The position numbers were made by a program, and so were the translations under genes. The notes beneath the pieces were generated by a model. That model did not search any database and was not told where the DNA came from. It saw only the letters and a program-made list of their open reading frames with translations. Positions 1 through 64,000 of a DNA stretch of 64,000 nucleotides are shown here, piece after piece. Positions within the stretch are counted from its first letter, which is position 1. Each line of letters begins with the position of its first letter. The DNA comes from Branchiostoma floridae (lineage: Eukaryota > Chordata > Leptocardii > Amphioxiformes > Branchiostomatidae): contig NC_049979.1 of assembly GCF_000003815.2 (NCBI RefSeq), forward strand, positions 15,658,275 through 15,722,274. The letters run 5' to 3'.

Positions 1-3000
1 GCAAAGAAAACATGGAAATTTGAGTACGTTGTAATTGTAATTGTAAAACACGTCACGTCGACTCAACAACATCTTTTGTAGTGTGTAACACATGTTTAAT
101 AGTATGCATAGTTGTATCTTTGCGGCTGTGACTGTGTACAGGCACATGAATTAAGTGTTCTCATCAAGGTCCTTGGTCTCACATACCAGTGCTCTGATCT
201 CGGCCGACTATAATCTTATATGCGTTTATATATGGTGCTAACCGGAGACCAGCTATCCAAAACATGTTCCATCCTTCGCGACTTGATTGAATGTCAAAAA
301 TTAACAATTTATCTTCGCGGTCCCTTGTGTCTTGTGGAATAATAGCGCAATTATTACAATACGATGTACATTACTCGGTGATTGTGTAAAAATAGGGCAT
401 TCAGTAAACTTACGATATTCCTCTTCTAACATCTGCTTGGCTATGTGTTAAATGTATGTGTGAATCCTACTTCTGTGTTTCGGCGTGTGTCTGCTATCAT
501 ACCTGTCATTGGTTTACCAATTTACCACGTACTCTCACGTATTCTTCATCACAGGATATGGAGATATTCTTCACGATGTATCTCATATCTCATAAATTGT
601 GGTGTGATTGAATATTGATACATTTTGTCTCTGGCTAGCTATGCATTGGTTTTCTATCGTCAATAGACTCATTTCTCGCTTTTCTTGGAAACTGCCTTTA
701 GAACTGTTCCTGTAATTCGCCCGGTTCTATTTTATCACCCGCTCACCATTCTTTCTCAGTGCCAAGCAGATATTGGGCTGCAGCATCAACGTCATCGACT
801 ATTAAAAGTTGGTGGTGCCCTGTATGTTTGTTTGATGATGTGTATATGCCATTATATTAGTCTACGCATTACTGACTAAAAGACTAAAAGCTGGTGTAAT
901 TATTTTGTGTACATTTGCAGTACGCAAATGAGACTACGTGTGCGTAGAGTGTAGCAGACCGTGTAGAGAAATATGCAATCTTCCAAGTTAAAATATACCC
1001 ACGTGCTTCGTGTTTACAGCTCCCAGACACGTACAGACAAGGCATGGCATGCTGGGGCATGAATGTTGGGGGGAGATTGCACCGGTAGCCGTCTTGAGTT
1101 TATTCTAGCATGACAAACTATGTCATGATGAGTTCAGTCCTCAAGGAGAACTGTCAACATGTTACTGTACCGCAGTGTTTGTTTGTTTGTTTGTACGTTT
1201 TGTGTGTAAATGTTTGTGTGATTATTAAGTTTGTATGTCTTTATCAATAAGAATCATTGTGTCATCTTTTTTTTCTATGATGGTGACTGACTAGGCTGTT
1301 CCCTCTGCCAAGATGGTTCGTCCCGACCCACAAATCAATGCAGTATTAATTCAAAGCAAACCCTAGTTCAGTTGGAATCACCCGCTGTATTCCTCTTACC
1401 TTGCAGCATTATTTCAGCAATGTCGCTGTAGCTGGGCAGAGACACCAGAATCAATAATCTCCCTTTTTCTCCAGAACCGTGAGTTAGAATTATGAGATTT
1501 ATGAACTTCCTTTCCGCTGAAAGGTTCGGCAGGCTGGAATTTTTTAGACGATGAAGATGGATTGTCCGTCAGTCCTACTGAAAGGCTGGGAGACCTTCAA
1601 AAGATCGGAATAATGGAGAGACATGGAGTTTGAGGTAAAACGAACGAATTGCGGAGTAAGCGGGGTGCCGGGCGGCGAGGAAATTATTTGCCAGCTGCTC
1701 ATCCCAGTTTTTACATGGAGGCAGGAGGCGACAGCATTAGAGAGCTGTATTGTAACCAGCCAAGGAGGTTGAATTCAACCTCCTTGTAACCAGCCCAACT
1801 TTTGCCTTCACAGTTAAATGACGGCGTCAAAACAACATTTACTTAACGTCCAGGCTTTCACTGCCTTGTCTGTTGTAGTTCTTGTGTAGGGTGAAAGTGA
1901 GAGTGGGTGCGCAACCCGAACTTTGAGGACCAAGAATCGACACGTTTCTTATATCAGTGTATGCAGCAAAGTGTAACCTGCGGCAGTCAGAAAGCTGACT
2001 TGCATGTTGACCTCTAAATCGTCGCAAGACATGTTGTCGGTGAGGATGACGTGGCATCTTTTTTTCAGTTCGATGTTGCGATGTCATTCGTCCGGTCTGC
2101 TGGCTTGACAAGCACAGATCATGACTGGAATCACTGTGTATATCTCGACAAAATGGAGGTCAAGATTATGTATGACCCATGCTGACAAGGCCATGAATGT
2201 AAGGTCGTCTTCACTAGCTGTCAGATTAAAATACCTAACGTTACATCATTTTCGTGGTATCAGATAACAGCCATAGTTAGTAATTGTCCCTCGATTGTCA
2301 CAACGGGTCGTTTCATTTTCACATAGAGGGGCGTACTCTGAGACCCTACCTTCTCCGTTCGGACTCGTTATTTTCAAAATAGTGGATTTCTTTCCTCCAG
2401 TACACTATCTTCTTGACGTTTATGCCCGCCCATTCAGTTAAAATCCAAAATAAACCACATTCCTTGTTGTTTGATTTCCAAGGCTCTGTAATAGAATAGC
2501 CCAGATCACTGCAACAGAAAAAATATGACTCACGACCGCCGATATTTTTAGCTGGTGTCGTTGTGTAAACAAAAGACGTATCCACTGGGCTGTTTTAAGA
2601 AGGAGGAAGCAAAGAAAACGAATTTATGTATTTAATCAGTAACAAACGACCTCCTATGAGAAACTTTGGCCAGCGTCAGATATATTGGATTTGTGATAAT
2701 TGCTCTGAAATGAAACTTTTAAGTAAGTGATTAAGGTTGTTTTACTGTTGATCGATATCAAGTCACAAGTCTGTTATGTTAGTGCTTTCTGTTTGTAATG
2801 TAGAAGCGTTAGCTCCAGATCACACGTTGTTATCATTAGTCCGATCACTGGCTAGAATTTGATTACGCTGTGGTGCAGAGGTGATAACGCTATCTCTGTT
2901 TAATAGTCATTGCTGATCTTCAACCGGACTGAGAGCTTTTCCTGTCTGCACGCTTGTATGAAAAAGATTCCACTTGGTTTGATAAATCTACAGATAATAC

Positions 3001-3099
3001 AATGACCAGTGAGGACCTAATCATTCTTTGAACAATTTCACGGAATTTTCGTCATCCCGTTCCAATTGACATCTTGGATTGTGAACAAAAGTAGTTTGA
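1..3099. other. Upstream intergenic DNA, no gene seen
   Basis: AT-rich sequence with only short, unconserved open frames on both strands and no exon bounded by plausible splice signals. It contains a TTTG-type microsatellite near 1170-1200 and a short palindromic insertion at 1753-1794, listed separately. The T-rich texture of the first 1.3 kb could be the 3' UTR of an upstream gene, but no clear AATAAA signal supports this. Confidence 0.5.
1753..1794. repeat. 26-bp palindromic insertion with 8-bp target duplication
   Basis: A perfect palindrome at 1761-1786 has arms CAAGGAGGTT around a GAATTC centre. It is flanked on both sides by the direct repeat TAACCAGC (1753-1760 and 1787-1794). An inverted repeat with an 8-bp duplication is the mark of a cut-and-paste insertion, and 8 bp is typical of hAT elements. 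Related insertions occur at 11493-11538, 30880-30915 and 55393-55420. Confidence 0.8.
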
Positions 3100-3503
3100 C
3101 AGAGATGGACCGACATGAGGTTGTATGGTTGTCCGGGGAACGGGACAGTGCCTGGCGGTTCTAGGTTACCCGTGTGCTCGGTGCCCCGTCCACGCCTGGC
3201 GACCGTCACATGACCCAGCGGTAGATAGTTGGTGGCACACGTCAGTTGGTCGCCTGGGCGGAAAGACGGGCGGTGGTCCAGCAACTTACCACAAAGGTCA
3301 AAGTTCGCAAGCGGGGGTTGGATGAAAGTCCGAGGTTCAGCAGCGTGGGGTTTCAATGCTTTGTTCCTCACCCAGTTTTTATTTTCACCTGGCGAAAGGT
3401 GTGGCCAGGTTGCTCCGGTGAGACCGCTTTGTCATCTGAAGCCCTGTCGTCATCCGTTGTGACGTCAGCGCCTGGGTTCGCGGGTCTCGCCAGCCCAAAC
3501 AAG
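3100..3503 (+). promoter_or_regulatory. CpG-rich promoter region of the BAHD1-like gene
   Basis: GC content and CpG density rise sharply here compared with the flanks. A full CRE octamer TGACGTCA lies at 3460-3467. The presumed start codon sits in an AAGATGGCG context (3501-3509), which is both a good translation-start context and a YY1-like element common at CpG-island promoters. No TATA box is evident. The transcription start cannot be placed more precisely from sequence. Confidence 0.5.
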
Positions 3504-6500
3504 ATGGCGTCGGACGTTAGGAACGTTCCTACGCGCGTACTACAATGTGGGATAGAGGGCGATCTGCCGGAGGTGAGCCTTGTCCTGGTTGAATGTTGAT
3601 GCCGAAGTGATGGCAGTGTGCCTGTGGCCTTGGCCGCATTGTGTTTTATGTGTGCTAGAACTGCGTTGCGTCAGGTAACGAGGCGAGCTGATGTGCGTGT
3701 CCCACCATTGACCAAGCGACCAGTTAGTTAGTCCCTTGTGTAAGGAGGCAGATGGTGCTGGATACCGGTACAATGTGCACAGTGTGCATGCCTGGCGTAA
3801 TCGTGCGGTAAACAAGGTTTACTGCTGTTTAGGTAACTTGCAGTCGTTGTGGTTGTTTTGTAGATAAGGTGGGTATGTGTTGTTGTCTTGGCAGCACGAT
3901 TTTAGAATCGAGGGGGTTGGACCGGAAGGTCGATTGGATGGGAGGGACCTCTCATTCTGTGAACGACCCTCCCCCTCTCTGCGTAACTGTACGTTACCGC
4001 TACCATTAACAACGACGACATATGTTTTTATGTATCACGTATACGTTGTTTTCCGCGTTGTTTATGATACTGGTTTTATTGATGTGCGCAGCTCCCATAG
4101 CGTCCAAAGTTAGAGTGCCCATGACCCCGTTTCGTGACCCACTATTATGATTAACTGTGTCAGTGAAAGAGCAAAAACGCCCCCAGTTCCAATCACCATT
4201 GAACCGTTCTGCTTTCGCCGTTAGACTATGCTTTATGTATCTGCCCGGATATTCTAAGCAAGGAAAGGGTGTTTAAGGAATTCTGTAGTACGTCAGTAAG
4301 AGAAAGTGTTTTAGGAAGGAAAACAGGAATCTCAGGAGGGGCATGAATAACGATAGGTACCCAGGTGTGAATGGAAAGAACGAATGAGAGAGAGAGTGAG
4401 AGAAAAGGCCGACGTGTCCCGTTTGTGTTCAACTGTTTTACACGTGCGAATTTGTATTTGTAAATTGACATGAAGTAGACGTCACTTAAACCGCTATTTG
4501 TTCATGTGTGGTCAAATTAGGCCGTGTGCTTGGGGATTACGGTTCCTGCTGAATAAACCGGAACCGAAAAATGTGCCCGATCTCCCTTCCCATGTAACCT
4601 TTGCCCCGCCAGTAGTTCGATCTCCCCAGGCCGCCCATTGGTTAGAAGGATTTATGTCGCTTGTTCTGTTTTGTACCTGTGCAATTTGCTCTGGTACAGT
4701 TTAGTTCTAGTTACGAGGTTTCGTGACGTTACCTCTCTGTGTTTGTTTGCTTTACTGTGAGGGTTGGTCGTGTATTCTTGAAAACCAACCTCGTGTAACA
4801 ATAGTACACAAGTGATCAATAAATCTCTCACTTGTGTTGTTTAGAGTACTATCAACGCCCTGTTGACCAACTGGCGATAGTGGTCACCTGTATCGTAGGC
4901 CGTGGCAAATAGCTAGTCTATTGTGTACCTGTGGGATATACACTATTAGACCTTAAACATGCATATCAGGGATATGTTTCGTCCGATATGCGATACCATT
5001 CCATTGGAACGATCGGGAAGACACATTCGTACACGTCACGTTCACAAAACATAGGGATGTCACATGACACTAAAACGTTTCACCATTGGTCACTGGAAAC
5101 GGTTACACGATTTCCCGCCATGAAAAACAACGACCGAGTCACACCTTGTCATTATCACATTTTGAAATTACTGGTTACGGTATTATGTCTGTTGAAAAGG
5201 CGGGGTTCGACATAGGGACAATTTCATGGTGATCTCCAAGCAGATGTTGGGAGAGAATGTAGATCGTAACGTAGTCTGTCTGTCTCAGATTATAATGCAG
5301 CCTGAGTATCACCCTGCTTTAGTTTACCGGGGCTCCCATACTCCTTGGTGAATCCTTGGTGAGGGGGAAACATGGGAGCCCCGGTAAACTAACCAGGCTA
5401 ACTAGCATGTATTTGGCTCCGCAGAATACGTTACGTTCTTTTTACTTCCATCATCTGCTGGAGATTTAATTCATTTATGTCAACAATTTCTAGATCGTTG
5501 ATCGTATATTTGATTGAAGGAAATGGTTCTTGAGAGCGACAACACAGTACTTTCACTAACGCAATAATGACGACAAGCATAGCGGTTGAGTGGTTGGAAT
5601 GTCGGCAAATTAGCCCTTCCCCTTGGACGAGCCCTGAGAAGTAAACAGGAAGGATTCTACTGGCGTAGAGGCACTTCCTGCCTGGATGGGCGGAGGTAGT
5701 CTTCGAGCAGATGTTAAGATGGTGAAACGTAATGATTTTTACTGTCCTGATTTTTTTCTTCTGATATCCAACTATCATTAGCATTCAACGCGAGCTCCCT
5801 TGGTAGCACAAGTCAAGTTGTTCTCCAACCAGATTTTCGGATGGGAAATCGCAGCGTTTGTATAAGGGGTGCGGGTCAGAAGAAGACGGGATAGCCAGAA
5901 AACGTTACGATCCCCCTTTCAAGATGTACTTCGCCTTTGGGACTAAAACAAAACATCGTGTTCCTGTCGACAGTGTAACAGGACGTAAAGAAGAGAAAGG
6001 GCAGTGCCATGATGTTGAACAAAAAGGAAGCTAAGATAAGATAAGAAATACCGGAGAAATAGAGAAAATTTTGCATTGTTGACGGTGTTAGATTTGCCGT
6101 CTCACACGCCAGTGTCGCTAAAGGCAAGCAGACCTAAAGCCAGCAGAACGGTGAACTATGTTTGAACCCTTCCTCACCCTTTCTAGTGGTACGAGACAAA
6201 CCTATAGAAATTACATAGCTGTTGTGTCGGGATAGCAGAAGATCGCCTGGTCGTGTTTTATAGGACACTTCTATTTGGGCTGCTATTGAACCTCTCTTAG
6301 ACGATTTCATAATTTAGATTCAAAAGCCTTTGCCATTTGTGCTAATAAATATCCAAGGGGCAACACAGCATTCTACTAGGCGTGGCCAACTTATACTATT
6401 TTCATAGTTACAATCTGAAAGACACTCCATTGTTGCAGTCGATGTTTACATAAAAACCGATAGTCAAAATAGTACTGAAGTTCCTGAAGAGGAAGGTGTA

Positions 6501-9500
6501 AAACAATACCATGCACACTTGGCTACAGTGGGTTCACATTTGTTCACTTCTCTCACGGCCAAATTGATACACTGTGTGCTTTGTTTCCACTTTGCCATTG
6601 TCATGGCTAACTGTATTTCTGTTCCACTTTCAGAAGCAAGATCTCAGCATTGCTATACTAGGAGCAAGAGTTCACGAAGAAGGCAACCGAAACGCGGACT
6701 TTAATAAGTCCGAAGAATTATTTTTCGGTTCCACTGGAGAGCTGAGCTCATGCCTTAGCGGCAAAATGACTCCTGTTACCGCCGACGAGGGGGACCGTGG
6801 AGCACCGAAGGGTCACGTTTCCCCGCGAAGAAGCCCGAGGAACAGCCGGAGCAAGTCCGACAGAGTGGCGAAAATGTCCGAGGTCGCATCAAATGGCGGG
6901 AATAGAAACACTACTGTCAAACGATCAATGGAAAACGTTGCAGGTTTGTGCAATGGTCATCGGGATGAGCAGCCGAGTCGGGAATTGATGGAGAACGCTA
7001 AGATCGGTTTGTCGCCCAAAACAAAAAGCGACCTGAAATTGAACGGTACGAGTCCACCATGTGCAAATCAGTGTATGTCGCTCATTAAGAGTTCTCCCGC
7101 GGAAATTTTCGTCAGTTCCTCCTGTGGGAAGAAGTGTCATGTGGAAGACAGTCGTCATGGCAATCGAACGCCGTGTTCTAACGGGATCGCGTCGTCCGTT
7201 GTGCGCGCCATCTGCTTCGAGGAGACGGACGTCAGAACAGAGGAATGTCCGGAGAGAGAAGGCATGGCCTTGGTGACGTCCTCGGATGACGTTTCCACGG
7301 AAAAGTCAAATTTAGAGGAGAATCCTCAAGTGGAAAAGACCAACATTCCAGACCCGGACTGTCGGGAAGGTGAAGCAAATACCTCCGATGTTTCCCACGA
7401 AACTAAGATTCAACAAGGCAGCAACAGAAATAAAGGGAAGAAGAGGTCGTCTGGGGACGTCGTGTCAGTAGTTCCCAGAAAGAGAAGAATGGCGAGTATC
7501 ACAGCCGAACTTAAGGTAAACCTCATGTACGAGAAGGACGATTGGAAACCACCAAAGAAACCGAGAAAAGGAAAAAACCTTTCGTCGTCCAGCAGTGATG
7601 GGGAAGTCTTTACGACTTCACCCACCGACTCTTCCAAACTGGACATGTTTGGAAATGGACAAGTGAACGGAGGATTTCCCACCGACCCGGACCAACCGCT
7701 GGATTTGTCGATGAAAAAACGACCAATCGCAGTAGCTAAGAAGGTCAAGTCCAACACAAAAGTGCCCGGGGCCACGGAGAAGAAGCAGAAATCTCGCAGC
7801 AAGTCGTTTCCACCCCAGAAGGGCAGCGGCAATGACAAGGTGTGTGGGCACACCAAGCGCATGGCCGCGCTAAACGCCCAGGCGATAATGACTGCTTACA
7901 AAACGGCAGACGACGCATCACAGACCAAAAAGAACCAGCGAGGAAAGTCTAAGAGCGGAGGAGGACCGGCCAAAAACGGGTACAAGAGGCACCAGCATGC
8001 CACCAACTTCAGACTTCTCTGCGGAGGATTCAACAGGAATCGTACGTCACTGCTTGCGTCATCAGGACTTCCGTCCATGCACGCACGGCCCCCTGGGATC
8101 GTTAGCCCCGTACCCAGCCACCCCCAGACGCTCATGTTGACGGGGCTTGCTAACCTCAGCGCCTCGCAGATTCTCCCCAACGGCGGCATCAGCCCCACGA
8201 CGACCGATAGTGCCTTCAGTAAATTCACTTCTGCCAGGCTGCATAATGGTAGGTGGGATAGTACACAACGTAGGTGGGGATAAGATATGTCTACCTGAAG
8301 TACTTTGCAAGCAAAGGGAATGGCGAAATTGTTTTGTAGTTCTAAATAGTAAGGTATATTCTATTACGATTGCTTGGAGTTGGATGCAAAATGGCGCAAT
8401 TCGTTACCGATTTTCGTACAATGTTTGTGGGCAATGCCTTACATTTTTTTCTAAATCGCGCGTGGTGCGTCCCATATCACTCTCTTAACGAACCTACCGG
8501 CCTTGTGTATTTCACGATGCCTCGCCGAGCGTACTGTAAAGACGCACCATTCAGTTACACGTGACCACGGCTCATAATTGGCTACTCACTCCCTTTTTGC
8601 GAAAGACGCCCGATATCTAAAACGTTGTTAATGATAATTGCCCCTTGCTCGGCCTTAGCCGTGTAATTTATTATCATGAGCACCGGGTCTGCAAATTTAA
8701 TCCATTCTCAAGGCTCGCTAGTGTTGACTATCTCATTTTGCACGAGAGCGTGGCTCCACGTGAACGCCCGAGAGTAGCATATTGTAAAAAACAAATGGCG
8801 TTCAGTTCTTCCGTATGTCACCCTGTTGTAGCGCACATTTTTAAAATCAGCCAGTTTGCCTCACGTTGTAACCATGGTTAACTGATTGGTCTTAAGAATA
8901 CAAAAATATGATTATGGTTAGTAACCTCTGACCACGCCGGGTTGACGTAGGAGACATGATTGTCATGACCTGATTATAGCTGGATGTTGTTATATATACT
9001 GTTGTTTAGGTGTATGGTACCAGACGGCGGGGCCTTTCCACCAGCCTCTTCCCTCGGTGTTGTCGGCCCAGGTAGGCCCTTCCCCCGACAGAAAGTCTCA
9101 CCCTTCTCCCGCCCTGGACACCGTGAAGGCGCACAACTACAAGTTCGCCACCAGGACCAAACGGAAGAAGTCCACCAACGGATGGAAGTGGCAGGGAGAG
9201 CCGTACGAAAAGATGGTGTTTTCGGCGGTAAGGCCATAACCTAATTTTGTGTTGCTAGTATCTGAAGTGGCGATCTCATAGGGCTTATTAAAACCGGCAG
9301 GAAATTGTCATACCTGCGTCAATCACATGATAGAACACCAAAGGCTAGTTTCAAACATGCGAAATGCCCGCGTCACACATACCCCAGAGTTAAGAGATGT
9401 TGCAGCCATTTACACACGTTACACATCTTTGACGAATAACCTCGCTACAAACGATGTTCCACGATAAAAGCATTACTGCCTACCGGCCATTTGCAAACCT

Positions 9501-12500
9501 TTAATAAAGCGATTCCGCCGTGGGAGCCTCCACGTACGCAAATATTGGCACGTCACTGATGTACCAGATTAATACATTGGTCACAGTTACTGTATACACG
9601 GACTGCACCCAGGGAAGCGGCCAGCACACGCATATCATGAAAAGTGTCATCTACTCTTATTCGTACCGTACTACGGTAGAAAATTTTTGTTCAAATGAAG
9701 GACAGTAAACGTGAAAATGTTTCGAACATTTCGGTATTTCATTTTTCAAGAAACGGAAACGTTATCAATAATATCAAGCGCAACTGACTGGATGCAAAAT
9801 ACGAAAACAAGGAATCTAAAATGTCGTATGTGTTTGTAACCTGTTGACGCCCTGACCTTTTTTTTCGGCGTTAGCATGCACTAGAAGGTAAAAGCTAGAA
9901 GTTAGAATCCCTGGAAATTGAATTAGTCCAGCTGTAGGTGGGGAATCCAAGTCCTAGCAATGCACACGTATTGTTAAGCGTCGTGCCAGAGAGGAGAAAA
10001 CATCGTTATCAATGATCACGACACCGAACATCAAGTAGACAACCCAACAATGGTTAGTGGAGCCTGATAACATTCATATCAACAGGCAGTTCTACAGGAA
10101 AATTATGAGTACAAGAATAACATAATGAAAATCTTGTCACAAAATGTGAGCAGCAATAAGACTGAGACGGAAAACACATTGACGTTACCAAGACCGTGCA
10201 CGACACATCAGTAACCTGTCCATGGATTCTCCTGTCTAGTACAAACACATTAACCGAAAGTGAATTGAATGGCATATAGTGACGGAGCGGCCCCAGGTGC
10301 TGATATCCACCTACAAACGTACGTTTGGTATCTGCAATTTGTACGGGATTACCGAGTAACAGAGAACGGACTTAATGTAATCACAATCACAGACCCACAG
10401 GAGACAGTGCGGATAAAGGGCGCCCAGGTACATTCATTCATCCGGACGCTATTTAACCAATAGAACCTGAGTTATGCAACAGTGTACATGTGTAGTTCGT
10501 TTGTACTTTGTTGTAGATTTACAGACAAACACGAATTGGTTGCGCAATCAGAGGTCATAGTACGTGAAATATATTAAAAGAAAACGACACAAACACTATA
10601 GTCAAACCTGTAACTTTTTAACATAATAATTGTGTAGCCTGTAACACAATTTGATTATTTTGTACTCATAATTTCCATGTACAACTGTCTGTTGATATGA
10701 ATGTTAATTGACCTAAAGGTAACAGGTACTAAAATATCAAAAGCTTTATTCTAAATCTCTGTTAATCGTTTTTGGCATCATATAGGATCACCTAAACGAC
10801 TAATCAAGATCATGTCATGTCCGAACATACAATGTACAGATCGCCCCTTATACAATTACGAACTAACAAGTCGCCCACATACAAAAACGTCCCGAGAACA
10901 ATACAGTAGCAGGTAACCGCTTAGTGAACGGTGTAGCCCTCGTGTTGTAATGGATCTGTGGCGTGAACAGCATATGTAAACACACACACAACAAAGCCTG
11001 CGCGCTGCGAGGGGTGAAGGTCAGCCGTTGCTTAGTAAAACTCTGGGCAGCGCTAAATCAGACAGCTATCATGGTGTGAGGCTTCAGAGTTGTCACGTGG
11101 ATCACATGGCCAACCGTACTATGGCGGGAACAAGACTTTCGGAATCAGCCGATCGCTGTTTAAGCTGATCTTATATATTATTAAGTTGCCCTTTTTTCAG
11201 CCTGAAGAATATGAAATGTGGACGGCACACCGCAAGCGAACAGCGTAAGATAACTTCGTTGTCGGTTCTGACGACTTTGTACGATCGACTTTGTACGGAG
11301 TCCAGATAGAGATGTTGTTAGATCTGCTACTTACTCTCCAAGCAGAGGTTGGTGGGAAAAATCGTGACCTTTTCCTTTCATAAGTTTTTTTTTTTCGACC
11401 GGGTGGTGTCATACTCCACCAACTACGCATGTAAAAGCCCTGTGTTCATACGATACGGAAATACGTGTATTGGGTAGGATGGTGATGACTCACTAGGATC
11501 AAGGAGCTTTTATCCTGATAAAAGCTCCTTGCTAGGATCTAATTTCTGAAAACGCCAGAAAACTCGGACCATCTGTTTCCACATCACTGCTAATTACGCA
11601 TGCCGAAACAGAGAAATATGACGATAATGGCAATGTGATGCAACTCGGTACTGTCCACGTATGTAACACACACACTTAGCTATTATAGACACGTACCCCC
11701 ACAAAACTGACAACTATGTCAAACAACTCATGGTATAGCAAGCGACAAGGTTTATCTGTTCCTAACAGGCTAAGCTAAGCCATATAATTTGAAGAATGAA
11801 AAGAGGTTCTCTCCTTCCAAACTGTGACGGACTGACTGTAGGAAATTCGAAGAGGTTTATCATAAACCGGATAGTCGCATTTGTGTGCTGTCGCAGTCTC
11901 CATCGATGTAGAGTGCTACCGCAAACCGTGCCATAATTTGTCGTAAAATGGTTACGCCGTGGTGCAAATCAAAACACATTTATGGTCGCACGGCGCGAAA
12001 CCTATTGCACCACGTGCAGTTCATTGGGCCTGATTTACTACCGATTGGGAATGGTTGAATGGGAAACTGATAATCGTTCCGACAAGTTGGACACGTTCCA
12101 ATCGGGCCGGCGGCCCAGCCATGCACGCTACCCGCGCCAGGACAGAAGCCTGCTAATATTGATTACTGCAGGTCAGGAGGGAGAAGGTACCACCAAGATA
12201 GCCACACTGGAACAGTCATAGTAGTCTGATGGGAGTCGGTAGACAAAATATGAAACGCTGTCTAATTGTTTGAGATCGCGAACGTTCACTGATCCTCGTG
12301 CCGTGGAGTTGCTGGAGATATAAATTGATAACGATTTGTCTATGCCGGAGTGCCTGTGCCTTGCTGTGAAGAATAACCACTATGTATATTTCCAGGTGCA
12401 GGGGAAGCCCGTACGGCGGGTGTGTTACCGGGGGATGTGCCGGGAGGAGGACCTGATACAGGAGAGGGACACGGTCCTGCTCAAGTCGGGGCCGCGCAAG

Positions 12501-15500
12501 AAGGACCTGCCGTTCGTTGCCAAGGTTACGGCGCTGTGGGAGGATCAGGACGGTAAGGCACAGCTTACCGTTGAGTGACGTATATGAGAGGATATGAAAC
12601 TATAAGGAATGTTTTAAAACTACGTGATGTATATACGTATATCTATATTTTTTTAATTAGTGTCTTATTTTAATAGGGCAAAAAACTGTATCACAACCAT
12701 CAGGTGGCTGAATACAGAATCAGTTTGCGTTAAACAGAACATCTTCAGTTTAATGCAGTTTCAGCAACAACAAATAGTGTACAAAGATTATTGAATAAAC
12801 GTACAATGGGACACTGATTTAGGTAACGTGGGAAATCTTAGATTGTGGAAACTACGAGACTCCAGTGTTACAATACGGGTGATGTGTGAGGAAAGTTTGA
12901 TGTCCTTGTGTGTGTGTTCTAGGTGAGATGATGATGAGTCTACTGTGGTACTACAGACCGGAGCACATCGAGGGCGGAAAGCGGCCTCAGCATGGAGAGG
13001 TAAAACACAGTCATATCATGTTGTAATCATCAGGAGGGGCTAGGATAGGATAGGAAGGGATGAAACTTCTGGAAGATTACACGGTGCCCATCGAACCTCC
13101 CTCGGAGGTATACAATTTAAAATATTGTGTGAAGTATAGACAACTCGTTAAAGCAAACAAAATCTTACGAGCCTTCCTATGCCGTCTCGAATAATACATT
13201 TTACTTCAAGATTCAAGCACTGCTGATAAATGGCTGATAAAGGGATTTTAGACACGTACTCCAAAGGTCGTACAGCGAGCGGAAACCGGTGTATATTGAC
13301 GCTTTTTGACATGTTACAGGCAGAATAGCGCATCCATTTCATATTAGGCATGGTAGATATGGTGGAAACCTTTAAGGTTAAAAACACCGAAATTTATCTA
13401 GAGGATGCCGATTGCAATCAAGAAAGTAGCTGCGCAGTGTCTATTGGGGAAGCCCTGACGGCAGATCCTGCATCCATCACCACAGTAGAGACGTAACGTT
13501 ACCCCATCCGCCCGGGCGGTGGTGTTGTGGATCGGCGTGATTTAAGCCGTCTCAATCCCTCCTCATCGCGCCCCCTTCCGGACTAGACGGACGCCATTAG
13601 CGCAACATTTACGGTAATTTCGCCGTATTGATTTTAGCCTGGAGGTTCCAGGAAAATGGCTGTTCCGGGAAGCTGCCGTCAGTACCCAGCCACCTCAGCC
13701 ATCGCCCGAACAATGAATAATTGAATTTCTACCGTAACCTAAAAGGCAACGCCGTGGTTGCTTGAATTCATTATTTTCGGTTGGGAAAAACGATATTTTC
13801 TTTTTTAAATGACCGGGTTAATTGCTTGGCAAAGTGGGCAAGTATTTTAAGTGATCTAGTTATTACGGCAAGTACCAGGGCTCCAAATGCCGTTTTGTCT
13901 TGTACAATATACCATATGGTTCCTAGTTTCTATTTTTTTCAGCTTTTTATACCAAATCCGTCTGCAATCTCAGTTGTTTTACAATTCCAAGCCCTATAGG
14001 TTGGTATCTCAAGTTCTGAAATGTGAAAATTTCTATCTTATCTGGATAGCGGTATCGTATGTTACAATCGTACATTTTGATGTAGACCACAATTACGAAG
14101 GAACATTGATTGGGTGTTCATGTAGTGAACTCCATACAGTTAGTAAACGTACCAATAGGGAGACTTTAAACACGACGGCGTGGTCTAGGAATTGTGAAAA
14201 CTGTTGCATTATGAACGTCATAACAACAAGTCATACGGAAGCTTCAGAACCTGGCGCTTAAGGCGATAGTGCGACAAAGGAATTACTGTATAGCTGACGC
14301 CAAATCACTATAAGAAACCTAATGTAGTATTTTCGTCACGATGTTGTGTGTTGTTGAAGACATCATAAATGTGCATAGTCTTGTGATTTGTGGTTGTGAC
14401 GTTTGCAGGCAAGACAGGTGTTTTAGAATCTACCAGGACAGGCCAACGGGTGTCCCGCGACTCGTTAGTGGGGCGTCCTCTTCCCATTGCGTCATGGCCG
14501 CATGATTAACCCATTCGTGCCCGACATGTGCGCACTTCAAACGTCAACTGCCACTTTCAAGTCCCGAACGTGGGCGCGTCAAATGTTCCAAACCTTCACA
14601 AATGGAAGAGCTCGCTTTGACGTGCTCATTAGGAAATGTACCTGCCACCTCCCACGTGGGCATGCGTCATGAAACGTGCTGGTTACCGCGGCTACTCGGG
14701 CACTTCAGGCCAGGGGAGTATGTGAGGCCAATGTGCTAACGTTAAGTGTACACATGTAGCTTAACGTTGTTCTGACACATCAAATACACGCACCGGATTT
14801 TCCGCTGATCTGATGTATCATAAGTGGCCTTGTGATGTTACAAGATAAAACGTCACTAAGTGTGTGAGGTATGGATGTTACACAGACATTTGACTTCCCC
14901 ACTCGTCGTGGCTAATGCTTTGGTCACGGATTGGAAAAGGGGCCCTGCCCTGTTCACGGGCTTTTTTTGTCACTTTCGGGCGTGACCCCTACCTGTCTCC
15001 TCGGGGCATCCTGCGACTGCGGGATACTTTGGGTCATGACCGGACCCCGGATTGATTTTAACTCGGAGTTAAAATCAACCCGGGACCCGTTAACAAATAG
15101 ACACCGTAAGGTCATCGTTACGCCGAGAGGTACCCCCGCGGTATCCGGCAGTCCACCGGGACAAATTTGTGGCTTCGGGGCCCTGCCGGGGTTACACCTC
15201 CTATGGGCACCGGTGTAAATGTGACTGAAGCATTCGTCACCATTTATGGGGGAGCCTCTGGTGTTAACCTAAGGCGGCAGATCTCTGCACGCCAAAGGAC
15301 CCAGCACACTTACCGAGACGGGTAGGGATGGTCCGTTGTGTTTGGCTGGTAAACGCAAGCTGTGCTGAAGTACAATTGCATTATCACTCTGATCAGCTAT
15401 AAAAAAAATTAAAAAAAACACGTTACGCTCGGTCTGCCTTAGTTTACCTGCAAGAGCTTGAAACTTGGTTTCCACTCAGATGCCAGAATCAGATAAGAGG

Positions 15501-17100
15501 CCGCTTAAATATTAACGTGAGATATACAGACTCCGTAGCTGGAAACAATAACACCAGATGATTTGGCGAAAAGTCTTAAGAAAGCAGACGGCGCACTTCT
15601 TGGGTCAGCGATCCCCAAGACAGATGGATAAGGAAATCAACCGGGTAGGAAAACAGACCGGCTTGATAGGAGGGTGAGGGCTCAATGTGGTTCACCCGTC
15701 CTACAACTGATAGTACTGGACACTACTGGTAACATCACCAAAATGGTGTCGTACTGGAAAAAAGAAAGTTGCTAAGATTCTGGCTCAAGTACAAAGCGCA
15801 AGGGGGTGCAATGGTATCTTACAAGAACATTGTAACCACTTTTGATTGATGGTAGTAAAAATTTAATAACCGCTTGAGAGATATGACACGCTTGGACACT
15901 AAAGTTGACGTTTTGTCGAAGTGGACTCGTCCGTGGGGAGATGTCTAGCTTCATAAGATGGTTACGGAGGTCTTACCTTTCCGAAAAGCTTACATTAACC
16001 GCAGAGGGTTGATTGTTAGACACACTCCAGACGTGCGTTCAGCCACGTGCTTCTATTGGCATTCTGGAGTGTGGCCAGCCCGCCCTGGCAGGCGTTCTCC
16101 TGACGTCAGGTCACCGGGAAATGGAACTGCTCGTAACTCTTCCCCAGACGGAGCGGCTTGACTCCCGGTCATGGTTAGGGAGAGGGGAGGACACGTAGGA
16201 CGTTATCATCGGTGCAGCACATTATCTCATTTTGTTGATAGCTGGGTAGCAGAAAGGTTAATTGCAGGATGCATCAAATACAGTACTTAGAACCATACAC
16301 CAAAATCACGTCGGTGTAAAATTGAATATTGAATATTTTGATGCAACTTGCAGATCTGTGAACACATTTTAAAAAGAAGCAGATACTTTTCCTTGGAATC
16401 CAAAAGAACAGTTAATTCTGCATCTAACTAATTTCCTGTTCCCCCTGTGTTTCAGTGTGAACTGTTTGCGGCTCGTCATCCAGACGAGAACAGTGTGGCT
16501 TGTATCGAGGACAAGTGTTATGTGCTCACCTACTCCGAGTTCTGCAGGTCAGCAAACCCGCATCACTATCTTTTGTCCAGATGTTGTTCGATATCGATTG
16601 ATTCTAACTTTCCCTCATCACAAACAATTTATAACTGTCCTCCGTTCGTATGTTCCGTCGAAAGCAAGTTTTGATAAACCATCTCTCGTTAACCCGTGTC
16701 AATCTGATAGATTAAAAGATATTCAGAAGTTTTACAAGCCATGGTACAACCCTACTAGGTTTGATCTCGCCCCCAACCTTTACCCACAACAAACAGTGAC
16801 AGGGAATGCAGACTGTGAGGTTGTTACCCCGTCTTGTGTGTTCTCCTCTCAGTTAGAGCCTGTCGTTCAATCTATTATAATCCCGTTATTTCTTCACAAC
16901 CCAGATTCCGACGGCAGTTGAAAGTGCGAGGGGCAGACCGAAGCAGCTTGAGCTCACTCGTGCCGCTGGAGGAGGTGGACTTCTCGGCCTTCCTCCCTCC
17001 TCATCGCCGTCTCCCCGACAACGTGGACCCCGAGAGTGTCTACTTCTGCCGGCGAGTCTACGACTTCCGTCACGGCCGCATGCTCAAGAACCCCATCTAG
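3504..17100 (+). CDS. BAHD1: BAHD1-like chromatin repressor with C-terminal BAH domain (7 exons)
   Basis: Exons 3504-3572, 6634-8248, 9010-9227, 12396-12552, 12923-12999, 16456-16547 and 16905-17100 join in phase to 807 codons plus a TAG stop, close to vertebrate BAHD1 (about 780). Residues 24-561, from one large exon, are basic, Ser/Lys-rich and probably disordered, with nuclear-localisation-like clusters. Two short motifs of the BAHD1/winged-eye type lie near residues 306-316 ([11 protein letters not shown]) and 432-439 (KRMAALNA). A PLDLS motif of CtBP-binding type is at 378-382. The BAH domain covers about residues 628-790, with hallmark stretches [21 protein letters not shown] and [24 protein letters not shown]1 proteins act in the nucleus, where the BAH domain reads H3K27me3 and recruits silencing complexes. 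Exon 1 rests only on phase and start context; the ATG at 6766 is an alternative start. Confidence 0.85.
3573..6633 (+). other. BAHD1-like intron 1 (3.1 kb)
   Basis: Opens with GTGAGC and closes with TTTCAG just before 6634. No credible exon was seen inside. It carries the hairpin repeat at 5319-5392 and a GA-rich run near 4385-4405. Open frames on the minus strand (4226-4471, 5431-5784, 5876-6127) show no domain or codon pattern. Confidence 0.5.
5319..5392. repeat. 74-bp hairpin repeat (MITE-like)
   Basis: A 21-bp arm (5319-5339) is repeated exactly inverted at 5372-5392, with 32 bp between. A perfect stem of this length, with no coding or RNA-gene features, is best read as a small terminal-inverted-repeat element or its remnant. 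No target duplication was identified. Confidence 0.65.
9228..12395 (+). other. BAHD1-like intron 3 (3.2 kb)
   Basis: Separates the linker exon from the exon that encodes the BAH core. It holds a palindromic insertion with a 7-8-bp duplication (11493-11538). It also holds a solo end of a repeat beginning ACTCTCCAAGCAGAGGTT (about 11332-11350), matching the termini of the element at 32571-32779. No extra exon was recognised. Confidence 0.5.
11493..11538. repeat. 32-bp palindromic insertion with 7-8-bp target duplication
   Basis: Two 15-bp perfect arms starting CAAGGAGCTTTTATC surround a 2-bp centre (11500-11531). CTAGGAT is repeated directly on both sides (11493-11499, 11532-11538), or 8 bp if the next C is counted. 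Its first seven bases, CAAGGAG, match the insertions at 1761, 30887 and 55400, so it probably belongs to the same or a sister family. Confidence 0.75.
13000..16455 (+). other. BAHD1-like intron 5 (3.5 kb)
   Basis: Opens GTAAAA and closes TTTCAG. It contains a GC-rich patch (14930-15260) with an internal palindrome (15045-15085), and a hairpin with arms AACGTTAAG at about 14739-14768. No exon was recognised. Open frames here (13887-14261, 14931-15218) look non-coding. Confidence 0.45.
15045..15085. repeat. 27-bp palindrome flanked by imperfect 7-bp direct repeats
   Basis: Arms TTGATTTTAACTC pair perfectly around a single base (15052-15078). The flanks CCCCGGA and CCCGGGA differ at one position. 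The layout matches the CAAGGAG palindromic insertions, but the arm sequence is unrelated, so it may be a separate family. Confidence 0.5.
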
Positions 17101-18000
17101 TGAGGTAATTGTGAACTGCACCTATCCGTGCCGTGCTACTACAGCCTTCCACAGCGTCGTCAAGCTTGTTCATCCGTGAAGAAATAAGGAAGTAGTACCT
17201 AGTGTTGATCAACAGTTTCCCTCTTAGACAGTGTTTGAGTTGTGAAAGATTCATCATCAGGAGAGATTCGTTTAACGTGATGTACTTATTTTTAAACACC
17301 AGACTTGGAGGTACTTTCTGTCACCATATGGTCACTCCACTTCTCTAACTTTCCGGATCCGAGACACAGACCAGAAGATATGGACGGACTATAGGACAAG
17401 CAGTTTTCTGTATAAGCTACTAGGATGTGTTTGTACAAAACTGAAGCTGTCGTCGACTATCCCATGTGTGTGTGCATGTATCATGAACATACATGTCTAG
17501 TATAATTAGGAGAATTCAAAAGAAATTTTCACGATATTTATTTTCTTGATAGCCAGAAGAGGACCAATGCAAACATTTTTCGCTTGCTTCGTTGTTTATC
17601 GGGTGTGCGCTTTAGTAGCATACAGAACATGGTGTTAGGCAGTGTTACAGTGTTTGTTTTGTTCGGTTAACTATCTGAAGTTGTCGTTGCCTAATGGATA
17701 TAAAGCGTGCTACTGTGTTTTATGAAGAAAAGCTATAAATGTGTTTGGTATAGTTGTGACATATGATATGGTCATCAACACAAAAGTCGTAGCAGGTAAT
17801 AGTGTCACACGGTTTACGAAAATGTTAATTCAAACATGGAAGATGATATGACAAAAATTGTTTCAAACTTCAAACTAGCTGTACTCAGAATAAGAGCTTA
17901 CATGTTGAACTAATGTTGACATGCGGTTTGAAAAGGACGCCTGTGTCCAGGAAGTGAGAACGCTTCGTTGTTGTGGAGATTACGTAATGCTAGCTATGGG
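17101..18000 (+). other. Probable 3' UTR and downstream DNA of the BAHD1-like gene
   Basis: T- and A-rich non-coding sequence after the TAG stop at 17098-17100. Candidate AATAAA polyadenylation signals occur further on, at 18242-18247 and 18377-18382. If used, they would put the 108-bp tandem duplication inside the 3' UTR. Confidence 0.35.
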
Positions 18001-18216
18001 CACGCACCTGTACAGTTGTGTATAGAGAGTCGGGCGAGAATACAGAAATCTGCGATAGTATTTTGCTTAGAGAATCGCCGGATCACCCCTATTACTAATC
18101 CCCTTGTACACGCACCTGTACAGTTGTGTATAGAGAGTCGGGCGAGAATACAGAAATCTGCGATAGTATTTTGCTTAGAGAATCGCCGGATCACCCCTAT
18201 TACTAATCCCCTTGTA
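18001..18216. repeat. Exact tandem duplication, 2 x 108 bp
   Basis: Positions 18001-18108 and 18109-18216 are identical by eye over all 108 bases. Because 108 is a multiple of three, open frames run through both copies on both strands, but nothing suggests they are coding. Perfect identity implies a recent duplication, or an assembly artefact. Confidence 0.85.
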
Positions 18217-18460
18217 CATAGACCAAGAATTTGTTGAAAGAAATAAAGAAAAATCCTCTATCTTTCCTGAAGAGAGAGAATATATAATTTATTCTCATGT
18301 ACATGTACTCTGTTCCACTGTGCATATACTCCAGAGGCAATGTAAAGAGAATCACCGAGCCTTCGCAGATCGTACCAATAAAGACGCTCAGAAATCGCCT
18401 GCGTGTATTTATTTCTTTGAATTACATCATTTTATGAATTCGAAAGTTACATAGAAGCAA

Positions 18461-18740
18461 ACTATTGCCACTTCTACTCAATGCTACCTCACTAGTGTCA
18501 CTTCTACAACTATACTCAATTGAGATACAACACTGGTGTCACTTCTATACATATACTTGAAGCTACCACACTATACATACTGTCACTTCTACAACTATAC
18601 TCAATGCTATTACAATAGTGTCACCTCTACAAGTGTATTCAATCTTACCTTACTATATATACTGTCACTTCTACAACTATGTATAGTGTCACTTCAACAA
18701 CAATACTCAATGCTACCACAATAGTGTCACTTCTACAACT
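18461..18740. repeat. Degenerate minisatellite, about 37-40-bp unit
   Basis: Roughly six to seven imperfect units contain the core TGTCACTTCTACAACTATAC followed by CAATGCTACCACAATAG-like sequence. Units vary in length and sequence, so this is an old or unevenly amplified array. It lies beyond the tentative 3' end of the minus-strand TNF-receptor gene. Confidence 0.75.
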
Positions 18741-18988
18741 AGATGAATCAAATGCATAATTATGTGAAGCATAGGAACCTGGAAATACAGTCGATAATTG
18801 GTTAGGGGTAGCTATGGACTTGCTGGTCTTCATCTGTTGCTTGAACAGGAGTTGCTACGGCAAGAAAGTAGAAAAGGGGGATTTTCCCATAATTCAACAT
18901 TTAGAAACAGTACGTCTCCATCAAACATTTGACCGATTCTTTTTTCTCTTTACTTTCAGGCAGACAATGTGGCACTGCACTCAAATCA

Positions 18989-20770
18989 TTAACTTATTCT
19001 AACAGTACCACATACAAAGGGCAGACAGATGGTGAATGTAGTCTCATAGCCTTTTGAGTCTGTAAGGGCAGTGGGTCTATGCACGGTAGTGGATGGCTGT
19101 GCCCCAAATCGTCATGTTACGTACTGTAGTGTTTCCACGCTTTGGTATCAGATTATACAGGATACAAAGGTTCAGGATTACCTTCCTCCTTGTTGTATTT
19201 GACCCTTTGTTTAAATCGCCACACCAAGGTACCGATGAGCGTCAGCACAACCACTGATGCAACAATCGCTGCGACCGGACCCGGACCGAGAGTGGGACCT
19301 GTGGAGCAAGTGCATCTGGGTTGAACGGGGATCTCTTTAGCAAATCATGCAGTATGTATTCGAACCTGGGATCACAAACTGACCACACAACTGCGTACAT
19401 ACAGACAAAAGGACGTATTTGACAAGAGTTACATCTGGACATACGAACACAAAGGGGAATCGTTTTTTCCTTCATATTTTAATTAAGGTCAATCATCACA
19501 CGTTGATTTTGTAAACTTGACAACTTAATGTAATATGAAGAAATTCTTACCTAGCTGTACTTTTGATGGATTGGAGCTGGTTGACATGGAAATGATGTTA
19601 TCTGGAAAAAAAATGATGCCAAGGAACCACAGTGAATTGTTTGTCATGTTGCAATCCACCCCGGGTTGGGGTTTCTGTGGTATACGTAAGAGACTCGTAA
19701 ACGAACATACGTTAAGTCTCCAATACCTGCACTTTTACTGCAGAAATACATAAGAGATTTGGCAATATGTATTGATCTCAGTTCAGCAATGTATCAGATG
19801 AGATGTTTTGCTGTGGCCAAGCAGTCATTTGTGCACATGATGATGCAATCTACAAACACCGTTGACCAAAGTGTAAAAAAAAATAAATAAATAAATTCTG
19901 CTGAAAAGTTTATATTCATTCCACCTACTTGTTGGCTTTGTTGATTCTTGTTTGGTTGAAGGTGGCGGCGTTGTTTGTATGATAGTATGCTGTGTCTGTG
20001 TCTGTGTACTGGTTGACATGGTAGTACTTGCAGCAGGTCTCGCAGTAGTTTGGGAGGCGAGCCACAGCTGACAGTACCTGTGGTCTGCTGGCGCGTACAC
20101 ACACGAATGGCAGTACCGTTGGTCAAGGTAGTACCTGTGCAAACAATGTGGAATTCAGATGAGTATCATTAACGTTTTATATATGATGCATTTGTGATGT
20201 GATCATCTGTCAAACGCGATAAGCTACACATACATTGCGTACAAAGAAAGACATACTCACTCAAAGAAACAAATAAAGACATGCACACATCACACTCCAT
20301 CATACGTAAACACACACACACATATAAACAAAGTTCTTCTCTATAGGCATACCCTGGAAAACAGTCTCCACAGACAGCATCGGACTGCGGGAGGCAAGGC
20401 TGCAGAACTTCCCTGTTCTGGTCCTGGCAGACCGTACAGGATATGCACCACGGTTCCATGTAGTACTTGTTTTCTGGGCAGTCATCCACACTGGCTGCAC
20501 GTGTACATATCTGGGGTTTGGCGTTTTATGTCTTAAGTTAGATATTTGCTACCAATTTTAACCAATCTTAAGTGGGATATTTACTACCGATACTAACCAA
20601 TCTTAAGTTAGATATTTGCTACCGAAGTTAACCAATCTTAAGTTGAATATAATCGTAAGTTAGATATTTGCTACCAATATCAACCAATCCGTACCATGAA
20701 GTAAAATAGTCCAAGGACGACCCAGTAACTTTTCTTGTCTGTGACGTTCTCTCTGAAAAGAGTGTTTCAT
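18989..20770 (-). CDS. TNF-receptor-superfamily membrane protein (end exons tentative)
   Basis: Well-supported exons in minus order are 20494-20353, 20134-19929, 19601-19551 and 19298-19182; all junction phases agree. The first encodes a six-cysteine TNFR domain (C-P-E-N start, then AVCGDC and FPGYY across the junction), resembling the EDAR/XEDAR/TROY group. Exon two finishes a partial second cysteine-rich domain and starts a Thr/Ser/Pro-rich stalk. The last of the four gives a hydrophobic membrane segment (VAAIVASVVVLTLIGTLVW) followed by basic residues. A possible first exon (20770-20695, phase-compatible) has a poor signal peptide. The last exon is unsettled: 19059-18989 gives one ending, and an acceptor near 18827 gives a different short acidic tail. 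No death domain is visible. The ligand is unknown. Confidence 0.7.
20528..20690. repeat. Short minisatellite, about 37-bp unit, four copies
   Basis: The core CTTAAGTTAGATATTTGCTA recurs about four times with interleaved ACCAATC, with substitutions and one shortened unit. It lies between the tentative first exon and the cysteine-rich exon of the minus-strand receptor gene. Confidence 0.75.
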
Positions 20771-20911
20771 CAGTAGATTATTGTGTGGACGTACAGAGTT
20801 GGGTCGCTCAAATAGTATGCTTAATGATTAAACACAAACTTAAGCGATAGCCTGATTCATGATCAATTTTATCACTGGATACAGTGCCAATATCCGGTAT
20901 CCGGCCTGAAG

Positions 20912-20970
20912 TTTATATTGTTAGAGAACTTTCTCGAGTCTGCCGTCATCACCTGACGACGGGAAATCCC
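20912..20970 (-). promoter_or_regulatory. Candidate promoter: kappaB site plus TATA box
   Basis: Plus-strand 20961-20970 reads GGGAAATCCC, a perfect match to the kappaB consensus GGGRNWYYCC. About 43 bp further along the direction of minus-strand transcription lies TATAAA (20917-20912). The arrangement resembles the promoter of the Fn14-like gene. It is about 470 bp upstream of the first cysteine-rich exon. Function is inferred from motifs only. Confidence 0.4.
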
Positions 20971-22094
20971 AAACGTAAGACACGTCACCATCACGAGTGT
21001 TCGTCAAAGTAGTTGTCCCAGGATATTGATCTTAAGCGAATACCATCTCATAGAAAAATATCTACCTGAAGCCTCAAACTCCGCCGTACTAACTTTACCC
21101 ACCCTGACCCGAGTTAAACAGACCCGTGCAGTACAGCGATTTAAGGATGAGCAGATTTGAATACGTGCTATAACATGTTGATATATGACTGTAATAGTGC
21201 GCGTTGGTATTTTTTAAACTTCTTGGCGAGACGAGAATACTACGGGTAGAATTCTATTAAAGATATCAAAAACCACTTCGTGTGACATAAAGAACTTACT
21301 GCGACATTGCTGACAATAGCACGCAGATGTCTGACATGACCATGGTGTCCTCTCCACTGTCCAGGAGTGGCTCTGCATGCCGTGTAACGTAATATATACT
21401 GTAGTATGACTCATGATTCTCATGATTGCCATATCATTTTTCCGGTTATATACAAACATTATGATACTTGCTCAAGAACTGGTTATATTTGCTCAATGAC
21501 TGGCACCTTATAGCTTATCAGTTAAATCTGACGTAACTTTAGCTGTTGTGCCCTCATTTATAATGTCCAAAGAAACGTGCCTAACAATGGCTATGCTGTG
21601 GCGATGGCTGTGGTTATTGCTGTGGCTGTGGCTAGGGCTTGTACTTAGAGTTGGGTTTAGGGCTTGGTTTGTTGTTGGGGGTTAGGTCTAGGTTTGAGGT
21701 CACACGACACCAGACTACTGCTTGGAAATGACTACACCCTACAAGTGTGATTCGCGTATTTCTTCTGAGGTTTACTGAAAACTCACGGACAGTGTCGGAA
21801 CAATTATGTGGCAGTGACTGTGGCCGACACGCACAAGTTTCTGTACGCCTGCTTTGGCTGCACTATACTACACGCCTGTTTAGTTGCGCGACACCACTTC
21901 GCGGTTTACTTTCCTTTAATTGACAGTATCCCTTCTACTTTGATAGTTTATATTCTTGTTGCCTGTGTAAAATACATGTAAAGATCACCAGCGCAACTGA
22001 CTTTCCCCTTGCAGGCCATGCAAGAGATGGGCAAACAAAATTCAACGTGACTTCATTGGTTTGTCTTATCTAGAAAGTAATGCACATTAAACCG
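20971..22094. other. Intergenic DNA between the two receptor genes
   Basis: No exon recognised. A G/T-rich degenerate stretch at about 21598-21700 contains repeated GGCTGTGG and GGTTAGG-like words. The rest is ordinary AT-rich sequence. Confidence 0.4.
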
Positions 22095-23090
22095 ACATGT
22101 TTGATTTGAAAGCTTTATTGTAACATTTTTCACACAGGTGCAGCATTCTCACACTTACTGTGGTTACATACGTTCGTGGAGCTATTGGTGAAAATAGCTA
22201 TTGGTACAGATATTGTAATCATACACTTGAATATGTGGATTAATGTACTTCTACATTCGTCATATCTTCATATCGGAGGATTTTGGTAGTCCAACATACT
22301 ACTCATTTTGGATAACTACCAAAATTCTCCAAGTCATATTTAAAGGGTGTTTGCACCTGAAGAATTATACCAGTAAACAAGCATACATGTAAAGCAACTT
22401 CACAGCTCTTCAGACTGGACATAGTTTTACAGACTGGACATAGAATAATCCAGACACTAACAGATAACTATTGTGACACATAAACCATACATATATATAT
22501 ATTGTATTTGCAATGTCAAGTCCACTGAATCATCTTGTTGATTAAATGCTTGAGGATACACGCGACAAGCGGGCCAACAATGATGTTGCTATGATATACG
22601 TGTTCCATTGCTCTTATTTGATTTTTTTTCATCCTGGTCAGTTTTGAGAACTTGCTACTAGACCGTCGATATGACGTTTGGTAAGATAATCCAGGTGATT
22701 TAATGATGGTTCTAATAACTGCGGCAAAGTGAAGCTTGATTACTGTTAATAAGAGTCATTCTGCCTTTCTTGACACAAAATGACTTCATCATGACCTTGG
22801 TCATCTTCGCCAACCTTGGCGCTGGACCTTTATGCCACAACTTAGTACGTTCAACTGAGAACCGGTTCTTGCAGTTCTGACAGCTAGGTCTTCTTACTCG
22901 TGGAGACCATATTAGTGTCCAGAACACTTTTTTCACCCTTAAGACTTTAGGTGGCTGTGTTAGGACCTACTGGCACAGGTATAGCTATTGAAGAGAAGAT
23001 GGTATAATCATGGACAATACACACTTCTCTTCCCTTGCTATCCCTGTGGCGAGGTTCTGCGCGCATTTATTCACGGTTCTTTTATGCAGT
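22095..23090 (-). other. Probable 3' UTR of the Fn14-like gene
   Basis: On the minus strand the sequence after the stop codon (23093-23091) has no further coding potential. It reaches an AATAAA polyadenylation signal at 22119-22114, giving a 3' UTR of about 1 kb. A TA microsatellite lies near 22490-22502. Confidence 0.45.
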
Positions 23091-25163
23091 CTACTTTGGT
23101 ACAGTGGCAGCATCTTCATCGTCAGAAATCAGGGGCCATTGCTCATCAGAAGGCTGTTGTTGTCCTGTTGATGGAGCTGTTTCAGTAGCAAAATCTTCAG
23201 AACCAGCATCTTCCTGCACCTAAGGTATGATAGGATGCATGTCAGCCATGCATATGTCACATGCAGAAGCTATGTGTGGACAGCGCTACAAGACACACAT
23301 ACATGAAGGCATCTATGCGTACATAAAAACAGCACATAATTTCCAATATACATAATTTAAAATTTGTAGGCCACATTGTAAATTGACTAATAGGAGCTTT
23401 TGAAAAGAAACTGTTAGGATATGAGTGCAATTCGGGACCAACTGGTAGACAGAAACACACCTGTATTGCGATTGAGGTGGGCTCAGTGCGGTCTTGTCCA
23501 CTCTCCTGCTCGGCTTCGACTGTGACTGCAGGTCCTGCAGGCGCCTGAACGACCTCATCATCTACTGGTGCAGGGGGTACTGGAATCTGTACGAGACCTC
23601 CTTGATTTTCTATAAGTACAAAACCGGATTAGCTAGATACTGTGGCAGCTCTTCTGCTAAACAAGGAAACCGTAATCTAATTTCATAAAGGAGATGATGG
23701 CCTTCTTTTTATCAACTACTGTTTACTCTGTAGTGTTGTAAAATCAATTATCCTGTAATGTTTATTCACTTATTTCTATCGTGACGCCTTCAACAAGCTT
23801 GTGTAAATAACTACTTGTATTGTGCCGTTACCTTGGTCCCTGTGCTGTTCCTCATCATGGCGCCTTCTGTACCACAGCTTGTACAAAAGGACCGCAGCCA
23901 GCATGGACAGCACCAGGACAGGCACTCCAACACCCACTCCGATCTTCCATTGATCTGAAAGAGAGAACATTTGTATGCCATTAATTGTGTATCAGCATGT
24001 AGAAAAGCAAGTTTAAGATGGTATTGACAAAATATTGTTTTCCTACAAGTATCCCGATGGGTTGTTTTCGATCAATCAATCAATCAATCGATAGATCGAT
24101 AGATTGACTTAGATTTACTAAGAAACAAACGTTCTGAAGAATGTGCCATTTGATCCTTGTTGGGGAATCCCCAATCGCTAGGCTTTTGAAGGCAGAGGCA
24201 GAGTAAATATGAGCTAATGGGTTATGTCATTCAAAGTAAACATTGCTTTGTTCTTGAGTCTTGACCATATAAGGCAACAATACTCAGTCACACATTTTTG
24301 TTTGTTTTCTTTCGATCACTCCTTACCTCTGAATGTGGCCTCTGACCCAAGGTTACTGCCATTGAACTAACGTTATAGGGAGACTACAGTTCTTGGGAAT
24401 TCACCAACCTCTGATGAGTTTTCGTACATGATATGATATGATGAAGTGACTTAGACATAGAACTGTCAATAAAGATTACTTACCAGGCGTCTTGGAACCT
24501 TTTCCTGGTGTACCTTCAAGAAAAACGTCAACTTGTCAGGTGAAAACGTATCTGTACAAAAATATCTTAGAAGTGGCTGCATCTATTCATGCTATATGCT
24601 ATGTGACAGATAAAATGAATAGGAAGACAATTATATATATAAACTTAATTCAGATCTAATCTATTACCAAAAAATGACACAATGATACCCTGCAGGAGGC
24701 AAGCCAATAAACTTTTCTGTGTCATTTCATTTCATTATATTGTAAATAGCATGGTCGCCGATAAAAAGGAAAAGGGAAAACAAGAAGTAGAACTCACCAC
24801 AAAGTGCGCAATATGGAGAATCCGGGTACTTGGTGCATGTATCACACGCAACACAGTTCCCTAGGCCATCGGGCACTTCACCAGCGGCACATGCAGCCAA
24901 GGCTATATTAAGTGCGGCAGGTGCATCTGTAACAGCAGAAGGTATGGTCTAAGATTTGACAGACGAATTTTTTTAACATTTTGACACTTTTCCAAAATAT
25001 TTGAGGGGCATCATAAAGGAAGACTGTTGAACATGAACTGAAAGACCATGCGTGTTTACGATGAGATGCATCTGATGCATGTTTGCTCACCTTCAGTATT
25101 GCCAAATGCCAAAGCCATGGCCATGATGGCTGCTGCCGTCCCCACTTTGTTCCTAATCGACAT
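23091..25163 (-). CDS. Fn14-like (TNFRSF12A-like) TNF receptor with long cytoplasmic tail
   Basis: Six exons in minus order, 25163-25091, 24926-24798, 24513-24484, 23954-23832, 23609-23461 and 23219-23091, join in phase to 210 codons plus TAG. Residues 1-24 form a signal peptide with an AAAIMAMALAF core. The only cysteine-rich domain has cysteines at 37, 49, 52, 55, 64 and 67. These spacings match those I recall for Fn14, apart from one residue in the first loop. A membrane segment spans about 82-102 and is followed by a basic YKLWYRRR stop-transfer. Fn14 binds TWEAK and recruits TRAFs through a short tail. This tail is longer (about 108 residues versus under 30), proline-rich and then acidic, with AEQE at 151-154 fitting the minimal TRAF2-type motif [PSAT]x[QE]E. 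Its nearest known relative is inferred from the cysteine pattern; binding partners are not shown. Confidence 0.85.
24070..24108. repeat. Microsatellite (ATCA and GATA units)
   Basis: ATCA is repeated about four times and then shifts to GATA/GATC-type units. It lies in an intron of the Fn14-like gene. Confidence 0.85.
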
Positions 25164-25427
25164 TATACAACGCTACTTCGACCAAAGGTAGCCTGCAAAT
25201 CACCAACCTGTAAATTGAACCGAGGCAAAGTCAATTACAGCTTTGATATGGTTAACCTTTGCTCCCGTCATGGCACTACCTAGAAGTATATGTGGACGCC
25301 TCGACGTAAAAATAAACCCGTCGACAGTCGAGAAATGTACAAAGAAACGCACGGAAGCATCAGACAAACAGTTTGTTAACTTTAAGTCTTTATTATCTGT
25401 ACCATCGCAGTAACTTTCCATTCAACC

Positions 25428-25514
25428 TTTATAATAGGCGGCGACGGGAACGGTCACCTGGCATTATGATTAATTACGCACGGGACTTTCCAATGTCTGC
25501 CGATGGGGATTCCC
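25428..25514 (-). promoter_or_regulatory. Promoter of the Fn14-like gene: two kappaB sites and a TATA box
   Basis: Two perfect kappaB consensus sites, GGGACTTTCC (25482-25491) and GGGGATTCCC (25505-25514), lie 13 bp apart. About 50 bp nearer the gene is TATAAA on the minus strand (25433-25428). Transcription would then start near 25400, leaving a 5' UTR of roughly 240 bases before the ATG at 25163. This is the typical order of an NF-kB-inducible promoter. It is inferred from sequence. Confidence 0.55.
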
Positions 25515-26511
25515 GGCCCCGCATACCTGTACAACAGTTAGTCATATCCGGACCCGGCCATTTAACGGTCCGGAATTTGCGCATTCTATCACACCCAGTG
25601 GGAAATTGGCCATCGGTCAGAAAATGATAGATTCAAATTATCTGAAGAAACCCAAAAAATGCATATCCAACCACATTCATGGCCGGTAACGTGTGAAACA
25701 AACAATACCGCGAGGCTTGTAAGGTAGCCAGGCCGGAAGTGGGACAAATGGCAAACATTATAACAGTTAGTAGTACTAGTAGTTTTCGCCGTTATATCAT
25801 AATTACACAGTAACAATAACCACACTACTGCTAGAGAACCCCCTGCCAAACTGCTAGCGGTATCTAATTTGGTATGGAGACAGATGTAGCCGCTCCGTTA
25901 CCTGATCTTTGTCCTGACCGCCTCGGGGGAGTTCTATGACAAAAGTGGGTGAGCTTGAGCGGCGCCGCCGTGTTGTGCGGTTCTGTGTGTTGCGTCACCA
26001 ATATGCAATTCTGAACGATTCCATTTGACTTGGTAGTCGGGGTGAGGGGTGGGGGTGGATCAAATCTATCCACCAAAAAACTGAGTGCGGGTTTGCCTTA
26101 ATAAAGATATCCTAACGATTCAGAGAAACTGAAAGGATAGGAAAACGGAGTTTTGACTAATTTTACTTGAACAATGGGAAAATGTAAAGTAACGTTAGAG
26201 GCTGACCAAGGTCTTTGGGCTAAAAAGGTAAAACGGATATTAGTTTCTTCCAAGTCACGTTTCATTCAGACTATTGGATAGGTTCACTTTCCAATCTGGA
26301 CAGGACACGTAACCACAACACAAATGGTACAATGTAGTTTGGTCCTGCAATTGATGGTGAAGATTTCTAGAAGTTTAACGTTACATTTTGTCCATTAAAC
26401 GAATGTGTCATCCAGCTTTCTTCTGATATCACAGTACATTGGATAGGAGGCCGGGTCTCCACGTCTCAGATCAGACCAGTTTGGGCTGGAAATATCTTAC
26501 AGTACTATACA
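25515..26511. other. Intergenic DNA between the Fn14-like promoter and the foldback element
   Basis: No coding exon or RNA gene recognised. The short open frames on either strand show no family resemblance. Confidence 0.4.
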
Positions 26512-26837
26512 TGGCAAGAAATTGGACATTAAGAAACATGGGGCATTTCCAAACCTAACAGAAGACCTAACGTAGAATGATATTGCACCCAAGGGAATTC
26601 ACCGATTTTTGCAACACAATCCACCTTACATGCCAATCAGGTACTTGAATTTCATGTTGTCTGGGCTGGGACAGTATACACATTTTCCATCAACCCTTCG
26701 TCCAAAACCTTCCACAGCCTCGCCATCCTGACACAAGAGGGACACCGAGTCTCAAGCAAACCTTACATAACGGCATTAGCACGGGTGGTCCTTCTTAACA
26801 AGACACAAGACACGCGCAACCAAGTTTTTCCACCTTA

Positions 26838-27210
26838 CGTTACGAGCTGCGATTTTTTCGTCAACCCTTACGTTACGGAAGCCTGTCCGCTATCTCGGGC
26901 TGCGATTTTTTCGTCAACCCTTACGTTACGGAAGCCTGTCCGCTATATCTAGCTGCGATTTTTTTTGTCAACCCTTACGTTACGGAAGCCTGTCCGCTAT
27001 CTCGAGCTGCGATTTTTTTGTCAACCCTTACGTTACGGAAGCCTGTCCGCTATCTCGAGCTGCGATGTTTTCGTCAACCCTTACGTTACGGAAGCCTGTC
27101 CGCTATCTCGAGCTGCGATTTTTTAGTCAACCCTTACGTTACGGAAACCAGTTCAAGCCAGTTGCGTGTCCGCTATCTCGAGCTGCGATCTTTTCGTCAA
27201 ACGTTACGGA
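26838..27210. repeat. Outer minisatellite, left arm
   Basis: About six units of 52-55 bp with the core TTACGTTACGGAAGCCTGTC followed by CGCTATCTCGAGCTGCGATT and a variable T run. The last unit is interrupted by a GTTCAAGCCAGTTGCG-type variant that is also found mirrored in the right arm. Confidence 0.85.
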
Positions 27211-27472
27211 AGTGGTCAATTATGTCCAGGTCCTGTGTGGCCCGTTGACGGAAGTGGTCAATTATACGCAAAATCCAAACACTCAGGGCCCCAACGAATA
27301 TCGAAACAGTCTATATAAAGACACGAAAATATGAAAAAATGGAGCGTTTAATACCAGTCCTATGATCTTTTAAACCGAACGTTTTTAGGTGGAGACACAG
27401 CCCGGTGTGATTCTTTTAGTTCATGTTTACCAGAGTCGTTGGAGAATGCCCCACTGAATGACCAGCAGCATG

Positions 27473-28150
27473 CACGCCTGGCTTGGCACGTGTTGAGCAA
27501 ATGTGCTTCCAAGTGTCAACTCGAAGGTCATACTACACATTTTACCAGAGAAACATTTTTTCGAAATGTTTTAGATTAGGCTATATGTAATGTTTTTTAC
27601 GAGAACTTTGCTTAACAGAAGCTCGGTGACAGCTTGTGTACTGATGACTGCTAAATTCTCCCAACCGCCGGATTTTTCCAGCTGTGGGCTCGCCGGCCTC
27701 ACATTTCTTCCCCTTTACAGCGTTCTTTAGAAGAAAATCATGTAAGCTCCCAAAGTTCTGCACAACATTTTGAATGTCGGAATATTAGTTCTGACCTTCT
27801 GATGGCCAAAAATCACTACCTAACAAATGAAGTCGATTTTGGTGGTCATTTTCAAAATCGTCAACCTCACACACTAAACAGCACCAAACTGGGTGCAACG
27901 CAGACGTGATAACGCCAGAGGGGACGTCACTTTATACAACTTGGAACGCCGTGGTAGCAAAAGTTCCACTCTTGTTGTAGCAAAATTTCCACTCTTGTTC
28001 ATATTTGATGCACGGCATTGAACCGGAAAACATAATCATCATCGTACACTGGGCTCCTTGAAAACTAACTTCAATGAGCGTGATGTGTAGTATGACCTTC
28101 GAGTTTACACTTGGAAGCACATTTGCTCAACACGTGCCAAGCCAGGCGTG
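27473..28150. mobile_element. 678-bp inverted-repeat element inserted in the left foldback arm
   Basis: Termini starting CACGCCTGGCTTGGCACGTG and ending with its complement form arms of about 70 bp with few mismatches. CATG flanks the element on both sides (27469-27472, 28151-28154). The mirrored right arm has the uninterrupted sequence with a single CATG, so it preserves the empty site. No coding capacity. This is a non-autonomous DNA element, younger than the foldback. Confidence 0.8.
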
Positions 28151-28639
28151 CATGTGTTCCAGGAATGAGTGTACCCCAGGAAAATCGGTCCCTTTTACAC
28201 GGTGGGCGTGGCCTAAAAAGTACGAAGGCCCACAGCAACATTTAAGCACACAGCCGGGATTCTCTGCCCCCTATTGAATTAATGTATAACAGATGAATAG
28301 GGACACATTTTCCCGGGGTTTAAGCCGGGATTTTCTGTCCCCTCACTAAATGTATTACAAGAATGGGGTCATATTTTCCCGTTTTGTTTTTTAAAGACAT
28401 ATCTCGTAATACAACGTTTAAGAAAATGAACGTTAAGTGAACAAGAAGGCTCATTAGTTCGACATTTGTAGGGATTCCATGTTAACATATCCCAAAGGTG
28501 TCCATCAGCTACAAGTCAACTAGTCTCACTGTAGTAAAATTTGAAACCTGTTTCTCGACTTGAAACTACAACTCTTGACATTAATTTCAATGTTTCTAAA
28601 TCAAATAAATATGACTTTTTGGCGATGCCTTACGGGTGA

Positions 28640-29654
28640 ATGGGACATATTTCCCCGGGGTAACCAGTATTTCCCCTCACTGAATGACTATAACAGATGA
28701 ATGGGGACACATTTTCCTAGGATTTTCAGTTCCCTCGCTTAATGTGTTACAAGAATGGGGACAGTTTTTCCTAGGATTTTCTGTCCACTCACGGAATGTA
28801 TAACAGCTGAATGGGGATAGATTTTCCTAGGATTTTCTGTCCCCTCGCTTAATGTATTACGAGAATGGGGACACTCACTGAATGTCCCCTCACTGAATGA
28901 CCATAACAGATGAATGGGGACACATTTTCCTAGGATTTTCAGTCTCCTTGCTTAATGTATTACGAGAATGGGGACACGTTTTCCTAGGATTTTCTGTCCC
29001 CTCACAGAATGACTACAACAGATGAATGGGGACAGATTTTCCTAGGATTTTCTGTCCCCTCGCTGAATGACTACAACAGATGAATGGGGACACGTTTTCC
29101 TAGGATTTCCTGTCCCCTCACAGAATGTATTACGAGAATGGGGACACATTTTCCTAGGATTTTCTGTCCCCTCGCTGAATGTATTACGAGAATGGGGACA
29201 CATTTTCCTAGGATTTCCTGTCCCCTCACGGAATGTATAACAGGTGAATGAGGACACATTTTCCCGGGATTTTCTGTCCCCTCGCTGAATGTATTACGAG
29301 AATGGGGACACATTTTCCTAGGATTTTCTGTCCCCTCGCTTAATGTATTACGAGAATGGGGACACATTTTCCTAGGATTTCCTGTCCCCTCACGGAATGT
29401 ATAACAGGTGAATGGGGACACATTTTCCTAGGATTTTCTGTCCCCTCACGGAATGTATTACGAAAATGGGGACAGATTTTCCTAGGATTTTCTGTCCCCT
29501 CGCTGAATGACTACAACAGATGAATGGGGACACGTTTTCCTAGGATTTCCTGTCCCCTCACAGAATGTATTACGAGAATGGGGACACATTTTCCTAGGAT
29601 TTTCTGTCCCCTCGCTGAATGTATTACGAGAATGGGGACACATTTTCCTAGGAT
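28640..29654. repeat. Inner minisatellite, left arm (54-bp units)
   Basis: About 17-19 units, mostly 54 bp, each with TTTTCCTAGGATTTTCTGTC, CCCTCGCTGAATG and GAATGGGGACACA. Most units keep an intact CCTAGG. Because 54 is a multiple of three, long open frames run through the array in several frames; these are artefacts of the period. Looser, degenerate units begin near 28250. Confidence 0.85.
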
Positions 29655-29661
29655 CGTATAC

Positions 29662-30330
29662 ATTAAGCAAGGAGACTGAAAATCCTAGGAAAATGTGTCC
29701 CCATTCTCGTAATACATTAAGAGAGGGGAAAGAAAATCCTAGGAAAATGTGTCCCCATTCTCGTAATACATTCTGTGAGGGGACAGAAAATCCTAGGAAA
29801 ATGTGTCCCCATTCTCGTAATACATTCAGTGAGGGGACAGAAAATCCTAGGAAATTGTGTCCCCATTCTCATAATACATTCAGTGAGGGGACTGAAAATC
29901 CTAGGAAAACGTGTCCCCATTCTCGTAATACATTAAGCGAGGGGACAGAATATCCCGGGAAAATGTTTCCTCATTCACCTGTAATACATTCCGCGAGGGG
30001 ACAGAAAATCCTATGAAAATGTGTCCCCATTCATCTGTTATACATTCCGTGAGGGGACAGAAAATCCTAGGAAAATGTGTACCCATTCATCTGTTATACA
30101 TTCCGTGAGGGGACAGAAAATCCTAGGAAAATGTGTCCCCATTCATCTGTTATACATTCCGTGAGGGGACAGAAAATCCCGGGAAAATGTGTCCCCATTC
30201 TTGTAACACATTCAGCGAGGGGACAGAAAATCCCGGGAAAATGTGTTCCCATTCATCTGTTATACATTAAGTGAGGGGACAGAAAATCCTAGGAAAATGT
30301 GTACCCATTCATCTGTTATAGTCATTCAGT
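29662..30330. repeat. Inner minisatellite, right arm (inverted)
   Basis: The same 54-bp unit as 28640-29654 but in the opposite orientation, with about 12 units. Unit order and variants (AGGAAAATG versus CCGGGAAAATG types) only partly mirror the left arm, so the arms have gained or lost units independently. Confidence 0.85.
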
Positions 30331-30879
30331 CGGTTACCCTGGGGAAATATGTCCCCATTCACCCGTAATGCATTCGATGGCCAAAAAGTCGAAAAACATG
30401 TTTTAAATTTGACCACAGTGAGACTAGTTGACTTTTAGTTGAGGGGACATTAATCCCGAGTACCTTTGGGGATATGTTAACCTGGAATCCCTACAAATGC
30501 CAAACTAATGAGCCTTTTTCGTTCACTGAACGTTCATATCTTTTTAATGCTGTATTACGAGATATGTCTTCAAGATGAAAAAAAGGGTGGGCATCGGAAG
30601 ATCTAAGGGCACCGAAAATCTAATCTGCCCGGGAAAATGGGCCCCCTTCTTTCAATCACTACAAAAAGTATGTTTGTTCTTTAAACATTCAAGTTTAAGA
30701 TGTGCGTTACATTGAAAAACAGCTTTCAATGTTGAAATATAGCATATAATAGTCTTTGTTGCTGTGGGCTTTCGTACTTTTAGGCCACGCCCACCGGCCT
30801 CAAATTGGACCAATGGCAGGAGGGGGACTGATTTTCCTGGGGAGACACATATTCCTGGAACACATGCTGCTGGTCATTC

Positions 30880-30915
30880 AGTGGGGCAAGGAGGTTTCAA
30901 CCTCCTTGAGTGGGG
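30880..30915. repeat. 22-bp palindromic insertion with 7-8-bp duplication and an empty site
   Basis: Arms CAAGGAGGTT and AACCTCCTTG surround a 2-bp centre (30887-30908). AGTGGGG is repeated directly at 30880-30886 and 30909-30915. The mirrored position in the left foldback arm (27448-27455, complementary sequence GCCCCACT) has one copy of the target and no palindrome. This is an internal empty-site control that proves an insertion with target duplication. Confidence 0.85.
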
Positions 30916-31169
30916 CATTCTCCAACGATTCTGGTAAACATGAACTAAAAGAATCACACCGGGCTGTGTCTCCACCTAAAAACGTTCGGTTTAAAAGATC
31001 ATAGGACTGGTATTAAACGCTCCAATTTTTTCATATTTTCGTGTCTTTATATAACGGTTAGACTGTTTCGATATTCGTTTGGGCCCTGAGTGTTTGGATT
31101 TGCGTATAATTGACCACTTCCGTCAACGGGCCACACAGGACCTGGACATAATTGACCACTTCCGTAACG

Positions 31170-31700
31170 TTTGACGAAAAGATCGCAGCTCGAGATAGCG
31201 GACACGCAACTGGCTTGAAGTTGAACTGGTTTCCGTAACGTAAGGGTTGACTAAAAAATCGCAGCTCGAGATAGCGGACAGGCTTCCGTAACGTAAGGGT
31301 TGACGAAAACATCGCAGCTCGAGATAGCGGACAGGCTTCCGTAACGTAAGGGTTGACAAAAAAAGCGCAGCTCGAGATAGTGGACAGGCTTCCGTAACGT
31401 AAGGGTTGACAAAAAAATCGCAGCTCGAGATAGCGGACAGGCTTCCGTAACGTAAGGGTTGACTAAAATATCGCAGCTCGAGATAGCGGACAGGCTTCCG
31501 TAACGTAAGGGTTGACAAAAAAATCGCAGCTCGAGATAGCGGACAGGCTTCCGTAACGTAAGGGTTGACTAAAACATCGCAGCTCGAGATAGCGGACAGG
31601 CTTCCGTAACGTAAGGGTTCACTAAAACATCGCAGCTCGAGATAGCGGACAGGCTTCCGTAACGTAAGGGTTGACCAAAAAAAAATCGCAGCTCGAGATA
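31170..31700. repeat. Outer minisatellite, right arm (inverted)
   Basis: About nine to ten units of 52-55 bp, the reverse complement of the array at 26838-27210, with the core GGCTTCCGTAACGTAAGGGT. It has more copies than the left arm. Confidence 0.85.
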
Positions 31701-31929
31701 GCGGGCAAGCAACGGGCCATGAACGACACCGAGCAACCTGTTAGTCCTCTGTACTGAAATTCCCAAGGGAGACATGAATGAACCCCTGGTGTAGATTTTA
31801 CTCGTAGCCACTGAATGCAGACTGTTATGAAAACACAATGATGTATTTAAATCGATAACCCGTTGGTTTGTAAGCTTATTTGTAAGTTTTTGAAATGCCC
31901 CATGTTTCAGAATGTCCAATATTTTGCCA

Positions 31930-33013
31930 CTACTGTACAGTACATGTACCTTGACCCGCGTACCCGCCACCCCACGTTCAATACGATCAGGGCGTGGCTT
32001 GAGTACATTTCACATTTCACGGTCTATTCATGGAATTCCCCGTTGACTAATGTGGGTGACTCGTACACACCTGACCTTGCCTTCACTTGGGGAAATTTCT
32101 CAGTGTGTGAGCCTTCTACTTGAGTTTCACAAAATAGATCAATCACGTAGCTTTAGCACTGCAATTATTGACGATGAAGAGTTACTTGACAGTAACAAAC
32201 GTTAGGTGATAACATTCTGTCCAATAAACGGCAAGTCATTGTTTCAATGTCAGTTTTCCCCTCGACAAGGGGACAGATAAAACCAGTCTGGGCTGGCTCT
32301 CGCGACATTGATTTGTGCTCGCGACATCGCCTCTGTGCATGGCACTGTCTGCACAGCCTTCGAGATGGACTCACAACTGCTATAAAGCTAACATTTCGCC
32401 GTCTTATTTACGTTAACGTTAAAATCCCCAGGAACTGAATAAAGTTATATAACTGTGTTAATAGGTGTGCAATAGCGCATCATATTTTTTTTCGAAATGA
32501 CTCATTTATCGTTCAGTAGGCAGCCTATATGTCAAAAGTTACAGAAACATTTCCATAGGTAAAAAAATTTACTCTCCAAGGAGAGGTTAGGCTCCGGTTG
32601 TTTTTTTAAAACGTTTTTAGTCGTTTTTATCGGGCTTTCTATTTTGTATTGCATCTTGTACTGCCAAAACCTGGCTGGCGGACTTCAAGAAACAATACAA
32701 AATAGAAAAGCCAGATAAAAACGAAAAAAAAACACGTAAAAAACAACAACAGCCGGAGCCTAACCTCTGCTTGGAGACTAAAACATTTTACCATGGTATC
32801 AAACTTAGCTTCATGGTTTTATCTTTCAAAAGTTGATCAGAACAATCCGCGGTGCATTCCTGAGTGACGCAGTTCCGCTTCCGGTCGCCATCCGTGCTGC
32901 ATGCTTTAGCTGGTTGCCTCAGAACCGGCTAAGAAGAGAACCAATTCTGTGCACAAAGCTACATTTTAGGAAACCTGTTTGTGATATAACAACAGTGTGA
33001 TCGATCGTCTGTA
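31930..33013. other. Intergenic DNA upstream of NAA20
   Basis: Contains one inverted-repeat element (32571-32779). The last 180 bp are richer in CpG and probably form the NAA20 promoter and 5' UTR. No exon or TATA box recognised. Confidence 0.4.
32571..32779. mobile_element. 209-bp MITE
   Basis: Inverted termini of about 30 bp (ACTCTCCAAGGAGAGGTTAG on the left; the right end reads AGTCTCCAAGCAGAGGTTAG in complement), followed by a mirrored CTCCGG and longer partly paired interior arms around TTTTTATC. No coding capacity. A solo end of the same kind occurs at about 11332-11350. Confidence 0.75.
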
Positions 33014-36000
33014 ATGACGACCCTAAGACCGTTCACATGCGATGACCTGTTCCGGTTTAATCGAGTGTAAGTCTCTCGTATGGGGGAGGGGGGCTTTTGT
33101 AGATTTGGTAAGCACTCAGCTCATACAGAGGTAGAATTTGTTTTCGGCTGCTATATAGTATAAAGGCAAATTGCCTTTATACTATATAATCATATTATAT
33201 GATAAACCTGACGTGTAACGGTGCAATGGTATAAAACAGTAGATAACTATATATTTATATGTGCAAAATGCATTTGAGTTCCACAAGGATATCATCAATG
33301 AATCATTTTCGACAATATTTCTTTAGACTTATAACCTGTGCTGATATGGTATCTTACATAATTTGCAGTTTCGTATAGTATAACTAGATTATAAAAAATC
33401 AGAAGGATGCTTTTACATCCCACGAATAACAACATCTTGACGCTTACTGTGCCAGAGTAATATTTTTTACTTTAAACCTTTCCCGCACCAAGGTTCACTG
33501 ACCCATATTACATTACATCATCATCACAGTTTACCACCGTCATTGATAATTTATCATGTTACACAGTGTGTTCTGGGTCATACTGTAACAAAACATTTGG
33601 GCACTGGTAGACATTTGGGAAATATCATTGAGCATTGGACAAGTGTTTAAATCAAGCTAGAATATTAAATAATATTTTCTAGCTGCAGAGTTGGATTAGG
33701 CTACCCCTGGCAGAAAAATCTTAGGCTTTTGGCAGCCTAATCCAAAAGTTGCTCTGCAGCTAAATATTTTCAAAGATGACTATTGAAATATATGAACAAA
33801 CATAACCTGAATTGCATTTCCCTTAATTGCAGGAATTTGGATCCACTGACTGAAACTGTATCCTTCAAATTAGTGTGTTGGTGTTAATGTGGTCATTTTG
33901 CAACATTAAAAACATACATTGCATGGATTGTATTGTTTTAAAGTGTGGTTCTCTCCTCTTTGAAGAAGAGATTTTTTCTTAACGCTTCTGGTTTGACTGT
34001 CAATGATCCGTTGCAGTATATGTATTGTTGTATACAAGTATGTTGTATATCATGTTGTATACATGGTTAAGGATTCCTTGATACTTGTCCAGTATGGCCT
34101 ACCATTCTACATGCAGTACCTGGCCAGGTGGCCTGAGTACTTCCAGGTGGCTGAGTCACCCACAGGGGAGATCATGGGATACAGTAAGTACAGTGGTGTG
34201 CTCTTGATATGGTTGCATTAATGATATGCCAGATTGTTCTATTGCTAAAAGGAATCACGACATTGATTTTAAACTGTTCCTGTTGATATTCTTAGCTCAA
34301 CTAGTCTTGATACGTAAATCACATAGATGTTTTATTGTTTTCTGTCTACAGTAATGGGTAAGGCAGAAGGCCGTGTTGCCCAGGAGGAGTGGCATGGACA
34401 CGTCACGGCGCTGTCTGTGGCACCTGAGTTCAGGAGACTGGGGCTGGCCGCCAAGATGATGTCAAGCTTGGAGCAGATTTCAGAAAAGTAAGGCTTTATC
34501 TGATTGTGGATGTAGTGCTCTGGATGGAACATATTTGCAAGTATTTTTTTTATATGATATGTTGTTTGGATACTGTATGACTGTTTTCTAACATGAATCA
34601 TAACATTTCTTCCCTTTTGACTGCAGCAAGAACTGTTACTTTGTGGACCTGTTTGTGCGAGTGTCTAACAAGGTTGCAGTGGACATGTACAAGAAGCTGG
34701 GGTACAGCATCTACAGGACTGTGCTGGAGTACTACTCAGGAGACCCTGATGAGGATGCTTATGGTGAGCTTGTATCAGTTTGTGGTTTGAAGAAAACAAA
34801 AAGCAGATAGAGACAAAAAATTGATTTATTGAATTGAATTCTTCTTCTCTTACCAGCTGATCCATTATCTTGATATATGTCGACATCCTTTTTACCTTCG
34901 CCAAGAAGGTTACATTTTGGGTAGCGTTTGTGTGTATGTATGGGTGTTTGTAGAAGACCACCATAACTCAAGAGCGCCTAGATGGATTGTATTGATATTC
35001 GGTATGTGGGTAGGTCTTGTTAAGACCTGGAAACGAGTGGATTTTGGGCCCCCTAGCGGCCTATTACGGTACTGCAGCGGAACTTCCTGGTTTGATATCT
35101 TGAGTTCTGGACATGCTGCGGCTATGAATTTTAAGTAGTAGACAGCTCTTGATGCCGTGAGTAGGTGGTCTAGGTTTGGGCCCCCTAGCGACTTGTTTGG
35201 AACTGCAGGGCAGGTTTAGTGTCAGCCTTTTAAAGGGAATAACTCAAGAAGAGGTTGACGGATTGTTATGATTTTTGGTTTGTGGATAGTTTACGTGATG
35301 CTTCATATAATTACATATTATCTATGCAGATTGGAAGCTAATTTGCATAATTGATTAAGAAATTGTCTAAACACGCTCAGTTCCATTACAGGACCATCGC
35401 AACATGTGACATTTGTAACTGAGAAAGAGAAGAATATTGATAGATATATGCAGATTATATTACTACAACTTTCCTTTGTCGGGTGATGATGTGTTGGTTG
35501 TATAACATACCTAGAGCTACAAGAGTTAGGCGATGGTCTGAGAAGGAAAGCATAAATCAATTTCGCCTGCGAAATATTATGCTAAATAAAGACCTAATTT
35601 GCATAATTCATGAGACTATGCTATAATGTCAGTGTGGTAAATGACGGGAATGTTTTACTTGTAGCATTTGGAAGTTATGTACAGGTGAACATCGTTGAAC
35701 ATTAATTATGCAAATGAGATCCTCATTTGCATAAAGTATCAGAAAATGCGATAAAAGCCTTCTTTCTTAACATAGATTGTGTGCGTCTGTTGTTTGGTGG
35801 AGGACATGATCAAGTAATATGATTTATGCAAATAAGAGCCTTATTTTCTAATTAATGACAAACACAATTGATACAGCAGTTGTAAAAGATGGAATCATTT
35901 GGCGAAGATATGGGGTCGTGGAACTCTAGTTTCATTCTATGTTGTACCTGATTTTGGTCACTACCGCTGGTATACCTCCCTTCCAAGGTTTAAGGGACTG

Positions 36001-36181
36001 CGATAGGGTAGCACTCATTAACTTGTACTTCTGTTGAAATGAATATCACTACCGGTATGTCCGATTGATGGAAAAATTGTCTGTGTGTTTTTCAGACATG
36101 AGGAAGGCCCTGTCTGCAGATGTGAAGAAGAAGTCCATCATACCCTTACCCCATCCTGTCCGACCAGAGGACATAGAATAA
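33014..36181 (+). CDS. NAA20: N-alpha-acetyltransferase 20, NatB catalytic subunit (6 exons)
   Basis: Exons 33014-33066, 33833-33857, 34093-34183, 34352-34487, 34627-34763 and 36096-36181 join in phase to 175 codons plus TAA, against 178 in human. The N-terminus MTTLRPFTCDDLFRFN, the YGLPFYMQYLARWPEYF stretch and the C-terminus IIPLPHPVRPEDIE match NAA20 closely. The GNAT fold is clear: beta4 HVTALSVAPEF followed by the acetyl-CoA-binding RRLGLA loop (R/QxxGxA, residues about 86-91), and later VSNKVAVDMYKKLGY. NatB, formed with NAA25, acetylates protein N-termini starting Met-Asp/Glu/Asn/Gln co-translationally at ribosomes. Exon 2 is only 25 nt but is needed for frame. A strong call; the gene appears intact. 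Confidence 0.97.
33152..33188. repeat. 37-bp perfect palindrome
   Basis: Two 18-bp arms (start TATATAGTATAAAGGCAA) pair perfectly around one base. CTATATA can also be read as a 7-bp direct repeat at 33151-33157 and 33182-33188 around a 24-bp palindrome, which would match the micro-insertion layout. The AT-rich flank makes this ambiguous. It lies in NAA20 intron 1. Confidence 0.6.
33680..33762. repeat. Imperfect hairpin in NAA20 intron 1
   Basis: Arms TAGCTGCAGAG and GGATTAGGCT are repeated inverted, with a 6-base bulge in the right arm. Probably a small inverted-repeat element. It ends about 70 bp before the 25-nt exon 2. Confidence 0.6.
34890..36050 (+). other. NAA20 intron 5, filled with dispersed repeat sequence
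   Basis: This stretch has the recurring phrases CATAACTCAAGAGCGCCTAG, GGATTGTATTGATATTCGGT and GGGCCCCCTAGCG (twice, at about 35048 and 35180), and repeated TTTGCATAATT-type words between 35340 and 35840. It reads as an old dispersed repeat with internal semi-repetition. No exon inside. Confidence 0.5.
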
Positions 36182-39100
36182 CAATAGTGAACCACAGCAG
36201 GATTCTTACAGGTCTGGGACAGATGTAAAACAAACTTCGCCCTAAATATATGATCAGCCAAATTGACAGTTGCAGTTTTCTTGCCATGTTACCAAGTGCC
36301 AGCCTACAATCATGGTAGTTTTTATGTCACTGTCAAACTTACAATCTCATTAAGTAACGATGTATGTCCAGCAAGTCAGCCATAAGTACAAAAATTTTAA
36401 AAGGAGAGTGTCGGAGACCATACGCCATTTTCAACAGTGATTTCCCCAAAATTTAGGGCATAAGTCATTAAGTGTAACAGGGACTGCCCCCTGAAGAGAC
36501 AAGGCATCTGTCATAGATCTGCAAGAGATCTGCTGTGGGGCCCAACCTTAATGAGGTTTGGGGCAATGTTATATTTGTAGCTATACATGTACAAGCACCA
36601 CAATTCTATCCTGGGTACAATCCCCATGAGTATACACCCCCTTTCACTGATGCCCACAGTCAGGGGGAGTGAACCTAAACTCAGGAGGATGGGAACCAGA
36701 GGATGGTACCCAGCTTACAAGTCTAGTTTTTTTTTTTAATTCTTCCATTTGAAAGGTTATTTTGGATGGATGTTGGTAGATAGAAGCACCAAAAGTAATG
36801 AGCCAGACTAAGTGTTTAAAAGTGCAGGTACTGTATACCAAAGGTTAGAGAAGTTTAAACATTTATTACATGGGGGGGAAATGCTTATAGCCAACCATAT
36901 TCTTTTTGTAGCCTTGTTTATCTAGATGATAACAAGGTGTAAGAAGTGGAGTGGGTTGAACATGAAAAAATACTAGTAGTGTCGATGTAACTATCCTCAC
37001 AGTAATGGGATCTGTTAGCCTCCTTCACCAGCCTCTCTGAGGGCATTGGCGTAAGTTGTTGGGGGGTGGGTTGGGTTGGGGAGGTCGATTCGCGATTTTT
37101 AACGTCGGAGAATACGCCAGGAAGGAAAATATGCCGCGAAAGGAAAAATACTGGGAAAGGAATATATGCTGGGAAGGTTGTACCAAGGAAGTTCCTGGTT
37201 TTTCAGCAAATAAAGTAATCTGCATGTAACAAAGCATTTTGTGCAGCGAGTAATCAGAGAATGTTGACACAGTGAGAAGACATTGTTTTTCCCGTCGCAA
37301 AATAAATATGAGTGATGAGAAGTGAACATCTTAATAATAATATGTATACATTCCCCAAGCCTTATGTAGTAGTCAAAGCCTACAGCAGTATTTGTTTCCG
37401 TACCATTTGTTAGAGGAAAAGGTTTGTACTTTGGCTAGGCTTTGTCTCAGAGCGACTTTCCAGGACAATATATTGCGATAATGTCAGAGCTTGCATTCCT
37501 GAAATGTCCTGAGCTCTCAACTCGTAGCGTCTGAAGCGGTCTCTGGGCGACGTTTTGATGTTGCTGTTTATACCAAAATTTAGTCCGTAGATGCTACAGT
37601 ACTAGTAACGTCATTCATAACAGAAGACGTCATCTTTCCGTCGGGTTTTACGTTAATTTTTGCCAGCAAACGTTACAGATGAGAAATACCTCGGCATTGG
37701 TGTTTTTCTCATCAAAAGGATATTATCAATAGCTGCATGAAACATGTGCCATCTGTGGTAACGATACAGATGGTACATGTTTCGCACAGCTATTGATAGG
37801 GTCCGCCTTCTACCGGAATACAGAGGAAAACACAGGAAAACATATGAAGGAGGGTGAAATCTACTGAAATACAGCATGTAAGTTTTGACGTGTAAACATG
37901 GCAGGTCGCTATATTTTGGCAAAGAATAATCTACTCATGGCCCTGGAAATTAGCCTCCTTAGCAGGCTCTCTGTGGTCTTTTTTGTGTGCTCATAATACA
38001 CTTGGAGGCCAGTAATCAGCGACGGCCGGCAATCAGCGACCCAGTACAAAAAGAAATGGCTCCTTCAGTCCTTGCTTCGAATATGACAGTCTGTGAGTTA
38101 TCCCCTTTAACTTGATCTTACTTGGCTTTACACTAGTATGAAACTGTTACATGTACATTAATGATTTTCATAACCCCGCTGACCACCTTAGGATAAGGCA
38201 TGAACCTTGGATATAATGAAACTCACCTGTCACAAACTGGTGAATAAGTTCGATCGGCGGTTTAACTTGCGAAACCCGACGCGGGGCTGTTATTCAAATG
38301 CATGAACTAGTAATGGTTGCCGCCCGAAATAGACCGCTTGAATAGCTAATACGTCATCGGTAAGTCCCGTGACCCTCGGCCTTTCGTGGGCGTGGCTATT
38401 GGCATGAATGGGCGTATATATACGTCATGCGGCTGCCATGGTCACGGTTGTTCTGCGTTGTTTCTAGAAAAACCTGGATCTTTCTGCAACGACGAAAATA
38501 TGTATATTCACTACAAATATTTAACGTTATATCTTTTGTATTAGCCTACACAATACGTGTGTATGTTTTTTTTTAATCCTCGCATGTCTTCTCTTTGGGC
38601 AGCGGGCAAATTCTAGGTTGGTGTTAACGTGCATGATCAATGAGGAAAATCCTTGGGAAAATCTATCATTCAAATGATTTGATCTTCATGTCAGGTGTTA
38701 TACATGGTCTATACACGCGGGTCTATTTTGCATAGTTGCTGTTAAAGTGTCATAACTCGTTGGTGGTAAATGATGAGAATCTCATACTTGTGACAAGTTA
38801 GTCAGTTAAAGGCGTACACCACCATGTAAATGCGATGGTCATCAGTATGAAGTGGAATCCTGACAAGGTCGAACGGACTTTCACACATTCAACACATTGT
38901 ATTTTGGTAGAGAATACCATTTAAAAAAATAATTTACGTTAATTACAGCTTTATTTGCATTGAAACACTAGAGGCGAGTAGAACAGAAGGAAACAACATC
39001 CCGACTCCCGGGATCGGGATTCGAACCCGCGCCACAAAAGCTCAGAGCTCCTTGGCAAGGACGATAGGCGCTACTTGAACCCCACTGTTACACTACTCCC

Positions 39101-40150
39101 CCTTTTCTTTTCAAGATTCGTCCTCGAATCTCTGAGTTAGATATCCCTGTGGGCAGGCACATCTCCAGTCTGTTAACCACCAGGATCGGTGTGGGAACCA
39201 GTGAAACAACCAGAGCGGCGAGTAGAACAGAAAGAAACAACATCCCGACTGCTGGGATTCGAACCCACGCCGAAGCCGGATCACAGGTCCAGATACGCTA
39301 CCATTGTCGTGACAAAAGCTCAGAGCTCCTTGGCAAGGACGGTAGGCGCTACTTGAGGTTACAGCATAATGTATGAGGCAAGATAAAACGTCTGAATACT
39401 TAATCCAAACTCTTGTTTCTGTTAAAAGTAGAAAATTGTGCTCTGTATAAGTAGAATATGATGTTGAATATACCATTGCCCTGGTACATTTCAATTTTAC
39501 ACAACAAACAATACAGTTATTGAGGCTAATGAAATGTATGGTTGTGAGAAATGATAGTACCGATTAAGAATAAATATTATACTAACTGACGGGGAGTCAT
39601 CACCGTGACATCACAGCCTGTTCCTAATTAATTAGTCGCACCAAAGAGCGCGGCGGTGACATTTTCAGATCGCCGTTTTCTTCACCTCGGACAATTCATC
39701 TGAAAATCACATCGATGTTTTCAGAAAATATCATATATTTATGTGAAAGATAGAGGAAAGCTCATTTCAGCGTCTCTTTAAAAAGAGTGGTCAATCATAA
39801 CTTACTAGTATTCGGGATGTACACTATGTACTTGAAATACCTGCAGATGAATATGGTTTAATGACCGGCTATTCACCTGAGAATGAGTGACGTGTACGTG
39901 TGTGGGCGAGGAAACAGGAAGCCGTACGCTCTTTTAATTCTTCCCCTTGGTTTTTAAAGGAAGTACAAATGCACAGTTCTAAGAGAATGTGTCCAAGAAG
40001 CAAGACATGAAAAAATGAGCATTCACCAGAGATACAATATAACCATTTGTTAAAATGTCTATATGCTTGTAAATGTTTGGACATGCCCAGGATAAGTCAT
40101 TGCGTTGTGTTTTCTGCTTTGCACGTGTAAGTTGTAACAAAGCACACAAC
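36182..40150. other. Intergenic DNA between NAA20 and the TRAF cluster
   Basis: The NAA20 3' UTR probably runs into this region; candidate AATAAA signals are at 37209-37214 and 37301-37306. A hairpin with arms TATCAATAGCTG lies at 37724-37798. Two direct copies of a TTAGCCTCCTT...CTCTCTG repeat end occur at about 37016 and 37950. A tRNA-derived repeat pair is at 38975-39370. No coding exon recognised. Confidence 0.45.
38975..39370 (-). repeat. tRNA-derived repeat, two copies
   Basis: On the minus strand two segments contain the pol III B-box consensus GGTTCGAATCC (complement at 39017-39027 and 39255-39265). They share the flank AGTAGCGCCTA...CCTTGCCAAGGAGCTC. The second keeps a D-arm-like TGGTAGCGTATCTGGA and an anticodon-arm-like hairpin, but its acceptor ends do not pair. 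It is therefore a tRNA-derived repeat or pseudogene, not a working tRNA gene. Confidence 0.6.
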
Positions 40151-40153
40151 ACC

Positions 40154-40182
40154 TGACGTCATTGGGATTCCCGGCTGACTCA
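40154..40182 (+). promoter_or_regulatory. CRE, kappaB-like and AP-1 sites upstream of TRAF3-like gene A
   Basis: Within 29 bp lie a full CRE octamer TGACGTCA (40154-40161), a kappaB-like GGGATTCCC (40164-40172, 9 of 10 consensus positions) and an AP-1 site TGACTCA (40176-40182). They are about 360-390 bp upstream of the ATG. CRE plus kappaB pairs recur upstream of the other two TRAF3-like genes. A role in stress- or NF-kB-driven expression is inferred. Confidence 0.45.
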
Positions 40183-40542
40183 TACTTCTGCGCAGGCGTA
40201 CAGAGCGCTTTTTCGGAGCACGCCGTGTGTACAGAAGTGCTGAGTTCGCCGTCTGCACTGTCCAATTTCGGTACATTATTTTGGTGCAGAGACTCGCCGC
40301 GCATGCATACGTACCATAAATGCACAGAGTTGGTCATGGCGAGGCGACAGCAGTCGGGATTGCCCATGAAACTTATTTTGACGAATGGTATAGTGTAGTC
40401 TGAACGCACTCGGTCATTGAACTTTGACCTGGGTTTCCCGTGTGGTGACGTAATATATCATATGTAAGTATAAGCAGGGTTTTTTTCTGAATGCGTCATA
40501 TTTCTTGGAGTAAAGTCTCTGTGAAACACTTCGACAGTCTAT

Positions 40543-43500
40543 ATGCTGGACAGTTTTTCTTCTGTACCTCCTTCAAATATAGCAGAGCCGTTTTTCATCA
40601 GGAACAGTGAAGTTACAGGGCCTGACATGGATCTAGACTTCGCGTACCCCCTGGAGGACAGATACAAGTGCCTCCTGTGTGGCCGATGTCTTCGGAACCC
40701 CCGGCAGTCTCTTGAATGTGGTCATCGGTTCTGTGAAAGCTGCCTAACAGAAGAATTACGGTAAGAATTTTGACCTATCTCAAGTACTTTTGATATGTAT
40801 CGTTTATGCCCGATGATACCGTACATGTATTGCTTCCGGTATTGGCGGCCGTTCCGACACTCCACTATAGCGTTTACCCATTAAACATTTAACCCACTAA
40901 AGCAATACAAAGATTTAAATGTTGTTGTTTTCTTTGAACTACAGTAAAGATGCACCGAGATGTCCAGTGGACAAACAGGCACTTTCTGCAAATGGGGTAA
41001 GTAGAAATCGTGACGACTTAAATAAAATACTCTTATTTTTCTTGTACGTAACTGTTACGTATGATCGCCTGTTGATATTAGGCTCATGTAGAGGTGAAGC
41101 AAGAATATAAGCCCCTTGGGTGAAGTTAGCTTTGCTTCCAAGTGATTAGAGAAAAGACAATATAAGGCGTGAAATAACACCAACACCCATGACAAATATA
41201 AAACTTCTAGAAATAAAAAAAAAGCTGCATTCACTGACATGGCATAAATCGCTATATATGGTGCAACAAAGATTTATCCTCGAACCTCTTCTGATTTTGA
41301 TTTACTAGTATATAAATGATCTAACATATCTATCCCCAAACCTTTCACTCTTTAAATTGTTGATATCCCAAACTTGTTTATATTGCCCGACGAAAACTTC
41401 AATACTTTGGTAACTAGTCTACCTTGAATGAAGAACTAGAGAAAATAAGTACTAGTACCTTGTTCAAAACAACGAATTTGTCTTTCAATGTTGATCAAAC
41501 AAATCTGATAATTTTTGCAAGCGCTAGAAACGAAAAAAAAAACATATGAAAAATGCTAAAATACAAACATGTATTTATGTGTGGTATTGACATCCACCCG
41601 CTCTCACATTTATGATTACAGACAGCTTTCCTAACTCTGAACTCTTTGGGATTATAGGTATTTCCAGACAAGGGTGCGGAAAGGGAGATTGGACAGCTCG
41701 TAGTCAACTGTGTCAATAAAAAAGCAGGGTGTGAAATACAAGCATCAATCAAGGAACTCCAGGTACGTCTCACAGATTTCTCTTCACAAATCCAACACTA
41801 TTTCAATAAAGCCTGCTAAATAAAGCATAGCGCGGACAAAAGTTGCATGTGACAAACTGTAAAATCAGCAAATATTCTATCATAATGTTTATAAAGCTTA
41901 ATGTGAAGCCAGAGCGATCTATAGCAAAGTTATGAATATGTACAAAAACCCCATGGCCATGCTTACGGTTTTTTACAAATGCTTTTGAAATGGGCATTTT
42001 CACTTATTCTTATATTTGTCTTTGGAATGAATTTTCATGTATATTATATTCATATCACAACAGGAACATCTAGAAGAATGCAAATATGCCACAATAGAGT
42101 GCATACACAAGTCTAAGGGCTGCAACGTGCAAGTACCAAGATGTCACCTAGCGGAACATCTGGAAAATGAATGTCAGTTCCGACAAGAGCCGTGCAAGTT
42201 CTGTCAGGAGTTAATACCTCTGGCACAGACGGAGGTGAGGATTTGATTCGTTTGTACCAACATGTTGATTATTAAATCAAGCAGTTTTATATGATATGTT
42301 TTCTCACTATGCACATTATACATCGCTGATGTAATTTCGAACTAATAAGAAAATTATGTTCAACGTCACTGTCACAGTTGCGATTGTTTGGGAGACGTGT
42401 CCTTGCACGTGCAGTTGAATGAAGTGTTTATTTTCTCCAGGACCACACAAAGCAGTGTCCGAAGGCCCCAAGTTCTTGTCCAAATGGCTGCGAGTTGACA
42501 GGAGTGACACGAGAAGAGGTAGAAACACGTCAATTTTCACATTTCCTATGCATCACCAAAATGAGGCTTTAATCAGAATTATACTTTAATTCATATTTTC
42601 GTTGTCTAAATTGGAGTCCTTAACATCTTTTACAGGTAGAGAAACACCTCCAGGATGAATGCCCCCAGTCAGAAGCCAACTGCAGATTCAACTCCTACGG
42701 ATGTACATTTAAGGTAAATTTACTTCACCCCAACTATAAAATGTGAATCAGTATCGAGGCCGTGGGAATAAATATTACTCGTAATGCTATTGTAACGTTA
42801 TTGATATTGTATGTTATCTGTAAATACATGTAGAAGCAATTGTATTAATCTTATTAGATAAAACAAAATTTTTATTGTAGTGGTTGTCAATACTGTCTTG
42901 CATAATAGCTTCTTTATCCAAATTTTTCACAGCAGAAAGCGATATTATACATTACATCATCCTTGTATACGAACATATGATCATAATCATATTGACATAA
43001 TGATGATATTTTTATCAGGGCCCGAGGAGTCATGTCAGTGAGCATGAATCTCTGTCCATGGCAGAGCACCTACTTATGGTAACCAGCAACCTGGCTAACC
43101 TGGAGCTCAGTCTGTCTGAATCACGTCGAGAGCTACAGGAAGTCTCTAACCAGAGAGACCTGTTTAAGAACACAGTCACACAGCAAGCAAGCGAGATCAC
43201 GTCACTGAAACAAAAATCTGAAAAGCAAGATGGAAAAATTGCATCACTTCAGGTAACATGAATGTTCCTAGTTTATCATTAATCAAAAGTTAATTCCAGG
43301 GCAAAGTAACAATTGGTCTAAATGAATATTTATTTATTCATTCATTTTTTAATGAATATTAAAATAACAAGGTCATCATGCTGCTAGATTAAATATATTA
43401 GAATATAAAATTTATTTACCCATTGTAAATCTGTTTGTCTCTTACAGAAAATGGTAGCCAACCAAACAGACAAACTTATGAAGTTTGAACAAGATCTGGA

Positions 43501-44442
43501 GACAACTGCAAAGAAGGAAGAAGTGGAGGGTCAAAAGAGGGACCTGGTGGCCGTGAAGGAAACAGTTAAAAGAACAGAAAACAGACTGACCAAGTTGGAG
43601 ACCAGGGGATCAGGAGGAGGGGGGGTGTTTTCAGGTGCAACAGGTATGTGTTGTCTTGTAAGAAATGTTTGATTTTCCCCCTACAGTTGAGAGAAAAAAC
43701 TATACAGGATCTAGTTGTACCGAATGAAAAATATAGAATTCTCATATAAGCAAATGCCAAGCAAATCTACATATCATTAAATTTTTGGTACATGTTTTGT
43801 ATTGCACTGTAGAGTAGAATTTCGTCTACTTGCATATGTATTAATGTTAACTGGTTCTGATGTCCCACAGGAGAAGTAGAAACACAACTTGCATCTCAAG
43901 ACAGACAACTCGGCATCCACGATGTCCGACTGGCTGAGATGGACCTCCGCTTCCAGATCCTGGAGACAGCCAGCTTTGATGGAACCCTTCTGTGGAAGAT
44001 CAAGGACTACACCAGGAGAAAGCACGACGCAACCACAGGCAGAACTTTGTCTCTGTACAGTCAGCCCTTCTATACCAGTAGAAATGGTTATAAGATGTGT
44101 GCTAGGGTGTACCTGAATGGGGATGGTATGGGGAAGGGTACACACATGTCCCTGTTCTTTGTAGTCATGAGAGGAGACTATGATGCCCTGTTGCCCTGGC
44201 CCTTCAGACAGAAAGTAACCCTGATGCTTCTAGACCAGGATCAGGGCAGGCGCCACCTGTCGGATACGTTCCGCCCTGACCCGACCAGCAGCAGCTTCAA
44301 GCGCCCCACCAGCGACATGAACATTGCTTCAGGCTGCCCGCTGTTCGTGTCACAGGCTGTAGTGGAGGGGAGCCCTTATCTTAAGGACGACACGATTTTT
44401 ATCAAGGTTATCGTTGAGACATCGGACTTGGTTGGACCATAG
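40543..44442 (+). CDS. TRAF3-like adaptor / RING E3 ligase, tandem copy A (9 coding exons)
   Basis: Exons 40543-40760, 40945-40996, 41658-41762, 42064-42234, 42441-42518, 42636-42713, 43019-43252, 43448-43643 and 43871-44442 give 567 codons plus TAG, the size of TRAF3 (568). The RING spans residues 43-82 (CLLC, CGHRFC, then CPVD: a C3HC3D type ending in Asp). TRAF-type zinc fingers fill exons 3-6 (about 91-234). Exons 7-8 form a coiled coil (235-377). The TRAF-C/MATH domain is about 410-562, with YKMCARVYLNGDGMGKGTH, LPWPFRQKV and MNIASGCPLF, closest to TRAF3. TRAFs trimerise beneath TNF and Toll/IL-1 receptors; TRAF3 limits non-canonical NF-kB and promotes interferon signalling. The first ATG was used; Met29 is an alternative. 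The last exon encodes the same protein as that of copy B. Confidence 0.92.
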
Positions 44443-45537
44443 CGGCATAGGATAGGGCATCATTACCACACAGTATTGCATTATTCCCATTAACCTACCA
44501 GAAACAGTTGACGATAGGTCTAAGGCTAAGGCCCAGTTCAGGCAATCAATGCAACAAAAAACAAAACAAGTTTCCAACTTAGCCATAGGCTTTTGTAGTA
44601 TTCCAAAAGCATTTTACAACCACTAGACTTAAAAACGGTTACAAAGATGCCAGCCCAGGCTTTCTAGACAGTGACATGGTTGGAACCGGAGATGGCTAAC
44701 CCTCTTCTAGAACTATAATGTCTTCAGGGGTGTTGAAGAAGTTGTACAATCCTAGTACATTGGGTATAACTGCTGCTTGGGGATGACTGGTCGTATGGAG
44801 TTTTTTTTTCAGATTTAGGCACCAAACAATGCAAGCTGCGTTTATCCTGTAAGGTACCTGTAGGCACTTTAGGGATGTACATGTATTGGTAAAAAAGAAA
44901 TGTAACTTCAAAGAATATTCCTCTTGACAATAATATGTGCCTGGAATAGTTATGGATGTTAATTTTACCTCTCCTTTGTGATATGATGTTTTTAACTCCT
45001 TTATAGAGTGACATCTGTGCACCGTAAATTGCTGCTGATATGTATAGACTCAGCTTCTTTTTGTAGATATAGCTCAAGACTACTTTTGAATGCAGTCTCT
45101 ATATACTATTTCGATATGTTGGTATTTTATTGTTAAGTTTTTAACTAGGCATTAGTATCGCATTGTATGATGATGGCCTTATGTTATAAAATTAAGCACA
45201 AATGAAAAAAAAAAGAAATTTCGGAAAAATACAGTGCCAAATATCAAATACAATGTACACTCTCTTAGACACTAGGGGATCAGAATCATCTTTATTGAGC
45301 CTCAGACTTAGACATACAAATACAAGATGAAAGATTAAAATACCTAGGCCAGCCCTTTTTCCAGACTTACAACGTCCAGAGGGCGCAAGGTAAAACATAT
45401 TAAAAAAAAAGAACAATCGTGTGCGTCGGACTGCTGAGATTCTTTAAAATTCTTTAACCCTATTGCACAAGAAGATTGCAAAACTCATATATTGCACTAA
45501 TTGCATATTGCACTATCTCATGTAACGATAACAGCTA
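44443..45537. other. 3' UTR of TRAF3-like A and spacer before the LINE
   Basis: AT-rich and non-coding. No clean AATAAA for the plus strand was seen. The stretch adjoining 45537 is probably the 3' tail of the minus-strand LINE; it has repeated GTGCAATAT words at about 45478-45515. Confidence 0.4.
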
Positions 45538-47595
45538 TCAGCAGCTTGAGAATAGACCCAGAGGTTTTTCCCACCCAACTGTATTTCTTGCACAATATAT
45601 AACATATGAAGTGCATACTGCACACTTTCCTAACTTGCGTTTCAGCTGGCGGACTTCGCGTTCCTTGTGGCTTACAACACACAGGGATTTTAACTTCGAG
45701 CAGTTCTCGCTGTTAACCCACCCCCTACTACCAATTTCAATAGTGACAAGAGTAGCTTTGTAGGTGCTGTGCATGTCAATTTCATTTAATAAGTCTTCAT
45801 ACTTTGCCCTTTTCCTGTCCTCGGCACTACGGGCGTTTTGTTCGAAGGGTACAGTGAGTTCAATAAGAGTCAGTGTTTGTTTGACCGGGTCTTGTATGGT
45901 TATGTCTGGGACAAGCGACGTGGGTAGAATGTCCGGTGGAATGGTGGAATGTGTGCCTCCTGTCACTGAATCTGCGCTCAAGTCGCACCTGATGATGACC
46001 TGTTGTCCCGACTCGGAATGCCACTCCTTGAGTACGCTGTTGTGACGCCAGGTGTACCGACTGTCCTTCAAGGCAACCGGACAAGAGTTCAGAACATGCC
46101 TCAGTGTTTGGTGACCTTGGCATAGAGGGCAGTTAGACGACAGCACTTTCCCCCATCGGACCAAGTTGTCGCGTGTAGGCAGCCAATTGACCATGCCGCT
46201 CAGGGCAAACTCAAAGACGCCTCGAGGGCTGTTGCACAGTGAGCTCCTCCATCTTGTGTCAGACTGCTCGACTTCAACTAGTTCCACCCAGGTACCCTGT
46301 ACTGTAAGCGTTCTGCAGTGTTCCTCTATCTTCTTGTCTTCTGACAGTCGAAGATGGGCTTTTGCCTTCTGACACAGCTTTTCCTTAGTTTTCCGGGGGG
46401 GTTCTTGAATGCCTTGTGGGTTGGGACTAGACATTGCCGTAAGTGTTTCTGTGACAAGGGTGTTACAATCCAAGTTTCCTGTGGACTTGCGGCTTAATGT
46501 TCCCTCCCTTTCTAGTTTTGCTTCTAGGGCATTCCTGACGGTTGAGTCACCTACAGTCACAGCTGACGCGATGACTGTAGCATGTTCCTGGAGATAGATC
46601 TGCTCTACCGAGGTAAGTCCTAGGCCCTGGCTGTGGTACAGGAGTCCTGGGTTTGTTGACCTCTTCATCCCAGCCCATTTTTTCAGGTACTGAGTAACGC
46701 TGCTGTTCAGTTTTTGCAGGTGCGAGAGTGTGACGTCATGGACTGACAGTAGGAACCTGATAGCACCTTGTACGTATGTTCTGTAAATCTCACATTTGTA
46801 CTCTCCTCTTATAGGTGATGCATCTATGTTCATGATGATCCCATTCTGTTCATCTGACCCAATGATTGATTCCCTCAGGATATCAGCGACCGGACCCGAG
46901 GAGCCGCTAGCTGAGACGTAACCACCAAGGAATTTGAAGGGGGTTGTGATGATGTTGTCCAACGGGTGATTTCCAATACAGAAGGAAACATTCTTTGTAG
47001 AGCCACCACAGATACTAAGTGTTTTGCATTTCTTAGGTTTCAGATGCAAATGAATGGCACGCAGATTTCTGTCCAATGTATTTAAAATACGTTGCAGTGA
47101 TCTTGACCTGCATATGGTCAGGGCAAGGTCGTCGGCAAATGCAAATGTCGCGTGTGTCTTGTTCTTTAGTTTGTATCCATGTGCTGCCTCGTTTCGGAGG
47201 TATTCCAATGGCAGGTTGATGACAGGCAAGAAGACTGCGACAGACAGTGTGTCCCCCTGGAATGTGCCAACGTTAAGCTGGAATGGATTAGATGAGAACT
47301 CTGTGCAACTCACTTGGGCTGTGAGATTGTTGTAAAATACCTTCACATAGTTGCAGATATGCTGTGGTATGCGGTATCGCTGTAGTGCCAGGTGGATTAA
47401 ATCATGAGGGACCGATCCAAAAGCATTCTGCAGGTCAAGCCAAGCTACATGCACAGTTTTTGATTGTGCCCTAGCATCCCTGACGATCTCATTCAGGACC
47501 AGTGAGTGCTCGACACACCCCGACACTCCCTCCAGGAATCCCTTTTGTACCTCCTTGTCGATGATGTCATTCTTGACAAGAAACTCAATCATACG
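45538..47595 (-). mobile_element. 5'-truncated R2-like LINE (restriction-like endonuclease type)
   Basis: The similarity to non-LTR retrotransposons begins abruptly near 47595, inside the reverse transcriptase, and runs to the stop at 45538. The N-terminal DNA-binding region and the first reverse-transcriptase blocks are absent, as expected from incomplete target-primed reverse transcription. No target duplication was identified. It is inserted between TRAF3-like copies A and B in the opposite orientation. Confidence 0.8.
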
Positions 47596-47667
47596 ACCAC
47601 CGACTATATACGTATGTCTACAGTCGATAAGAAGTTCTAGGCGACCTCTGTATAGGCGAGCAACCAA
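45538..47667 (-). CDS. Partial LINE reverse transcriptase with CCHC and endonuclease region
   Basis: A single open frame of 709 codons; the first 24 or so are flanking genomic sequence. Reverse-transcriptase landmarks in order: a KGF..GVSGCVEH block, VAWLDLQNAFGSVPHDL (catalytic Asp), TFQGDTLS, FAFADDLALT (the catalytic Asp pair) and FKFLGGYV. The C-terminal zinc motif CPLC...H....C has the CX2CX7HX4C spacing of R2-type elements. After it come a PD...E core (LVPDITI, LIELTVPFE) and a KYEDL segment, as in restriction-like endonucleases. The frame has no stop or shift over about 2 kb, so the insertion is young or the frame is still constrained. It cannot be autonomous because its 5' part is missing. 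The clade within R2/NeSL/HERO-type elements is not resolved. Confidence 0.85.
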   Translation of the reverse strand: MVARLYRGRLELLIDCRHTYIVGGRMIEFLVKNDIIDKEVQKGFLEGVSGCVEHSLVLNEIVRDARAQSKTVHVAWLDLQNAFGSVPHDLIHLALQRYRIPQHICNYVKVFYNNLTAQVSCTEFSSNPFQLNVGTFQGDTLSVAVFLPVINLPLEYLRNEAAHGYKLKNKTHATFAFADDLALTICRSRSLQRILNTLDRNLRAIHLHLKPKKCKTLSICGGSTKNVSFCIGNHPLDNIITTPFKFLGGYVSASGSSGPVADILRESIIGSDEQNGIIMNIDASPIRGEYKCEIYRTYVQGAIRFLLSVHDVTLSHLQKLNSSVTQYLKKWAGMKRSTNPGLLYHSQGLGLTSVEQIYLQEHATVIASAVTVGDSTVRNALEAKLEREGTLSRKSTGNLDCNTLVTETLTAMSSPNPQGIQEPPRKTKEKLCQKAKAHLRLSEDKKIEEHCRTLTVQGTWVELVEVEQSDTRWRSSLCNSPRGVFEFALSGMVNWLPTRDNLVRWGKVLSSNCPLCQGHQTLRHVLNSCPVALKDSRYTWRHNSVLKEWHSESGQQVIIRCDLSADSVTGGTHSTIPPDILPTSLVPDITIQDPVKQTLTLIELTVPFEQNARSAEDRKRAKYEDLLNEIDMHSTYKATLVTIEIGSRGWVNSENCSKLKSLCVVSHKEREVRQLKRKLGKCAVCTSYVIYCARNTVGWEKPLGLFSSC

Positions 47668-48783
47668 TAGGTGAGCTCAGGGTGATGAAAATTATTATAA
47701 CGGTGCTGCAGATACCATCAGTATATGACAAATGTACATCTATCTACATTGTTATGTACGACATTGGTAATAATTGTGTATGTTGTGTATTATGTTTGTT
47801 TCATTAAACAAACTGTGAAACAGTGAATGAATTGTACTACATATTGCAGCTGTAGTCTCTGACCTTTGTTGCTCGTCAATGTGTCTCTTTCATTTCATGT
47901 GCAAATTTTATGAAATCCGTCCAATTTCACATTGCCCTATAATCCCCAATGATGTAACATCTAAACCTCGATGTTATCAGTGTTGGCATGAATTCACACT
48001 TGTAACCCGATTAAAATCCGTCTGTTAATGAACCCTGTCCTATTTACAGATTGACATTGGAGCTAACGCACAACGACGTGACATACGTAACGTTTGTCAT
48101 GGGATTTGCGTCACATTTGACCGTACGGCCAATAAACATACACACAGATCGAAAAATCTAGACGCGCATAATACTGTCCATATGCATAAAGCTTCTCGTG
48201 ACTAATTGTTTCAATAACACGCGCACGGGCTCATGAATCCTTCCTGAATGTTATAGAATATTATCTGGATCCAAACCTGATTAGCGCACTGTAAAATATA
48301 ATTCAGTAAGAGTTCTTACAGAACTAACGTTACATTCAGTATTTGAGAAACGTCGAGCTAAGGAGTTTTCATCATCGGGGTAACCTTTATAATCATTTTC
48401 CATGATTAACATCGTTATGGATGTATCATTTTGAGATACAATGAAATGCGTTTTACCAATTGATTGAATGGACCATGATTCTGCTTACTATTTGCAATCA
48501 AGATTAACGTTATTACTATTATAGTGAATTCCGTGACAACACGCGTGTACAATGCCGCGTAGCATAAGAACTTCTAAGCGAATGCGTACTTCCATAAATT
48601 AAGCGAGGTAAGAATTTGAAAAGGGGAAATGTTTTCCCCCGAGAGTGGTAGAAACGTTTATAAAACACGATGCCACATTTTATTCAAGTCATCATGGAAT
48701 AGCCCAGGTTGTTCGAGAAAACCTTTGACCCTGATCCATGATAACTTGAGAGGTGGAACGCCGTGATTGGTGCCGCACCTTGA
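47668..48783. other. Spacer between the LINE and TRAF3-like B
   Basis: AT-rich, no exon or RNA gene recognised. A short mirrored GGGGAAATGTTTTCCCCC occurs at about 48624-48641. The final 150 bp lead into the presumed promoter of copy B. Confidence 0.4.
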
Positions 48784-48805
48784 TGACGTCAACGCGGGGT
48801 TTACC
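48784..48805 (+). promoter_or_regulatory. CRE plus kappaB-like site upstream of TRAF3-like gene B
   Basis: A full CRE octamer TGACGTCA (48784-48791) is followed 4 bp later by GGGGTTTACC (48796-48805), which fits 9 of 10 kappaB consensus positions. It lies about 560 bp upstream of the ATG. The order and near-contact of the two sites match genes A and C. Confidence 0.35.
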
Positions 48806-49363
48806 GATGATGTAATTGTTTGCGCATTTAGCGTAAACAACTTTTAAGTGCAGCCTCACGGAGGCGTCGCGTCACAAGTACTAGTAACTTCGTGGCAGGT
48901 GAGTGGTGTATTTTTTTATCTTTCAACTTTTTCGAAGCTTCAAATTCTTATAGGCAGTGGGCTCTTGAATATAACAGGAAGGTAAAGTCAGGTAGTTACA
49001 GGTAAGGAAAGTAGCAAAGATAACGTTATCTTCGGCCGTTAAAATGAGGATCGCAGGTTGAAGTGGGGGGTACTCGGGAACCGTCTTCCACAAAACCACA
49101 TAATGCACGAAATGTATTCAGGTTGAGTGATCTTGTGGATGTAAATAAGGACAAATGTACAGGAACTTTAGTATAAAACTGACCGTGACCTGTGTTAGAA
49201 GGTATGGTTCCGGAAAACTTGTACGGTTCATGTACTACTATGGTGTATTACTGAAATCTCATACCGAACTGAAAAGGACGTCTATCTGAATATCTCTGAG
49301 TACGATTATGACCCTTTCCAATTTCCTGTTACCCACAGAAGGAACCTAGAACGACACGATCCT

Positions 49364-52300
49364 ATGTATACAGATCTACAGTACGTCTTTCCACTTGATG
49401 ATCGCTACAAATGCCCGATTTGTAGCTCTGTATTAGACGCACCCCGCCAGACGTCGTGTGGGCACCGCTTCTGTGACAGGTGCTTACAGCAAGCCTTCAG
49501 GTGAGAACAAAATTCAAAATTGATATAAAAAGTATGAAAGGGAGTACTTTTACACAGTAATATGGTGAGCTTCTTTCAAACAATCTAATCGTTTGATACG
49601 TCACAAATCGTCTCCTTGTCATTTGACCATCGACTGAGATGTAAACACAAGATCTCGAGGGAATCAGAGAAGTTACAAAGTGCCTCGTGATGCTCACCCC
49701 AGCATGACTTGTTTGTCCCCTGGCCAGCATGACAAAGTTTGTCCAGTAGTCCCATGACTGACCACATATCGATATCGTTACAGGAAGGGTGATGCGCACT
49801 GTCCTATTGATAAAGAAGTCCTTTCGGCAAACGAAGTAAGTATACCGATTTTCAAATTATACTTACTTAAAATACGTAATGGTTAAGATTTTTCTTTAAT
49901 CTATGCAACATGTGGAATATGTGATTAATGTTCATGCCTAAATTGCCCTTCCTCCTTTTGTTCAGGTTTTCCGAGACCGGTGTGCTGAGAAAGAGATTCT
50001 CCAACTTGTTATCTATTGTCCAAACAGAGAGTTTGGCTGTAAAGAACAACTTCCACTGAAAGAATTAGAGGTAACAATATTGTCCTTTTGTCTATGTAAT
50101 GGAATTTTTGGAAGTGTTTCTTATTTACAGTATTGCAATGTGGAAATGCAGATGTTCATCGGATGTTCTGCTTTCCTCCACACAGTCTCACCTACAGGAG
50201 TGTAAGTACACCCGAGTGGAATGTATTCACAAAGACCAAGGCTGCGATGCCCTCTTCCCAAGACATCAGCTAGCACAGCACTTGGAAAAGGAGTGCAACT
50301 TCAGACAGGTGTCATGCAAGTTTTGCAGCGAGGGAATTCCACTGGCTCTGATGCAGGTATGCTTATTTTTTTGCCACTTTCTGCATTTCAGAGTGAAGTA
50401 TTTAAATATTGTGTTCACGCACTATAAAACTATAATCGGGCTATCACAAAGATCAGAAACATCCAAGCAGGATATAGTTAGGTTCCTGTAGCCCGATTCT
50501 TCACCGACCGAGACCCGAAATATGCCTTTTTTTTCTATCAAGACAGATTGGAAAGAATCGTCTTTGACTAAAACCGCGTTATGTTTTGCCACTGTAGGAC
50601 CACCTGGCGCAGTGTCCTAGAGCGATGGCGTCCTGTCCAAACGGATGTGGCTTAACAGACGTCACGAGGGAACAGGTACATCTTACTTTTCTTACAAAAA
50701 CTTTTGCAGACTGATCCATAAAGCCCAGTGTAAACTATGATTTTTCTTAATGGTAGAAACTGTCTAAGGCGACGTATATATGGTCACCTACTGTGTCAGC
50801 ACATATCAAACAAATTTATGATCACATGAAATTGCACACGATGAGTATATTTACGAAACTATTATTACCCACAGGTGGATCAACATCTCCTTGAGGATTG
50901 TCCTCTTGTTGAGGTGGAGTGCAGCTACAGTGGCAGCGGGTGTAGTTTCAAGGTAAATGGCTGTATACATTGCCTCTATAAATGACATACTTTTCTTATG
51001 TCAAATCGTTTTTATCATCTTCTGACATCCTTACAACATGCTGTCTACACAATTACCATGCGCCTGACTTATTTGGTAAACTCTACAGGGCCAGCGAGGC
51101 CAGCTGGAGGAGCATAATGCCCTGTCCATGGCCGAACATATGGGTATGCTCACTGCAAGTCTCGCCCGCTTGGAGCTCAGCTATTCAGAGTCCAGAAGGG
51201 AGCTGCAAGAAGTTTCCAACCAGAGAGACCTTCTGCAGAACACTGTCGAACAGCAGGTCACTGAGATCACATCGCTGAAGCAAAAGGTCGACAAGCAGGA
51301 CACAAAGATAGGGGCTTTACAGGTACGTTATCCGGACAGCTGTTATTGATTTGATTTGCCATTATGAATAAATTCAACTTTTATGGAAACCTTATTTTAG
51401 CAGTATCTAATCACATTCTATTGGTCCTGGCAGAAAATGGTGGCCAACCAAACTGACAAACTTACAAAGTTTGAAGAAGATCTGACTTCAGCCGCCAAAA
51501 AGGTTGATGTGGAGGACCAGAAGAAGGACCTAGTCGCAGTGAAAGAGACAATGAAGATAACGGAGAACAGACTGACAATGTTAGAGACCAGAGGGTCGGG
51601 AGGAGGTGGACTGTTTTCAGGTGTAGCAGGTATGAGACAGAAAGTTTACATTTGATCTCCATTGGTTATATGCTCCTGAGCAAAGTAAGATTGATCAGTC
51701 TAAATTATCAGATTTAGTCACATCTTTTGAGAAAAGCTGTACTCATTGTTTCCATGATATCTGCCTTGTCATAGGAACGTTTATATTGACTTGGAAAGAA
51801 TTTGTGACAATTAATATTCCTGCCCTTTCGTGCCACAGGTGAAGTCGAGACACAACTTGCATCTCAAGACAGACAACTCGGCATCCACGATGTCCGGCTG
51901 GCTGAGATGGACCTCCGCTTCCAGATCCTGGAGACAGCCAGCTTTGATGGTACCCTGCTGTGGAAGATCAAGGACTACACCAGGAGGAAGCACGACGCTA
52001 CCACAGGCAGAACTTTGTCCCTGTATAGCCAGCCCTTCTATACCAGTAGAAATGGCTATAAGATGTGTGCTAGGGTGTACCTGAATGGGGATGGTATGGG
52101 GAAGGGTACGCACATGTCCCTGTTCTTTGTAGTCATGAGAGGAGACTATGATGCCCTGCTGCCCTGGCCCTTCAGACAGAAAGTAACCCTGATGCTGCTA
52201 GACCAGGATCAGGGCAGGCGCCACCTGTCGGACACGTTCCGCCCTGACCCGACCAGCAGCAGCTTCAAGCGCCCTACCAGCGACATGAACATCGCTTCAG

Positions 52301-52410
52301 GCTGCCCGCTGTTTGTGTCACAGGCTGTGGTGGAGGGGAGCCCTTATCTCAAGGATGACACGATTTTTATCAAAGTTATTGTTGAGACATCGGACTTGGT
52401 TGGTCCATAG
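49364..52410 (+). CDS. TRAF3-like adaptor / RING E3 ligase, tandem copy B (9 coding exons)
   Basis: Exons 49364-49500, 49784-49835, 49966-50070, 50186-50356, 50598-50675, 50875-50952, 51089-51322, 51434-51629 and 51839-52410 give 540 codons plus TAG. Exons 2-9 have exactly the same lengths and phases as in copy A. The RING runs from CPIC through CGHRFC to CPID, again with Asp as last ligand. Zinc fingers, coiled coil and MATH follow as in TRAF3. The N-terminus before the RING is short. An acceptor-like CAG at 49336-49338 means a further 5' exon may exist and the true start may lie upstream. The MATH-exon protein from MDLRF to the end (167 residues) is identical to copy A, while the coiled coil differs at many positions. 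Confidence 0.9.
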
Positions 52411-54762
52411 AAATATTGCAAGGAGCAAGTGGTCACAAGACATGGAAACTTAACTGCTTGGTAAAAAGAGCATAAAAAGACAATGACATCGTCTACAGCT
52501 TTTAAGTAATATAGAATAACTGTGGCAAATGGAAAGAGGTCCTGTATGTATGCACCTTTTAAAAATTAGCTTTATGTTAAATGGAAATGCGTTCGATTCT
52601 AGCATGTCTACATTATGTTTAACAAACTGCTGCTATGTGTAAACCTATAATTACTGATAACTCAGGAGCTTTTTATATACTTTTGTAAAGTAGTTTCATC
52701 AAATTTGCTTATGCTAGAGGACGACAAACATTATTCTTTTATGTTTTCATGAGAAGCCTCATATTTATGATGTTTAAAATCTAGATTATGATAACCCAGG
52801 AGTTAAAAATCTTTTTTTTTAATTTTCGTCTGGTTTTGTAAAAATTTACGTATGTCAGAGGGCAACGAATATTATTCTTTTCATTTCTTTCTGCTATGGC
52901 CTTTCCTTTATATTCTTTGGATGTTACATAAATAATAAAACAGAGGCAATCTTGGGCATCAGAGTCCCGGCCACAACCTTTGTTGATGTGGTTAGAATAA
53001 TATTCTGATGACGTGAATGTACACGCTGCAGGTTTGATACATTTTAACGGTACGTCATGATGATTAAACTATTTTGGCAGCTTTTTGAACTAGATTCATT
53101 TCCATACGAGTGGAGGTAAAATTTGTTATAGATATGTGGAGCCTATGACTATACGTATGTCTTATTATTCGCAGATTGTACAGAAAAATCAAGTTGGAAA
53201 GTTGCCAGTCGCAATATAGACTCTGTTGGTACGTCTGGCCTAATCAACAAAGCTTCTTCCTCCACAGTGGCCAAATATAGAACCGTATACTAGTACACTG
53301 ATTTGGACTGGCAGAGCGGGGGCAATTAATCAACACACAGGTGGCAAAAATGTCCGGATCATGAAAAGTACACTCTAAATATACAGTATTAGATATAAAC
53401 TTTCATTTTGGAACTTCCATGGGAAGCATGATTACTTGCTGGGTGCTGATTAACAACCGTAACGGAGTTTCAGTCGTCTTGGTTAGGCAGAACCTAGTGT
53501 ATATTCTAATGCTGTACGTGCGGCCCCTTGTGGTGTGCCATGGCAACACGTCATACGCCCGCAAGACCCCATAGGTGTCGACATCTTGAAAGAGCTCGAG
53601 GAAAAAAGTGCATGTTGTCTTCATAAGTGACGCACAAGTGCTACTGCAACATAACTCATTTAAGAACAATATAACTCATTGAATACGATCGTGGAATAGG
53701 GGCAGCGTGTTGTAACTACACGGACAAACGTGATGATTAGCATAACGTTACACTGCGATTAAATAATCATCATCGGACGCCACTGCATGCAGGCGTGGCC
53801 GAGTCGTCTTGTTGTAGTTGCGCAGCAGTATTCCATGTTATCACACGTTTTTCTCTTTGCTTTTTTCACAGCGGAGCCATGGCATTTTTTAGTTACAGAC
53901 ATTTTTATTCAATCGCTACGGCTATCATGATCGATCATGAAAATTCATGATACATATTGTGTCAAATGGTGTTTAGAACGATAAAATCATATTTTCGCAA
54001 TCGTCTATCTCCAAGTGTTAACTTGTGCTGCCCAGGAATATATGTCTACGGAAAGTGTCCAAAGTATGAACATACGCTTATTAAACGTCAAAAGTTCACG
54101 CTGCATGTACGGGCAGATAGTTGGGGAATCGAACAGACCGAGTTGTCGATACCTGGAATTCCCCGAGCCCAATATGTCAGTAATAGCTTCCTGCTCAACC
54201 AGTGTCGGTGGGTTTGTCTCAGCTGAGAATAGGGATTGTGCAAGGTATGTTCTTTTACTAGTTTTATACCAAATTGTCCATATCCTCACCGTACACGACA
54301 CCAAAAACACGTACATGAGTCACTCCTTTCTCAGTGGCCTGAAGTGGTGACGTCATCAACTTGCATGGGTCTTAATACTGGTAGACTGGTCTTGGCGAAA
54401 TCATGTGAATGCTGACATAAACGTTCCTCAAAGTCATACATATGGGTTACCTGACCAATTCATAGTAGAGAAGCTCTCAGAAAAGCTACACTATGCCGTA
54501 CCGCATGTTGCAAATTCCACTGCCACCAGGTTGGTGCCATGGAATGGCACAGCGAACAACACAGCATATCCATGATCCATAGCTTGACGTGGCTCAAAAA
54601 CATTCTGCGTCTGTCACAAACGTAGAGTACATACAAAAATGCATATATAGACACATGTCCGCCAACAGAGTTGAACCGTTTACAGTTTCCTGTCTTCAAT
54701 GTTTAATGGTTAATATTACTGTGCCAAATCGGCTGCAATAACCCAGTCCACTGATAATGAAT
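52411..54762. other. 3' UTR of TRAF3-like B and intergenic spacer
   Basis: A candidate polyadenylation signal AATAAA lies at 52934-52939, giving a 3' UTR of about 540 bases. Beyond it no gene is recognised. A CRE octamer (54348-54355) and a kappaB consensus on the minus strand (54155-54164) occur singly. Open frames at 53957-54350 show no family resemblance. Confidence 0.4.
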
Positions 54763-54962
54763 TACTGTAAATGCATTTAAGTTCGCGGGGATTTAATTTC
54801 GCGGTAGCGGGAAAAATGACTTTTCGCGGTGGATTTAATTTCGCGGTAACACCATCGACTGCAGTCTAATACCTTAATAGAATAATGTTCGCGGTGGATT
54901 TAAGTGGTCGCCGCGAAAACCGCGAACATTAATCCACCGCGAACATTTCTGCATTTACAGTA
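54763..54962. mobile_element. 200-bp MITE with CGCG-rich arms
   Basis: Termini TACTGTAAATGCA and its complement bound a 200-bp element whose arms continue as AAGTTCGCGG and GTTCGCGGTGGATTTAA, repeated several times internally. A truncated copy starts at 57833. Repeats of this TACTGTAAATGCA...TTCGCGG type are widespread in marine invertebrate genomes, as I recall. No coding capacity. Confidence 0.75.
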
Positions 54963-55392
54963 CCCTTGGGGTCGAGGTTTTCGATCTTTTTTTTTACAGT
55001 GAAGCTTCACAACATCGTCATTGGCATCGATACAAATAGTGTAATACAATAAAATCGCGACGATAATTGCGAGCACGTAGAGGAATGAGGTCATAAAATG
55101 CAACACATTTCGCAACATGCTGTGATCTTTGCTGTGATCAAATGCATTGGCGTGTGGCGACTGGTGCGGTCACAGAACGAACAATATAATAAAAAGTCAA
55201 GGGAGAATTATTGAATATCTAACGTTACATTCCCTTACATCGAGAATGAGGAAGATAAAAAGTTGAGTCATTCCTAACTTTCGGCGAAAACAACTTCAAC
55301 TTCCCCTGACGCAGGTGATTCCCCAACGTCACACTCCGGTCCCCGCCAGATGAAGTCCGCCAAGACCCCCTTTCACCCACCACTAGCATTAC

Positions 55393-55420
55393 ATGTTACC
55401 AAGGAGGTTCTTGATGTTAC
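55393..55420. repeat. 14-bp CAAGGAGGTTCTTG insertion with 7-bp duplication
   Basis: CAAGGAGGTTCTTG (55400-55413) is flanked by direct ATGTTAC (55393-55399 and 55414-55420). It keeps the CAAGGAGGTT end of the palindromic insertions at 1761 and 30887 but only CTTG of the opposite end, so it may be a further-reduced copy or an excision remnant. Confidence 0.6.
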
Positions 55421-55581
55421 GTTCATTCTATTCGCTATTTCAACACTTTTGCCCAATGCAATCATACGTTACCGTCCGTGAACATACATAGTCTACATTT
55501 TTGTAGTTTTTACAATTCTGCTTTTTCGTATGTTCTCGAAATTAACGAACAGGCACGGCCGCAGTTAGCAGGGCAGCCGAA

Positions 55582-55600
55582 TGACGTCACGGGGATTCCC
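55582..55600 (+). promoter_or_regulatory. CRE plus kappaB composite, candidate distal promoter of TRAF3-like C
   Basis: TGACGTCA (55582-55589) is followed after a single base by a perfect kappaB site GGGGATTCCC (55591-55600). It lies 2.5 kb upstream of the copy C ATG. An acceptor-like CATACAG just before 58102 suggests that an untranslated first exon could connect the two. The intervening DNA is largely made of later mobile-element insertions. Confidence 0.4.
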
Positions 55601-56593
55601 CTTTTTAAGGACCTCCATACGTCACTGCATAGTGCCTCCTGGTATAATCAGAAGTGCCTTGAAGAACGGAAATCTTACACACGCTCATAGAACCTTAGAA
55701 AACGCTTCGGTTTGCCATGGCCATCACAACTCACATCGCAGTTTAGCTGTCTTCTTGTCCTGTTGTCTCATGCGCAAGTACTTGGCCCACCAGGCAGGCA
55801 CCACTGCCTTGGACAGCCCTGGTCTCCAGTAAACAGGGCCTCAGAACAATACTGTAGGTGTGGAGTACGTTACGAATGTTTGCTTTATAGATGCTCAGTC
55901 AAGTGTAACTACGCAGGTGAGATGGGGAGGTGTCAAAGTTGGTTGAGTCTAGCTTGTCCAGACTTGAGCTCTGGAGACTAGTGTGTTATTGGTCAACAGG
56001 ATTCTACATGCACCCATGAGTACCCAATCATGGACCTGACTGTGAGACTAAGTTATCGAGCAACCAAGTTTGAATTTTGGCCACCAATGATCACCAATCC
56101 TTGCCTTAATGGTGAAAGAAGAAAACTGACGAAGTTAAAATCACAAAGAGGAAACAACAACTTTTCGGCCTTCCGTATTCAGTTTCATGGGCTTTTTATA
56201 CAACTATTGTAACGGCACGGCTGAGAAGATTGAAATTGGTACATGTAACCAGTGCATCACGAGTAGGAGGGGTGGCAGCGCCAAAGCCAAGGCAATTTGA
56301 GTCAAACGTACGCGTATTTTGTATATTTCTGACAATCACTTTATAGTGCTCGCTAGGAACAAGTTGATAACTAGATGTAAAATTTATCACGTAAAATGTG
56401 ATAAAGGTTTTATTGTAACTTGTAAGCCCCTGTGTTGGCAGTGTTAGAGTTTATGAAATCATGTCAATTTTCATTGGGCAATGACCCCATGTTCGTCCAA
56501 GGAGGTTTAACGTTATTAATAATAGTCTTAAAGGCGCCCAGAGCATTTTTTCGTCTTCTCAAATTCAATTTTTCAAGTCATTTTTACATACAG

Positions 56594-57413
56594 TAAGGCC
56601 ACGTTGATTTGATTATATGGATGACATCCGCGCTCGCACCAATTTTCGGCCATTTCCAAAAAAAAAAAAAGTTTTCGACCACTCAATAAATTGTGCAAAG
56701 CAGCTGTAAAATGAGCACAAATATTCCGTAGATTGAAAAAAAAAGTATCAGAAAACAGAAAAAAATCTATTGTTGGTTGGGGGAGGTACCAGTACAGACA
56801 ATTCAGGTCCAGAGGATCATTTCCAGGTCCGGAAATGAACCTGGACCTGATTGTCTGTGGAAACTTGAGAACTGGCAATACTCAAAACAATGGTAATTGG
56901 TCAATTTTGCTACAAAGGAATCTGTTTAGTGGATTATTGGACTCCCACTGCATTTCAAAATCCAATCTCCATGTAATAAAGGCTAACTGTTTCTGTACCT
57001 TTGACTGTAGAAACTTGGTGCAATTGACTATAAACTTTACTTGACTTCGCTCTTGTTGTCTTCTTGCCCCCCCGGTTAGACCCCAACTTGCTGCCGACAT
57101 GGTGTGTCCATTTTGTAATTGGCGAAACCTGCTCCTCTGTTTTTTTTTCAGGTCTGTTTTTTCGGATTGGTCCAAGAAGAAAAAAATGTTTTGTACCCGT
57201 ATGATGTACTGGTCCCTACACCTAACTGTTGGTATACCATACTGTGTGTGTTTAGTCCTATGTTCGGCCCTATGTTCAACCTTCCAGGCCACGTTGATTT
57301 CATACTGAAGGCAACTTTTTTTTTTGGCCAAACTTTTTTTTTATTCGCTCGCTCGCATCAGTTTTGGAGTTCCCAGAGGATGTCATCCATATAATCAAAT
57401 CAACATGGCCTAA
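56594..57413. mobile_element. 820-bp nested inverted-repeat element
   Basis: Arms of about 35 bp with AGGCCACGTTGATTTGATTA and ATGGATGACATCC are inverted at the two ends. A partial third copy of the arm lies inside, at about 57286-57303. The interior is T-rich and non-coding. Confidence 0.7.
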
Positions 57414-57832
57414 GGTTAATAACACTATCTCATTGCATATCGACCGTCATTGAGCAAAGATGAGACGTTGTTGGGTGGTGGGAACTCATTGAAAATCTGA
57501 GCGCTGCACGTGCCATTATTTCAAATTTTCGGAATGTACGCGAACATGACCAAATGCATCCCGAACGCTTCCGGAGATGTCGTCACTTGTTCGAATAAGG
57601 TTTCGATTTGCGAACAGGCGAATCAGATTCAATTCGAAAATTTCCGAAAAGTACAGACGGGAAACCGTTAGTGGCTTGATCTTGTGCTGATTTATTACAG
57701 GATGTAATAAATCAAGGGGGTCCATTTGCGGCATGTTTGTGCGTCCTTCTAAACGCTGAAAGTACGAAATAATGATACAAATGTGCTAGAATGGTGAAGT
57801 AAATGTCATTGTACCGATTGTCTCATCCAGAA

Positions 57833-57951
57833 TACTGTAAATGCATTTAAGTTCGCGGGGATTTGATTTCGCGGTAGCGGGAAAAGGGACTTTTCGCAGT
57901 GGATTTAATTTCGCGGTAACACCATAGACTGCAGCATAATACCATAATTTC
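57833..57951. repeat. Truncated copy of the TACTGTAAATGCA MITE
   Basis: Matches the first ~119 bp of the element at 54763-54962 with a few substitutions, then stops. The right half and right terminus are missing. Confidence 0.8.
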
Positions 57952-58138
57952 CAATTTTAATGCACTAAAAATTGCTCTGGGTGCCTTTAACGTCAACTAT
58001 GACCTCCATCAGAACATAGTGACTGTGCTGATCATAAAACTACAACAAACATCTCTGAGATATGTAAGTTGTAACATTATGTATTTTTATGTCGTTCATA
58101 CAGAGAAGTGTGGCACTTTATATTAAAGAAGTGAAACT

Positions 58139-61100
58139 ATGAGTGACTACATTCCCCCTGGAGCAGCTGGGGGTCCACCCCCCTCCTCGCTACCCTCCGA
58201 TGATGGGGAGGGAGGTTTTGATGAACAGTTTGTATCGCCATTGGATGACAGATATAGATGTCCAGTTTGTATATTAATTCTCAGAGAACCAAGGCAAACA
58301 GGATGTGGACATAGATTTTGTAACTACTGCATCACATTAAAGTTAAGGTAAGTTTTCAGACAGAGACCTTTGTTTGATGAAAATGCCAACCACAAGCCAC
58401 CATTTATATGTGCTGTAGTTAGGTGAGCCAATCATATACATTGTACTTCTCTTAATTACTAGCAGTGCCATGTTGTTATTAATTCAACAATATCTACAAT
58501 ATGTAAACACCTTGTTCCAGTAAGTAGTTGGTTGAAAGGACAATTCTTAACTTATGGTTGTGGTTTTTAAATTTAAGGAGTTTATTCCTTTCAGAGAGCC
58601 AAGCCCCAAATGTCCAATAGATGGTGAAGAGCTAACACAAAATGAGGTTTGTATTTTTTCTTGTATAGGGTAAAACATTTTGGCATGGAAATATAGGAAG
58701 TGGAACTATGATACATAATACCAGTATTGTCATAATTTCTTAAAATCTAACGTTAATTCAATGTATTTTGTGCTTGTTCCAGGTGTTTCCTGACCTTTTC
58801 TGCAAAAGGGAGATTCTTATGTCCAAAGTTTACTGTAGATTTAAGAAGAATGGATGCCAAGAAATTGTTCTGTTGAGAAATTTAGAGGTAAGGAAAATAG
58901 ATAAAGTATTGAACATTACAGATAAAGTGGTAGTTAACACATTGATATTTGTTGATTGCATTGAATGTAATTGTAGATCTATTAATAATAAACACAATTT
59001 CATATTTTTGTCACACACAGGCCCATATAAACGAGTGTGAATATGCCATTATTGACTGCATCTTTAAGGAAGCCGGATGCATAGTAACTGTTCAGAGACG
59101 CCACCTTCCCCACCATCTGGAGTCAGAGTGCAACTACAGACAGGAACAATGCAGTTTCTGTGGGGAACTTGTGGCTGTGTCACAGCTCGAGGTACAAACT
59201 TGGAAGGAATTATTGACCTTTGTCGATGTCCAGCCATGGAATTGAGAACATCATTGAAGTGATAATGCACTCTTCATATTTTCCTACTATGGAAGGAACA
59301 TCTATATAAGATCAATAGTAAGTTCTTGGTCAGAAGATGTAGTGCTACTAACATGTTTTCTTGGATTATAGTGAAGAATGGAATGTCATTTGAGCATCTG
59401 GATTGCAGAGTGCAGACAATGGCAGGCACATAAGAAAGCTGCCAGAGACTGGATGCTGTTACCGTAGTACACTTGTCTTGCTCCATCATTTGCCGTTTTA
59501 GTTGGCATGAGTCACAATGGTCTATGCTGCTGCCATGGACGGGAGGAGAACTTCTCTCATATTTCAGGCATACTCCAAATGCAATCTTCTTTTTTGCTTC
59601 CTCCTTTGTCCTTACAAGTGTGATACTGTGTTAGCAGGATATACAAGTACATGATTGTGTATTACTTTGCCTGCCTACTACTTAACCCAACTTTTTTGTA
59701 TGTGTTGTATGTGTAGGACCATGAGAGACAAGTTTGTGCAAATATTCCAGTAATATGCCCCAACAACTGTGGGACAACCAACATTCAAAGAGCACAGGTA
59801 AAAATGTACACATTTTCACTAATTAGGCTTGGACATTGATTTCAGCCTGTAAGATCTAGCTAACTGTGCCATGGGCTAGTAGATGCAGAAGCAACTTGTC
59901 CTTTCAAGAAAGTTCAACATCTAACAGTTGGTCAAACTTAAGAGTCATTACAGTAGGTCAAAGCAGATGTACAATGTATTTTGACTTCTACTCTGATGCA
60001 TCTTAATAATATTTATTTTGACCCAACTTGTGCTTTTTTTAGCTGGAAGAACACTTCAAAGTTTGCCCAGTTGCTGAAGCAGAATGTAGCTTCAGTTCAC
60101 ATGGTTGTCATTTCAAGGTATGTGATTTGCAAAATATCATATTACGTAAATGCTGAGTCGCATTTCATTACACGAAATTTGCCACATTAATTGTGCAATT
60201 TGTCAGGTTGATCATGAGTATAAATCTGTTTTTGTTGAGAGATGATAACTTTCAGCATTACTAAGGTGGCCAAAATTCAGTAATATGAAAGAAAAAATTG
60301 CTACTTTAAAAAGTTTGTGCATTTTTCCCGTCCATTTGTTCACATTTGTGTGAGGTGCCATCCTGTACGTAACTTTCATTTTGCCATATATGCAAATTAG
60401 CAGTTAATTAATCAACTGTGTATGATTTTGGACATCATATTCAGTTGCTTAAGTAATTGCTACAATTTGAATAACTTTCACTTCACCATCAACGTATTCA
60501 GTCATGTTTGATGTTTTAGGGGAGAAGATCAGCTTTACAAGACCATGAGTCTCAGTCCATGACAGAGCACTTTGAATTGGTAACCAGAAGTCTAGGCTCT
60601 TTGGAGCTGGAACATTCAAGAACTAAGAGAGAATTGCAGGAAAAGAACAATGAGACAGAAGTACTAAAAGAAAAGGTTAAACAACAGGAAGCTGAAGTTG
60701 CAAGTATGAAGCAAAGTAACAGCAAACAGGAAGCCAAGATTGCAGCCCTACAGGTAGACATATACTTCAGAACTTCTTGTGCTTAGCCAATGCTATTTGT
60801 AGATTCTGAAACAAGATGAAATGTTGTCTTTAATCTGTTATGGTGAGTCTCTCTGGTTGTAATCAAAGTCAAGCACACTTTTGTCAACATGTGAGGTCAG
60901 AATTACACGTGCATTTGGACCATGTTTCATTGTTGAACACCGTATTGTAACTATAGAATAACCAAATGTTGATTAATTGGAGCTGAATCTTCATTTGTAT
61001 TTTGCTTCTTAAGTGGGACTCTGTTATATAGTTTGTGAGTTGTTTTAGTAACACTGGTGGATCTGACAAATTTTCATATAGAAAATGATGGCGAGTCAGA

Positions 61101-62056
61101 CTGACAGGCAGATAAATATAGAGCAAGGACTTGGAAGTACAGCAAAGAAAGAGGAGGTGGATCAGCAGAAGAGAGAACTGTCTTCAGTAAAGGAACAAGT
61201 GAAGAGGCTCGACAACAGAGTCAACAGTCTGGAGTCACGAGGGGGAGGTGCCAGCAGCAAGGGAGATGGATATTCAGGTTAGTTCTCAATTCTAATCATC
61301 CTGCTTTTTGTAGGTCATGCTCTATTTTTTCCATTCACCTTAGAATGATCATCGATTTTTAAAGCTTTTATTTCAATGCATCCCCTTTAGAGAATATGTA
61401 CAACCAAAGTTTTCTCCTAATGTGCAAAGTGCAATCTTATCGTCTATTAGCTCATAGCAGGCAACATTGTTGATTTTCTTTCAGGTGTAATGGAAACTCA
61501 ACTGAATGCTCATGACAGACAACTCGGCATCCACGATGTCCGACTGGCTGAGATGGACCTCCGCTTCCAGATCCTGGAGACAGCCAGCTTTGATGGCACC
61601 CTTCTGTGGAAGATCAAGGACTACACCAGGAGGAAGCACGAGGCAGTGACTGGGAGAACCCTGTCCCTCTACAGCCAACCCTTCTACACATCTCAGTTTG
61701 GCTATAAGATGTGTGCCAGGGTGTACCTGAATGGGGATGGTATGGGGAAGGGTACCCACATGTCCCTGTTCTTTGTAGTCATGCGGGGGGAATATGATGC
61801 TCTTTTGCCCTGGCCCTTTAGACAGAAAGTAACCCTGATGCTTCTAGACCAGGATCAGGGCAGGCGCCACCTGTCGGATACGTTCCGCCCTGACCCGACC
61901 AGCAGCAGCTTTAAGCGCCCTACCAGCGACATGAACATCGCTTCAGGCTGCCCACTGTTTGTGTCACAGTCAGTGGCTGAGTCAAAAACATACTTGAACG
62001 ATGACACCATCTTCATCAAAGTCATTGTTGATTGCTCAGACCTTGTTAGTCCATAA
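58139..62056 (+). CDS. TRAF3-like adaptor / RING E3 ligase, tandem copy C (9 coding exons)
   Basis: Exons 58139-58347, 58595-58646, 58783-58887, 59021-59191, 59717-59797, 60043-60117, 60520-60753, 61082-61277 and 61485-62056 give 564 codons plus TAA. The Gly/Pro/Ser-rich N-terminus precedes a RING (CPVC, CGHRFC, CPID, final ligand Asp), then TRAF zinc fingers, a coiled coil (about 232-374) and a MATH domain with the TRAF3 signature. Compared with A and B, exon 5 is one codon longer and exon 6 one codon shorter, so that intron has slid by a codon. Its MATH domain differs from A and B at about 18 positions, mostly near the N-terminal KHEAVTG segment and the C-terminal AESKTYLN segment. It is the most diverged of the three copies and likely keeps the same family function. 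Confidence 0.92.
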
Positions 62057-64000
62057 CAATAGCACTGTTTAAGCCGTAGAGTGGCCAATGATTTGGGATT
62101 ACGAGCAGATAATCCTGCTTGATTTGTTACTCCCCAAGTCACTGGCCACTCTGAAACTCTTGAATCTGCAAACACAAGTTATCAGTGCCAAGGGAAGGAG
62201 GAGAGCAAACCCTTCACACACAGAATAGCTCAATGCTCTGCTACATTTAGAAGGAGAGGGACAGCACCACTTATTTTTAGAAGGTTGACTGACAGTGGCT
62301 CAGGTTCTGCCTCTGTTTCATGTCACAGAATTTAAGACTGCCTGCAGGAAGTGCTACTGCTCAAAACTTTTATTTCTCTGTTCCCTTGGTACTAAATTAT
62401 CTTTGGAATGTTGGACATCTGTGCTGTACAGCCCATTCCTTTTCTATAGTAAAAAGCCCCCAAATAGACAAGCTATCTTATAATACAATGCAGAGCTGCT
62501 TCTAGTCAATGTTGCTTTGTTCAATGAAAGACTGCATTTTTAAGATCTTGAGGCTAACTTAGCTGCTAAGGCATCTTCCCACCTTTGCAACAACTGACAT
62601 GCTTGCTTGCTTCACTTTCTTCTATCTGGTTTTGTTGAATGTTTTCTCCTTGGTTTAGTTACTTTTCTTTGTTGTCCAGCTCTTTACCTATAAATATGTT
62701 ACAGATTCAAGAACAAAGACGTATTCTTGGATTCAAGAGTTCTTGGATTCAAGACCTTCCACAACATAATTAATAGTTTTATTCATTTGAAGGTGTAGAT
62801 TGTTGAACAATGGTGGAACATAAACAATGCTTTCAACATCCAAATGTCTTAGCTTTACTTTGTTATTGTTTCATTCCATATTCTATTATTATCTCACCTA
62901 GTAAATCACAAAACTCAGGATAAAATGCCAGATGGCACATCATTTCAAAGAGCAAGTTGCTTTGGAAGTAGATTTCACTTTGTGCAAAGCATGGTGGATT
63001 TGTTAAACTTAATGTGCTTAAGGCCCCCTCTCACTTGACATGCGGCACGATTGCGGCATTGCTGCGTTCGAAAACGCAGATGTACCCCCACGGAACCTAG
63101 AGGTGCCGCAAGCAAACCTAGAGGTGCCGCAAGCAAACCTAGAAGTGCCGCTTGCAAGCGCGACGTTTTTTAAAAAGTTTAAAAATAACGCAAGTGGCAA
63201 GATGCTGCAACAGTGCCGCAACAGTGCCCCAACAATGCCCCAACAGTGCCGCCACCATGCCCCAAACAGTATCAAGGATATATTTTGCCTATTTTATACC
63301 AAGAATCAAAAGTAAACATCATTTTATCACCGAAAAACTATTTTAGATGCATTTCTAATAATTTTACAGCGGTTTTCGATCCAGTTAAAACACTGCGAAT
63401 TCCAGAAAACTTACCTTGTTTCCGTATTCAGAGTTAACTTAAAAATACATCTTTTGATTTATTTAATGGAAAGTAGGTCAGTATTTTATACTTGAAAACA
63501 AAAAATAAGTAACAGGTTTATCGATTAACCTACGGATGTAGAGATAAAGGTTATCGTACAACGTTCAAAAAGAAATTATTTATGTTGGATGATAACGAGT
63601 TTGCGTTTGCGTTATAACGTTACAAGCTAATCATTGCTGGTAGCCTGCCACCGATAAAATACAAAATTGCAGTCATTCAGACCCATGGGCCATATTTTTC
63701 TCACTTTTTACAAATATGATAGACTTAGACATCAATAGGCTGGCAAGCCATCCGCCGACAATGAAAATACTCAGCGTCATACAAAAAAAGTATGAAATAT
63801 CAAACATTTTCATTTTAGAAATTTGCAAAATTGGTGAATAAACATATAAACATACATAATTACACATAACGTTACATGGTGCAAAACGTACACATCGAGT
63901 GAAATCTGGTATATAGTTCGTGTCCGTTCATTTGGGTCATTTCCTTTACTGTAAAAGTCTTTCAAGGTTATTTATAGCATATGTACCATATAATTCATAT
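62057..64000. other. 3' UTR of TRAF3-like C and downstream DNA
   Basis: AT-rich non-coding sequence. A short-tandem-repeat patch lies at 63029-63260 and an AATAAA occurs at 63837-63842. No further gene recognised before the window ends. Confidence 0.4.
63029..63260. repeat. GC-rich patch of short tandem repeats
   Basis: Three copies of a 21-bp unit containing CCTAGAGGTGCCGCAAGCAA are followed by several 12-bp units of CAACAGTGCCGC/CAACAATGCCCC type. The patch is rich in GCGGCA words, unlike its AT-rich surroundings, and probably belongs to a dispersed repeat. Confidence 0.7.

What the first reader, a model, noticed from the sequence alone, without database searches (positions are those of the whole stretch)
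1753..55420. A family of tiny palindromic insertions (14-32 bp) with 7-8-bp target duplications
Four sites (1753-1794, 11493-11538, 30880-30915, 55393-55420) hold a palindrome or near-palindrome starting CAAGGAG, bounded by direct repeats TAACCAGC, CTAGGAT, AGTGGGG and ATGTTAC. They look like elements reduced to fused terminal repeats. Target length suggests hAT. How such small units insert, or whether they are relics of larger copies after internal deletion, is unclear.
Basis: partly seen in the sequence, partly recalled or inferred. Interest (0 to 1): 0.8.

Follow-up and report, generated by a model that had tools for sequence, protein, structure and literature searches.

The report
Scars of departed P-type jumping genes
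The tiny palindromes are most likely scars left when jumping genes of the fruit-fly P-element kind cut themselves out; this genome keeps thousands of such palindromes, and in the one family counted there are about fifteen for each surviving jumping gene found.

Summary
In detail: all four sites are as described, and a fifth lies at 41093-41125. They are best read as excision footprints of P-superfamily transposons, not as tiny elements or hAT. Genome-wide, CAAGGAG-N(0-20)-CTCCTTG occurs 2,572 times, a control pattern 37 times. Of 36 listed sites with flanks, 23 have an exact 7- or 8-bp direct repeat and 6 a 7-bp repeat with one mismatch. Parents of the 11500-site type were found: 1.19-kb elements with the same ends and 7-bp duplications, and an 8.44-kb pair of the same ends that encloses, by coordinates, a P-type transposase frame. 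Footprint arms of this type stop matching the parent end at nucleotide 17, the stagger of P transposase; Drosophila junctions look alike (PMC2895639 passages). Two-armed scars of this type (443+142) outnumber paired elements (38) about 15 to 1. An empty paralogous site exists for 30880. Against: parents of the other end types were not found, some arms exceed 17 nt, two P-transposase models found nothing, and haplotypes could not be compared.

The parts
1753..1794 (.). Footprint 1: TSD TAACCAGC (1753-1760 and 1787-1794) around a 26-bp palindrome 1761-1786 (13 + 13 nt of CAAGGAGGTTGAA)
11493..11538 (.). Footprint 2 (type B): TSD CTAGGAT around 11500-11531 = 15 nt of one end + 17 nt of the other end of the 1.19-kb element
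30880..30915 (.). Footprint 3: TSD AGTGGGG around 30887-30908 = 10 + 12 nt
55393..55420 (.). Footprint 4: TSD ATGTTAC around 55400-55413 = 10 + 4 nt (strongly trimmed on one side)
41093..41125 (.). Footprint 5 (not in the finding): TSD GGTGAAG around 41100-41118 = 4 + 15 nt of a related end CAAGGGGCTTATATT
27449..27455 (+). Empty target (single CCCCACT) in the inverted paralogous copy of the region around footprint 3; joined flanks of 30880-30915 match it at 63 of 68 positions, with 17 identical bases on the far side before the copies diverge

Best explanation
Each palindrome is the scar of one transposition event. A P-superfamily DNA transposon, often a ~1.2-kb non-autonomous copy driven in trans, inserted and duplicated 7 (rarely 8) bp. 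Later the transposase cut it out, cleaving one strand at the element boundary and the other 17 nt inside each terminal inverted repeat. The flanks kept the target duplication plus a 17-nt 3' tail of each end. The two tails have the same sequence, so after fill-in, trimming, short microhomology or added filler the joined product is a near-palindrome of up to about 34 bp, somewhat longer with filler. Shown: anatomy, target duplication, genome-wide excess, parent elements with the same ends and 7-bp duplications (one end type), a P-type transposase frame between one pair of such ends, arms ending at nt 17 in that type, one empty paralogous site. Inferred: the cut itself, the repair pathway, that the transposase is or was active, and that the other end types work alike.
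For: Genome-wide excess 2,572 vs 37 and 1,128 vs 57 for 35-64 bp. Exact 7-bp direct repeats at 22 of 36 sites, 8-bp at 1, one mismatch at 6. Four intact elements of 1,187-1,190 bp start with CAAGGAGCTTTTATCA and have 7-bp duplications CACACAC (inside a CA run), ATAAAAC, GCCTACC, GTATACC. End searches give 38 inverted pairs: 32 of 1,178-1,208 bp, and 903, 1371, 1547, 2152, 4111 and 8442 bp. The 8,442-bp pair (C19:10308832-10317273) encloses the best PF21787 match (E 2.2e-20, 767-aa open frame). Of 62 type-B arms of at least 15 nt among 103 distinct listed strings, 10 end at 15 and 24 at 16; in the 28 that reach 17, further agreement with the parent is 9/11/4/2/1/1 arms for +0/+1/+2/+3/+4/+10 nt, against 7.0/15.8/3.5/1.3/0.3/0 from random letters. 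Window site 2 is 15+17. 17-nt stagger: PMC7776569 (passages). Drosophila excision junctions with duplication, up to 17 nt of each end, microhomology or templated filler: PMC2895639 (passages with parts of its tables). Galileo (P superfamily) makes 7-bp, rarely 8-bp, duplications, consensus GTANTAC or GTATTAC (PMC4168063 passages). Empty paralogous site for footprint 3.
Against: Parents of the CAAGGAGGTT type (window sites 1, 3, 4) and of the CAAGGGG type (site 5) were not identified; the one search for them did not complete. PF12017 and PF21788 found nothing in this genome; their controls rang nowhere either, so this is not proof of absence; the PF21787 control also rang in 0 of 14 genomes. 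7 of 36 sites have no target duplication. Palindromes of 35-39 bp are common, so there is no sharp stop at 34 over all types. A minority of arms exceed 17 nt: a 51-mer of 34+17, a 41-mer of 20+21, and CAAGGAGCTTTTATATCAG-type palindromes with arms of about 19-23 nt whose parent is unknown. Of 20 short fetches, 8 gave a simple scar, 1 was an element end, 5 share the flank CTTCCAC and so were multiplied inside another repeat, 6 showed no clear second duplication by my rule. Arm statistics use the first listed places, and the and 85 strings were chosen by long arms.
Confidence: 0.91

Rival explanations
1. Tiny mobile units: the 14-40 bp palindromes are themselves recognised and moved by the transposase in trans.
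For: Thousands of copies, most examined ones with own target duplications; some interiors recur, such as a 35-mer seen five times in either orientation among 50 listed, and 15 of 50 listed type-B footprints are 31 bp long (most of these known by length only).
Against: Interiors differ from site to site as different trims of the same ends; type-B arms stop at the 17-nt cut position, which a mobile unit would not need; recurring junctions are expected where microhomology guides joining. P elements carry internal transposase-binding sites (PMC7776569 passages) for which such units have no room.
Confidence: 0.04
2. Internal deletion relics: larger copies shrank by aborted gap repair rather than by excision and end joining.
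For: A few long-armed cases (51-mer of 34+17) and elements of other sizes (903-4111 bp).
Against: Internal deletions should end at many depths; type-B arms stop at nt 15-17 and estimated counts per length drop about tenfold from 35-39 to 40-64 bp.
Confidence: 0.06
3. hAT element remnants.
For: CAAGG fits the loose hAT end consensus (recalled).
Against: hAT cutting leaves hairpins on the flanks, not the element's ends (recalled); the target duplication is mostly 7 bp with GT...AC; the one large parent encloses a P-type transposase domain. No hAT model was searched.
Confidence: 0.01
4. Chance palindromes or replication slippage.
For: Small inverted repeats are common in any genome.
Against: 2,572 vs 37 control matches, type B 443 and 142 vs 0 and 0, shared end sequence, 7-bp direct repeats at most of the 36 sites examined.
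Confidence: 0.005

Closest known systems
Drosophila P-element excision footprints (P{wa} repair junctions, PMC2895639, passages)
   Same: Target duplication on both sides, up to 17 nt of each terminal repeat, near-palindromic join, microhomology and templated filler.
   Different: There made in laboratory crosses from one insertion with an 8-bp duplication; here natural scars by the thousand, of several end types, with mostly 7-bp duplications, probably in a chordate.
Galileo (P superfamily, Drosophila)
   Same: 7-bp (rarely 8-bp) target duplication with a palindromic GT...AC target (PMC4168063 passages).
   Different: Long internally repetitive ends (PMC3573991, abstract start in the listing). 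The word footprint has 0 occurrences in the two Galileo papers looked into.
Zebrafish Pdre2 / THAP9 element (PMC10983969, passages)
   Same: P-type transposase, ends starting CA, excision shown in cells.
   Different: 8-bp duplications, end CATACCTGTCAAC, at least 50 related sequences reported.
Rice DNA-transposon excision survey (PMC4423477, passages)
   Same: Genome-wide reading of excision scars.
   Different: 94 putative excisions found by comparing two species, other superfamilies, mostly with deletions and/or filler; more insertions than excisions in nearly every row of its table.

Membership tests
P superfamily of DNA transposons (parent elements) | P-type transposase (TNP-like RNase H, PF21787) inside the element | tested here: met
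   C19:10311853-10312299, E 2.2e-20, 767-aa open frame, between matching ends at C19:10308832 and 10317273. By coordinates only; sequence not read; the tool's 14 control genomes gave no match to this model.
P superfamily of DNA transposons (parent elements) | GTP-binding insertion domain PF21788 and HTH domain PF12017 | tested here: inconclusive
   No match in the genome, but control genomes rang nowhere.
P superfamily of DNA transposons (parent elements) | 7-8 bp target duplication | tested here: met
   Four of four fetched intact elements with 7 bp; 23 of 36 footprints with exact 7 or 8 bp.
P superfamily of DNA transposons (parent elements) | Terminal inverted repeats beginning CA (as in fly P and Pdre2) | tested here: met
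   CAAGGAGCTTTTATCAG..., 27 identical bases at both ends of L038; alignments to both C19 ends begin at query base 1.
P-type excision footprint | No more than about 17 nt of each terminal repeat retained | tested here: met
   Type B only: agreement beyond nt 17 is as random letters give; exceptions named in the Against line; other types untested for want of a parent.
P-type excision footprint | Site alternates with a full element and a bare target | tested here: inconclusive
   Bare target found in a paralogous copy for footprint 3; no allele with the full element could be examined.
hAT | 8-bp duplication | tested here: not met
   Exact 7 bp at 22 of 36 sites, 8 bp at 1.
hAT | hAT transposase in the parent | not tested
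   No hAT model was searched; a P-type domain lies between the ends of the one large parent found.

The most novel reading that the evidence does not exclude
Some of the palindromes are not end products: footprints that keep both 17-nt ends may still be bound, cut and inserted elsewhere, so that a 30-40 bp sequence would be among the smallest mobile DNAs, and part of the identical copies would be its offspring.
Probability: 0.04. Interest if true: 0.88.

Novelty: new member of a known kind. Interest (0 to 1): 0.62.

Why it matters
Excision scars of P-type transposons are known from fly crosses. Here one genome holds palindromes of this anatomy by the thousand, and each would record how one break was joined in the germ line. 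That makes two points testable: how often an excised element is lost rather than retained elsewhere (about 15 two-armed scars per paired element in type B, a rough figure), and which end-joining routes (blunt, microhomology, templated filler as with polymerase theta) this animal's germ line uses over long times. Repeat annotation built on full elements would probably not see such scars (inference), so transposon activity may be underestimated.

Tried and rejected
Considered the repeat at 56498 (CAAGGAGGTTTAACG...) as a full parent inside the window: its similar inverted ends extend beyond CAAGGAG and it did not appear in a scan for CA-ended elements of up to 6 kb with exact 7- or 8-bp duplications, so it was dropped. 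Looked for CAAGG-ended elements of 60-9000 bp with duplications in 304,282 bases: only a 73-bp double footprint in L031 came up. PF12017 and PF21788 searches: no match, controls silent. A sharp length cut-off at 34 bp over all types was expected and not found: lengths 35-39 are still common; filler and an end type two bases longer may explain part of it. The cleaner test is arm length against known parent ends. Parents of the CAAGGAGGTT type by inverted pairs of CAAGGAGGTTGAAAGAG: not completed. Nine literature searches: none of the listed titles or abstract starts describes cephalochordate P elements or a genome-wide set of P footprints; the library holds open-access papers only, and I looked into seven papers by passages.
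Full report
What is there. The four sites exist exactly as written: TAACCAGC[26 bp]TAACCAGC, CTAGGAT[32]CTAGGAT, AGTGGGG[22]AGTGGGG, ATGTTAC[14]ATGTTAC. A motif-free scan for a 7-bp direct repeat around an inverted-ended insert also showed a fifth, GGTGAAG[19]GGTGAAG at 41093-41125, whose arms are 4 and 15 nt of a related end, CAAGGGGCTTATATT. All five interiors read as two pieces of one end sequence joined tail to tail, with unequal trimming: 13+13, 15+17, 10+12, 10+4, 4+15.

Not chance. In the window's own assembly (513,431,437 bases, 431 contigs) CAAGGAG-N(0-20)-CTCCTTG has 2,572 places and the backwards control 37; with 21-50 interior bases 1,128 and 57. The longer class includes an unrelated repeat: 4 of its 50 listed matches are 59-60 bp sequences starting CAAGGAGTATAGC. 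Of the 50 places listed I had flanks for 36: 22 exact 7-bp direct repeats, 1 exact 8-bp, 6 with one mismatch in 7, 7 without; cross-pairing the flanks gives 0 exact and 11 one-mismatch matches of 1,260. Over 37 duplications (28 of these sites, five from the window, four from intact elements) the commonest bases are G T T T A A C in turn, that is, a GT...AC target.

The parents of one type. The 16-mer CAAGGAGCTTTTATCA (the type of the 11500 site, here type B) occurs 1,108 times, control 0. In that listing four inverted pairs lie 1,187-1,190 bp apart. They are closely alike elements (alignment) whose ends begin CAAGGAGCTTTTATCAG(G/A/T)A, with 27 identical bases at the two ends of L038, and have 7-bp duplications CACACAC (inside a CA run), ATAAAAC, GCCTACC, GTATACC. 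In L036 the longest stop-to-stop frame is 142 aa. Searching the genome with 128 bp of each end gave 40 left hits (48 candidates, 40 scored) and 40 right hits (41 candidates, 40 scored), which form 38 inverted pairs: 32 of 1,178-1,208 bp and single ones of 903, 1371, 1547, 2152, 4111 and 8442 bp. The 8,442-bp pair, C19:10308832-10317273, encloses C19:10311853-10312299, the best of three matches to PF21787, the P-transposase RNase H domain (E 2.2e-20), in a 767-aa frame without stops. Both end alignments begin at the first base of the query. So the largest retrieved pair is P-type and the 1.2-kb elements look like its non-autonomous partners. Two other P-transposase models, PF12017 and PF21788, matched nothing here, with silent controls.

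The mechanism. P transposase makes 17-nt 3' extensions (PMC7776569 and PMC10983969, passages). After excision in Drosophila the flanks keep the 8-bp duplication and the 17-nt tails, and the tables of PMC2895639 (seen in part) show junctions built as duplication + end piece + microhomology or insert + end piece + duplication. The palindromes have this anatomy. The test: compare type-B arms with the parent ends beyond nt 17. Among 103 distinct strings (50 listed, 50, 8 of the 20 fetches, and site 2 of the window) 62 arms reach 15 nt: 10 end at 15, 24 at 16, and 28 reach 17; for those 28 the further agreement is 9, 11, 4, 2, 1, 1 arms at +0, +1, +2, +3, +4, +10 (counted to +10 at most), while random letters would give 7.0, 15.8, 3.5, 1.3, 0.3, 0. 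Thus agreement with the parent ends at nt 17. The and 71 strings were selected for long arms, which does not bear on what follows nt 17. Window site 2 is 15+17, L007 is 17+16, C1:4289481 is 7+17. Exceptions: a 51-mer of 34+17, a 41-mer of 20+21, and arms of about 19-23 nt in palindromes of a second type, CAAGGAGCTTTTATATCAG, whose parent I do not know. Over all types there is no sharp stop at 34 bp.

Numbers. Type-B palindromes with ten-letter arms: 443 of 20-34 bp and 142 of 35-64 bp, controls 0 and 0; the longer set includes the second type and a few overlapping matches. Scaled from 50 listed places each, counts per length peak at 31 bp and fall about tenfold from 35-39 to 40-64 bp. Against 38 paired elements that is about 15 scars per element; strongly one-sided scars such as L050, with only CTTG on one side, come on top. 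The element count is a lower bound and other elements may share the 17-nt end, so the ratio is rough. For the CAAGGAGGTT type, the commoner one in the listings, no parent was found.

History. Footprint 3 lies at the edge of an inverted duplication (26843-27461 against 31533-30903, 95.6%). Joining its flanks with one copy of the 7 bp matches the other copy at 63 of 68 positions, though beyond the site only 17 bases agree before the copies diverge. The sister copy is a bare target, so the scar was gained after the duplication (or the sister lost it without trace, less likely). Scars can stack: L019 about 4916-4975 appears to have one scar inside another and L031 about 3646-3732 two in a row sharing GTTGAG. 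Some multiplied inside other repeats: 5 of 20 short fetches share the flank CTTCCAC and similar inner sequence.

Where it belongs. P superfamily by transposase domain, ends and duplication, as far as tested; closest in duplication and target to Galileo (GTANTAC, PMC4168063 passages). hAT is not supported. Novelty: a new member of a known kind; what stands out is the number and preservation of scars. None of the titles or abstract starts listed by my nine searches, in an open-access library only, describes such a genome-wide set.

Noticed in passing
43861-44442, 50075-50491, 51808-52410, 61451-62056: TRAF/MATH gene pieces: three similar MATH-type frames, two of them 95.5% identical over 581 bp, and a TRAF zinc-finger frame; Pfam was run on the 61451 and 50075 frames only.
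   Followed up: partly
45538-47676: 712-aa frame with reverse transcriptase (RVT_1; zf-RVT just under its cut-off): a retrotransposon.
   Followed up: no
28625-30373: Satellite of about 54-bp units (CCTAGGAAAATGTGTCCCCATTC...) arranged as an inverted pair of arrays.
   Followed up: no
26780-27334 and 31058-31740: Minisatellite of about 53 bp in two inverted copies, open in more than one frame.
   Followed up: no
56490-58020: Longer repeat with imperfect inverted ends (TTAAAGGCGCCCAGAGCA; 56528-56565 and 57953-57990), apparently unrelated to the footprints.
   Followed up: partly
G000:C1:939227, 1650953, 4380295, 6761967: A dispersed 59-60 bp near-palindrome CAAGGAGTATAGC...GCTATACTCCTTG of unknown nature.
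   Followed up: no
L040, L041, L042, L048, L055: A 17-nt type-B arm with constant flank CTTCCAC and similar inner sequence, apparently amplified inside another repeat.
   Followed up: no
G000:C11:17076605-17077051 and C6:14994104-14994325: Two further P-type transposase matches (678-aa frame; 123-aa frame) whose surroundings were not examined.
   Followed up: no
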